The notes under the pieces are model-generated. The model did not search any database and had not been told where the DNA came from. It saw nothing but the letters and a program-made list of their open reading frames with translations. 64,000 bases of DNA from Cephalotus follicularis (taxonomy: Eukaryota; Streptophyta; Magnoliopsida; Oxalidales; Cephalotaceae), in NCBI GenBank assembly GCA_001972305.1, contig BDDD01001577.1, forward strand, positions 4,437 through 68,436, written 5' to 3'. The position numbers were made by a program, and so were the translations under genes. Positions 1 to 64,000 of the stretch are shown here, piece after piece. Each line of letters opens with the position of its first letter. The stretch's first letter is position 1.

Positions 1-245
1 ACCCGTAAGCCGAAAATCAAAGGTTGCTAGTGGATTCTAGTGGAAACTCAAGGGGTTCTTGAGAAAGTGGACGTAGGCACGGATTTTGTCGAACCACTAT
101 AAATCGTTTGCACACTCTCTATCCCTTATCTCTTTACTTAAAAGTACTATATTTGTTCTTGTGATTGTTTAGTTTCATAATCTTAATTTGTTAATTCCGC
201 AAACAAATTAGTTGTTAAAGGTTACCATACATAGAGGTCCCAACA
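1..245 (+). repeat. 5' LTR, right part (copia)
   Basis: This is the last 245 bases of the LTR, ending CAACA next to a tRNA primer site. It matches 2965-3209 with four differences. It holds the TATA box and transcript start region. The upstream part lies outside the window. Confidence 0.9.
98..104 (+). promoter_or_regulatory. LTR TATA box
   Basis: TATAAAT in an AT-poor setting, with a pyrimidine-rich stretch about 25-40 bases downstream where transcription would begin. The same box is at 3062-3068 in the 3' LTR. Position within the LTR fits the U3/R border of plant copia elements. Confidence 0.6.
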
Positions 246-247
246 AG

Positions 248-259
248 TGGTATCGGAGA
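248..259 (+). other. Primer binding site (initiator Met tRNA)
   Basis: TGGTATCGGAGA begins two bases after the LTR end CAACA. It is close to TGGTATCAGAGC, the site complementary to the 3' end of plant initiator methionine tRNA used by copia elements to start minus-strand DNA synthesis. Confidence 0.8.
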
Positions 260-300
260 GGTTATCTCATAATTCTTAATTGTTAGAGATATAAAGATCC

Positions 301-1971
301 ATGGCAAACCAAATGAATCTAAACATAGGATTAGAAGGTTCCTCCATTACTAGACCTCCGTTCTTTGACGGAAATAACTATAGTTTTTGGAAGACTAGAA
401 TGACCATTTTTCTACAATCCCTTGGCTATCAATTGTGGCATATAATTGTTAATGGTCCTAGAATGCCCACAAGAACAATAGAAGCAGTAGTCCCTCCTAA
501 ACCCGAAAATGAATATAATGATAATGATTTTAGGATGCTCCAATTAAATTCTAAAGCTAAACATGTTTTATTTTGTCTCGTTGGTCCAAATGAATTTAAT
601 CGGATATCTTCTTGTTATTCGGCAAAAGAAATGTGGGATTTATTAGAAGTCACATATGAAGGCATGAATCAAGTAAAAGAATCTAAAATTAGCATGCTTG
701 TACATGAGTATGAATTGTTCATGATGCATGATCATGAGAGTATTAGTGATATGTTTACTCGCTTTACTACCATTATTAATTCTCTTAAGAATCTTGGCAA
801 ATCCTATCCTAATCAAGAACTTGTAAAGAAAATCCTAAGGTGCTTGCCAAAGAATTGGACGCCTAAGGTGACGGCCATAGAGGAGGCTAAAGATCTCTCT
901 ACTCTCCCACTCGAACAACTCCTTGGATCCTTGATGACACATGAGACAACAATGAAGAATCATGAGAATGTGGAAGTCAAGAAGAAGAAGTCAATCACTT
1001 TTAAAGCTTCAAAGGAAGATAGTGAAAGTGATGAAGATGGAGATGTGGCACTTATAACTTCCCAATTTAAAAGGTTTCTCAAAAATCAAAACGGGAAAAA
1101 GACTTTCATAAAGAATTTCCCTCAAGATGAAAAGTCAAGCAAAAGAGAAGAACCAACATGCTACGAATGCAAAAAGCCCGGCCACTTCAAAAACGAGTGT
1201 CCAAATCTTAAAAAGAAAGAGCTATTCAAGAAAAATAGTGAATACTTCAAGAAGAAGAAAGCGATGGTAGCCACATGGTCGGATAGCGATCCCCCAAGCT
1301 CCGAAGAGGAAAGCGATGAAGAAGTTGCACACATTGCTTACATGGAAATTGAGGATGAGGAAGAAAATGAGGTAAACTTTACTTTTGACGAATTGCAAAA
1401 TGCCTATGAGAAATTATATGTTGAATATAAAAATGTTTGTTTGAAAAATAAGACCCTAAAGAAAAATGCTATTTCTATTACTAACGAATTAGAAACTCTA
1501 ATGAATGAAAATAGCAAATATGTGAACGAAATTGAATCTCTAAAGGATAAGAATAGCTTCTATGTGAATGAAATTGACATTCTAAATGTTTCTTCAAAAT
1601 TGTCAAATGATTTTATGGAAGAAAATGAAAAGCTAAAAATAGAGATTGATGCTTTAAAGAAATCATTTTCCACCTTTTCAAATAGTAGCACTAAATTGGA
1701 TAATCTTTTAGGATTACAAAGGTGTGTGTTTGACAAAGCCGGTCTTGGCTACGAAGAAATGAAAAATGTCAAACACTTTAACAATTTCTTTGTTAAGAAA
1801 AATGAGCATAAAATTGTTTGCAACTATTGTGGTAGATTAGGACATGTTTCTACCTCTTGTATTTACAGAAATATTTTTTGTTTTGGTAAAACTAGAAAGA
1901 TATGGGTTCCAAAAGGAACTCTCGTGACTAACTTGAAAGGACCCAAGTTCAAATGGGTACCAAGAGCTTAA
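301..1971 (+). CDS. gag: Copia (Sirevirus-type) gag protein, open frame
   Basis: A 556-residue open frame starting at the first ATG after the LTR leader. Gag forms the cytoplasmic virus-like particle and binds the element's RNA. Residues ~15-60 carry the copia gag start (FDGNNYSFWKTRM), and ~60-210 match the UBN2-type gag core (KEMWDLLEVTYEG, LRCLPKNW). A CCHC zinc knuckle is at residues 287-300 (CYECKKPGHFKNEC) and a second at 507-520 (CNYCGRLGHVSTSC). Between them lies an acidic stretch, then a helical, N/E/K-rich segment (~365-465) with coiled-coil character. The frame ends shortly after the motif WVPKG. Two knuckles and a long coiled-coil segment fit Sirevirus gag. No pol frame follows, so any copying would need enzymes supplied by another element. 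Confidence 0.9.
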   Translation: MANQMNLNIGLEGSSITRPPFFDGNNYSFWKTRMTIFLQSLGYQLWHIIVNGPRMPTRTIEAVVPPKPENEYNDNDFRMLQLNSKAKHVLFCLVGPNEFNRISSCYSAKEMWDLLEVTYEGMNQVKESKISMLVHEYELFMMHDHESISDMFTRFTTIINSLKNLGKSYPNQELVKKILRCLPKNWTPKVTAIEEAKDLSTLPLEQLLGSLMTHETTMKNHENVEVKKKKSITFKASKEDSESDEDGDVALITSQFKRFLKNQNGKKTFIKNFPQDEKSSKREEPTCYECKKPGHFKNECPNLKKKELFKKNSEYFKKKKAMVATWSDSDPPSSEEESDEEVAHIAYMEIEDEEENEVNFTFDELQNAYEKLYVEYKNVCLKNKTLKKNAISITNELETLMNENSKYVNEIESLKDKNSFYVNEIDILNVSSKLSNDFMEENEKLKIEIDALKKSFSTFSNSSTKLDNLLGLQRCVFDKAGLGYEEMKNVKHFNNFFVKKNEHKIVCNYCGRLGHVSTSCIYRNIFCFGKTRKIWVPKGTLVTNLKGPKFKWVPRA

Positions 1972-2527
1972 CTTTGTTTTGTAGGTGTACTTGAAGTCAA
2001 GCTCAATATGTTCAAGTACATAACTTGGGGAGAAAGCTTTAGTTGAGGGGGAGGTATTAATATAATGTTGATAATAATAATATTTCCTTTAAATCTTTTA
2101 TTTAGTATCATTTTATCCAACAATTGGTATCTCTCAAATTTATATGGATTTTAATTCAAGTGGTATCCCTTTAAAATTGTTTAATTGGTATCACTTCTTT
2201 GAAATACTCTTTTTGATGCTAACAAAAAGGGGGGAGAATGCTTAATGCTTAAGGGAAAATTAATAGCTTATGCTTAGGGGGAGCTAGATATGAAATGTAC
2301 TATTTATAATGAATATGTTAAGGGGAAGTTTATGGTAAAAGGGAAGCTAGATAAGATTTACTTGCATAAATTGTTCTTTTGAAAAATGAAAATTAGATAT
2401 CATATTAAGGGGGAGTATATCTAAAGTTTTTAATCTTTGGTATCTAAAAGAAAATCTTTTTGCTTTGAAATGTCATATATTTTTCCACAATGAAGCAAAT
2501 TTTTGTAATCATCAAAAAGGGGGAGAT
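1972..2527 (+). other. Post-gag region with repeated polypurine tracts
   Basis: Noncoding stretch between gag and 3' LTR. GGGGGAG-type words recur at about 2047, 2230, 2276, 2410 and 2518; the last (2515-2527, AAAAAGGGGGAGAT) abuts the LTR and is the functional plus-strand primer position. Multiple such tracts are a known Sirevirus hallmark. Where a copia element would carry pol there is none. Confidence 0.75.
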
Positions 2528-3209
2528 TGTTGACGTTAAGTCTCAATCATATGTTTTAATGATTACAAATTTGCATTTAACATGTTTACTTAATGTGCAA
2601 GGTATTAGAAAGCTTCACATAAGGCAAAATATCAACTGCAAGCAAAACACATCGACCTCTTTTGCAAAAGACATCGATGCCTTTGATCTAGCAAAGTTAC
2701 AGGCCACTTTTTGTGAAAGACATCAATCCCTTTCAACAAAGACATTGACTTCTTTAGATCCCAAAGTTACAGGTCAAATGTTAGTGAAGACATCGATCCT
2801 TACAAGCAAAGACATCGACGTCCGTACCAAATATATCGATCCCTTTCCTAAGACATCGACATCTTTCTAGACCAATCTGCCAAAGCCAGAAAAGACATCG
2901 ACCCATGAAGAAGAAGTCGATGTGATGCTCATATATTCAAACGCCTGGACATATTCCGATTTGCACCCGTAAGCCGAAAATCAAAGGTTGCTAGTGGATT
3001 CTAGTGGAAACTCAAGGGGTTCTTGAGAAAGTGGACGTAGGCACGGATTTTGCCGAACCACTATAAATCGTTTGCACACTCTCTATCCCTTATCTCTTTA
3101 CTTACAAGTACTATATTTGTTCTTCTGATTGTTTAGTTTCATAATCTTAATTTGTTAATTCCGCAAACAAATTAGTTGTTAAAGGTTACCATACATAGAG
3201 CTCCCAACA
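2528..3209 (+). repeat. 3' LTR (copia), 682 bp
   Basis: Starts TGTTGACG right after the polypurine tract and ends CCCAACA. The U3 part (2645-2915) carries about ten CATCGAC/CATCGATG words spaced 20-45 bases apart. TATA box at 3062-3068. Its start closely matches the minus-strand Sirevirus LTR ending at 18055, so the two elements are related. Confidence 0.88.
2645..2915 (+). repeat. CATCGAC/CATCGATG word array in copia U3
   Basis: Irregular array of words such as AAGACATCGATGCCTTT and AAGACATCGACATCTTT upstream of the TATA box. Spacing is uneven and copies are degenerate. The same words occur in gypsy LTRs elsewhere in the window. Confidence 0.75.
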
Positions 3210-3267
3210 ATTGGTATCGGAGAGGTTATCTCATAATTCTTAATTGTTAGAGATATAAAGATCCATG
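3210..3267 (+). other. Second copy of copia primer site and leader
   Basis: Bases 246-303 are repeated here directly after the 3' LTR, including the TTGGTATCGGAGAGG primer site and the bases up to ATG. The match stops at the start codon. Element interior on both sides of one LTR shows a former LTR-internal-LTR-internal tandem. Confidence 0.85.
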
Positions 3268-3440
3268 ACCTAAGAGTATCATATTCCACGTGTGTAAATT
3301 AATCCCTTGATTAATTTCCACAATTAAAACCGTTTCTGATACATCGATACTTTATCCTGACAACAGTTACCGTGTACTATAATCCCTCGTCATCCTCGGC
3401 TCCGATCGCGGTCTAGGGTAAGGATACGTGTTAACCCTAG
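3268..3440. other. Noncoding flank, unassigned
   Basis: No coding sequence seen. It is the left half of the sequence into which the element at 3441-13289 inserted; the right half resumes at 13290. The last five bases, CCTAG, are that element's target-site duplication. On the minus strand the joined piece reads like noncoding LTR-type sequence, but I could not assign a family. Confidence 0.5.
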
Positions 3441-5299
3441 TGTAACGCCCGGGATTTTCATTTACGTGTAATATTACTTTTCCAATGTAATTTTACACAT
3501 TGTGTTAATGAGAATCGTGTTTTCCCTCTTTCCCGTGTTGAAAGGTTGCAAGAAAGTGTGTTATGGTGTGTTTTTGTGCAGGGGCAGCCGACTGCCACAG
3601 GGAGGCAGCCGACTGGACCCTTGCTGAGGCGTGGCAGCCAGCTGCAAAGGGGAGGCAGCCGGCTGGTGGGAGTGTCGGCAGAAACAGCCGACTGCCAAGC
3701 AAGGCAGTCGACTGCCATGTGCCAGACAACCCACGTGTTGTCTGACTTAAGTGGAAAAAGGGGGGGAGTGTTTTTGATTTATTGTTTTGGCAGAGGAGGG
3801 GCCGGGGGTTTCTCCATAAAACATAACATTTCTCTCTTCTTCCTCCATCTTTCTTTGTGATTCAAGAGAGTTTGAGAGTGAAAGTGTGTGTGTGTGTGTT
3901 GAAGCTTTGAGGAGTTGTGTTGGAAGCGGAGGCTTGGAGGCTTGACAGTGGGAGTTTGGACCGTTTAAAGGTGGCTGGACGTGTTGGGGTTGCAAGAGCT
4001 TCGGATTTAGACACAAAGAGGTGGATTGCAACTCCTAACTTGGAGTTCTAAGGTAGGGGGAAGTCATTTTTGCAACGTAATTTCAATTGTAAATGTTTTT
4101 GATGAAATAAAATGCATGTTTATGTTGTATTGTGAGCTTGGAACGTGTATGTGCATAAATGTGTCATTTTGGGTTGTGTAGGGTGTGTGATTGTGGCTGT
4201 TTTAGCAGCTGGTTTTTACACCTGCTGCAGAATCCAGCCGACAGCCCACCTTGGGCAGTGGACTGCCTAGGGGTCCAGCCGACTGTTCTTGAGAGGCCAG
4301 TCGACTGCCCTCGTTCGTTCCCAGAAAATGTCTGCAGGGGTTGTGTAGTCGACTGTTGTAGGTCAATAGCCGACTGTGGGGGTGTGGACAGCCGACTGTC
4401 CTGAGGGCCAGCCGACTATCGAGGGTAGGCAGCCGACTGTCTGTGTAGACAGTCGACTGCCTGGTCATGTAGCCGACTGCCTGGGACTGGCAGCCGACTA
4501 CTTTGAGGGGGACAGCCGACTGCCAGTGGTGGGCAGCCGACTGTTGGGTGCCTGTTTTGCCCGTGAACATGTGTATGCATCGTGTATCATGGTGTTTTGC
4601 TTCGTGAAGCTTTATAAACTGCTTTGGATATTGTGGTTATTGAGTTTAAACTGTTATAACATATTTCTGGAAGTGCATTGTAGCTTAATGAAAATCATTA
4701 CTTTACACGAAATTATATGTTTTGAGAAATATATACTTTCGAACCGTGAAAATGACTTCCAAAAACACCGTGAACCGAGTTTTGTGATATCGAGAACCGT
4801 GAACCGTGACATCGTGAAAATGAGTTTGTTTTCAGGTATATGATTGTTTAGTTTCATAATCTTAATTTGTTAATTCCGCAAACAAATTAGTTGTTAAAGG
4901 TTACCATACATAGAGCTCCCAACAATTGGTATCGGAGAGGTTATCTCATAATTCTTAATTGTTAGAGATATAAAGATCCATGACCTAAGAGTATCATATT
5001 CCACGTGTGTAAATTAATCCCTTGATTAATTTCCACAATTAAAACCGTTTCTGATACATCGATACTTTATCCTGACAACAGTTACCGTGTACTATAATCC
5101 CTCGTCATCCTCGGCTCCGATCGCGGTCTAGGGTAAGGATACGTGTTAACCCTAGTGTAACGCCCGGGATTTTCATTTACGTGTAATATTACTTTTCCAA
5201 TGTAATTTTACACATTGTGTTAATGAGAATCGTGTTTTCCCTCTTTCCCGTGTTGAAAGGTTGCAAGAAAGTGTGTTATGGTGTGTTTTTGTGCAGGGG

Positions 5300-5433
5300 C
5301 AGCCGACTGCCACAGGGAGGCAGCCGACTGGACCCTTGCTGAGGCGTGGCAGCCAGCTGCAAAGGGGAGGCAGCCGGCTGGTGGGAGTGTCGGCAGAAAC
5401 AGCCGACTGCCAAGCAAGGCAGTCGACTGCCAT
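5300..5433 (+). repeat. AGCCGACTG cluster 1 (upstream of promoter)
   Basis: About six copies of AGCCGACTG or AGTCGACTG in 130 bases; duplicated at 3585-3718 by the tandem duplication. Each contains RCCGAC, the core bound by plant DREB/CBF factors, or the palindrome CAGTCGACTG. Confidence 0.8.
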
Positions 5434-5948
5434 GTGCCAGACAACCCACGTGTTGTCTGACTTAAGTGGAAAAAGGGGGGGAGTGTTTTTGATTTATTGT
5501 TTTGGCAGAGGAGGGGCCGGGGGTTTCTCCATAAAACATAACATTTCTCTCTTCTTCCTCCATCTTTCTTTGTGATTCAAGAGAGTTTGAGAGTGAAAGT
5601 GTGTGTGTGTGTGTTGAAGCTTTGAGGAGTTGTGTTGGAAGCGGAGGCTTGGAGGCTTGACAGTGGGAGTTTGGACCGTTTAAAGGTGGCTGGACGTGTT
5701 GGGGTTGCAAGAGCTTCGGATTTAGACACAAAGAGGTGGATTGCAACTCCTAACTTGGAGTTCTAAGGTAGGGGGAAGTCATTTTTGCAACGTAATTTCA
5801 ATTGTAAATGTTTTTGATGAAATAAAATGCATGTTTATGTTGTATTGTGAGCTTGGAACGTGTATGTGCATAAATGTGTCATTTTGGGTTGTGTAGGGTG
5901 TGTGATTGTGGCTGTTTTAGCAGCTGGTTTTTACACCTGCTGCAGAAT

Positions 5949-6260
5949 CCAGCCGACAGCCCACCTTGGGCAGTGGACTGCCTAGGGGTCCAGCCGACTG
6001 TTCTTGAGAGGCCAGTCGACTGCCCTCGTTCGTTCCCAGAAAATGTCTGCAGGGGTTGTGTAGTCGACTGTTGTAGGTCAATAGCCGACTGTGGGGGTGT
6101 GGACAGCCGACTGTCCTGAGGGCCAGCCGACTATCGAGGGTAGGCAGCCGACTGTCTGTGTAGACAGTCGACTGCCTGGTCATGTAGCCGACTGCCTGGG
6201 ACTGGCAGCCGACTACTTTGAGGGGGACAGCCGACTGCCAGTGGTGGGCAGCCGACTGTT
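5949..6260 (+). repeat. AGCCGACTG cluster 2 (downstream of promoter)
   Basis: About fourteen copies of AGCCGACTG/AGTCGACTG spaced 20-30 bases apart, several inside the longer palindrome GGCAGTCGACTGCC. Duplicated at 4234-4545. It lies in the likely transcribed part of the LTR. Confidence 0.8.
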
Positions 6261-7475
6261 GGGTGCCTGTTTTGCCCGTGAACATGTGTATGCATCGTGT
6301 ATCATGGTGTTTTGCTTCGTGAAGCTTTATAAACTGCTTTGGATATTGTGGTTATTGAGTTTAAACTGTTATAACATATTTCTGGAAGTGCATTGTAGCT
6401 TAATGAAAATCATTACTTTACACGAAATTATATGTTTTGAGAAATATATACTTTCGAACCGTGAAAATGACTTCCAAAAACACCGTGAACCGAGTTTTGT
6501 GATATCGAGAACCGTGAACCGTGACATCGTGAAAATGAGTTTGTTTTCAGGTATTTTGTTTTATAACTACTTGGAAAACTGTTTTGAGCATCGAGATGAT
6601 TGTGATTCTGATTGAGCTTGACTGTCATTGCTGTTTGTGATTTTGATTGTGGCCGTACTGGTTGCGTGGCGGAGATGCCAGCGATGACTAGTGGTCTGGT
6701 CGACTCAGGGGCCAGGAGTTGGCTGGGTGACTTACTGTATTGTGACCTGCTTCGTGCCGCCCGGAGTTGGGGCCGATGTCGGGATGTACGTCATCGGGGC
6801 CAGGAGTTGGCGATGCTCTTCCTACCTACCGTGTACCGTGAACCGTGAACCGAGTATTGTGTAGTCCTTTGGACTTATTTGAGACCGTGCATTGTGATAT
6901 TGTGACATTGTGACACCGTGGTTTTGGTGATATCGTGACATCGTGTTTTGGCATATGCACATCTATATTTATTATATGCATCGAGATATAGTATGTACCG
7001 TATCATGCTGCTTTCATACTGTGGTTTTATTGATATTGTGTTGTTTTTATGACTTTGGCCGAGTGAGGACAAAGGCTAACCCCCTACTGTTGCAGATTGA
7101 TGCTGCGTTTTGGGATGTCGCCGAGCATGGTTGTGCTGGACTGTGATGTGACGGAGTTTTATGCTTTAAGTATTTTGTAAAGCAGTGTAACGAACATATT
7201 GTACTATGGTTATGTACTAATGTTTTGCTATTGTTGTTGTATCAACTTTGGATCATGCTCTGCTTGTGGGCTGTTTAACATGTTTTTGATAAGGATGTTG
7301 TGGGAATCATGCGGTATGGGACGCATGGTTCCGTTTGTTTTCAGCTTATATTATAAATGCTTCCGCAGTATGATGTCTGTTTAAAAGTTTTAAATTTTAT
7401 CGTTCTCTGTATAAGCTGGATATCTGTTAAATTGCCATGTTGTATGTTGTTAATGCAAGCGGGGTGTGACAGCAG

Positions 7476-7487
7476 TGCTATCAGAGC
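7476..7487 (+). other. Primer binding site
   Basis: TGCTATCAGAGC, near match to the initiator-Met tRNA site TGGTATCAGAGC, a few bases after the LTR end at 7471. Confidence 0.75.
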
Positions 7488-7579
7488 ATATATCCATTTA
7501 TATGCTTAGCTTGGATACTATCCTTGGCAATTAACATGTTTCCTCAAGAGAACTAATGACATCTTTCTTATAGGAACCT

Positions 7580-8660
7580 ATGGACGGTCGTAGAAGGCGC
7601 GGAAGGCGTAGGCCTGTGAACGAGGATGTTCCTGAGGAAGTGAATATGGGCGGAGATCATAATGCTCCACCAGAGGCAGTGCCGAATGTTAGAGATCCTA
7701 TGGACCGCATCGCTGACTATATCCAGCAGCAGATAGCTGCTAATCAGCAACAGATGGCCGCTAATGCAGCCAATATGGAGGAGATGCAGAGGATGTATGC
7801 TCAGGCTCAGCCGATGGCTCCAGCTCAGGGTGGACATGATGATGGTAGCCGGTTTGGTAGAAACCTAGAGAAATTTATGAGGCAGAACCCACCCAGTTTC
7901 AGGGGAGAGTTGGATGCTACCGCCGCTGAGAGATGACTTCAGGACCTTGAGAAGATTTTCGAGGTGATGGAGTGTTCTGATAGGCAGAAATTGAGGTTTG
8001 CCGTGTACCGGTTATGGGGAGAGGCCACTCACTGGTGGGAGATGGTCTGTGCTAAATGGGAGGATACTGGAGTTGTAGGCACCTGGGAGGGGTTCTAGGA
8101 GGAGTTTCTGGCAGCGTATGTGCCGCGCATTGAGCGTGAGCGGAGAGAGACGGAGTTCCTGGAGCTACGTCAGGGAGAGATGACGGTGGCCGAGTACCAG
8201 GCCAGGTTTGTTGAGCTCGCCAGACATTCAGCCTACTTGGTTGCAGATGAGGAGAAGAAGGTCCGAAGGTTCTTGAGGGGCTTGCAACCGGATCTTCGGT
8301 CTCGGATCAGGGTGATGGAGCTTGGTACCTTTGTGGAGGTTACCCAGAAAGCAAGGTTGTTGGAAAGTGTGTTGAATGAGGACAGGGCCGAGAGGGCCCG
8401 AGCACAGCAGAGCAGGCAGACACTGAGTCAGTCTAGACCGGCATCGTCCAAGTGGCAAGGCAGTGGTTCCCCGACGAAATCCCCGAGGAACAGGAATCGG
8501 CAGACAGCTTCACAGGGTGCTCCTAGTCAGGGGAGTGATGCTAGGACTGGGGTTGTTACCACTATGGTCGTGCAGGTCATCAGCAGAAGGATTGTTGGCT
8601 GAAAAAAAAGGGTTGTGTTTGCAGTGTGGCACAGCGGGGCATTCCGTGAGGGATTGCCTG
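7580..8660 (+). pseudogene. gag: Gypsy gag region (broken)
   Basis: Begins MDGRRRRGRRRP, an arginine-rich start common in this lineage, then a Q/A/M-rich helical stretch. The retrotransposon gag core spans ~7880-8370 (NPPSFRGE, ELRQGEMTVAEYQARF, RFLRGLQPDLRSRI). A CCHC zinc knuckle lies at 8614-8655 (CLQCGTAGHSVRDC). Gag builds the particle and packages RNA. The region is not a single open frame. It is closely similar to the gag at 60032-60745. Confidence 0.88.
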
Positions 8661-8779
8661 AGAGGGGCAGCGACGGCACCTACTGGGCCAGCTGGTGGTA
8701 GTGCTTCCGCAGCAGGGCCGTCACAGCGCAGAGATACTGGCAAAGGCATAGTGAAAGGTAGAGTTTTCGTTCTCACTCG

Positions 8780-9180
8780 TACAGAGGTTCCAGAGTCTAC
8801 TTCTGTTGTGGGAGGTACTGTATATGTGTATGGTTTCTCTGCTATAGCTTTGATGGATTCAGGAGCATCACATTCTTTCATTGCTTCCCATTTTACATCA
8901 TGTTTGGATGTATCTCCTGTTTGTATGCCTTTTGTTCTTGATGTTAGCACACCTTCTGGAGGTTCTATGTGTGCAGACTCGGTGTACCGAGGTTGTGAGC
9001 TTTCTGTTGCAGGTGTTTTGTTGTGTGCAGACTTGATCGTGCTACCCCTTTATGACTTTGATGTTATTTTGGGTATGGACTGGTTGTCAGCCTACCGTGC
9101 ACAGCTGGACTGTTATAACAAGGTGGTCGATTTTTTCTTGCCTGATGGGACTACTTTCCAGTTCCAGGGAGACAGAGGCT
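8780..9180 (+). pseudogene. Gypsy aspartic protease region
   Basis: Retropepsin-type protease that would cut the Gag-Pol polyprotein. The active-site motif LMDSGASHSFI is at ~8850-8882 and the conserved second motif DFDVILGMDWLSAYRA is at ~9056-9100. It is followed by the protease-RT linker (VCEFPDVFPPDL). Confidence 0.88.
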
Positions 9181-9359
9181 TCTCAATGCCGGTTATATCC
9201 TTTATTCGTGCATCGAGGTATCTGGAAAAAGGGTGCGATGGGTTCCTTGCGCATGTGGTTGACACAAGGAAGGAGAAGGGCAAAAGTCTTGAGGAGGTTC
9301 CTGTTGTATGTGAGTTTCCAGATGTGTTTCCTCCAGATCTTGTGTCCTTACCACCGAGG

Positions 9360-10640
9360 AGGAGTATGGAGTTTGTAATCGATCTAGTACCGGGTACGGC
9401 TCCTGTTTCGAAGGCACCTTACCGTATGGCTCCTGCTGAGTTGCGTGAGTTGAAGTTGTAGTTGCAAGACTTGATCGATAAAAGTTTTGTGCGACCCAGT
9501 GTTTCTCCTTGGGGTGCGCCCGTGCTTTTTGTGAAGAAGAAGGATGGGTCGATGAGGCTTTGCATCGACTATAAGATGTTGAACAAGGTGACTATCAAGA
9601 ACAAATATCCTCTTCCACACATCGAGGATCTGTTTGACCAGTTGCAAGGGTCGAGTGTGTTTTCTAAACTTGATATGAAATCGGGTTATCACCAGCTGAG
9701 GGTGAAGGAAGGAGATATAGAGAAGACTGCTTTCCGAACGAGGTATGGTCACTATGAGTTCTTGGTTATGCCTTTTGGTGTCACCAATGCACCAGCAGCG
9801 TTCATGTCCCTGATGAACGACGTGTTACGACCATTTTTGGATCAGTTTGTGGTGGTGTTTATAGATGACATACTGGTGTTCTCAAGGAGTGAGGAAGAGC
9901 ATGTCTATCATCTGAGGCTAGTTTTGCAGACTCTCCGAGAGCAAAAGTTGTATGCTAAGTTTGGCAAGTGTGAGTTCTGGCTCGACCATGTGATCTTCTT
10001 GGGTCACATCGTGTCTGGAGAAGGTTTGGCGGTGGATCCGTCGAAGACAGAGGTGGTGCGAGATTGGCCACGTCCGAAAAATGTGACGGAGGTACGTAGT
10101 TTCCTTGGTTTGGCGGGATACTACCGGAGGTTCATCCAGAACTTCTCGAGGATAGCAGTACCTTTCACAAGGCTGACTCAGAAGAAAACCTTGTTTGTTT
10201 GGGATGATGACTATGAAACCAGTTTCTGTGATCTGAAGGATCGGCTGATCTCCGCTCCTGTTCTGGCATTACCCGAGGGTAATGAGGGCTTTACCGTGTA
10301 TAGTGATGCTTCGGGCAAGGGCCTGGGTTGCGTGTTGATGCAACGAGGCAGGGTGATCGCTTATGCTTCGTGAAAGCTGAAGCCATATGAAGAGAACTAT
10401 CCAACTCATGATCTCGAGCTAGCGGCTATTGTTTTTGCTCTTCAGAAATGGAGGCACTACCTGTACGGAGCACAGTTTGAGATCTTCACCGATCATAAAA
10501 GCTTAAGGTATTTGTTTTGTCAGGATACACTGAATATGAGGCAGCGTCGTTGGGTTGAGTTCTTTAATGATTACGACTGCAGTATTCAGTACCATCCAGG
10601 GAAGGCGAATGTGGTTGCGGATGACTTGAGCCGCAAGGCC
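9360..10640 (+). pseudogene. Gypsy reverse transcriptase and RNase H region (broken)
   Basis: RT starts with the linker PGTAPVSKAPYRMAP, then [18 protein letters not shown], the fingers/palm block [15 protein letters not shown], and the catalytic motif FIDDIL at 9858-9875. The thumb/connection block [14 protein letters not shown] follows. RNase H begins near 10290 ([14 protein letters not shown]), with TDHKSLRYLF and the end motif [16 protein letters not shown] near 10590-10640. These enzymes copy element RNA into DNA and remove the RNA strand. Confidence 0.9.
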
Positions 10641-10914
10641 ATGGTTGCTAGTACGATGGTGTCTCAGTGGAAGTTGTTGGAAGACTTCCAAGAATGGTGT
10701 CCGTTTAATCAGTCACCGGGGCTCATTTTAGCGGACGTGCGAGTACAGCCTGAGTTACTACATCACATCAAAGATGCACAACCACATGATCTGGAGTTGC
10801 AACGGATTCGAGAGAATCTGGATTCGGAGTCTGATTTCAGAGTGCATGATGATGGTATTATGAGATATCGGGGACGTGTGTGTCTTCCGAATGAACCAGA
10901 GTTGAAGAGTAGGT

Positions 10915-12176
10915 TACTTCACGGGGCCCATAAATCTACGTACAGTATACATCCTGGTAGCACCAAGATGTATCAAGACATGAAGAAGTGTTACTGGTGG
11001 CCTGGCATGAAGCGGGAGATTGCCGAGTATGTGGCAAAGTGTTTGACTTGCCAGACCGTGAAGGCCGAGCATCAGAGACCGGCAGGTTTGCTACAACCCC
11101 TACCGATTCCAGAGTGGAAGTGGGAGCATGTGACGATGGATTTTGTTTCGGGTTTTCCTTTGACTCTGAACCACCACAATGCAGTGTGGGTAATTGCGGA
11201 TCAACTCATGAAGTTAGCTCACTTTTTGCCTACTCATGTTTCTGACTCTGCGAGCAAGTTAGCTCGGTTGTATGTGAAGGAGATCGTAAGACTGAACGGT
11301 GTTCCGGTGAGTATAGTTTGTGACAGAGACTCGATCTTCACTTCCAACTTTTGGAGGAGGTTTCAGACAGCGTTTGGGACGAAGCTGAACTTGAGCACAG
11401 CTTTCCCCCCACAGACGGATGGCCAGTCAGAGCGTACTATCCAGACCCTGGAGGATATGCTCCGAGCTTGTATTGTTGATTTTGCTGGTACTTGGGAGGA
11501 CCATATTCCCTTGATAGAGTTTTCTTATAATAACAGCTATCATTCCAGTATCGGAATGGCACCGTTCGAGGCTTTGTATGGGAGGAAGTGTAGGTCCCCT
11601 GTGTGTTGGGACGAGGTAGGTGAGCGACCTTTGTTGGGCTCATACCTGGTGGAGGAGACTTCTGAGAAAGTCAAGTTTATAAAGGAGAAACTGCTTGCTG
11701 GTCAGAGCCGACAGAAGAGCTACGTTGACAGTGTAAAGAGAAGACCTTTAACCTTCGACGTCGGTGATCATGTGTTTTTGAAGGTTTCACCGTGGAAAGG
11801 CGTTCAGAGGTTTGGGAAGAAGGGCAAGTTAGCTCCACGCTACATTGGTCCCTTCGAGGTTCTGGAGAGAGTTGGGGAGGTGGCTTACCAGCTTGCTTTA
11901 CCTCCTGCACTGTCAAGTGTGCATGACGTCTTTCATGTATCCATGTTGAGGGGATACATCCCAGATCCCTCGCATGTTCTGGATTTTGCTTCAGTTCCGG
12001 TGGGAGATGACCTATCTTGCGAGGAGTTACCTGTGCGTATCCTGGATTGGAAGATGCAGGTGCTGAGGAACCGAACCATTCCTATGGTAAGGGTTCAGTG
12101 GCAGTTTCACCGTCCCGACGAGGCAACTTGGGAACGTGAAGAGGAGATGAGGGAGCGTTACTCTCACTTGTTCTAG
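10915..12176 (+). pseudogene. Gypsy integrase with C-terminal chromodomain
   Basis: Zinc-binding HHCC domain at ~10915-11055 (CLTCQ), then the catalytic core with the DDE triad: D in TMDFVSG (~11138), D in VCDRDSIF (~11322) and E in GQSERTIQT (~11428). The GPY/F block (APRYIGPFEVLERVG) is at ~11830-11880. A chromodomain-like tail at ~12040-12172 includes VRVQWQF and DEATWEREEEMRERY. Chromodomain tails steer chromovirus insertion toward heterochromatin. This is the longest open stretch of the element, but upstream breaks make the element non-autonomous as a whole. Confidence 0.9.
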
Positions 12177-12205
12177 TACCGCCTTTATTTCGGGGACGAA
12201 ATTCC

Positions 12206-12221
12206 TTGAAGGAGGGGTGGA
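12206..12221 (+). other. Polypurine tract
   Basis: TTGAAGGAGGGGTGGA directly before the 3' LTR start TGTAACTCCC; the plus-strand primer position. Confidence 0.8.
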
Positions 12222-13289
12222 TGTAACTCCCGAGATTTTCATTTACGTGTAATATTACTTTTCCAATGTAATTTTACACATTGTGTTAATGAGAATCGTG
12301 TTTTCCCTCTTTCCCGTGTTGAAAGGTTGCAAGAAAGTGTGTTATGGTGTGTTTTTGTGCAGGGGCAGCCGACTGCCATTATAACTACTTGGAAAACTGT
12401 TTTGAGCATCGAGATGATTGTGATTCTGATTGAGCTTGACTGTCATTGCTGTTTGTGATTTTGATTGTGGCCGTACTGGTTGCGTGGCGGAGATGCCAGC
12501 GATGACTAGTGGTCTGGTCGACTCAGGGGCCAGGAGTTGGCTGGGTGACTTACTGTATTGTGACCTGCTTCGTGCCGCCCGGAGTTGGGGCCGATGTCGG
12601 GATGTACGTCATCGGGGCCAGGAGTTGGCGATGCTCTTCCTACCTACCGTGTACCGTGAACCGTGAACCGAGTATTGTGTAGTCCTTTGGACTTATTTGA
12701 GACCGTGCATTGTGATATTGTGACATTGTGACACCGTGGTTTTGGTGATATCGTGACATCGTGTTTTGGCATATGCACATCTATATTTATTATATGCATC
12801 GAGATATAGTATGTACCGTATCATGCTGCTTTCATACTGTGGTTTTATTGATATTGTGTTGTTTTTATGACTTTGGCCGAGTGAGGACAAAGGCTAACCC
12901 CCTACTGTTGCAGATTGATGCTGCGTTTTGGGATGTCGCCGAGCATGGTTGTGCTGGACTGTGATGTGACGGAGTTTTATGCTTTAAGTATTTTGTAAAG
13001 CAGTGTAACGAACATTTTGTACTATGGTTATGTACTAATGTTTTGCTATTGTTGTTGTATCAACTTTGGATCATGCTCCGCTTGTGGGCTGTTTAAGATG
13101 TTTTTTATAAGGATGTTGTGGGAATCATGCGGTATGGGACGCATGGTTCCGTTTGTTTTCAGCTTATATTATAAATGCTTCCGCAGTATGATGTCTGTTT
13201 AAAAGTTTTAAATTTTATCGTTCTCTGTATAAGCTGGATATCTGTTAAATTGCCATGTTGTATGTTGTTAATGCAAGCGGGGTGTGACA
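12222..13289 (+). repeat. 3' LTR of Tekay-type element, 1,068 bp
   Basis: Starts TGTAACTCCC and ends GGGGTGTGACA, followed by the TSD CCTAG. Both ends match the 5' LTR nearly perfectly, but it is about 1.25 kb shorter and lacks most of the AGCCGACTG array. Confidence 0.9.
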
Positions 13290-14214
13290 CCTAGATATGT
13301 CGGTATCTATAAATCTGTATATATACCATCATGACTATCGACAAGTCTTTCCGAAAACCCTATGTTCCAGCTCGCCGTAACCTGGCCAGGTATTTCAAAG
13401 TCCATAATAAATACATATACTATAGATCCAATCACCCTCACATCAGGTGTGACGATCCCATGTTGCGAACTCACTTACATTCACATAAATCCTGCAAGAC
13501 CCAAAAGCTGCCTGTTTGCCAGCTTTGCGAAAGAATTGGGTAGGGCAGAAATCAAAGTCAGACAGTCTCTATGCAATGTACAGTAGCCGTTCAGGTCCAA
13601 AGATCATACAAGTCCATTCAGAACTTGCTAGACTCACAGAGCCTATACACTACTGTCTCATATGGGAAACTCTACTGACATGGGATATGTGACCATCCAA
13701 ATAAAATTCCCATGGTGGGTCAAGTTCAATGTACATGCTCCCAGCACGCACCCCGCATTAGTTTTAGGGTTCAACCCAACTGGCAATGAGATACTCCACC
13801 CTCCTATTCGCGAGAGCAAGCATAACACGACAAGTATGTTCAGTTCGAAAATGCCCTAAGTAAGTGAACCTGTGACTTGGAATAGTTTAGTCACAGGGAA
13901 TAAGGAAGTCGCTCTAATAGCCCTTAGCTCAACAACCAACCCTTTGTTGTGACAGGGCACCACTTATGTAGGCAGTGACATGCTTCAATTATGTGATAAA
14001 ACATATATGGTTATGCCATAAAATAAATACAATTTGCACAATGTAACATGAATATAACAAGACTGTATATAAAAAGAGCAGAGTAAAAGTACATCTAGCC
14101 ATCTAGTGGCTTGACGAGTCACACTCTCTCTAACAGAGATAGCATCAATGCCCATCCAGACAAGCCAGTGATATGTTAACGCTGAGCTTACCTTGCAGGG
14201 TAAGCATTAACGCG
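13290..14214. other. Noncoding stretch, right flank of young gypsy element
   Basis: No credible coding sequence. It continues 3268-3440 across the insertion. On the minus strand it reads as LTR-like noncoding DNA, with a possible splice/leader-like CAAGGTAAGC near 14190 as in other gypsy LTRs here, but no partner copy is in the window. The boundary with the next LTR is uncertain. Confidence 0.4.
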
Positions 14215-16393
14215 ATTCGGGTTAACGCTGAGAAAGAATAGTGAACGCTTCAACGCACATCCCAGCAGTTGACGCCTAAACAAGATAGCACATTGAGCTA
14301 AGTCCCAAACAGAAGGCGCATGAGGGATAGGTGTAAGCCATTGCATGGATGCCCTATCATGCCAGAGGTAGCGTGTTAGACATGGCACCAGTTCCACATG
14401 CCTGCAGCTGCCGAAAGTGAGAAAGAGATGGGACTGGTGTGTCATGCGGCTGGTGAGAGAAGAGAGAAAGAGAGGTGCGTTTTCCCCATAAAGCATACTT
14501 TCTTCTTCTTCTTCAAAACGCCTGAGAAAGAGAACAAAAATTCTAAAGAAAAGAGAAAGAAGAAACAAAAAGAAAACGGAAAAAGGAAGGAGAAATAGAG
14601 AACCACATTCTCCATACTCGAACCCAGAGATAGCGACTTGGAAGCTCAGACCGAGGTGGAGTCGAGCTTGGATTTGGAGTTACTGTGCCGAGGTAGGGAT
14701 TACATAACTTTTTTTTTGAGTTCAATCATAATGAGTTTCATTCGGTGAAATGCATAAAAATGATGGATTTTGATAGTGAAATTGTTGTGGTTTGATAACC
14801 TGTTATGGATGTTTGATTTGGAATGGAAATGGATTGAGTTGCATGTGTGGTTTTGATGATTTCCACTGGTATTGTTGCGTTGTGATGAAGAAGGCGAGTT
14901 GTGGTCTTAAACACATCGGCGCTTAGAGGAAAAGCATCGACGCCTTGGCTTGTTATGCGAGGAAGAAGATTCCTAATTATTCGACGCCAAGGGGTAGCGT
15001 CGATGCCAAGTAGAAAAATGTCTAAGGATTCGTCGTAAACGTCGACGTCTAGAGGTTACGTGTTGACACCTAAGGTTCCTACCTTAATGCGTCAACGCCA
15101 AAGAAGGAAATATTGACGCTTAAAGTGTCTGTCTTAGAGGCATCAGCACCAAAGGGCATGCATGTTGACGTCTAGGTTATGTGTTGATGCCTAAAGGAAC
15201 TGTCGTAAACGTTAATGCCAAAGGCATGTGTTGGTGCCAAAGAGAATGGACATACACGTCGACGCATTGAGGGTACACATTGACGCCAAAAGGGTCTGTT
15301 TGCATTTTGAGCTTATGATTGCTTGCATGTAATTATAGATTGAATTGTGATTGAATGTTGATTGATTTCTAAAGTGTTTTATCATTTTAGAAAAGTGCTT
15401 ACAAGATTTTATTATAAATCATTATCTTACATGGAAATGTTATTTTCCAAAGGATTGAAATACTATTTGCAATGGATTGAAAACTGTTCAAAGACTGTTT
15501 ATACAATTTGATAAATGTATTACTCAAGTATTTTATAACTTATAAACTACTTGGAAATGGATTGATGTTTTATATTGATTGTTGGATTGTGATTGATGCC
15601 GTGTTAGCCACCTTACGAAGTTTGTCATCGATGGCTAAAGGCGGGACGTACTCTAGGTTCCAGGAGATGGCTAGGGACGCCCACACTGGTTACTTAGCCA
15701 TAGTGCAAGTAACACTGGATTGATTGACTGAACTTGCTTCGAGTAGTCCAGAGATGGGACTGAAGTCAGAGTACGACATCGAGGCCAAGAGATGGCGACG
15801 TGCTTTGTGCGGATGGATTGGATTGATTGGTCCTCTGTGACATGAATGATGGATTGTGTTGATGGGACCACTTGGCATGGTTGCTCATATATTGACAGAT
15901 ATACATATACATATATATGTATTTGTATATATATTGTATTGCATCACAATGCATTCATTACCTGACATTTATTATCATCGACCCCAAAATGCTTTTATAT
16001 CTTTCCTACTTAGCCAGTGGATTCGGCTAACCTTATCAATTTCAGGTTGATGCAGCAGGATCGATTTCACTTATGCTTGGGGGATCGAAGAGAAGAGAGA
16101 GTTGTATTTTCTTTTGAGAAATGTTTAAATGGATTATTGAGATGATGGATTAATGTATTCACTGATTTAAATCATGGTCCGTTTTATGGGCAATTAACGA
16201 TGGTTATTGTATTGTTGTTAAAACATGAGTAACATGTTGTATGGGATGCATGTTATGTTGTTCTAAATTCAGATTATATTAATGTTTCTGCAATGATTTT
16301 ATATGAATTGAAAGTTTGAAATTTCCATAATTTCGAATAAGCGGATACATGTTGATTGCCATGACCTCTGGGTGAATATATGTGGAAACGGGG
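14215..16393 (+). mobile_element. Gypsy LTR, split by Sirevirus insertion
   Basis: Shows the order seen in the other gypsy LTRs here: CT-rich leader (~14495-14520), GAGGTAGGGATT (~14690), an array of GTCGACGCC/GTTGACGCC words (14915-15295), the GCCGTGTTAGCC-like block (~15597), GGCTAACC (~16025), and the end GGGG at 16393. The missing end TGTGACA is at 24938-24944, beyond the Sirevirus array. The five bases at the split (CGGGG left, TGGGG right) fit a target-site duplication with one change. The LTR start is unclear, so solo versus truncated is unresolved. Confidence 0.7.
14915..15295 (+). repeat. GTCGACGCC/GTTGACGCC word array
   Basis: A dozen or more degenerate words such as GCGTCGATGCC, CGTCGACGTC, GTTGACGCC and CATCGACGCC, spaced roughly 20-30 bases, in the part of the LTR downstream of the leader. 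Confidence 0.75.
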
Positions 16394-16573
16394 TGAAAAC
16401 AAAACAATAGCTCTTGCAATATACAAGAGGGGGGGTGAATTGAATGTAGAAGCAAATACAAACAAATAAAAAATTTAAAGTTGAAAGTATAGGGATATAA
16501 AGATTCTCTGTTTTTAGAGTGATTCGGCTAACTCTTGCCTACGTCCACTTTTCCCAAGGGAGCTCCTTGTTTT
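16394..16573 (-). repeat. Partial Sirevirus LTR before gap
   Basis: Matches the left part of the LTR at 16726-18055 (reverse orientation, starting TGAAAACAAAAC), then enters the run of N. Confidence 0.85.
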
Positions 16574-16689
16574 NNNNNNNNNNNNNNNNNNNNNNNNNNN
16601 NNNNNNNNNNNNNNNNNNNNNNNNNNNNNNNNNNNNNNNNNNNNNNNNNNNNNNNNNNNNNNNNNNNNNNNNNNNNNNNNNNNNNNNNN
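16574..16689. other. Assembly gap (116 N)
   Basis: Unsequenced bases, lying between two LTR copies where element interior would be expected. True length is unknown; near-identical LTRs on both sides are a likely cause. Confidence 0.99.
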
Positions 16690-16708
16690 CAATTAAGAAA
16701 TAAGATTA

Positions 16709-16723
16709 ACCGCTCTGATACCA
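16709..16723 (-). other. Primer binding site (minus-strand copia)
   Basis: Reverse complement reads TGGTATCAGAGCGG, the initiator-Met tRNA site, next to the LTR beginning at 16726. It belongs to a unit whose interior is mostly in the gap. Confidence 0.85.
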
Positions 16724-16725
16724 AT

Positions 16726-18055
16726 TGAAATAAAACACTCTTGCAATATACAAGAGGGGGGGGGGTGAATTTAATATTGAAGCAAATACAAACAAATAAA
16801 AATTTAAAGTAAAGAGTATAGGGATAGAAAGATTCTCTGTTTTTAGAGTGGTTTGGCTAACTCTTGCCTACGTCCACTTTTCCCAAGGGAGCTCCTTGAG
16901 TTTCCACTAGTTCGAATTGATTAAGGAAGCAATTCGTTACACCTCACAATTTTGTGATTGACCTAAATCACTAGACCTTGACCTCAAGACCTTTAGAGGA
17001 TTAACTCTCCTCTTTTACAAGTGTTTGGATAGTGTTTACAATATAACCTCTCAGTAGGTTTGATTTTGCTTACAATGAAGAACACAATAAAGAATTACAG
17101 AAAGAACTCAGAAAGTAAAGTTATGAAGCTTTTGGAGAAACTAATAGCACTTTGGATTTTGTAGAATGTAGCTTGCTTGATTGCTTGAGTTCTTTGTTTC
17201 TTGGTGAATTCTGAAGGCTTGGTTCCTCCTTTATATATCCAAATAATCTTGGTATCCGTTGCTTAAATCATGGAGATTGAGATTTGAAAATCTGATGACT
17301 TGCTGTAAAATCTGTTATGTAGCCGTTAGAGCAAAGCCGTCGATGTCTTTGATAAGCATCGATGTCTTCATCAGTTAACTAGCCGTTGTGAGCATCCAGG
17401 GCGTAATGTTTGTGGAAAGACGTCAATGTCTATTACTGGCGTCGATGTCTTTTCTGGAGTTGTCGCCGGACTTTGAAGATATGAGCAACACATCGATGTG
17501 TATAAAGGGCGTCGATGTCCTTTCTAGAAACATAAAAGTTATGAGAAACACATCGATGTTTTTGTAAAGGGATCGATGTCTTTCTGTTGAACATCGATAT
17601 CTTCATAGAATTGGATCGATGCTTTTCTTCAAAACCGACCTGTAACTTTTGGGCATAAACACATCGATGTCTTTGCAAACACATCGATGTCTTTGAGTTG
17701 AAAAATCGATGTCTTCTCAGAGATAGATCGATGCCTTTGAATGAAGACTGCCTGTAACTTTTTGTGCCAAAAACGTCGATGTCTTCTCAGAAAGGGATCG
17801 ATGTGTTTGGTGAGAAATGACCTGTAACTTTTGGAGCTAAAGGCGTCGATGTCTTTTGAGAATGAGGTCGATGTCTTTCATGAATAACCACCTGTAACTC
17901 TTGGTACTTTAAAGGCGTCGATGTCTTCCTTCAATAGCGTCAATGCCTTTCATGTAAAATTGTCTTCAGATTTCCAAGTATCTTGCACATAAAATAAACT
18001 TGTTAAAAGCAAATATGTTATCATCAAAACTAGGATTGAGACTAAAACGTCAACA
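16726..18055 (-). repeat. Sirevirus LTR, full, 1,330 bp
   Basis: Reverse complement starts TGTTGACGTTTTAGTC and ends next to the primer site. A dense CATCGATGTC array spans 17335-17945. It shares start, promoter-proximal blocks and array words with the copia LTR at 2528-3209. Confidence 0.9.
17335..17945 (-). repeat. CATCGATGTC array in Sirevirus LTR
   Basis: About 25 words of the forms CATCGATGTC, GTCGATGTC and ATCGATGCC, spaced 15-45 bases, often in pairs with CCTGTAACTTTTGG between. The same block recurs at 24235-24835 in the other LTR copy. Confidence 0.85.
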
Positions 18056-18070
18056 ATCTCCCCCTTTTTG
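18056..18070 (-). other. Polypurine tract (minus-strand copia)
   Basis: Reverse complement CAAAAAGGGGGAGAT abuts the LTR start TGTTGACG. Further CTCCCCC words at ~18191 and ~18242 give the multiple polypurine tracts expected of Sireviruses. Confidence 0.85.
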
Positions 18071-18453
18071 ATGATGACAAAATTTTACGCATAATAAGCA
18101 TAAAAATGAAGGATAAGTATTGAAAGTAAAAATAATATTTGAAAAAAGAAAAACTTACTTAAGCTTACAAAATTTTCATTTTTTAAGCTATCTCCCCCTT
18201 TTTTGGATAGCATCAAAAAGACATATGAAAAAAAAAAAAATGCTCCCCCTTAAGAAGACATGGTTTGAACACAATATCATATAACACAAATATAACACAA
18301 TATCATAACAGAATAACATCATAAATGCAATAATATCAAAATTATAACAAACTCAGAATATCATACAAATCATAAACACTTGTTTACATAACACATTACA
18401 AACACTTGTTCATAGTACACTATCAAAGCATAAACTGTTTAAAAAAAATACAA

Positions 18454-21400
18454 TCAAGAATCAGAAACTAGAGGATCATCATAATCATGAGCAGGTTCAT
18501 CGCCGGAGGTTTCTTTGCATTTATCAATCGTTTTGGTCTCAGTAATCTTTCGTTCTAGACGTTTGAGACGTCTCTTGGTGACCTCTAAGTCATAATCAAT
18601 CGTGTCTTCAATCATCTCAAAATCTGTGCGAATCAGCTTATGATCTTTCTCCAAGTGATCAAGTCGAGAGTTGAGAGACTTGAACTTGCCATCGATTGAT
18701 GTTTCCATTGAATCGAATCAGACGTTCAAAGCATCAAAGCAAGAATTCATAAAATCAACAAGACGATCATACTCGGAGGTAGAGGTGGAACCACGAATAT
18801 GAGAACGAGGGCGAGAAGGGGCAACTACTTGACCAGCTTCTTGAGCCTCCCATGGAGGTATTTCTTCTTGTTCATCTCGATTGATTCTCTAACTTTGATC
18901 GCTTTTTGGACAGTAAGTCCAATTCCCTTCTTGCTTCTTCCAGCCCATGCGATTAAGTGTGCTTTTGTTGTATGTATCTTCCTTTTTCAATTTTGTTCGA
19001 ATCTCCCCCTCAAGATGAACTTAATGGTAAAGGAAAATTTTGGTTAAGATGCAACCAAAAGGAAGGACAAATTTCTTTTGGGTAAAAGGACGAACCATTG
19101 TATGAAGCATAAGCAATGTGTCAGGACCCGTTCCCGCTCTAACTATGGGACACGTGTACTGCCGGGGATGGTACTCTTCTTTCCAACAACCCTGTCAAAC
19201 TAAAACCGCCTGAGGAGCTATCTTAAAACTCCCCAGGAACCTATCACGCAAAAAGCCCGTGGAGAAGGCCTGGGCTAAATGCGCAACAAGCATAAAACCC
19301 CGGAAGAGAGCGCTCACGTGCTTCTCACGAGCTCTCTTAACAACCTATGGTCCAACATGCCTGGGGACACCCTTTGTCCTCAGGTCTTTCTCCTTCCTAG
19401 GCTAAAGCATCCTTAGCTCAAGTTCCAAAATGCTGCGCATAACTAATTGTCGGGGAGAAACCAACATAAGCGCCCAGGGAGAAACCCACGCACGCCTCAC
19501 GTGATCACTTAAACTCCACACTCGAGACCACGCATACATATATTGTCCCCCGGCATACAACCTCCTCTGAAGGTCCCTAAGGATCACATAACAAAATAGA
19601 CATCACATGCACCGCTTAATTTAAAACATAAAGCACTTAACATATAACTCGTCATGGGCCTTACTCTAACATGGCACGCCTGGCCACTATGTCTAGGGAC
19701 ACCTTCCTTGCTCCCTTGCCAAAGCCTAACATCATCATCACCCTGGGGACACCCTGCCTCCTTGGGGTAAAGCTCTTTAAACATAACCCGTGCTTCCAAG
19801 CATAAACATAACACCCATGCTGGGCTATCCCCCGCTAGAAACCCAAGGGCTCCCCAGCACCCGGGACAGACCTGAGAACTAAAAACTCATAACATGAAAT
19901 ATCCATGAAAACACGAGATAAACACATCTACAAACTCAAAACATTCATAAACTTTCTTGAAAGTATAAAATCATTACATATCTGATCCCTGGCATAACAT
20001 ACACTGCCTTCCCTGACAAGCAAAAGAATAACATGACTTATCTTTCTTTACATCAAAAGAATATCATAACAAAACATCTCCCGGCAACCCTACAACAAAA
20101 AGGAGGTAAGGGAACCCGAAAGAATTCCCAATGCGAAGCTAAACGCCCGAGCTGATGTTCCATGGTGTTGAGCTCAAAAACTAACTTGCTTAGCTATCTA
20201 CTGCTGGGCTGGAGGGTCTCTTCCGGCTGGCTGGTCTGCAAAATAATATGTGAGGGGATTAGTCCAACTGACTAAGTGACTGGGAACAAATCATCCTCTG
20301 TTCCATTCATAAAAAGGAATGCGCTGAAGAAATCTTACCATGAGCATGAATAACTATCCCAACTGGGGAAAAGACTTATACAACATATATCTCATGGCAT
20401 ACAATAAGGAAAAGCTCAAAGTACTTGAAAAACTTACTCTTTTCTCTGCTTAGCTGATTCTAGACTGTTCATGAAAGCTGAAATAAACTTAAGAATACAA
20501 CTGATTGAAAGAAAGTGATCTAAAAAAAGAACTAGGGTCCTTTCCGTCTAAACACCCAAGGAGAAGAACTAAGCTAGAACTGGCTTTTCTTTGCTGTGCT
20601 TGCTTTGCTGTTTACATAATATACTTGCCAACTTATAGTGGCCTGAGCTGAGCTGGTTTTTGGCCTAAGCCAAGCTGGGCAGCTTACCTGCCGACTCATC
20701 TGTACTTTGCTTACTGTATCACTGAATGCTGGGATGGGGACTAAAAGTCTGAGGACAAGGTCCTCCTCTAGAAAACCTACTGAAAGGCTCTCTATATTAC
20801 TATATCTGATAACTTAGCTCAACTGTGCTCAACCCTATACATTGTCCTAGCAACAATGCAAGCAGATCCAGGTATGGAACCTAGGGACAGACTCACTCAA
20901 CTTCTCATCCTGTGCTGATAGGCCGAGGAGGAAGGAGCTTGTACACGTGTGTTCGGCTGCGTTCAAACCCTGTACACTGTCCTAGCCACAATATAAGGAG
21001 ATCCAGGTAGGACCTGGGGGCAGACTCGCTCAACAACCCATCATAGACAATAGGTACGCTAAGGAAAGGGGTGAACACGTACACGTCATCTCATCCGAAG
21101 ATGATCGATATAAAGGATACATAACATGTTGCTCTGGCCTCTGGGAACACTCCACTAAAAAAGAATGGTTAATATAAGACATTAGGGAAAACAACTTTCC
21201 ATGATAACTCACTTATTCAAACTGAAGCTGGGGAGAAGGAATCTCAAGAAAATAGGATGAACAATGAAATACTTTAAAAGAAAGGATGTCCCACTCATGG
21301 TTCTTGCTACTTCCTTGGACGTTAACGTCCCTTCTTCTTTGCTACTCTCTTCCTCTGGCTTGTCTGCTTCTTTCCTTTACCTTGTTTGCATCTTCCACTG

Positions 21401-22520
21401 CTGCACTTGGAAAGCTTCAACTGCTACTGGTCCAGGCGCAAGAACGAGAAGTAGAAGAAGAAGAAGAAAACTAGAACTGTCTCTCTCTAAAACTCTCTAA
21501 CCTGCAGAAGCTAGAAGAAAGGAATGAACATGTCTCAAGATATCTCAACACTAATCCCAACTGAAGCCGTCTTCTGTCTTGGAAGTTGGAATCTTCCTCA
21601 AAAAGCTTTGCACTTAAATCCTCCAACTTCCACAAATCTCACTTAAACCATGGCTTAACATATCCTTCTCTTATCCATTATTACACATAATCCCAAAACT
21701 CAAAAGAAAGCATATTTATCAACTTAAAAAGAACTCTTAAAGCTCAAAAAAGGTATGAGGTGTTACAAAATGGATAACAAAACTCGATTTTGGAAATGAT
21801 GCACCGCATTAGGAATGCTTGCATCCTGGTGAGTTTTGCATATCCACCACCGATAGGAAGTAGCTGGCGGACAATAAGATGGTGTAAGAGACGATGATTG
21901 ACAGATAGTTTATTTATGCAAAGAGCCATATTGGGATCAATGTTTGGATCATTTGGGTAGAGAAGGGATAAAATGTTATTTGGGTGGAAACCCTTAACTT
22001 CTGGCCACTTCTTGTGTTCAAAAATATACAAGCCGGTGTGAGGAATATGAAGGATTGAGGTAAGAATCCTAGAATCTAGAAAGATTCTTTGACCTTTAAC
22101 ACTGGAAGATAGGGCGAATTCTTCATGTGGACTTGAAACAATTCTTAAATTCATATAAAACTCTTTGAGAAGCTTAACATAAAACAAATCTTGGATTTGC
22201 ACAAGTGGAAGAAGATGCAAATTGTCAAGCCAAGAAACGAAAGCAAATTCATTTTAACAAAAAGATAAATCTATGTTCCTACCTCCCATTACCCTTTTAT
22301 CAACAAAAATAGCACTTCGGAGGGGAATGATTTCCTCGGATTCGGAATTCGATTCAAGAGCAGGATCGGGAGAAGGTTCCCGAATATTAAGCTTCCGTTT
22401 TGAAACAGGCTTCTCTTGCTTGGAAGAGCTAGTAGCCCTATTTTTACCAGCACATTTTGTCTTAGTCATTTTATCAAACAAGTGAAGTGCAAAACGCAAA
22501 AATTTAAAACTGAAAGAAAT
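18454..22520 (-). pseudogene. Env-like / 'putative plant transposon protein' region (broken, split)
   Basis: Downstream of pol on the minus strand, where Sireviruses carry an extra frame. From right to left: a basic, S/E/P-rich start (KRKLNIREPSPDP, ~22460-22270); a globular part with FYMNLRIVSS, FALSSSVKGQRIFLD and FHPNNILSLLYPND (~22210-21780); then, across the nested solo LTR, a helical coiled-coil end (~18710-18454; LNSRLDHLEKDHKLI, RRLKRLERK). The globular part resembles the widespread plant family annotated as putative plant transposon protein. Role is not established; the env comparison rests on position and coiled coils. Broken in several places. Confidence 0.65.
19119..21767 (-). mobile_element. 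Solo gypsy LTR, 2,649 bp (GGTCCTGACA family)
   Basis: Plus strand starts TGTCAGGACCCG and ends GTGTTACA; the reverse complement starts TGTAACACC. Flanks are CAATG and AAATG (four of five match), a worn TSD. No primer site or interior is attached, so it is a solo LTR from LTR-LTR recombination. Two direct repeats of ~135 bp start at ~20831 and ~20965. Related copies are at 45202-48073 and 49163-51920. It splits the env-like region. Confidence 0.88.
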
Positions 22521-22669
22521 AAGGAATTGGAGGACAAAAACTGAACTTTGATGACGAGAGAAGAAGGAGTAGAGGATGTTTTTAAAGACTAGAAAGATTT
22601 TTAAAATTGTAGAAAGAAAAAAAAATTGTAGTGAAATCATCCAGATTTGTAATAGTGAAGGCATAAATG

Positions 22670-22935
22670 TAGTCGATGTGTTTTTATGAATAAGTCGATG
22701 ACTGATAGAAAGACGTCAATGTGATTTAAAAAGCGTCAACGTGTTCTTAAAAAAATTTAATGAAAAGCATCGATGCGGAATAAAAGAAAACGATGCATTT
22801 TGAAAAAGATCGCCGTATTTTTAAAGAGATCGACGTGTAAAAAAACAAAGAACATCGACGTTTTATAAAGAGGTCGATGTTATTTACAAAAACTACATCA
22901 ATGTGATTGAAAAGTAGTCGATGTGTTTTGACCAA
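22670..22935 (-). repeat. CATCGATG-type words inside element interior
   Basis: About twelve degenerate words (GTCGATGTG, CATCGACG, CATCGATGC) lie between RNase H and the env-like region, outside the LTRs. The presence of the array in the interior is unusual. Confidence 0.7.
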
Positions 22936-22999
22936 AACAGCAAAAAAAAAACAGTTAAAACAAACTTGTAGATAGAAAATCATACAAACAAAAACAATT

Positions 23000-23670
23000 A
23001 AACAATCGCAAACATAAACATCCAATCAAACACACATAAACCTAGTTCTCTTCTAAACTTTGAAAAAGTATTTTCATCTAAAGGTTTGGTAAAAATATCA
23101 ACTACTTGTTTTTCGGTAGAAACATATTCGAACTCAATATCTCCATTTTCATCATGTTCTCTTAAAAAGTGATACCTAATGTCAATGTGTTTTGTCTTCG
23201 AATGATGAACAGAGTTCTTAGCAAGACAGATACTACTTGTATTATCACATTTTATAGGTACATGTTTCACAAAAACGCCATAATCTATCAACTGTTGCAT
23301 TTGCCATCAAATTTGAGCACAACAACTACCTACAACAATATATTCTGCCTCGGTGGTAGAAAGAGCAACATAATTTTACTTTTTGCTAAACCATGATACA
23401 AGCATACTTCCTAGGTATTGGCATGAGCCACTAGTGCTCTTGCGATCAACCTTATAACCACCAAAGTCAGCATCTGAGTATGCATGTAAGTCAAAACTAG
23501 AGTCTTGTGAATACCAGAAACCTAAAGTAGGTGTATATGTAAGGTATTTAAGAATACATTTAACAGCAAACAAGTGTGATTCTTTAGGGTTTGATTGAAA
23601 ACGTGCACACAAACAAACACTAAACAAAATAATAGGTCTACTAGAAGTTAAATATAATAGCGAACCTATC
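23000..23670 (-). pseudogene. Copia RT end and RNase H (fragment)
   Basis: Minus-strand reading shows MIGSLLYLTSSRPI, a copia RT/RNase H border motif, then YSDADFGG and DRKSTSGSCQYLG of copia RNase H, and CDNTSSICLAKN with SKTKHIDIRYHFLRE at the end. Order and wording are typical of Ty1/copia pol. Earlier pol domains are not present. The 3' end is followed by the word array and env-like region. Confidence 0.88.
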
Positions 23671-23709
23671 ATGCTTCTATAATAGCGAACCTACCATAAA
23701 CCTAAAGTA

Positions 23710-24932
23710 GGAGTATAGGGATCGAAAGATTCTCTGTTTTTAGAGTGGTTCGGCTAACTCTTGCCTACGTCCACTTTTCCCAAGGGAGATCCTTGAGTTT
23801 CCACTAGCTCGAATTGATTAAGGAAGTAATTCGTTACACCTAACAATTTTGTGATTGACCCCAATCACTAGACCTTGACCTCAAGACCTTTAGACGATTC
23901 ACTCTCCTCTTTTACAAGTGTTTGGATAGTGTTTTCAATATAACCTCTCAGTAGGTTTGATTTGGCTTACAATGAAGAACACAATAAAGAATTACAGAAA
24001 GAACTCAAAAGGTAAAGTTATGAAGGTTTTGGAGAAACTAATAGCACTTTGGATTTTGTAGAATGTAGCTTGCTTGATTACTTGAATTCTTTGTTTCTTG
24101 GTGAATTCTAAAGGCTTGGTTCCTCCTTTATATTGCCAAATAATCTTTGTATCCGTTGCTTAAATCATGGAGATTGAGATTTGAAAATCTGATGACTTGT
24201 TGTAAACTCTGTTATGTAGCCGCTAGAGCAAAGCCGTCGATGTCTTTGATAAGCATCAATGTCTTCATCAGTTAACTAGTCATTGCGAGCATCCAGGGCA
24301 TAATTTTTGTGGAAAGACGTCGATGTCTATAAATGGTGTCGATGTCTTCTCTGGAGTTGTTTCCAGACTTTGAAGATATGAGTAACACATCGATGTCTAT
24401 AAAGGGCGTCAATTTCCTTTCTGGAAACATAAAAGTTATGAGAAACACATCGATGTCTTTGTAAAGGGATCGATGTCTTTTGGTTGAACGTCGATATCTT
24501 CATAGAATTGGATCGATGCTTTTCTTCAAAACCGATCTGTAACTTTTGGGCATAAACACATCGATGTCTTTGAGTTGCAAAGTCGATGTCTTCTCAGAGA
24601 TAGATCGATGCCTTTGAATGAAAACTGCCTGGAACTTTTTGTGCTAAAAATGCCGATGTCTTCTTAGAAAGGGATTCATGTCTTTTGTGAGAAACGACCT
24701 GTAACTTTTGGAGATAAAGGTGTCGATGTCTTTTGAGAATGAGGTCGATGTCTTTTATGAATAACCACCTGTAACTCTTGGTACTTTAAAGGCGTTGATG
24801 TCTTCCTTCAATAGCGTTGATGTCGTTTATGTAAAACTATCTTGAGATTTTCAAGTATCTTGCACATAAAATAAACTTGTTAAAAGCAAATATGTTATCA
24901 TTAAAACTATGATTGAGACTAAAACGTCAACA
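23710..24932 (-). repeat. Sirevirus LTR, partial (right copy)
   Basis: Matches 16804-18055 closely, ending CGTCAACA at 24932 (LTR start on the minus strand). Array words at 24235-24835. The promoter-distal end of the LTR is absent. Confidence 0.88.
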
Positions 24933-24944
24933 TGGGGTGTGACA
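24933..24944 (+). repeat. Tail of the split gypsy LTR
   Basis: TGGGG is the target duplicate of the Sirevirus insertion, and TGTGACA completes the LTR left at 16393. After it the old gypsy relic begins. Confidence 0.65.
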
Positions 24945-25567
24945 ATTACACACCTTATTCGTAAGGTTTACGAATGTAGTAGGGTATTTGTACACCAAAC
25001 AAAATTATGATCCACTCATAAAGTCCATATCGTGACTAGGAGGCTGCTGTAAATAATACATAACCGTATGGATCCATCTCTGAAATCACTTTCAACTCAT
25101 CCATCGGCAACACTAAGAGGTTTGCCATCATATAGGGTCGGCCATCTCTATAGCACACGACTCACACACCCATTCAGGATGAACATATTCTCCTATTGAG
25201 GGTGTTAACTTACATAACATTCCATAAAGGTTCGGGTTTCACATAAGCATGACATATGAATTACAAGGCAATGCATGAATATCGTGAATCTAGATCCATA
25301 AGCGTCCATGCTATCTATAAAGAGATAAGAATAATACATCCAAATACTGAAACAAATCTTTCTGCAGCCCTTTTGTCCATAGCACAACTCTATTCTTCTG
25401 GAGGCGTCGATCCCATAGACCGTTTACCTCTATCGCTTCTCGCATGAGAAGGTGAACTAGTACCAGGGTGGTCCTGATACAGCTGTCCAAAATCACGGCT
25501 TGGCTGATAGCCAATACTTTGGTCTTGATGAAAATCTCATTGAGATCGACCCATATCTTGTGCTTGC

Positions 25568-28250
25568 TGTAACGCCCCCGATCCGAGTTCGCTTTTGCTC
25601 AAAGCGAGCCTCGAGGATTCGGTGCGTTACTTGGGTGGATGTGAACCTTTAAATCCTTTAACAATCTCGATGTTGAACCATTATCCATTAAATAATTTAA
25701 TCATTTAATGATCTATGTTATATCGTGTTCAAATCCTCATAACTTCCAAATGTACATACAACTTTGAAGACTAAACCTTAGAATCATCATACTTTTAATT
25801 GAAACTATTATATATGAAAAATCTTGCTTATTACTAACATCTCTATTTAATTTCTCATAATCTCACATATGTCATACAACTTTCAACATTAAATTCCAAA
25901 ACATCGTACTCTTATTAGAAAAACATCATATACCATAACGATCATGTCTAAAATCTTTACATCTATACATGACTTGACATAAAACATTACACAACGGAAA
26001 GAAAATCTTATTACATCAAAAGCAGTTTATACCAAACATCATTACATAACATAATTCCTTTCCCAAAACTTCTTTTACGAACTTCCTCCTAAGCTCGAAA
26101 TTCCACGTTCAACCATTTCCTGGAAAATTTTATTTGAAAACAAAACACTGAAATGAATGAGCTCTAATAGCCCAGTAAGAATCACAATCGTAAAAATGTT
26201 ATCGAAATCCATTTTTGATAATTTTTATCAAAACATTTCCAATTCATACATTTTTCTGATATATAGCCCAGCCATACTTGAAAACAAAACATTGTTGAAA
26301 ATCATTTTCTGGTATCATTTTATAAAAACCAGCACATTTCACATTCATCTATTTTCTGATCATATCTCATGAATCAGAACGTTACATAAATAACTGAGGG
26401 GTTTTATAAACTTAAAGAACTCAACTGAACCATGCTTCATCGGGGCCTTGTGCACTCCCTGATTACTATCCTTACATCACATGCATGTCCGCGAGCAATC
26501 TCCACTCCATTATCCCTCTTTGGGTCGCAACCCAAGAGTTGTTCATCTCAGTTCATTACCTTTTCTCATTTCGTAAAATCATTTCTCAATACTTTGAGTG
26601 ATCAACTCAAAGTATTCAGAAAACAGCATTGCATAATATTTTTAAAACTGATTTTTCGTATATAAGCATTCATTTTCAGAGAAAACTTAAAACATCAAAG
26701 TTAAAGTAGACATTTCAAAGATTCCAGAATGGTAAAATTCATAATTTTTTATTGAGAAACGAATATGCAGTAAATTTTTAAAGTTGTAGATTCCATGTGA
26801 AAACAAAACATGAGCAGTAATCTTAAAAATAATTTTTTATCAAGAAGTTTACAGAATTTCGAAACATACAAAACATAAAGGTTTTATAGGACATCTTAAA
26901 GTTTCCAAAACATTCAACCATTAGAATTTTCATCATGAAGAGAAAAAAATAAAACAAGCTGCTGAAAAATATCAGAAGAAAACAGATCATTTGATACTTC
27001 AAAAAAATGAGTAGGAATCCTTACCTTGCTCTAATCTCCTTCTCTCCTTCTCTTACCCGAATTATCCTAGCAAAACTCAGCAAAAAACAACCCTTTGCAG
27101 GCCATAACTACAGACATATATATAGAAAGGGAGAAACTTGGGGTCCAAGCTTGCCTAATGAGTCACCATGCCACCTTGCCCTAAGTGATGTCATCTCCCA
27201 TGTGAGTCATCTCCAAGTTGCCAATGTGATTAATTCTCTCCCTCCAAATGATGATACATGTCCCTTTCCATCATTCCAACATCAAAATATCTTAAGTCTT
27301 CAGTCCCTAGCTTGAAATGTGTCCTTACTTGGGAAAAGATCTTAAATGAATTGACTAATCTGCACTAAAAACTAGACGTTATGCATGTCTGTTGGTTTGG
27401 GCATCGACGCTTACGCATGGTGTTGACGTATATATCCTTGTGCGTTAACGTCAATGGTTCTTCATGTTAACTCAATATGCCACGATCCTATTATTGCTTT
27501 ATTTACATTGACGCGTATGCATAGCATTGACGCAAATGTCACTTGTGAGAGTTAACATCTTCTTTATGCGTTAACGTCCAATGCTACTTGAGATATGAGC
27601 ATCCTTTTGAGTTGACATCTAATGATAGAGTTGACGTCTTCCTCGTAGGTGTTGACGCTAAAAAGTCTTCACGTTAATGTCCAGAGCTACTGTCTGAAAT
27701 TACACATCTTGGCATTGACGTCTTTCCCTATGGCGTTGACGCAGTAATGCAATCCCCAGAACGTCGACGAGAATAAGGAACACGTTGACGATAATCATCT
27801 TGCAAAGCCTAAAACATGTGCTCAAGCCCAGCATGTTGACGTATATAATATGGGCGTTGACGCCAAAGAGATTGTTCTGCATATTTTGCCTGTTTTGACC
27901 TTACCATTTTACTCGTATGTTTTCTTTAAGCATTCCTTCACATCAACAAACAAGTTAGGTGCTTTCAAAACAAAGATTATAGGGAAAAATCCAAAAGTAT
28001 TTGCTTTGTCAATTTAGGAATTGTGTTGGCGCACTGGTCGACGCTTTAAGGCATCCATCGACACTTAAGGCAACCGTTGAGGCTTTAAACTATACTGCCG
28101 ACGCTTTCTTCATCACACACGATACCAAACGCACAAAATATGATGCAAAACAATCATGCAATGCAAAACAACATACTCCATGACATACAAGACTTAGAGC
28201 AAGCACACTTCCATACACAATAACTTCACCAAAAAATCCCAGTAATTACA
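25568..28250 (-). mobile_element. Solo gypsy LTR, 2,683 bp
   Basis: TSD CTTGC on both sides (25563-25567 and 28251-28255). Minus-strand reading starts TGTAATTACTGGG and ends GGGGGCGTTACA. It shows the lineage order: GTTGACGC/GTCGACGC words (28110-27370), TATA-like TATATATG (~27115), GCAAGGTAAGGATTCC (~27030). No interior is present, hence a solo LTR. It sits in relic A. Confidence 0.88.
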
Positions 28251-28352
28251 CTTGCTGACTCTCGGAACCATACCGTTCATGAGGACACTTTCAAACCATA
28301 TGATCCTAAGCTCCACAATCCATACACTGGTCAACCTTCCATCAACTGTCAT

Positions 28353-30933
28353 TGTAACACCCCTGAACGTGGGAGCCCTTACAGGTACAATAACATAACT
28401 TAAACATAACATATCATAAAACTGGAATCTTATTCTATTAAAAAACGTGATGGTCTAAGACATAATGTAACTGAACATAAACATAGTCTAATATCTTTAC
28501 TTAATCAATCTCAAAACCATAATCTGAAAACATAAACCGAAATCTTAACCTTGTTCATAAGACTAGCCTAAACATGACCATGAAACAACGGAAACATAAC
28601 AGGATCGAATCCTAGGTGATCCTCAAACACAAAGTGGATATCTCTCTCACACATTTCCATGATGCTCCTGAAAACCTACCGCATAGAAGCAAAAACGCAG
28701 CTGAGCAAACCTCAGTACGGATAAGGAATATAAAACAGTAAACGGACATTTAAAAGATAAACAAATATTTGAATTATAAAATCAACAAATAATACGATTA
28801 AATATTCTTTATAATGTAAAACATAATATTTAAGTAAAACAGGTATAAAAATCTTGATAACCTTCTGAAAAGCATAGTATCGTAAATCATAATTCAACAC
28901 TTTATCTGATTTCATAATTCCATGATAGAGAATCTAATGTATACATATATATAAGTATGGAAGGGGTTCGCGAGGCCCACATGCTCTGACGGAAGGATGT
29001 GTATGGCACTACGCAATCAATCCCAAATCTGAATTCTGAATATGACAATAACTAGAATTAACTCATATGCCTCAAAAGGATCTATACTCTACCCTCATAA
29101 TATATATATAAAGAGACGCCATAGACCGATCACACCGCCACGGTAGGTGTCATGTCTTCCGTGCCAAAGAACATGCCTATGATACCTCATAGGTAAGTTT
29201 TTCTTTCTCTGTAATTATGCTAAAACATTTTAAAACATACATATGTATACTGTCTCCAGACATATCTGAAATTATTTAATAAGGTTCACCAACATACTTT
29301 CATAAAAGACATATCCGAAATCAAAATCTTATATGTATCCCAAAATTTAAGATACTCCCGAAAATGAAAGCCATGTTCATTTAACATATTTTTGATAGTG
29401 AAAATCATGCACAGATTATAAAATCAGTAATATTATCTTAGTAATAAAACATATTTTATTCAAATAAAACCGAGTATCTGACAACGAGAAATCCATTTCA
29501 ATAAAATCAAAGAGTAGTCAAGAAACGAGAAATATCCATACCTTAGCCGATCGAACACTAAACAAACCCGAGTATAGAAAAAAAGTAAACAAGGAGTATC
29601 CTAATCTCCAACACGAATGATGTCAAAACCTAATCAAATTAATCCAAGCATTACCATAACGTACGAAACAAAAATATCAAACTGCCAGAGTCAAGCGTCA
29701 ACGTTTAACTATAGGCATCGACGGTTTCAATGCATGAAGGAACAAAACCCTTAGCAAGACGTCGACTAACACATAGCATAACATAGTGGAAAGCATCGAC
29801 GTTCAAATAAAGGCGTCAACAGTTTAAGCATAACAGTAGACACTAAGACACATGCATGGCGTTTTTAATACTGATTTTACACATGAAGGCATCGATGCTT
29901 ACTATGGGCGTCAATGCTTAACGTCGAAAACATGATACTCAGTGCAGAAAAATCAGTTGAAAACCATGGCTATAATCCTATTTTCTCATACACATAGTGA
30001 AGCAGTGGTATGTATAGGTTCTAAAACATGTTTTCTATGCATGTAATTCTCACTTTACACATTTATTAATGCGTGGTCTTGTACAACATACAAGTTACAT
30101 AAATTAACACTTTAGAAAATATATTTCTCTGGTATATATATACATATCAGTTTGCAAAACCATGTATCACAATTTGGTTTTCTTAGCATAGATCATAAAA
30201 TAGTGACATGAAACTGATTAAACATGATTATATAACCACTAGATACTAGTATGACGATTAAAACACATAGATGCAAGGACAAAATTATTGAAAATGGCAA
30301 CATAATTTCTCTTACTAAAACAGGTCCAAATATCATAATCAAAACGAATTTCTAACATGCTTATACACAAACTAACAGTTGATATAAAAACTATAAGATA
30401 AAAATAACAACTTCGTTCAGAAAGTACCTTAAAATGATGTCGAAAACAGTGCAAGAATAGTGTAAGAAAGTGGTTGTTTTGGTTGTAAGAGAATGCAGAA
30501 AATGGTTTGAGCATAAAAATGGTCTGATTAATGCATAAATCCGCGTGTTTAAAAGGTAAAATTGTTGTGTTAAAAACCTAACTAATAAACAAAACGCGTC
30601 TGATACATAAGGAACCCAGATTGCCGGATAAGGGAAAGAATCTTCCTTTCCAAAAACAAAGCCACGGTCCAGGATAAAGAAGGAAGATGATCAAAGCGTC
30701 GACGTTTAAACCTTTAAAAGTCAAACGTGTCAATATCAAGACTATGGGCGTTGACGTGTACACCGTGCCAAAGCGTCGACGTTTATGATGAAGGCGTCGA
30801 CGCTTAACACCCAAAAAACAAAATAAAGAATTCTCAACATAAAATGAAATGGTCCTAACAACATAACATATAACAGAAGGCATAAACACTGTATAAATCA
30901 ATAAACATGTAAGCATGGAAATGGGATATTACA
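28353..30933 (-). repeat. 3' LTR of minus-strand Tekay-type element, 2,581 bp
   Basis: Reverse complement starts TGTAATATCCC and ends GGGGTGTTACA. GCGTCGACG words at 29692-29925 and 30690-30800. A block near 29140-29205 (CACGGTAGGTGTCATG, CCTCATAGGTAAG) recurs in the LTR starting at 61299. Confidence 0.92.
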
Positions 30934-30953
30934 TCCATCCCCCCTTAAAAAGG
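30934..30953 (-). other. Polypurine tract
   Basis: Reverse complement reads CCTTTTTAAGGGGGGATGGA, directly before the LTR start TGTAATATCCC. Confidence 0.85.
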
Positions 30954-30989
30954 GATTTCGTCCCGAAATCATAACCACAAACATACCTT

Positions 30990-32230
30990 ATTCAAACAAA
31001 CAGGGATATTGCTCCCAAACATGTTCCTCCAACTCCCAAGTGGCCTCCTATTCTAGATGGTTCTTCCACAAGACCTTTACAAACGAAATGGTCTTGCTAC
31101 GAGTAACTCGTTCTTGTCTATCCAGAATAGCTTCTACCTCCTCATTACAAGACAGATCCTCGAATACTGTCCAAAGGATAGTGAACCACGTGCAGGGGAT
31201 GGTACTGGTAACTTCTCAACATAGACACATGGAACACATTATGGACATGAGATAACTGTGGAGGTAAAGCTAACCGATAAGAAACCGTTCCAACCTTTTC
31301 CAAAACTTCAAACGGTCCTATAAATTGAGGACTCAACTTTCCCTTGAAGCCAAAATGACGGACTCCCTTCAAAGGTGAAACCTTCAAGAACACATGTTCA
31401 CCTGCTCTAAACTCCAAGTCCCTTCAATGTTTGTCTGCATAACTTTTCTGTCAGGATTGAGCTGCCTTCAATCTCTCCCTAACTATAGTCACATTATCAG
31501 TAGTGATCTGAACAAGCTCAGGTCCCTCAATAACTCTTTCTCCAACCTCATCCCAATATGTCAGAGCTCGACACTTTCTCCCATACAATGCTTCAAACGG
31601 AGCCATCAGAATGCTAGCATGCCAACTGTTATTGTAGGCGAACTCCACCAAGCTCAAATATTCATCCCAGTTTCTAGTCCACTCTAAAGCACAAGACCTC
31701 AGCATGTCCTCTAAAGTCTGGATGGTCCTCTCAGACTGCCCATCTGTCTGTGGAGGGAAATATGTACTATAATGAGCTGTGTCCCCCAAGCCTTCTAGAA
31801 TCCCTTCCAAAATTGTGAAGTGAAACGGGGATCCCTATCTGAAACAATGGATACCATTGTCCCATGAAGTCTCACTATCTCCTGCTGAAAAACCTCCACC
31901 AATCGGTCCATAGAGAAATCCTCTCGGATAGCCAAAAATTGACCCGATTTGGTCAGACGATCCACTACTACCAAGATAGCATCGTTCCTCCTAAAAGTTC
32001 TCGACAAACCAGTAACAAAATCCATCGCTATGCTCTCCCATTTCCAAACTGGAACCTCCAAGGGTTGTAACAATTCACTGGGTCGCTGATGTTCAATCTT
32101 GACCCGTTGACATATCAAACATCTCTCAACATGCTCGGCCACATCCCTCTTCAATCCATTCCACCAGAATTTCTCCTTCAGATCTCTATACATTTTTGTA
32201 GAACCAGATGTATAGAGAACGGAGAGTTGT
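30990..32230 (-). pseudogene. Integrase with chromodomain-like tail (broken)
   Basis: Minus strand. HHCC domain with CLICQRVKIEHQRP (~32110), catalytic core with AMDFVTGLSR (~32020) and VSDRDPRFTSQFW (~31830), then DGQSERTIQTLEDML (~31735), giving the DDE triad. Next come FEALYGRKC and the GPY/F block FIGPFEVLEKVG (~31320). The tail toward 30990 keeps the chromodomain words ATWELEEHVWEQYP, placing it with the chromoviruses. Confidence 0.88.
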
Positions 32231-32499
32231 GTGCCTCTAACAAAATGGCCTCTCTGATAGTAGGATCAGTCATCACACACAACCGACTACCCAACCATAT
32301 AACCCCATGCTTATCCACGCGGAACTCTGACTGTTTACCCTCATCAACATTCTGGACTAAGGCCCATAATTCACCATCATCATTCTGAGCCGCCTTAATC
32401 CAAGATATAAGATTAGGTTCTATGTTCATCCCGGTAACAAAGCCTCTAGAACCCCAAACAAACAAGTTCAAGTCCAACCGCTCCATATTAGATATCAAT

Positions 32500-33960
32500 T
32501 GCAGCTGAGTAAGCAAAGCTGTAACACTCCCAGAACTCTTCCTACTTAGAGCATCAACTACCACATTTGCTTTACCAGGGTGGTACTGAATATTCAGATC
32601 ATAATCCTTCAGAAGCTCCAACCATCTTCTCTGACGCATATTCAACTTCTTCTGAGTAAAAATATACTTGAGACTCTTGTGATCGGTGAAAATGTCACAA
32701 GTTTCTCCGTACAAGTAGTGCCTCCAGATCTTCAGAGCAAAAACAATCACTACTAACTCTAGGTCATGTGTAGGGTAATTCATTTCATAAGGCTTAAGCT
32801 GTCTGGAAGCATAAGCTATAACTTGACCGTGTTGCATCAGTATACATCCCAAACCTTTCTTGGAAGCATCACTATATATATGGTATCCACCTGACCCAGA
32901 CGGCAAATGAAGAATCGGTGCACACACCAGACCATTCTTCAACTTCTCAAATCTTGCTTCTCATTCTTCATTCCACACAAACTTGGCTCCCTTTCTCATA
33001 TGCTCAGTCAGTGGTCAGGCTATAAAGGAAAAGCCTTCCACAAACCGTCTGTAGTAAGCAGCCAAACCCAAAAAGCTTCTCACCTCCGTCACAGTGGTAG
33101 GTCTCGACCATTTAGTGATAGCCTCAACATTAGCAGGATCCACAGTAATACCATCAGCCGTAACCACGTGGCCCAAGAATGCCACCTGCTCCAACCATAA
33201 CTCACACTTTCAAAACTTTGCATAAAGCTGATTCTTTCTCAAAATACCTAGCATTACGCAACTGTTCCTCATGCTCTTTTCTTGACTTGGAATACACAAG
33301 GATATCATCAATAAACACAATTACAAACTGATCCAAGAACTCATGGAATACCCGATTCATCAAGTCCATGAAAACTGTCGGCGCATTGGTAAGTCTGAAA
33401 GGCATCACCAAAAACTCGTAATGCCCGTACCGTGTGCGGAAAGCAGTCTTGGGTACATCCTCATCGTTCACCCGTAGCTGATAATATCCAGATCTCAAAT
33501 CAATCTTAGAAAAATACCGTGCACCTTGAAGTTGATCAAATAGGTCATCAATCATAGGAAAATGGTATTTGTTCCTGACAGTAATCTGATTAAACTCTCT
33601 GTAGTCTATGCATAGCCTCATAGAATCGTCCTTCTTCTTAACAAACAGAACCGGAGCACCCCACTGCGAAACATTGGGTCAGAGGAAACCCCGATCCAAT
33701 AACTCTTGCAATTGCTCATTCTGTTCTTGCAATTCTAATGGTGCCATCCTATATCGTGCCTTGGATATAGGTCCCGCTCCATGAATGAGCTCGATGGTGA
33801 ACTCCACTTCTCGTTGCGGTGGCAAACCCGGTAACTCATCCGAAAACACATCTGGAAACTCTCTAACAATTGGATAGTCCTCAAGGCGAGGCTCATCCGT
33901 AGAGACATCCTTTACAACAGCTAAGAATCCCTCAGCGCCCTTAGCCACCAATTTTTAAGC
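32500..33960 (-). pseudogene. Reverse transcriptase and RNase H (broken)
   Basis: Minus strand. Linker VREFPDVFSDELPGLP (~33870) and YRMAPLEL, RT start [15 protein letters not shown] (~33620), [20 protein letters not shown], and the catalytic motif [10 protein letters not shown] near 33315. RNase [16 protein letters not shown] (~32880), [10 protein letters not shown] (~32690) and [16 protein letters not shown] (~32570). Residues of both active sites are visible. Confidence 0.9.
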
Positions 33961-34023
33961 CTTCAAAGCATAAATAATCTTGACACCCTTCCTCGGCCAT
34001 GAACCCTAATAAATAAAATCAGG

Positions 34024-34425
34024 TCAATCCACATCTCCAAACAAAATCCTCCAAGAGTGACAATCAATCGTGGCACGATGGCGATCTGACCAATCCATGC
34101 CAAGAATCATGTTGAATTCATGCATATCAATTGCGAGAAGATCCGCCTCATGAACTTTATGATCGAAAGAAATAGGGCAATCACAGAAATATTCAGATAT
34201 CAGAACAGATATCCCCATAGAGGTCGAAAGAACTAGAATTGGATCCAGAGACTGAGATGGCACTCCAAGATGCCGAACAAAAGACCTCGCTACCACAGAG
34301 TGAGTCGATCCAGTATCATACAATACATAAGCCATACGATTACAAACAAAGAGATAACCCGATAAAGTACCTGGAGCATCAGCTGCCTGATGAGTCGTCA
34401 ATGCAAAGACTCGGCCTCCCACATC
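34024..34425 (-). pseudogene. Aspartic protease region
   Basis: Minus strand. Motifs VLYDTGSTHSVVA (active-site DTG, ~34310) and FNMILGMDWSDRHRATIDC (~34100-34050) are typical of gypsy retropepsin. The segment starts GRVFALTTHQAADAPG, the gag-protease link seen in Tekay-type elements. Confidence 0.88.
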
Positions 34426-34449
34426 GCGTTGCCCGCATCTCCACCATTA

Positions 34450-35560
34450 CCTCTCCTCTCCTTCGCACCAGGGTCCTGACAATCCCTGAGGCGATGACCT
34501 TGCTGTCCACACACAAAGCAGGCCCAGTCACTTTGTAACAAATCCCCAACGGATGTCTCTTCCCCCAAGTATCACATTGTGCAATATGAACATTGGGGTT
34601 ACCCCCACCACAGCTCCCTAAGCTTGCCTCTAATCATTTCATTGTTGACGCTGATGTCCTCCTCCTTTATTCTGATTGTTATTCTTCCTTTGTTGTTTAC
34701 CATCATGGCCCTTACCCTGCTGTTAAGAGTTTTGACCCTGAGAATCTCCCCTGTTCCGCTTTCTTTCTCTTTCTTGTCGAGCAGCCTGGAAATCTAACCT
34801 TTCCATCTCTATGTTCTTTGCAGAATTTGCAACCTCCAAAACATCAGCAAACCTTGAGTTAATCAGCTTACCTCTGAGCTGATAGTGCAACTTCCATTTA
34901 AATTTTTTAGCTAGTTTTGCCAAAGACCCCGTCGGAGGTCCAACAAAGCCCGCCAATCTGGTAAACCGGGCCAAGAACTCAGTGACAGATTCACCCTCCT
35001 TCTGTCTCATCATCACGAACTCTCTTGCATAAGCCTCCTTATCAGCAGTGGGAAAATACTACTGATAGAAGATCTCGTGTAAGCCAGACTAGGACAAAGC
35101 ATCAACAAAGCCTATAACCTTGGCTATTTTCAAAGTCTTCCACCAAGTATGGGTATCGCCCTCTAGCTTATATGCATCTAACTTCACCTTCTGATCGTCA
35201 CCGCACCCCAACACATCAAATATCTTTTCCAAAAGAGCAATCCAATGCTCAGCCTCCACAGGTGTTGGTGCCAAACTAAAGGACTGTCGCCTCTGCTTTT
35301 GGAACCTCTCTAGCTAGACATATACTGGAGTGTCAGACCAGTGCCCAACTCTCCTAGCTACATGAGCATCAACTGGTCCGTTCTCCTCAGCTACCTGCTC
35401 ACGACGACAATGTCCAGGGTTTTACTGCTACATCCCCGGGTTCACTTCTTGTGTTACAGCCTGTCGTACCACTTCATCCACAACAGGCTCATTCCTTGCT
35501 CCATCCTGAGCCACAGCTGGTGTGGTTCTCTGAGGGGTGTTCCTTGTTTGTACCATCTAC
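34450..35560 (-). pseudogene. gag: Gag region (broken)
   Basis: Minus strand. Gag core words EAEHWIALLEKIFDVLGC and KLEGDTHTWWKT (~35260-35140), EGESVTEFLARFTRLAGF (~35000), and a CCHC knuckle CFVCGQQGHRLRDC (~34477-34518). An R/Q-rich stretch lies between core and knuckle. Several breaks. Confidence 0.85.
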
Positions 35561-35711
35561 GCAACAGAAATAAGGAAAGATAAAGACAAAAGAATCAGAA
35601 AGTCAAAACAAGAGACATATCGAAAAGACCATAACGGAAAGGTCCTAACCCAAAATCTACCCAATCTCACAGGTCAAAACCTAGTTAAGTCTTCTAAGGA
35701 ACAAAACCTAT

Positions 35712-35723
35712 TTTCTGATACCA
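35712..35723 (-). other. Primer binding site
   Basis: Reverse complement TGGTATCAGAAA, a near match to the initiator-Met tRNA site, five bases from the LTR end. Confidence 0.8.
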
Positions 35724-35728
35724 TAATC

Positions 35729-38290
35729 TGTAACACCCCCAAAGGCGGGAGCCCTTTCAGGTACAATAACAGAACTTAAACATAACATATCATAAAACTG
35801 GAATCTTATTCTATTAAAAAATGTGATGGTATAAGACATAACATAATTGAACATAAACATAGTCGGATATCTTTACTTAATCAATTTCAAAACCATAATC
35901 TGAAAACATAAACCGAAATCTTAACATTGTTCAAAAGATTGGCCTAAACATGACCATGAAACAACGGAAACATAACAGGATTGAATCCTAGGTGATCCTC
36001 AAACACAAAGTGGATATCTCTCTCACATATTTCCCCGATGCTCCAGAAAACCTGCCGCATTGAAACAAAAACACAGCTAACTGAACCTCAGTACGAATAA
36101 GGAATATAAAACAGTAAACGGACATTTAAAAGATAAAAGAATATCTTAATTCTAAAATCAACAAATAATACGATTAAATATTATTTATAATGTAAAACAA
36201 AATATTTAAATAAAACAGTTAGAAAAATCTTCCTAACCTTCTGAAAAGCACAGTATCATAAATCATAATTCAAAACTTTATCTGATTTCATAATTTCATG
36301 ACAGAGAATCTGATGTGTATATATATGTATACATCATATATATATATATGTACGCAAGGAGTTCGCAAGGCCCACATGCTCTGACGGAAGGACATCTATG
36401 GCTTTACATAATCAATCCCAAATCTAAATTCTGAATCTGACAATAACTAGAGTTAACTCATATGCCTCAAAAGGATCCATACCCTACCCTCAGGATATAA
36501 ATATAAAGAGACATCGTAGACCAATCACACCGCCACGGTAGGTGTCATGTCTTCCGTGCCAAAGAACATGCCTATGATACCTCATAGGTAAGCTTTTCTC
36601 TGTATGTAATTATGCTAAAACATTTTAAAACATACACATGTATACTGTCTCCAGAAATATTTGAAATTATTTTATAAGGTTCACCAACATACTTTCATAA
36701 AAGACATATCCGAAATCAAAATCTTATATGTATCCAAAAATTTAACATACTCTCGAAAGTGAAAGCCATGATCATTCAACAAATTTTCGATAGTGAAAAA
36801 TCATGCACGGATTATAAAATAGATTTTATTCAAATAAAATCGAGTATCTGACAACGAGAAATCCATTTCAATAAAATCGAATCGTAGTCAAGAAACAAGA
36901 AATATCCGTACCTTAGCCGATCAAAAACTAAACAAACCCGAATACAGAACAAAAGCAAACAAGGAGTATCCTAATCTCCACCACGAATGATATAAAAACC
37001 TAATCAAATTAATCCAAGCATAACCATAATGTACGAAACAAAAATATCAAACTGCCAGAGTAAAGCGTCGACGTTTAAGTATAGGCGTCGACGGTTTCAA
37101 TGCATGAAGGAACAAAACGCTTAGCAAGGCATCGACCAACACATAGCATAACACAGTGGAAAGCGTTGACGTTCAAATAAAGGCGTTGACGATTTAAGCA
37201 TAACAGTAGATGCTAAGACACATGCATGGCATTTTAATACTGATTTTAGACAAGAAGGCGTCGACGCTTAACATCGAAAACATGATACCCAGTGCAGAAA
37301 AATCAGTTGAAAACCATGGCTATAATCTTATTTTCTCATAAAAATCGTGAAGCAGTGGTATGTATAGGTTCTAAAACATGTTTTCTATGCATGTAATTAT
37401 CAGTATACACATATATTAATGCATGGTCCTGTACAACATGCAGGTTACATATATTAACACTGTAGAAAATATATTTTTCTGGTATATATATACATATCAG
37501 TTTTCAAAACCATGTATCACAATCTGGTTTTCTTTGCAAAGATCATAAAATAGTGACATCCAAGTGATTAAACATGATTCTATAACCATTAGATACCAGT
37601 ATGACGATTAAAACACATAGATGCAAGGACAAAATTATTGAAAATGGCAACATAATTTCTCTTACTAAAACAGGTCCTAATATCATAATCAAAACGAATT
37701 TCTAACATGCTTATACACAAACTAACAGTTGATATAGAAACTATAAGATAAAACTAACAACTTTAATTCAGAAAGTACCTTAAAATGATGCCGAAAACAG
37801 TGCAAGAATAGTGTAAGAAAGTGGTTGTTTTGGTTGTAAGAGAATGCAGAAAATGGTTTGAGCTTTTTATAAAAATGGTCTGATTAATGCACAAATCCAT
37901 GTGTTTAAAAGGTAAAATCATTATGTTAAAAACCTACTCAATAAACATAACGCTTATGATACATAAGGAAACCGAATTGCCGGATAAGGGAAAGATTCTT
38001 CCTTTCCAGAAACAAAGCCACCTTCCAGGATAAATAAGGAAGACGATCAAAGCGTCAACGGTATACTGAGAGCGTTGACGTTTAAACATTTAAAAGTCAA
38101 ATGTGTCGATATCAAGACTATGGGCATTGACGTGTACACTGTGCCAAAGCATTGACGTTTCTAATGCCCAGAAAACAAAACAAAGAATTCTCAACATAAA
38201 GTCAAACGGTCCTAACAACATAGCATATAACAGAAGGCATAAACACTGTATAAATCAATAAACATGTAAGCATGAAAATGGGATATTACA
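35729..38290 (-). repeat. 5' LTR of minus-strand Tekay-type element, 2,562 bp
   Basis: Pairs with 28353-30933. GCGTCGACG words at 37064-37265 and 38050-38160. Followed by TSD GTCAT at 38291. Confidence 0.92.
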
Positions 38291-39498
38291 GTCATCATAT
38301 GTATGATTCGTGTGCTAGCCATGCACGCACGGGTCAAAGGAAATCTGACTACCGCTATTGGCATGTCTAAACAGACCTCCCAGAGCTGCCATCCTCCTAT
38401 GGTGCCTATGTGGAATCCCATGCACTATTCTCCGTTGCTGCTTTCAACTTTAACCCTTAGCTGATGATGTTCCAATTTAGAGAACACTGAAGCACCCTTC
38501 AATTGATTAAACAATTCATCATTGTGCAGCAACGGGTGTTCTTAACAGTACCCTGTTGAGGTGCCGATAACCAATGCACATTCAGAGGGATCCATCCTTT
38601 TTCTTTACAAGAAGATAGGGCTCTCCAAGGAGAAACAATTGGCCTGATGAAAACTTTATCGAATAAATCCTAGAATTGAATTTTCAACTCCTTCAACTCA
38701 GGAGGGCCATATGATAGGAGCTCTCGATATCGGTGTCATCCCTGGAAGCAAATCAATCACAAACTCTAAATCCCTCTCTGTAGGTAAGGATGTCAACTCA
38801 TCCAGAAACACATCCAGGTATTTACCAACAACTGGAACATCCTCCAACCTCAGCACCCATTTCCTTGCCATCAATCACAGATTCCAGGTATCCACTGCAA
38901 CCCTACTTCAAAAGCCTATCATCATGAAGGGCTGATATCATTAGTACTGGTTGATGATCTAAGGTTGAAATAAACTGAAATTGAGATTGTCCTAGCATAT
39001 TGAAGATCATGATCTTCCGCAACAAATCACATGGGAATAATATGCCGCTAACCAATCCATACCACATCCATCCATTCCATGACAATCCGTTCTATAACCA
39101 TAGAAAAGTTAACGGAGTACACATACTTTCTCATGCCAGCAAATATAAGTAGTTAACCACATACCATCTTCTAACTATACCATTCCATAGCTGTACCATT
39201 CCTTAACTGTGTTATTCTGTAATCGTACAATCAGCCCATAACATAAAACCATGAGACTAGGTCAAATGCCCGCCCTCAAGCTCCCCCCCTTTTTCCATCC
39301 ACATTTACCTTGTATAAGAGACAAAAGAATCTGCTTCGATTTGATGACCATAATTCCAAAAAACTCAATATAACACTGATTATCTCTGCAATTACCAATA
39401 ACTCCAAATAGAACTTTATCTCCAACAATCATCCTCATTTACCATAGCCAAGGACCCTATCCTAGTGTATCTAGATTAGGTCGGCTCTGATACCAAAC

Positions 39499-39554
39499 TG
39501 TCACGCCCCGAACCGTGAGGAAATCCGCACGACTTGACACGTGATATACCTTCC
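39499..39554. repeat. Left arm of 56-bp inverted repeat
   Basis: TGTCACGCCCCGAACCGTGA and following bases; the inverse of 41790-41845 with about ten mismatches. The first 51 bases are the LTR end of relic A, next to its primer site. Confidence 0.75.
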
Positions 39555-41845
39555 TACCATAGAGAGCCTTGAATGGTGCCATTCCAGTATTGGTATGATA
39601 ACTGTTATTATACGAGAACTGTAGTAACATCAGATGTTCATCCCATCTATGATTTTATCCATATACCATACCTTACAAGGAAGGTGTCAATCCCATAGGC
39701 TGAGTGGTAAGGCAAGCCTGTAGGCAACGACGCATACTCCCTCTTCATGTCATTCCACAAATTGAGCTTCAGATCTCGGCACATCTTACTAATCGCCGGA
39801 TGTACTGAGAAACTGGAGCAATAGGATTACGACCACAGCTCATCCTTCGGATCTTTATTGTAAAGGATACAAACTCTACCTTGGAATCTCATCAATTTTC
39901 ATCATGAATCAAGAATTCGGGTTTGAATCCATATTGATCATGAAAGGTAGCTTTAACAAGATTCCATTCACCTTCTTTGCTTCATGGTCAGGTCCACTTA
40001 GGAGAAAAACCTCTTTAAACTACTGCGATCTGTATATACATCATCAAACTTCGTACCATATAGATAATGTCTCCATTTGCGTAGTGCACGGTCTAAGGCC
40101 GCAAATTCTAGGTCATGAGTGGAATAACTTACTCATAAGGTTCCAACTTTCCTTGAAACATAGGAGCTCGCTTCCCCATACAACCTCAAAACACAATTCA
40201 AACCGTTTCCTTCATGGCTGCCATCTCATACAACCACCATCCTTTCTATGTCGATCGGTTCAAAGTGTAGCAATTCATGAGAACCCTTCGACAAGGCGGC
40301 GATAATAGCCCGCTAAGCCTAAGAAACTACGGATCTCTGTCATGTTGGTTGGTCGTTTCCAATCCTTTACTGCTTCTATCCCTGTTAGCTCTATAAATGA
40401 ACTAGCCCTGGAGAAAATTTGACCAAGGAAACTACCTTCGATAACCAAAATCCATATTTGCTGAACTTTGAATACCATTGGCGATCTCGCAAGACCTAAG
40501 ATGCTCAGCGAAACAGTTTCCCATGGCATTTCATAGAGTTGGAATGCACTAACACATTATCGAAGGAGATCACGATGACTTGGTCAAGATATGGATTACA
40601 CACCTTATTCGTAATGTTTACGAATGTAGTAGGGTATTGGTACCCCAAACAACATTACGATCCACTCATAAAGTCCATATCATGACTTGGAGGTTGCCGA
40701 AAACAATACATATCGGTATAGATCCATCTCTGAAATCACTTCCAACTCATCCATCGGTAACACCAAGAGGTTTTCCATCATATACGATCGGCTATCTTTA
40801 TAGCACATGACTCACACACCCACTCAGGATGAACATATTCTCCTATTGGGGGTGTTAACTTACATAACATTCCATAAAGGTTCGGGTTTCACTTAAGCAT
40901 GACATATGAATTACAAGGCAATGCATGAATAGAGTGAGCCCGAATCCATAAGAGTCTGTACTATCTATAAATATATAAGAATAATACCTCAAAATACTGA
41001 AACAGATCTTTCTGCAGCCCTTTTGTCCATAGCACAACTTTACTCTTCTGATGGCGTTGATCCCATAGACCGTTTACCTCGATCGCTTCTCGCATGAGAA
41101 GGTGAACCAGTACTAGGGTGGTCTTGATACAGCTGTCCAAAATCAAGGCTTAGCTGATAGCCATTACTCTGGTGTCGATGAAAATATCGTTGAGACCGAC
41201 CCATACCTTCTCCTTCCTAAATCTTGGAACCATACCGTTCATGATGACACTTTCTAACCATACGATCCTAAGCTCAACAATCCATACATTGGTCAGCCTT
41301 CCATCAACAGTCATCAGATGCATGATTCGTGCGCTCACCATGCATGCAAGGGTCAAAGGAAATGTGACTACCGCTACTGGCAAGTCTAGAGTGACCTCCC
41401 AAAGCTGCCATCCTCCTCTGGTGCCTCTTTCGAATCCCATGCCCTCTTCTCCTTTGCTGCGAGCCTCTAAGCTATCCTTGGGATGCTTTCAACTCTAACC
41501 CTTAGATGATGATGTTCCAACTTAGAGTACACCGAAGCACCCTTAAATTGATTAAATGAGTCATCATTGTGCGGCAACGGTATTTGTTCTTAACAGTACC
41601 CTGTTGAGCTGATAACCAATTCACATTCGGAGGAATCCAATCTTTTTATTTACAACAAGATAGGAGCTCTCAAAGGAGAAACACTCGGCCTGATGAAACC
41701 TTTATCAAATAACTCCTGGAATTGAATTTTCAACTCCTTCAACTCTGGAGGGCCATACGATAGGAGCTCTTGATATCGGTGCCATCCTAGGAAGGTATAT
41801 CACGCGTAGAGTCGTGGGGGCTTCCTCACGGTTTAGGGCATGACA
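39550..41845 (-). mobile_element. Old gypsy relic B
   Basis: Minus-strand parts from right to left: RT start (~41790-41490), gag tail with CCHC remnant (~41460-41220), protease with LMDSGS and LLVLPMDEL words (~41000-40700), RT middle and thumb with [12 protein letters not shown] (~40590-40275), RNase H words (~40200-40080), integrase end ([14 protein letters not shown], ~39620). Heavily decayed, many breaks. It shares 24945-25567 and 38296-38760 with relic A. It is bounded by 56-bp inverted repeats, with ACCAAAC on the left and ACCAGAC one base beyond the right arm. Confidence 0.65.
41790..41845. repeat. Right arm of 56-bp inverted repeat
   Basis: Ends TTTAGGGCATGACA. Its reverse complement aligns with 39499-39554 at about 82% by eye. 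Confidence 0.75.
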
Positions 41846-43149
41846 CACCAGACTTTCGGGTCCCACCTAATTTTGGAACAGGTTGACATATGTGGGACAC
41901 AAGTCATTTAGCAAAAGGTTAGCATCTGGGAGATGTTACTTTGGTAAAGAATATTCTATTTGCTGAACATACATCACTTATTTAGAAGTGAGTTCAAGCT
42001 TCACCATAATAGAATGTTTCGAGTAAAGAGTTGTTTGTTGAACATGTAATTGCTTTGTGCATTTCCTTGTATAGAGAGCTAATGGGTTTTATTGTTTTAT
42101 GGTCTAGGGATTTATCATCCCTAAGTGGGCCGAATTTGGGCCTTTGGAGTGCCTAAGTAAGGCCGACCAATTAGTACTTTACAAGCCCACCTCTGTTGAC
42201 TTTTCTTTAATGAAATAAACATGCATATGGGCTTAGGATAATGTCTCATATTCTTTATGTTATGGCCAGCCCTTTGATGCCAAAAATGAGTGATTAATTA
42301 GTGACTGGAAACTTGGAGAAAAAGAAAAGGAAATATACTTAAGACTTTTCTTAAGACTTACTAAACACACTTTATTCATTCATCTATCTAACCCGTATTT
42401 GCTCCCTCCTTTCTTCTCTTCTCTTGCCGGGAGCTTGTCCTCCATTGAAGGACTTCAAGAGAGCATACCCAAGCATCTCTAATTAGTGTTTCAATTGAAC
42501 AAAATAAATCATCCAAGCAATGTGGGGGCACGGGTTTGGACCGAGAATTTCAATGACCCTAGTAATGGCATCTCTAAATATTGGGTTAGGGTTTACACAC
42601 CAAAACCCTTGCTTAATTCTTCCAAACCTGAAACCATAACCTAGCCAAACCCTTAGGGTTTGCTAGGGTTCCACATAGGAACACTAGGGTTCGGCTAGGG
42701 TTGGTAAGCCCTAGCTTGAACCCAAAAAAGCATCCACCAAAACACCAAAAGAAAAGACAGAAACTAAGGTGATTAGAATCAATTACCTAGGTCTTCAACT
42801 CCTTCCTTCTAGTGCTCCCAAAAACTTTACCTCCAATCTTCAAGTCTTAACAAAAACTCTTCATCTACTTGTGGGAAGAAACTTTTATGAAGGAAGAAGG
42901 CTTGAAGTGTTTAACCTTAACTAGTTATCATAGCAAGTAAAGGTTGCGTACAATATGTAAACAACCTCCACCTATTATGATGATGGAGGGTAAAAGGAAG
43001 TTGTTTTGTTGTTCTTCTCTGTGAGAGTACCAAGATGGAACAACTATGGACTTAGTCTTTAAGGTATCCCATTGCTTAGGGATGAAAAATGAAAAGTAGT
43101 AACCCTTAAACCCTAATTCCCTAAATGTTCCAACCCTTAAAGAGCTAAT
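41846..43149. other. Unassigned noncoding stretch with AAACCCTA-type words
   Basis: No coding sequence supported. It has the GGGCCGAATTTGGGCC texture of gypsy LTRs near 42130 and a CT-rich block near 42400-42430. At 42575-42720 TAGGGTT/AACCCTA words recur about eight times. These resemble telo-boxes or a degenerate telomere-like patch. Family and ends not found. Confidence 0.4.
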
Positions 43150-43901
43150 TCCAACAGGCAGAGAATTTGAAAATAAACATTTAGAAAACTTTTGCAATGA
43201 AAATGGTCTTGAAGATAATTTTTCCACTCCTAGAACACCTTAACAAAATGGTATTGTAGAAAGAAAAAATAGAACACTTGAGGAGATTTTTAGGACCATG
43301 CTTTGTGAAAATTCTCAGCCTAAATACCTTTGTGTGGAAGCTGTAAATACCACTTGGTATATGATAAATCACATATTTGTAAGGCCTATTCTCAAAAAGA
43401 TCCCATATGAATTATGGCGAGGGAGAAAGCCTAACATTGGATACTTTCATGCATTTGGATACAAGTGCTTCATCCACAACAACAACAACGAAAATTTTGG
43501 TAAGTTTAATACAAGGGCGGATGAAGGTATATTCCTTGGCTACTCAACTTCTAGTAAAGATTTAACAGTATTTAATAAAAGAACATTACTAACTAAAGAG
43601 TCTATGCATGTAGTATATGATGAAACTATCCAACTTCCCAAGGAAGTAGATTTTAATGACGTAGAGATTCTTCAGAAGAAGTATGATGATGCTCTTGAAG
43701 AAGAACTCAAGGAGATGAAATTAAATGAGGAAAGTTCTCAAGTGGAGCAACAAGAAGTTAGAGAAAGTTCCTCACTCAATGAGCTCCAAGGGACTACGAA
43801 AGTTGTAAGTTATCATCCTCATGATGTTATTTTAGGAGATCCCTCAAAAGGTGTAGTAAGTCGTTCATCTCTTAGAAATACTTGTTATTACTTAGCTTTC
43901 C
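43150..43901 (+). pseudogene. Copia integrase fragment (Sirevirus-like)
   Basis: Integrase core words GREFENKHLENFC and TPRTPQQNGIVERKNRTLEE (~43160-43285; the E of the DDE triad), then YMINHIFVRPILKKIPYELW, FHAFGYKCFIHN and DEGIFLGYSTSSK (~43360-43560), followed by the acidic, low-complexity stretch before RT. The copia match stops where another LTR begins at 43902; the open frame runs a little into that LTR by chance. Neither gag nor RT is beside it. Confidence 0.87.
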
Positions 43902-44470
43902 TGTCATGCCCCGAACCGTGGGATGGGCCCCATGGCCCGACATGTGGCATTCTGTACAATTAAATATCATTCCATAAATTATCCTTCGTAAAAATTTAAA
44001 AGTTTAAACACAATAGCCATCAAATTAATATATGTGGATATACCTAGTTCTTTACACAACTTGTCAATAAAAGCTCTGCTACAAACTGGTAGGTCATAAG
44101 AATAATTACATAGTTTATTACTCATAATACTGGTATGAAATAGCGCAGTGCCGAGGAGGAGGACTTACTTTTCTTTTTATCCTTTGCGTTGTTGTTGTGC
44201 TCCAATAGTACCTGAACCTGGCCCATTACAATGAATGGGTTAGCAACCCGTGGGTTTTGTAGATTACCACATGCTGAGACACGCAACTGAGGAGAAAACA
44301 ATACAACCAAAGAAGAGATGTATGTATGCCATAGAACCATATAATCCATGTAACATCATTCATTACTTCCTCGGACTACTCTACTCATTCAAGACATATT
44401 TCCCAACATAATTCAGAGGAGTTGGTCCGGTCATATAAAATCTAGTTCCTATACAAAGTGTTACTATAGA

Positions 44471-44740
44471 GGTTCACCTGCCTGTGGAATTCACCCCTTT
44501 GGTTCACCCGCTCTGGCGGAATTCACCCTTAGGTTCACCCATTAGGCGGGATTCACCTGAGGATCACCTGCCTGTAGAATTAACCCTTCGGTTCACCTGC
44601 TTTGGCCGAATTCACCGCTTAGGTTCACCTGATGAGCGGAATTCACCCTTAGGTTCACCTACTCTTGGTGGAATTCACCCCATTTGGGCTCAACTGCTAG
44701 GGAAAATCTCTATGTCGATTCACTCTTTATGTTCACCTAC
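44471..44740. repeat. GGTTCACC minisatellite, ~35-bp unit
   Basis: About seven degenerate units of GGTTCACCTGCY...GGAATTCACCC with a variable middle. It lies inside the LTR remnant. Confidence 0.85.
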
Positions 44741-45044
44741 TATACGACGTTTTCGTAAGTCCGTGTGTACAATATAATTTAAGCAGAGAAGGAACTCTTC
44801 TTGGGGTACTCTAACCCTTAGTTAGACTTGGCGCTCTAAGGAGCTATACATTGCACTCTGTTCATTCTTATGCTTGAGGGATTGGTCGGACAAGTAAGCA
44901 TGAATGTGCTCGGCGACCTTGTGGACTGGCCTGCTCTGTATGCGCGGGTCAGTCCACTCTAAAGTGTTGGTCTGACTTCCATGTGTATATTCGTATCTGG
45001 CCAAGATAAATAAGGATAAATAAGGAAGACGATCAAAGAGAGTG

Positions 45045-45190
45045 ATCTACTCGATGTTCTTGGACTAGTCATGCTCGGCATCTACGGACTAGCAATTCTC
45101 GGTGACCTTAGCGACAGGCCTGCTCGGCATGAGGGGACTAGCCATGCTCGGCACGCTCGGACAAGTCATGCTCTGCGACCAAATAGACTG
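45045..45190. repeat. Short repeats ATGCTCGGC...GGACTAG
   Basis: Four or five degenerate copies of ATGCTCGGCnnnnnGGACTAG, spaced about 28-45 bases, in the same LTR remnant. Confidence 0.65.
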
Positions 45191-45201
45191 GTTGCTCGAT
45201 A

Positions 45202-48073
45202 TGTCAGGACCCGTTCCCGCTAACTCTATGGGACACGTGTCCTACCGGGGATGGGGCTCCTCTTGCCAATAACCCTCTAAAACCAAACTGCCCGAGGAGC
45301 CATCTGAAGATTCCCCAGGGACCTATCGCGCAAAAGCCCGAGGAGAAAGACTGGGCTGGGCGCGCAGCTAACAGGGCAACCAGGGCAGGGAAACCAACCC
45401 CTCTCCTGCTTATGCCCAGTGCTACCTAACCAAAGCTCCAAACGCGTCGTATCACTTAACCCCAAAGCTTTACTTAACCTAGGCTCCAAAATGCGCCGCA
45501 TCACTTATGCCCCACGTGCTCTTCACAAGGTCACTTAACTCATTGCGCAAAAGCATGCCCAAGGAGAGCATACACGTGCAACTCACGAGCACACTTAACA
45601 ACCTGTGGTGCAACATGCCTGGGGACACCCCTTGTCCTCGGTTCTCTCTCCTTCCCAGGCTAAAACATCCTTAGCTCATAACAACAACACTAACATCAAA
45701 ACGTGCAGCATAACTAACGCCTGGGGAGAAACCAACATAAGCACCTGGGGAGAAACCCACGCACGCCTCACGTGATCACTTAAACATACACTTGAGACCA
45801 CGCATACACATCTTGTCCCCCGGCGTACAACCTCCTCTGCACGTCACTAAGGATCACAAAACAACACACCATACAACTTAAAACACTTAACATAACACTT
45901 ATGCCCATCCCGGGCCTTACTCTAACATGGCACCCCTGGCCACTCTCTCCATGGACACCTTCCCTGCTCCCTTGCCAAGGCCCAACATCATCATCACCTT
46001 GCGGACACCCTGCCGCCCTGCGGTAAAGCTCATAACCCGTGCTCCCAAGCATAAACATAACACCCCTGCTAGGCTCATCTCTGCTATACTAGCCCGGAGA
46101 CTCTCTAGCTCCCCGGCCAGATCTGGGATCACAAAACTCAAAACATGAAAAGTTCATAAAAACCCAAGATAAACACATTTATAAACTCAAAACATCCATA
46201 ACATATCTTGAAAGTATCAAACCATTACATATTTGTGCCCTGGCATACATACACTGCCTTCCCTAGCAGGCAAAAGAATATCATGTCTTTGTCTTTCTTT
46301 ACAAGATAAACTCATAGCTACTCTACTACAAAAGAATTGTAAAAGAACCCAAAGAATGCCCAATGCAATGCAAAGCTAAATGCCCGAGCTGGCGTCTCGT
46401 GCTGCTGAGCTAAAAAACTACCTTGCTTAGCTATCTACTGCTGGGCTAGAGGGTCTCCTCCAGCTGACTGGCCTGCAAAAGAATCGGTGAAGGGATTAGT
46501 CTAACTGACTAAGTGACTGGGAACAAAACATCCTCTGGTGCATCCATAGAAAGGAATATGCTGAAGAAAACTTACCATGAGCATGATTAACTATCCCAAC
46601 TGGGGAAAATACTGTAAACAAAGCATATCCCATGGCATACAATAAGGAAAAGCTCAAAGTACTTGAAAAACTTACTCTTTTCTCTGCTTAGCTAGTTCTA
46701 GAATATTCATGAAAGCTGAAACAACATAAGAATACAACTGATTACAAGAAAGATATCTGAAAAGAAGAACTAGGGTCATTCCCGGCTAAACTCCCGAGGA
46801 GAACAACTAAGCTAGGAACTGGCTTTTCTTTGCTGTAGCTGATCTAGGCCTAAGTCTGTTGGTTACATAATATAGTTACTAACTTATAGTGGCGCTGAGC
46901 TGATCTAGGCCAAAGCCTGCGTGGTAGTATCTGCTGAGAACCCATGGTTCCCTTCTATGCTTGCTATTTCTTTGCTTTGCTTACTTATCTTAGCTGATGG
47001 CATGACTGTCGAGGACAGAGTCTTCCTCTGAACTGAAGGCATTGATGCCAAAGACAAAGTCCTCCCCTAGAAAACCTACCGAAAGGCTCTATATACTACT
47101 ATATCTGATAACTTAGCTCAACTGTACTCAAACCCAACACATTGTCCTAGCAACAATGCAAGGAGATCCAGGTATGGAACCCGGGGATAGACTCACTCAA
47201 CCTCTCATCCTGTGATGATAGACTGAGGAGGAAGGAGATTGTACATGTGTGTTCGGCTACACTCAAACCCTGTACACTGTCCTAGCCACAGTGTAAGGAG
47301 ATCCAGGTAGGACCTGGGGGCAGACTCGCTCAAAAACCCATCATAAACAATAGGTACGCTCAGGAGGGGGGTGAACATATACACGTTATCTCAACCGTGG
47401 ATGAAACGATATAAGAAAGCTTAACATCTTGTTTACTCTGGACTCTGGGAACACTCCACTCAAAAAGAATGGTTAGCATAAGACGTTAGGGAAAACAACT
47501 TCCCATCTAAACTCACTTATTGGAAACTGAAGCTGAGGAAAAAGGAGTCTCAAAGAACATAAGATGAACAATAAAATGCATTAAAAGAAAGGATGTCCCA
47601 CTCACAGTTCTTGCTACTTCCTTGAACGTTAACGTCCCTTCTTCTCTTCTACACTCTTCCTCTGGCTTGTCTGCTTCTTTCCTTTACCTTGTCTGCTTCT
47701 TCCACTGCTGCGCTCGGAAAGCTTAAACTGCTACTGGTCTAGGCGCAAGAACGAAGAAGAAGAAGAAAAGAAAACTAGACTCTCTCTCTCTAAAACACTC
47801 TCTCTCTAATATGTTGAAGCTAGAAGAAAAGAAAGACCACATCTCAAGATATCTCTTTGCATAACTCCCAACTTAAGGCGTGTTTTGTCTTGGAAGTTGG
47901 AATCTTCCTCAAGACGCTTTGCATAAAAGTCCTTCAACTTCCACAAATCTCACTTAAACCTTAGCTTAACATCCTTCTCTTATCCATTATTACATATAAC
48001 CCCACAAGACAAAATAAGCATATTTATCAACTTAAAAGAACTCTTAAAGCTCCAAAATGTACGTGGTATTACA
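45202..48073 (-). mobile_element. Solo gypsy LTR, 2,872 bp (GGTCCTGACA family)
   Basis: Plus strand starts TGTCAGGACCCG and ends GGTATTACA. Flanks CGATA and CGGTA match in four of five bases. It is a second copy of the LTR at 19119-21767, in the same orientation, with the same ~135-bp direct repeats (starts ~47130 and ~47265). No interior is attached. Confidence 0.87.
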
Positions 48074-48259
48074 CGGTACGTATAGGACTAGTCTGACTTC
48101 AAGCTAAGAAGCTCTAAGTCCTCTGGAGACTTGTCTGGCTCATCGTTGAGATGTAGTTCTAAGTACCTTCCAAGTACTAAACTTTACCTCGTTCATTTCC
48201 AATACATTAACCTTGCCAGAGGAACAAACAAGGAATCCTAATCTAGCAAACATAACCAA
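48074..48259 (-). mobile_element. Gypsy LTR remnant, right part
   Basis: Continues the GGACTAG-type repeats of 45045-45190 after the solo LTR. The right boundary is uncertain (48195 or 48259). Confidence 0.5.
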
Positions 48260-49162
48260 TGTGACAACCTGGGTCCATTTTGGCATTTGGACTCTTTGTT
48301 TTGGGCCTTGAAAAATTTTCTTTGTGAAGAGTTGGGCCTTATGTGCTTTGGGTTGGTTTGGATATTTTGTTTTTGGTTTTGCCGTTGGTGTGATGGCTGT
48401 TTTGGGAGTATGCAAGTGAGGGCTGGCAGGTTGATATGATGGCATTCGGTGCCCATCACTTTAGTCTTTCATATTACTATCAAGTTGTATCGTTGAAGGA
48501 GCCATTTTGTCGTTGTTGTAGCAAAGGTTGTGAGAGAAGTGTAAGTTCTTTGTGCTTCTTCTTCTCTCTCTTTCGATATTTTTGTGTTGAAGGCGTGTTT
48601 TGCAGAGAAGATCTGGGACCTTGAGTTCATCAAGGTGACCTCTTCTTTCTTCGTCTTCTTTCCTCTATTAGTTTGGCAAGGTGCATGCTAAACCTCCCGT
48701 TTACGGTGGACTCAGAGATGGCGGTGTCGATCATGGTGTGATCTGTGGTGGATCGTTGAACTATGGGTATGGTCAGGGTGACTATCCAAGGAGTTCCTCA
48801 TTCATGTATGCTTCATGCATGTTTTCCTCTATTTTTGTTACAGATTGTCCTAAGTCTGTATTGTTCTTGTTCTTGTGGCCAGGGAGCTGAGCGTGGATCC
48901 TGAGCTATAGGAAGCTTGTGTGGAGGCGTGCGGTTAAGTGGTGAGTGGGACATTCCTTTCCTTTACCCTGAAACAGTTTAGAGTCTTAAGCTTATTTTGT
49001 GTCCTCGGTTATATGGTATTTCTTCCCATGGTGTCTTATTCTGGCAGTTATTCTGCTTCCAGTTTTGACATATTCAGTGATATTGATTTTTGAGCTGGTG
49101 TGCTTGATATTCTGGGTGATGTTTCCCCTTATTTTATCATGTATATATACATATATGTCGTA
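48260..49162 (+). mobile_element. Partial gypsy LTR
   Basis: Starts TGTGACAACCTGGGTCC, a common plant gypsy LTR start, and has a CT-rich leader near 48550-48570 with ATCAAGGTGACC near 48630. It is cut at 49163 by the next element. No coding. Confidence 0.55.
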
Positions 49163-51920
49163 TGTAATGCCCCATAGTTGTTTTGTAGTCTAAGAAAAAA
49201 CTTTTTCTATGGTGTATAATTTTTGTTTTTCTGGGCTTTGGACTAATTTGATTAAGAGAGGAAAGTTGAGTGTTGTTTTTGTTATAAGCCCAAATGTAAA
49301 GTGTGATTAGAAATAGTTGGAGGACTCGAGTGTAAAGCTTGTTGAGGAAGATTACAAGTTCTAAGACAATGATGGCTTAAGTTGGGTTAGTGTGGAGATA
49401 TTTTGAGTTTTGGCCATCCTTTCTTCTAGCTTCAGCATGTTAGAGAGTTTTAGAGAGAGAGAGTTCTAGTTTTCTTCTTCTTCCCGTTCTTAGTGCCTGG
49501 ACCAGTGGAGGCTTGAAGCAGCCGACCCCCGCAAGAAGAACGAGCGGACAAGGAAAGAAGCAGTCAAGCCAGAGAAAGAGCGTAGCAGAAAACAAGAGAC
49601 ATTAGCGTCCAAGGAAGTAGCAAGAACTGTGAGTGGGACATCCCTTCTATGTTTCTAGTTGTTTCATGATGTTCTTGATAACTCATTAATTTTTCAATTT
49701 CTTTTACAGTGAGGGCTTTCTAACGGGAATTTGTTTCCCTAGCATCTTTGTATGTTTTCTTGACATGAGAGAGAGAGTGAGAGAGAGAGAGAGTTAGTTT
49801 CTGAGCACTAGAGCTCAAGTTTCTTCTAAGTGTATTAGTCACTTTCCAGAGAAGGTAACGCGTACGAGCTCAACCCCACTCCTTGACCAACTATTGTCCA
49901 TGATGCGAAGTCGAGCGAGTCTGCCCCCAGGTCCTACCTAGATCTCCTTTACACTATTGTCTATGATGGTGTTTAGGGTTTGAGGGTAGCCGAGCACTAT
50001 GTACATAGCTCCAACCTCCTCGGCCTACTATTGTCTATGATGGGAAGCCGAGCGAGACTGTCCCCATGTCCTACCTGGATCTCCTTTACACTATTGTCTA
50101 TGATGGTGTTTAGGGCTTGAGCACAGTAGAGCTAAGTTGCCAGAATAGAGATTAGAGTCTTTCAGTAAGTTTTCGAGAGGAGGACTTTGTCCTCGGCAGT
50201 CATGCCTTCAACTCAGATAAGTAAGTAAAGCAAAGAAATAGAAAGGTCAGAGTAGAACCATGGGTTCTCGGCAGATACTACCAAGCAGGCTTCTGCCTAG
50301 ATCAGCTCAGCTCAGCGCCACTATAAGTTGGCAACTATATTATGTAAACAGCAAAGCAAAGTAGCATAGCAAAGACAAGTAAGTTCCAAGCTAGTCTTAT
50401 CCTTCTCGGCACCTCAGGCCAAGTTGGATCCTCTTCTAGAGTACTTCAGCAAGTCTTTATTTTATCTCAAGTTTTTTTCAGCTTTTGTAAGTATCTTAGA
50501 GCATCAGTTAAGCAGAGGAAAGAGTCAGCTTTTCTTTCATGTCCTTTGAGCGTTTCATCATATGTGAGCCATGACATTTATGCTTATATAGTTGTTTTCC
50601 CCTAGTTGGGATCTTTAATCATGTTCATGTCATGCTTTCTTTCAACACATTCATTTTGAAGAATGTATCAGAGGATGTTTTGTTCTCAGTCACTTAGTCA
50701 GTTGGACTAATCCTCTCACATATTGTTTTGCAGACCAGCCAGCCGGAGGAGATCCTCCAGCTCAGCAGTAGATAGCTAAACAAGGATGTTTTGAGCTCGG
50801 CATCGTGGAACGTCAGCTTGGGCATTTAGCATTGGGCATTCTTTTGGGTTTCTCTACCTCCCTTTTTGTAGTAGAGTAGCTGAGAGTATATATTTTGGAT
50901 AGAAAGTAAGCTTTTGTTGTTCTTTTGCCGAGCCAGAGGAGGCAATATGTTTATGCCAGCGATCAAACTTGTAATGATTTATACTTTCAAGAAACTTTAT
51001 GGATATTTTGAGTTGGTAGATTTGTTTATCTTTTGTTTTCCTGGATATTTCCTGTTTTGAGTTTTGTGTTCTCAGGTCTGACCGGGGAGATAGAGAGTCC
51101 TCAGCTTGTATAACAGAGATGAGCTTAGCGGAGGAGAGTAGTTTAAGGCTAAGGTGGATGCTTTAAGTTTACAGAGTTTTACCCGAGGAGGTGAGGTGTC
51201 CTCGTGTAAAGGTTGGGCCTTTCGCCTATGACGCCGAGAAGGAGTGCTCGGGTCGATGTTAGAGGGGACTAGTTAGAAGAAGGCCAGGGACGAGTTACAA
51301 GTTTTAAGAAATAGTGTTTTAAGTTATGTTGTGCATTTTGATGTTAGTATAGTAGTGTTTTTGGTTGAGCAGGGGACAAGGTGCGTCCTCAGGGGGTCGA
51401 GCAGACCTTAAAGTTTATGTTTTCACGTGAGGCATGCGTGCATCTCTCCTCGGGCGTTAGGGTCCTTGTGCGTTAGCCCAGGCCCTCTCCCGGGGCATGT
51501 TTTGTCCGCATGTTGTTAAGTGAGCTCATGAGTTGCATGTGTGTGCTCTCTTCCTGTGTTTTCTTTTGTGCGTGTTTAGCCTAGGCCTTCTCCTCGGGCT
51601 TTTTGCGTGATAAGTTAAGCGATCTTGCGAGGAGCACCTTGGTGTTCTCCTCGGGCATAAGTGATGCGGCGCGTTTTGGAGCTTTTGTTAAGTAGTGCTG
51701 GGGACACAAGCAGGAGACGAGTTGGATCCTCTACCCCGGTTTCCCTGTTAGCTGCCCGCCCAGCCCAGGCTTTCTCCTCAGGCTTTTTGAGCAATGGGTT
51801 CCTGGGGAGTCTTTAGGTGGCTCCTTGGGCAGTTTTAGTTTGAGAGGGTTGTTGGCAAGGTGCGCCATCCCCGACAGGACACGTGTCCCATAGTTAGAGC
51901 GGGAACCGGTCCTGACGACA
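49163..51920 (+). repeat. 5' LTR (GGTCCTGACA family), 2,758 bp
   Basis: Starts TGTAATGCCCC and ends GGTCCTGACGACA next to the primer site. A GA-rich leader is near 49450-49465, a (GA)n run is at 49768-49795, and two related repeats occur at ~49890-50110. It mirrors 45202-48073. Confidence 0.8.
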
Positions 51921-51932
51921 TGGTATCAGAGC
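51921..51932 (+). other. Primer binding site
   Basis: TGGTATCAGAGC, an exact initiator-Met tRNA site, abutting the LTR end. Confidence 0.92.
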
Positions 51933-52004
51933 GTAGGCTGGCATTTTTCCTTCTACTTTCTATGTTAGTTAGTGGGGTTTTATGTGGGTTGCATTCATGC
52001 ATTG

Positions 52005-54723
52005 TGTAACGCCCGGTATTTTCCTGAATGTAATATTTCGATTTAGGATGTAATATTAAACTTGATTGAATGAGAATGTTGAGTTTTTGAACTCAAAGGG
52101 TGCTTGCAAACCCTATTTATGGACTTGGGAATGGAATGAGTATGTTAAAGCCTGAAACAGCGTTGTTTTGGGATAAAGACATCGACGTCTTTGGAAAAGA
52201 CGTCGACACCTTTGTGAATTAGGGCATACGTGATTGCACGGGTGTGCACGTCGACCTTGATGGAAGGCATCGACACCTTCATACAGAAGGAGAAAAGACA
52301 TCGACGTCTTCGACGCCTTTCTAATGAATGGCTATCACGTTCTTCGTCGGCAGAGTAACATGCAAGGGGGATTTTTTATAGGGCTTTATCAGACGCCTTT
52401 TCGAGTGCATTATAACGTGTTAATCACAATGGTGTGTTGCCTAACATGTTCCGAAACCTGCCTCACATGGAACATGCAAGGGATTACCACCCTCACATGC
52501 ATCTGCATAAGCAAGAAAGAAGAAGACAAAAGAGAAATACAGAAAACTTGGAAGTAGGAGAGAGCACGAGGGGGCCTGTTATATGGCAGAAGAAGGAGGT
52601 TAGGTAGGATCCATCTGCATAAAAACAACCCTCCCCACTTATCTCTCTCGTTTTATAACACCAGAAGAAAGAGAGGGAATAAAACAGTGTGTGTGTGTGT
52701 GCCATTGTTGAGCTTGGAATAAGCTGGAAGATTGGAGCTCGTGGGTGGCAGTTGCTGAGGGACCTTGGAGCTGCTGGAAGCCAGAACTTGGAAACCCAAA
52801 GAGGTGGACTTTCTGGTTCCTAACTTGGGACAATAAGGTAGGGGAAAGTGATGGGATTTATATATGCATTTTGGAGTTCTAAGTTAATGAATAGCATGTT
52901 GAATTGCATGTTAATGATTGAATTGAGATTCTGGACTTGTTGTAGTGTTACTGTGATACACTGAGTTTATCATGCATGTAAGTTTACATGAATACGTGAA
53001 TCTGTTGTGTAAAGGATGGATTTGTTAATGACTTGGTGTGTTAAAATGGTGGTACTGACGTTCTGGGTTGTGAAGACATCGACGCCTATGTAAAGACGTC
53101 GATGCCTTCGTGTGAAAATGTGTGAAAGACATCGATGTCTTTTGATTGACATCGACGCCTTTTCTGGGAAATTCGTTGAACTGTGACGTTTATTTCAAAT
53201 GGCCATTTTAGCCACTTAGGAATCACCTGTTTGATTTCAATTTGATGTTCTGGATATGTTGCTATTAACCAGTAGCATCCTTTACACGTTTTGTGAGTGA
53301 TACTCGATTACACGAGGGATTAATAAGTCGGATTTCACCCTCCCAAACCAAGACTCGCGTTTTGATACTCCCTGGTATGATAAAGACGTCGACTCCTTTC
53401 GGATGGACATCGACGAATTTTCCCCTGATCAGTAGAATTTCGCTCAAATGGGACCCGTTAGACCAGAAATGACCCTAGAAACAATCTTAGATGTATCCTG
53501 AGCATATGATTGCATTATTACTGCGATATGCATTATGGTGGATTTCCAAAAAGTGATAACCATTTTGAAAAGCTTGCATGATTGAATAATCATTTTCTAC
53601 GGAAATGTATAATTATCATTACATGAATTTATATATTTCGAAATGACTGGGGAAGTATTTCCAATGACTGAGAAATGTTTTAAAGGGTTGATTATGAAAC
53701 CAAAGTATTTTGCGGAAATGTATAATCGTATATGTTTTCAAAATGATTGGGGAAGTATTTCCAAAGATAGAGAAATGTATTGTTTTAAGTTTTACAACTT
53801 ATTACAACTTGTGAACAGAATAATATATTTTTAACAAATATATTTGATCAAGTAATTATATGTAATTGCTTGACTTGTACTGTGAAATGTTTGTGCTTGT
53901 TGATTGTTGGCCATCGTGCTAATAACCTGTTGATTATTAGCCACCGTGCTAATAACTTGTTGATTACTTAGCCGCCATGCTAGTAACTTGCTGTTGGTTT
54001 GGCCGCGGTGCTAAACAACTTATTGGGGACTTGCACCAAAACCGTTTGGGATGGAGTAAGAGTGCATGACGTTGGGGACAGGAGGTGGCGACGGTCATGA
54101 CGACTGGTTTGTCTGGTTCCTTTTGGGAACATATTTACTTCCTGTGTTGATATAACTTATGAGTTATACTTGTATTGTGAGCATGCATATATTTTTATAT
54201 GTACATACAGAGGTATATTTACTTGGAAAAATTTCATGTCATGGATCATCATTATGCATTCATGCATGCTACTCTTTATCTTACGACTCGAACTGTATTT
54301 TATGGGTTTATTCACTTAGCCGAGTGAGGACAAAGGCTAACCCCTACTGTAACAGATTGATGGAGTGGTCTTGTCATGGAGCATGCACGGAGATTTGAGG
54401 AGAAGACTTGTTATTTCTCTTATTTATGTTTTGGATTATTGAACATTGATCATGGTTACTCGGATTTTGTAACATTGGATATTTGTTATCTTGTATTGTA
54501 TCATTTTCACGCTCCGTTTTGGGTGATCAACAGTTATGTTTGGATTATCGGGCATAACGTAGTATGGGATGTGTGATGTGTTTTAATTTTCGTCTCATTT
54601 ATGTTGTTGCTTCCGCTATCGAAGGTTTTAAATTATTGGTATTTTTGCAGGAGCTGGATTATTTTATGTTGATTGCCTTACCACTTATATGCTGTCTCTT
54701 AAGTTGGAAAATGGGGTGTGACA
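52005..54723 (+). mobile_element. Solo gypsy LTR, 2,719 bp
   Basis: TSD CATTG on both sides (52000-52004 and 54724-54728). Starts TGTAACGCCCGG and ends GGGGTGTGACA. CATCGACG/GTCGATG words at 52180-52320, 53073-53160 and 53382-53415; a run of GCCACCGTGCTAATAAC repeats at ~53910-54010; GCCGAGTGAGGACAAAGGC near 54320. It splits the leader of the surrounding element. Confidence 0.92.
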
Positions 54724-54809
54724 CATTGCATCTAGTTTACGACGATATCATGATACGTTAGCATGTTGTTGTAGAAGACGATGCCACCTTAGACTCGTAG
54801 CGTAGATCA

Positions 54810-55290
54810 TGGCAGAGGTCGCGGCAGAGGCAGAGGAAGAACGATTCATCGCCAGACAGTGGAACAAGAGGTTCCTATAGAAGCGCTAGAGGAACAAGCG
54901 AATGTGGGAGTAGAAGGACAGGGAGCGCAGCAGGTACCAGAGGAGCAAGTCCCAGCAGCGCAGTCAGCTGCGCGTACGCCTCCTCTGATGCCCGCTAGTG
55001 TACCTACAGAGATGATGCAGGCGATGATGACTTGGGTCCAAATTATGGGTTTTGCCAGACCTCAACCTCTTTCTGTGGAACGCATGCAACGATTGGGAGA
55101 AACATCCTTTGAGGGAATAGGAGACCCCGTGGATGCAGATACGTGGTTGAACCACCTAGAAGAAATCTTCGTTCAGTTGAGATAGTTGAGGACACGAGGG
55201 AAAGGAATGCGTTTTTCTTTCTTGCAAGAGGTGCACGAAGATGGTGGGATGCCCTTGTAGCTTGGCAAGAGAGCTTGGCAGGGGTTACGT
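54810..55290 (+). pseudogene. gag: Gypsy gag region, partial (broken)
   Basis: An A/E/Q/P-rich start is followed by the gag core words GETSFEGIGDPVDADTWLNH and LEEIFVQL (~55095-55180), then ARRWWDALVAWQ near 55225-55260. The match ends where an LTR starts at 55294. It is a different gag lineage from those at 7580 and 60032. Confidence 0.78.
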
Positions 55291-56439
55291 GGATGTAACG
55301 TCCGGAAATTCAATTTCATGTATTATGGTAATCCTCGATGTAGTTTTACCTTGAATTAATAAAAGGTGAATTTCCTGGTTGATATCTTGAATTTGAATTA
55401 ACTTAGAGCATTTGCAAGTGTGATTCTAAGCATAATTATGGGAATTTTGGCTTGGATAGCCGACTGGTGCGATATACCAGCCGACTGTTGAGCTGAGGTG
55501 TGGGGCAGTCGACTGGCGTGAGGAACCAGCCAACTGGCCAACTATCGTGACACTTGGCAACAGACTTCCAGGTGAACAGCCGACTGCCAGGGAAGGGCAG
55601 CCGACTGGTTCATGCTCTGTTTTTGTGACAAATGGCGAAATCACATGCAAACTGACATGGGAAGAGCATCTTCAGAAGCCATCACATGCAATAAAACGTG
55701 TTGAGCATGCACCACCATGCCAGGACCTGCAAGGACAGAGGGGGAGAGAAAGAGTGACAAGTGTGTGTGCATGCAAGTGATAATGTGAGAGAAGGGCTCT
55801 TAGTGCCATGCAAAATGGATTGAGGGAGAGAGGACTGCATAAATGCTCTCTTCCATTCATCTCTCTCACCCTGCAACCTAATAAGAAAGAACCAGAGAAA
55901 TTGAGAGAGAATATAGTGAGAAATTGAGAGAGAAGATAGTGAGAAATTGAGAGGATTCTCCATTGTTAAGCATTGAGCTCGGATTGGAGCTATTGGACTG
56001 TTCTTGGAGCTACTGGGAGGCTCAAAGATACTGGAAAGGAGACACAAAGGGGTGGACTTTCGATTTCTAACTTGAAATCAAAGGTAGGGGAAATGGTAGA
56101 GAATTCTATGCATGCATTTTGAGTTTAAGAGTAATGATGTTATAAATGAATGATGTAGTTGTTTGGCTGCGGATTCAAATATTAATGTTGTGGTTACTAT
56201 TAATAAATAACCTGACATGCTCACTGAGTTTTGGATGGAGTTTTGGATTGGTTTTCATGCATTACCATGTTTGGATTTCATTTGAACTACGATCAAAACG
56301 GAGAATAATGCATGAATTGAGTTGTGTTTTAGACCAGGATATGACTATTGGTGTTATTATGGGGTCTCAATGCGTGTGGATAAGTTTCAATTGCTTGTTG
56401 AATGGATTAAGAAGTGAATTACTGGTGCTGTCCAGCCCA

Positions 56440-56665
56440 GAACAGGCGACTGTTTAAGTAAAACAGTCGACTACTCGATCATCCAGCCGACTGTCATGTA
56501 AGAACAGTCGACTGTGCATGCGTTTTTGCCCAGAACAGTCGACTGTTGAAGGAAGACAGCCGACTACTGATTGCTCATGATGAACAAGTCGACAATTGGG
56601 GAAGAACAGTCAACTGACTCAAGGATCCAGCCGGCTGTTATGGAAAAAAAGTCGACTGTTATAAC
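56440..56665 (+). repeat. CAGTCGACTG/CAGCCGACTG cluster
   Basis: Nine or ten words including AACAGTCGACTGTT-type palindromes. A companion cluster of six lies at 55455-55610 upstream of the leader. Confidence 0.8.
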
Positions 56666-57049
56666 AGAAATTGAACCTTTAGAGAAGGTGATAGGCCTAG
56701 GTTAAATACCCATAACCCTAGGTGCATTCTGAGCATATGTTTGCCCTGCATTTGAACTGCTATTGTACTGTAAATTGATTGTGGTTGATTACTTAATGTA
56801 TTAACCATCTTGGAAAACTTGCATGATTATTATAATCATTTTGGGTAAGAAAATGTATATTTGACAAATATAAACTTATATTTTCAAATGACTGGGGATG
56901 TATTCCCAAGACAGAGAAATGTATTGTTTTAAGTATTACAACTTATAACAACCTGTTAATGGAGTAATATATTTTAAACAAATATATTTTGATCAAGTAA
57001 TCATATTTTGTTGCTTGACCTGTATTGTACTGTGTTCGTAACCTATTGA

Positions 57050-59289
57050 TTACTCACAGTATATACATGTATAAGGTATATGCATGTTCACAGTACAGGT
57101 ATAACCTCATAAGGCTATATCAACACAAGCAGCAAGTATGTCCCCAAAAAGGAACCAGACAAACAAGTCGTCATGACCGTCGCCACCCCCTGGCCCCAAC
57201 GTCATGCACTCTTACTCCAATCCCTGTTTGCGAACGGTTTGAAGCAAGTCCTCCGTACAGGTTGCTTAGCACAACGGCTAAACAATCAACATGTTATTAG
57301 CACAACGGCCAACAATCAACAAGCACAAACACCGTACAGTACAAGTCAAGCAAATAAATATAATTACTTGATCAAATATAAAAAATATAAAACTCCGTTT
57401 TCAGGTTGTAATAAGTTATAAAACTTAAAACAATACATTTGATTGTGTAACCAATCATGTAAACCATTTCTCCGTCTTTGGAAAATACTTTCTCAGTCAT
57501 TTCGAAAATATATATATTCATATGTTGACAAATATACATTTTCGTACAATAAAGATTATAATAATCATACGAGTTTTTCAAAATGGTTAACACTTTTAGA
57601 AATCAACCATAATGCAATTCACAATACAGTAATAATGCAAACATATGCTCAGAATGCATCTAGGATCGTTTCTAGAGTCGTTTCGGGTCTAACGGGTGCC
57701 ATTCGAGTGAAACTCTTCCAAACAGAGGGATAAGCGTCGATGTTTATCCCAAAGGCGTCGACGTATTTTGCCGTAAGGCGCCAACATTTTGTGCAGTTAT
57801 TCCCAGGCGTTTTTGGACCAAAGACATCGATGCTTTTCCAAAGACGTCGATGTCTTTATGATACCAGGAGGTATCAGTTCGCGAATCTTGATTCTAAAGG
57901 TTAGAATCCGACCCTTTAATCCTTCGTATAAACGAATCTCACTCTCTCATAGTGTAAGGCATGCTACTGGTTAACAGGGGATGTAACCAGAACATCATTT
58001 CATGGATAAAACATGCAATCACCAAGGGCAGTTCACCAACAACAATAAGCACTACTGTTCTGCAATACCCAGAAAAGGCGTCGATGTCTTCCCAAAGACA
58101 TCGATGTCTTTCACATTCACACACGAAGGCATAACATGACTATTCCACAATGCCCAAAAAAGGCATCGATGTCTTTCACATTCACACACGAAGGCATCGA
58201 CGTCTTTATGTAGATGTCCACGTCTATCCAACCTAGAATGTTTTCCCCACAGTTTTAACACACCAAGCCATTATCAAATCCGTCCTTTACACAAACCAGT
58301 TCACATATTCATGTAATCACACATGCATGGTTACTCCGTATATCACAGTAGTCATCACAAAAGTCCAGAGATTACAATTCACCCATTAACATGCGATTCA
58401 TCAATGGCATTCATTACCTTAAAACTCAAAATGCATGTATAAGAATTATCACTTTCCCCTACCTTATTGTTCCAAGTTAGGAACTGGAAATTCCACCTCT
58501 TTGAGTTCCAAGGTTCTGGCCACAGCAGCTCCAAGTTCCGCTCAGCAGCTGCAATCCACGAGCTCCAAGTCTCTAGCTCCAAACAAGCTCAACAATGGTG
58601 GCTCCCTCTTTCTCCACTCACTGGTTTTCTCCTCTTCCTTTCCTTTGGTGTTTTTAAATGAGAGAGAGAGGTGGGGAGGGGGTTGTTCTTATGCAGATGG
58701 CTCCCTCTCCCTCTTTCTCCCTGCATTCAATGAGCACTCTCGTGATCTCCCCCTTTTTCCCAGTGAGTTTCTGCCCTTTTGTTTTCTTCTTATGTTTTTA
58801 TTTGCAGGTTGCACGCATGGTAACACTTGTTCCCTTCTTCATCCTTCTTCAGTCATGCAGGTCAGGAGGCCATTATGCATGATCAACACGTCTCCTTCCC
58901 GTGCCTCAAAAGTTGCCCCCATTGCATGTTACGCTGTCAGTTCATAACGTGACTGATATTCTTTCCAAAGACGTTGACGTATTCTATAGACGTCGATGCC
59001 TTTTCCCTTTTCATACGTGGGGGTCGATGTCTTTGCCTACATCGATGTGCATGTACATGCATTCACGTACGCCTTTGCTCCCATAGGCGTCGACGTCTTT
59101 CCAAAGACATCGACGCGTTTGTCCCAAAACTGTACCGTTTTGGCTTAACATACACATTCCTTTCTCCCAAGGTAATATTTAGGGTTTGGAAAACATTATT
59201 GAGGCGAAAACTCCAACTTTTTATTAATTCAAGCATACGATTACATCATGGAATGAAATATTAGAAAACAAAAAATACCAGGCGTTACA
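57050..59289 (-). mobile_element. Inverted partial gypsy LTR
   Basis: Reverse complement starts TGTAACGCCTGG at 59289 and follows the solo LTR at 52005-54723 for about 2.2 kb, then stops short of the LTR end. CATCGATG/GTCGACG words at 57728-57860, 58077-58230 and 58965-59120, including AAAGACATCGATGTCTTT near 58096. No TSD found. Confidence 0.8.
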
Positions 59290-59857
59290 TACCTGTACTG
59301 TAAACATGCATATATTTTTATATGTACATACGGAGATATAATTACTGTGAAAATTACATGTCCTACTGCATCACTATGCATTCATTCATGATACGCATTA
59401 CCTTTGACCTTAAACTGTATACATAAACTTTTCTACTTGGCCGAGTGAGGACAAAGGCTAACCCCCCTACTGTAACAGATTGATGGAGTGGGTTTTGATA
59501 TGGAGCACGCAAGGAGAGTTAAGGAGAAGACTAAGCTATTTTGTCTTATTTCATGTACTGGATTATTGAACAATGACTATGTAAACTGGATTATTGTAAC
59601 GTGGGTTTATTTTATTTCGTACTGTATCATCACGCTCTATTTATGGGCGATCGACAAGGATGTTGGATTTTATATAAACTCTCTGGGTATCACGTAGTAT
59701 GGGATGCGTGATACATATTTTAATTCAGCTTACTTCATGTTATTGCTTCCACTACTGAAGGTTTTTGTTTATACGTAATATCGCAGAAGCTGAATTATGT
59801 TGTGTTGATTACCTTTCCTTTTATGTTGCCTTCTTGGAAAACGGAGGCGTGACAATA

Positions 59858-59869
59858 TGGTATCAGAGC
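59858..59869 (+). other. Primer binding site
   Basis: TGGTATCAGAGC, exact, three bases after the LTR end. Confidence 0.92.
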
Positions 59870-60031
59870 ATATTCCATATATGCTTAGCTAGGATACTTT
59901 CCTTGGCAATCAATAAATTGTTTTCCTAAAGTCGCGACTAACCATCATCCTTCTCATGGGAACAAATAGACCGAAGGAGAACGCGCGCTAGGGCTAGAGC
60001 TGTTGGAGCCAATGCCCCCGAGGAAGCGAAT

Positions 60032-60745
60032 ATGCCGCAAGGGATGAATGTTCCCTTGGATGAGAGTGATCCGATGGTTCGTATCGCATATTACTTTCAA
60101 CAGCAGATGGCCTTTAATATGGCTAATGCGGAGGAATTGCGCCGGAATTATGCGCAAGCACAACCACGACACAGGGCTCCTGACCAGTGCCCAGGGGAGG
60201 ATGGTAATCAATTTGGGAGGAACATTGAGAGATTCATGCGTCAGAATCCGCCCAGCTTTCGGGGAGAGCAAGATGCTACCATCGCTGAGAGGTGGCTACA
60301 AGACTTGGAGAAAATCTTTGAAGTAATGGACTGTACAGACCAACAGAAATTAAAGTTTGTCGTGTACCGTCTGTGGGGACAGGCCACTCACTTGTGGGAA
60401 ATGGTCAAAGCGAGGTGGGAGTCAGCTGAACTCGATGCTACATGGGAGAGATTCCAAACAGAGTTCCTCAATTCCTATGTACCCCGGGTTGAGCAAGAAC
60501 GGAGGGAGATAGAACTTCTAGAGTTACGTCAAGGGGAGATGACCGTGGCCAAGTACCAGGCCAGGTTTATGGAGCTAGCCAGACATTCACCTTATCTGGT
60601 AGCCGATGAAGTGAAAAAGATACGGAGATTTCTGAGGGGTTTGCGACCGGATCTTCGGTCGAGGATTAGCGCTATGGAGCTGGGTACTTTTTCGGAGGTC
60701 GCTCAAAAAGCGAGGCTGCTAGAAAGCATATCCAGTGAGGATTGA
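60032..60745 (+). pseudogene. gag: Gypsy gag region
   Basis: A 237-residue stretch from MPQGMNVPLDESDP. The retrotransposon gag core covers ~residues 68-225 (NPPSFRGEQDATIAERWLQD, ELLELRQGEMTVAKYQARF, FLRGLRPDLRSRI). The recognisable gag continues to a CCHC knuckle CYHCGRKGHLQKDC at 60908-60949 and a second GHSVRDC near 60990. It parallels the gag at 7580-8660 nearly word for word. The start may lie upstream, since an R-rich segment precedes it. Confidence 0.87.
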
Positions 60746-60999
60746 GCAGAGAGGGCCCGAGCACAACAAAATAAACAGAGCCCGACGAGACCAGATTCTT
60801 TGAAATGGCAAGGCAGTGGTTCTCTGACGAAATCATCGAAGAACAGACATGGACAGACTACCACACAGGGTACTCCTAGCCAAGGGAGTAATGCCAGAAC
60901 TGGAGCTTGCTATCACTGTGGTCGTAAAGGCCACTTACAGAAAGATTGCTGGAGGATGAACGGATTGTGTTTGAGGTAGGGGGCATCTGGCCATTCCGT

Positions 61000-61298
61000 G
61001 AGAGATTGCTCGAAGATTCAGGCTACAACACCTATTGGACCAGCTAGTAGCAATGGTGCCGCAGCAGGGCCTTCACAGCGAAGGGGCACCGACAAGGGCA
61101 TTGCGAAAGGTAAAGTTTTTACCCTTTCACAGACAGAGGTTCCGGAGTCTACCTCGGTCATTGGAGGTACACTGTATATTTACGGTTTTTCTGCTAGAGT
61201 GTTGATGGACCCTGGAGCATCACATTCTTTTATTTCTTCACAATTTGCATCATACTTAGATGTAACACCAGACTGTATGCCATACACCTTGGATGTGA
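61000..61298 (+). pseudogene. Gypsy protease region, start only
   Basis: GKVFTLSQTEVPESTSVIGGT leads into the active-site block (GASHSFISSQF) near 61205-61250 and SYLDVTPDCMPYTLDV, as in the element at 3441-13289. The family match stops at the LTR that starts at 61299. Confidence 0.85.
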
Positions 61299-64000
61299 TG
61301 TAATACCCTGCTTGTTCGTATGTGTTTTATGGATTTTTATGTGTTTGTTTTCGGACTTTTAATTTTGTTAATTTTAAAAGTCTGGTTGCCTTATGTTTTG
61401 GGCCTATGTGCTTTGGGACTGACTGATACCAGTCTGAATTTTGGATGTGTTAATACAATGCTGGGTTTGGGTTTTTAATGAATTTAATCAAAATTTATTT
61501 TATTAAAACAATTCCTTTTTGTTTTTTTAAATCCTATTATTTCATTTTACTTATTTTTTTTCCTTTTTTTTTCCTTTTTTTTTCCTTTCTTTTTCTTTTC
61601 TTTCTTTCTCTTTCTTTCTTTCCTTTTCCTCTCCTCTCCTCCCTCGAAGCTCTATCTTTCCCTCATCAACCCCACGCATTTTCAATCTTCCCTTTCCATA
61701 TTAAACTGATTTTTGTCTCCCTTTATTCCTAATTCATCTCTCAAATCACTCCTTTCTTTCCTGTTTTAAGAGTGCTAGTGTGTTTGGATATGCCATTTGT
61801 TTCCTCACCTCTCACTGCCGAACTCTGCATTGTGAAGCCCGTGTTGAACTGTTGTGGAGTTATTTCGTCAGTCTATTGAGGTAATCTTAATACTCCATGT
61901 TATTTTGGTTGCTTTTCCTCTGGTTGGCTTAAGGTTGATTGTGTATTCGTTATTTCCTTCTCTTTGTTTTCCTGCAAACAGCCAAGTAATTCTTGAACTG
62001 TGGTGTTCTTCTATTGTTCTCTATGTTTCCAATACCTTTACAGGTTAGTGAACCCTGCTGTGACGATTTATTTCACTTTGTTACTTTGTATTAATGCTAA
62101 ATAGGGTGTTAGAAGATATTTGGTTTCCTGTCAATTCCGGCCATGTTAGCATTGTTGTTCTAAATGAACTGGTCAATCTTTAGACACCTCACATAGATTG
62201 TAATCTGGTTTATATACGTATTAAGTGATAATTGATATGGAATTTGGACCAGAAAATATGCATATGCTTAGAGAATTATTTCTTTCTCTTGAAGTTAAGC
62301 CACTGTCTAATTGTTTCCATGTCAATTATGTGTTTCTGTATCACCTAAATGTCATATAATGTCATATGTTTATGTCCTCGTGTCTCTGGTTTAACGTGGT
62401 AATCATTTGAACCAGTTTCTACAATAAAATTGTCAAGTTTTTGTTGTTCTGTCGTCTAGAACAGTCGGCTGTTCTTGTGGACAGTCGGCTGGATTGGATG
62501 AGTAGTCGACTGCCATATGAACACAGTCGACTGTCTTGGGTTGTGTAGTCGACTGGATATAAGTGACAGTCGACTGTCTGCTTTCTAGTTTGAGTAGTCG
62601 ACTGGCCCTTGTGATTAGTCGACTGCCAAGCTTCCCCAGTCGGCTGGTGCTCTGTAACAGACGACTGTTTTGCCCAGAAAAGTACCGTTTTCAACTGTTT
62701 TGATTCATTTATTCCTCGAATCGATCCAAGTCTTTTCTAAACACTGTAATAAGTATGTTTAATGTCTCTGATGTTTCTTAGACCCTTATATGAATGATTT
62801 TGGGTGTCTTTTAGATTGTTGTGCTTCAAGGGGGAGTTTGTTTTAAATCATTTATCCGTAAGTGCATTGTGAACGTATAAGGTACGGATGTTTCGTTCCT
62901 TGATACCCTCAAATCGGTTTTACTGTAGTAAATAAAAGATAGCTTTACTTTATGAATAATGTACGGATTTCTATCATTCCTTGGCTATCTGATTTTCGAA
63001 CTGAAAACGGTTTTGCTTTATGTTATGCTTCTTCGTTTATGAACTTGAAAATGTTTTATGGTTTTGACATGTTTCAGAAATGAAGTTGGTTTTTGACATT
63101 TATAAATGATTCCGACTTTATTCATATGATACGATATGTTACGATATGTTATGATCACCTCTTTATAGCGAAGTATAAATGAGTTGATGATTTGGTTATG
63201 AAATGTATGATATGATATTGTTGTGAACGGTTTTCCAATATGTTTTGTGAAAGCATATTTTATGTGGTTTTAAATTGATTTCGATAAATCAATGTTTTTG
63301 AAATGATGAAATACTGAGTATTCTACCCACCTATGGGGTGTACCATAGGCATGTCGTAGGCCTGGCACGGGGACATGACACTTTCGTAGCGGTATATTAG
63401 TCTAGGGCGTCTCTGAGTGTTATGAATAAATCCCATGAGGTGGATTTATGGATCCACTATGTGATAGAGGCGTATGAATCGATTCTAGTATATGATATGT
63501 GATCTGATGTGTGATCGGATATGTGATATGTGAGAATTGACATGTGTAGTGCCGTACACTTCAATTCTAGTGGGCATGTGGAATTAGCGCCTCCCTTGCC
63601 AATATATGATGTGAAATGTGATATGTATGTGGCTCAGTATGACTTATGAATCGTGAAATGACATTTTTGAAATGTTTCGTAAATGTTTCGAAAGATATGA
63701 AATTGGTATTTTAAGGATATTCAAATATGGTTTAAATTGTTTAAGATTTCTGTTACGGATTATATTGAAATCTTACTGCTTTTAAACTTATCGTTTACTA
63801 TTTTATTTCCCTTATCCGTACTGAGGTTTGCTCAGCCGCGTTTTTGTTTTCCATGCGGCAGGTTATCGGGAGCAGCGGGGAAATGTGTGAACGAGAGATG
63901 ACTACCCTATGTCTTTGGATCGCTAGGAGTGTGATCCTTGTGTTTTTATGTCTGGTGGTCATAAACAATGATACTTATGTTTTTATGTTTTTAAATTGGA
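61299..64000 (+). mobile_element. Gypsy LTR running off the window
   Basis: Starts TGTAATACCCTGC inside the protease region. A pyrimidine-rich tract lies at 61530-61640, a leader with TTGAGGTAATC near 61875, an AGTCGACTG/AGTCGGCTG cluster at 62455-62665, and GGCACGGGGACATGACAC near 63365, which matches the inverse block in the LTRs at 28353 and 35729. It is therefore of the minus-strand Tekay-type family. No LTR end or primer site before 64000, so solo or full is unknown. Confidence 0.8.
62455..62665 (+). repeat. AGTCGACTG/AGTCGGCTG cluster
   Basis: Ten or so words spaced 17-30 bases. The close relative at 28353-30933 carries GTCGACG words in the comparable place, so the word type has changed within one LTR family. 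Confidence 0.8.

What the first reader, a model, noticed from the sequence alone, without database searches (positions are those of the whole stretch)
2645..62665. TCGA-centred palindromic word arrays shared by copia and gypsy LTRs
At least ten LTRs from both superfamilies carry dense arrays of short words built on one plan: a palindrome with TCGA at its centre. Three dialects occur: CAGTCGACTG/CAGCCGACTG (5300-6260, 55455-56665, 62455-62665), GACATCGATGTC (2645-2915, 17335-17945, 24235-24835, 52180-53415, 57728-59120) and GGCGTCGACGCC (14915-15295, 27370-28110, 29692-30800, 37064-38160). They flank the promoter/leader on both sides in the gypsy LTRs. The CATCGATG dialect, including the 18-mer AAAGACATCGATGTCTTT or most of it, is found in copia and gypsy alike. 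Copia and gypsy LTRs do not share ancestry at this level, so exchange, convergence on a host factor, or a shared silencing target is needed. CAGCCGACTG contains RCCGAC, the DREB/CBF core; GTTGAC holds the W-box core; GTTGACG also holds TGACG.
Basis: partly seen in the sequence, partly recalled or inferred. Interest (0 to 1): 0.88.

Follow-up and report, generated by a model that had tools for sequence, protein, structure and literature searches.

The report
Shared promoter-word arrays in plant retrotransposons
In the genome of a carnivorous pitcher plant, two unrelated kinds of jumping gene carry, around their promoters, the same short palindromic words repeated about every 20 bases, and some relatives carry a different set of words at the same place, which points to a shared docking code for some host protein.

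Summary
The host is almost certainly Cephalotus follicularis. All three dialects far exceed shuffled sequence in the window. In 20 stretches picked blind, 11 of the 15 most often clustered 8-mers are pieces of them. Genome-wide, dialect-1 neighbours number 122,699 + 123,039 against 375 + 351 for the reversed control.

The copia carriers are Sirevirus-type, the gypsy carriers chromovirus-like; each dialect occurs in both.

Best reading: evenly spaced binding-site clusters for host DNA-binding proteins, with array zones replaced between dialects. The factor is unknown; hairpin or small-RNA function is not excluded. Sirevirus LTR palindrome arrays were described in 2010 (PMC2829016), so this is a new variant of a known kind: gypsy carriers, shared vocabulary, fixed spacing, swapping.

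The parts
2528..3208 (+). Sirevirus A LTR, dialect 2 words (centres 2654-2919)
   Evidence: Polypurine tract GGGGGAG just before the LTR start, more PPT-like copies upstream, Met-type PBS after the end; copia gag at 295-1968 on the same strand; words
3441..4839 (+). GypC 5' LTR part, dialect 1 arrays 3585-3714 and about 4235-4543 on either side of the leader
   Evidence: LTR start TGTAACGCCC, gag and RT on the same strand, words
5156..7471 (+). Exact second copy of the GypC LTR part and its arrays (5300-6258), then the LTR 3' part
   Evidence: 1714 bp at 100 percent identity; possibly an assembly duplication
14915..15295 (.). Degenerate dialect 3 words, not assigned to an LTR pair
   Evidence: flank 15301-15600 is 73 percent identical to L019 just past its second array
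16805..18055 (-). Sirevirus B 3' LTR, dialect 2 words (19 at up to 2 mismatches)
   Evidence: PPT and LTR start on the minus strand, LTR pair 92 percent identical, words
23703..24932 (-). Sirevirus B 5' LTR, dialect 2 words (11 at up to 2 mismatches)
27370..28110 (.). Degenerate dialect 3 words, many reading GTTGAC
28353..30939 (-). GypD LTR, dialect 3 words at about 142-240 and 1028-1241 from the LTR start
   Evidence: LTR pair 88 percent identical, RNase H on the minus strand between the LTRs, words
35729..38296 (-). GypD second LTR, dialect 3
52005..54723 (+). Gypsy LTR win52, dialect 2 arrays on both sides of the leader donor at 52821
55294..57059 (+). GypE LTR 5' part, dialect 1 arrays 55457-55607 and 56443-56658
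   Evidence: LTR start and leader donor, words
57059..59289 (-). GypF LTR part in inverted position, dialect 2 arrays
62462..62667 (-). Dialect 1 array; strand inferred from word polarity only
   Evidence: homologous to L017 and L024

Best explanation
The arrays are homotypic clusters of binding sites in the promoter half of the LTR for one or more host DNA-binding proteins that probably act as dimers. Neighbouring sites are held about two helical turns (near 21 bp) apart, so that bound proteins stack on one face of the DNA. The clusters act as enhancers or chromatin-opening platforms for transcription of the element, upstream of the start in Sireviruses and on both sides of the leader in the gypsy elements. 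The three dialects are sites of related factors or of one factor with different arm preferences. Each element lineage keeps one dialect but can replace the whole array zone by another, in both superfamilies. Shown: arrays, spacing, polarity of D1 and D2, position, dialect-by-superfamily table, different dialects on homologous backbones. Inferred: protein binding, dimer, enhancer role, host origin of the factor, that replacement is by cassette.
For: Spacing: of the first 100 D1 pairs listed (all from about the first 500 kb of contig C1, related copies included; spacings 13-43 allowed), 79 are at 19-22, 7 at 27-29, 14 at 40-43, none elsewhere. In window plus blind sample 19-22 is the largest bin for each dialect (86, 32, 36 pairs), with 0 at 15-18 and 0, 2, 2 at 23-26. 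Spacers of 21-bp D1 pairs are unrelated: distinct spacers 3.44 of 11 identical vs 3.59 expected. All dialects occur in both superfamilies. Same-dialect gypsy and Sirevirus arrays share no spacer similarity: none of 29 cross pairs beat all 60 spacer shuffles. Different dialects on one backbone: Sirevirus A (D2) vs L021 (D3) are 85 percent alike at the LTR start, 88 percent in the 3' domain, z = 0.0 in the array zone; the 11 cross-dialect Sirevirus pairs give z -0.7 to 4.0 there, the 4 same-dialect pairs 30 to 42. Gypsy D1 and D2 LTRs align at start, leader and downstream. Word mismatches are below spacer mismatches in 20 of 20 directed comparisons of 10 element pairs, but not between the two GypD LTRs of one insertion (0.15 vs 0.06 and 0.11 vs 0.08). 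Position-specific asymmetry fits a DNA recognition site.
Against: No factor is known and no binding, expression or chromatin data were available. A simple symmetric dimer site does not explain why arrays read the same way along the transcript. In D2 the spacings 19, 20 and 22 are commoner than 21 (10, 9, 9 vs 3), which fits exact helical phasing less well, and the 27-29 bp spacing of D1 is not a whole number of turns. The reversed D1 control at up to 2 mismatches also has 9 of its 20 close pairs at 19-22, perhaps because it overlaps decayed D1 words; not tested. Only 6 of the 20 word/spacer comparisons fall below one half, the level that choosing words by match in one partner could give alone; word gaps are not consistently rarer. 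Spacers of D2 and D3 arrays were not tested within arrays, and Sirevirus B arrays contain partly duplicated stretches. Antisense RNA of 11 of 11 arrays tested folds better, by z-score, than sense, which this reading does not need.
Confidence: 0.45

Rival explanations
1. The words work as RNA: transcripts fold into rows of hairpins (word with next word) that feed small RNAs and silencing, as proposed for palindrome clusters in maize Sirevirus LTRs.
For: Antisense strands of 11 of 11 arrays tested (D1 and D2; D3 not tested) fold with z -4.0 to -11.3, sense z -1.2 to -5.4; adjacent words pair in the antisense fold shown for GypC. Maize precedent described in passages of PMC10760457.
Against: The A.C excess that weakens the sense hairpin sits at one or two positions of the word; at the outer arms it is mixed, so pairing as such is not what is kept. 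Hairpins do not demand a register near 21 bp. The better-folding strand is the antisense one. It does not explain why elements would keep such arrays.
Confidence: 0.2
2. The arrays are docking sites for a sequence-specific anti-silencing or silencing protein rather than an activator, as with VANC proteins on VANDAL transposons.
For: Dense same-orientation short motifs in non-coding parts, with motif sets differing between related elements, are described for VANC targets (passages of PMC5735166). The polarity and the dialect differences on one backbone match that pattern.
Against: VANC is encoded by the same DNA transposon family; no such gene was seen in the ten pieces scanned with Pfam, and none was searched for otherwise. 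Use by two superfamilies argues for a host protein.
Confidence: 0.16
3. Shared words are relics of old exchange (template switching between co-packaged RNAs, or insertion) between copia and gypsy, with no shared function today.
For: Polarity of D1 and of D2 is the same in copia and gypsy, as copying would give.
Against: Spacers share nothing detectable between superfamilies. Neutral relics would not keep words and spacing while spacers turned over; the exchange would have to have happened for all three dialects.
Confidence: 0.13
4. The arrays are ordinary minisatellite expansions with no function.
For: Regular period; Sirevirus B LTRs show partly duplicated array stretches (67-68 percent identical).
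Against: D1 spacers are unrelated, and the same words and period recur in LTRs with no detectable homology.
Confidence: 0.06

Closest known systems
Sirevirus LTR repeated motifs (Bousios et al. 2010, PMC2829016; section 9 with Table 3 and search passages read)
   Same: Palindromic words in 8 or more copies, mostly in the upper half of the LTR upstream of the TATA box; two listed motifs have TCGA at the centre: Vitis CGGTCGACCG and Tnd-1 ACAATCGATTGT.
   Different: There the motif is called Sirevirus-specific and absent from classic retrotransposons; no fixed spacing is mentioned in the parts read. Here the same words are in gypsy LTRs too, with 19-22 bp spacing, polarity and different dialects on one backbone.
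Palindrome clusters in maize Sirevirus LTRs linked to small RNAs (Bousios et al. 2016, not held; seen only through passages of PMC10760457)
   Same: Clustered palindromes in copia LTRs with strong predicted RNA structure.
   Different: In maize the Ty3 elements generally lacked an obvious structure peak (passage of PMC10760457); here gypsy LTRs carry the arrays.
VANC target motif arrays of VANDAL transposons (Hosaka et al. 2017, PMC5735166; passages read)
   Same: Dense short motifs in one orientation in non-coding parts; related elements carry different motif sets.
   Different: DNA transposons, element-encoded factor, non-palindromic motifs, arrays often part of tandem repeats.
DRE/CRT and RYCGAC sites of DREB/CBF proteins (recalled, no call)
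   Same: RYCGAC fits the sense strand of most D1 words and many D2 and D3 words.

Membership tests
Sirevirus LTR repeated motif (copia carriers) | Carrier is a Sirevirus: several PPT copies, Met-type PBS, copia gag | tested here: met
   Sirevirus A: several PPT-like copies, PBS, gag PF14223. Sirevirus B, L002, L003 and L023: PPT plus LTR start. L021: PPT-like copies seen in the sequence. L009 rests on the shared 3' domain only and looks like a solo LTR. No RT tree was made.
Sirevirus LTR repeated motif (copia carriers) | At least eight palindromic copies in the LTR | tested here: inconclusive
   7 of 9 Sirevirus LTR stretches have 8-19 words at up to 2 mismatches (L009 17, Sirevirus B 19 and 11, L002 15, L003 11, L023 10, L021 8); the second L021 LTR has 7 and Sirevirus A 6. 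L010 has only 4 weak words.
Sirevirus LTR repeated motif (copia carriers) | CGG-CCG core signature | tested here: not met
   Core is YCGA(C/T); the published Tnd-1 motif lacks the signature too.
Sirevirus LTR repeated motif (gypsy carriers) | Carrier is a Sirevirus | tested here: not met
   GypC has Ty3-type gag, RT, integrase zinc-binding and SH3_Tf2-1 domains and a C-terminal stretch that looks like a chromodomain by recall.
VANC-type target array | Same-orientation dense short motifs | tested here: met
   14 of 15 D1 clusters with asymmetric words are of one orientation (10 of the 14 hold two or more such words), one is 1:1. D3 polarity is weak (A.C 26 vs G.T 17).
VANC-type target array | Cognate protein encoded by the element | not tested
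   Only ten open pieces were scanned with Pfam.
DREB/CBF site cluster | RYCGAC in each word | tested here: inconclusive
   True of most D1 words; in D2 the position after TCGA is C in 58-70 percent and T in 27-42 percent.

The most novel reading that the evidence does not exclude
Unrelated retrotransposon superfamilies in one host have converged on a common, changeable promoter code: evenly spaced arrays of one of a few words read by a small family of host DNA-binding proteins. Elements switch words by replacing the array as a cassette, either to follow a host factor or to escape silencing or competition.
Probability: 0.35. Interest if true: 0.86.

Novelty: new variant of a known kind. Interest (0 to 1): 0.68.

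Why it matters
If right, one genome holds many replicates of the same experiment: LTRs of two superfamilies, three word sets, and different word sets on homologous backbones. That makes the question of what host factor drives or silences a large fraction of a plant genome directly testable by binding assays with three short words. Spacing and polarity give sharp predictions for such assays.

Tried and rejected
RNA-pairing selection as the cause of polarity: the antisense folding excess was striking, but the per-position table confines the A.C excess to one or two positions, so it was lowered to a rival. Neutral strand bias as the cause of polarity: differences between LTR pairs were 30 A/G vs 19 C/T (Sirevirus B) and 63 vs 63 (GypD), no clear bias. 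Coding function: spacings of 20 and 22 shift the frame. Recent gypsy-to-copia transfer: no spacer similarity. Arrays in viruses: scans of viral contigs gave 7 stretches (D1 pair) and 13 stretches (D2 word), each with one place matched; these loci were not studied further. First grouping of clusters by flank homology was spoiled by overlapping flanks and is not used. Dates of swaps were not estimated.

Rows dropped: the exact duplicate at 4841-6554 was left out of the spacing counts and replaced by N (kept in 1, 14, 23, 28 and 60). In one search, 15 of the 18 oriented LTRs were used (SirB5, L003 and the second L021 LTR, close copies, left out), plus one stray GypE hit dropped. One search's loose leader pattern also gave other hits that I set aside by eye in favour of the strict pattern. 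The 11 arrays and the array zones were chosen by me from those oriented.

Literature: nine searches. None of the papers listed was, by title or abstract start, about arrays shared by copia and gypsy LTRs or these words in Cephalotus; several listings were capped (20 of 56, 15 of 16, 15 of 174, 8 of 13, 10 of 12) and the library holds open-licence papers only, so this is no proof of absence. Bousios 2016 was not held.

Full report
WHAT WAS CHECKED. The window lies in a 1.577-Gb genome. The Sirevirus gag at 295-1968 has its closest relatives in Cephalotus follicularis (P0002, 87 percent identity; the first hit, 88 percent, has its organism cut off in the listing), and contig lengths in that listing (2,219,130 and 880,946) equal those of contigs C80 and C160 here, so the host is almost certainly this pitcher plant. 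The three words exceed chance in the window: D1 48 (35 without an exact duplicate) vs 1.17, D2 44 vs 1.67, D3 26 vs 0.30 expected. To avoid bias I took 20 stretches of 10 kb from contigs chosen by number. Without giving any motif, and after a low-complexity filter, 15 8-mers formed 3 or 4 clusters there; 11 are pieces of the three dialects and 4 are AT-rich. At up to 1 mismatch, 13 of 20 stretches hold a cluster of 3 or more words and 104 of 129 words are clustered. At up to 2 mismatches, which later analyses use, reversed control words are common too (119, 130, 107 vs 51, 58, 32 in the sample), so single hits at that level mean little; clusters carry the evidence. Genome-wide, the 18-mer AAAGACATCGATGTCTTT has 9,899 copies vs 8 for its reversed control. 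D1 neighbours 13-43 bp apart number 122,699 on one strand and 123,039 on the other vs 375 and 351 (symmetric pairs are counted on both strands).

WHO CARRIES THEM. Copia carriers are Sirevirus-type: several GGGGGAG polypurine tracts, LTR start TGTTGAC, Met-type primer site and copia gag in Sirevirus A; related ends in Sirevirus B, L002, L003, L023 and L021. Gypsy carriers have Ty3-type domains in GypC and, in the D1 and D2 carriers where a start was found, LTRs starting TGTAACG; a C-terminal stretch of the GypC integrase resembles a chromodomain (from recall, not a test). By dialect: D1 in gypsy GypC, GypE, L018, L019 and in copia L009; D2 in copia Sirevirus A, B, L002, L003 and in gypsy win52, GypF, L004; D3 in gypsy GypD and in copia L021, L023. 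L002-L004 were fetched through the D2 18-mer. L009 is assigned by its Sirevirus 3' domain only; GypF stands in an inverted position. Of the Sirevirus 3' domains found without using the words, L010 has only weak words.

ANATOMY. In gypsy LTRs a first array lies about 140-400 bp from the LTR start and a second at about 800-1,590 bp. In the D1 and D2 LTRs a conserved TAACTTG...AAGGTAGGGG lies between, perhaps a leader splice donor. All 7 distinct strict matches have words on both sides; 6 of these were not chosen through the words. A looser match in L015 has words downstream only. In Sireviruses the words fill about 115-715 bp of the LTR.

SPACING. Of the first 100 D1 pairs listed, from one contig and with related copies among them, 79 are spaced 19-22 bp, 7 at 27-29, 14 at 40-43 (two steps), none elsewhere between 13 and 43. 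In window plus sample 19-22 is the largest bin for all three dialects. D1 and D3 peak at 21 (61 and 16 pairs); D2 does not (19: 10, 20: 9, 21: 3, 22: 9). The reversed D1 control also has 9 of 20 close pairs at 19-22, perhaps by overlap with decayed D1 words. The 11-bp spacers of 21-bp D1 pairs are unrelated; D2 and D3 spacers were not tested in this way. Fixed spacing with free spacers is unlike a plain tandem repeat and like a constraint from DNA-bound proteins about two helical turns apart. That last step is inference.

POLARITY. Of 16 D1 clusters, 14 hold asymmetric words of one orientation only (4 of these hold just one such word), one is 1:1 and one has none. In five LTRs whose strand is known from other marks (GypC, GypE, L018, L019, L009) the sense word is CAGYCGACTG. 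In D2 the sense word tends to GACATCGACGYC. The excess is position-specific: D1 A.C against G.T 45 vs 0; D2 39 vs 5 and 30 vs 4 at two positions; outer arms mixed. D3 is weakly polar (26 vs 17). Antisense strands fold better than sense strands by z-score in 11 of 11 D1 and D2 arrays tested, but the position pattern points to an asymmetric DNA site rather than to pairing. RYCGAC on the sense strand covers most D1 words and many D2 and D3 words. From memory this is the DREB/CBF-type core, a lead only, and ATCGAT words do not fit it.

SWAPPING. Sirevirus A (D2) and L021 (D3) are 85 percent alike at the LTR start and 88 percent in the 3' domain, yet their array zones are no more alike than shuffles (z = 0.0). 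Over all pairs, the 4 same-dialect pairs give z 30.3 to 41.7 in the array zone and the 11 cross-dialect pairs -0.7 to 4.0 (L002/L021 4.0, L023/L009 3.7). L009 is only weakly alike to the others at the LTR start. In gypsy, D1 LTRs (GypE, L018, GypC, L019) and D2 LTRs (win52, GypF, L004, L015) align in parts of the LTR start (68-76 percent where found), leader (60-74 percent) and downstream (68-84 percent), with arrays at like positions but different words. D3 GypD LTRs show little such homology: one 64-bp stretch to win52, and GypC comparisons at z = 7.1 (LTR start) and 2.9 (between arrays). Across superfamilies, same-dialect arrays share words only: none of 29 cross pairs beat all 60 spacer shuffles, the best being z = 2.8 with 1 of 60.

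CONSTRAINT. Between elements, word mismatches were lower than spacer mismatches in 20 of 20 directed comparisons of 10 pairs (GypC/L019 0.07 vs 0.24; Sirevirus B/L002 0.12 vs 0.24; GypE/L018 0.12 vs 0.14). Between LTRs of one insertion they were not consistently lower (Sirevirus B 0.08 vs 0.08 and 0.04 vs 0.07; GypD 0.15 vs 0.06 and 0.11 vs 0.08). Picking words by match in one partner can lower word mismatches by up to half, and only 6 of the 20 fall below half; word gaps are not consistently rarer. This is moderate evidence only.

KNOWN AND NEW. Sirevirus LTR palindrome arrays are known (PMC2829016, section 9 with Table 3 and passages read), two of them TCGA-centred. New here, as far as the listings of nine literature searches show, are the gypsy carriers with the same words, the common 19-22 bp step, the polarity and the different dialects on homologous backbones. 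The mechanism, host-factor arrays, is my best reading at 0.45; hairpin or small-RNA and VANC-like readings remain open.

Noticed in passing
3126-4839 and 4841-6554: Exact 1714-bp tandem duplication spanning the end of a Sirevirus LTR and the first part of the GypC LTR; probably an assembly duplication.
   Followed up: partly
12222-13289: The GypC 3' LTR lacks the whole stretch that holds the arrays (jumps from the equivalent of 3597 to 6561) and keeps one word only; a deletion between LTR copies or an assembly collapse.
   Followed up: no
57059-59289: A 2.2-kb LTR part with dialect 2 stands inverted between a dialect 1 LTR part (55294-57059) and a direct LTR end with primer site and gag (59289-60742): a rearranged or misjoined locus.
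   Followed up: partly
L021 and L023: Repeated word AAAGCGTCAGCGCTTT with a TCAG centre: arms palindromic, centre not TCGA, so the plan allows other centres.
   Followed up: partly
22718-22900: Cluster of 7 weak words (up to 2 mismatches, mostly dialect 2) between the two Sirevirus B LTRs, not assigned.
   Followed up: no
L009 about 1000-2065: Sirevirus-type LTR with 17 dialect 1 words that looks like a solo LTR inserted in a gypsy repeat.
   Followed up: partly
L001: Holds the D2 18-mer but was not assigned to either superfamily.
   Followed up: no
16397-16569 and 16728-16898: Sirevirus LTR 3' part repeated beside a run of 116 N (16574-16689).
   Followed up: no
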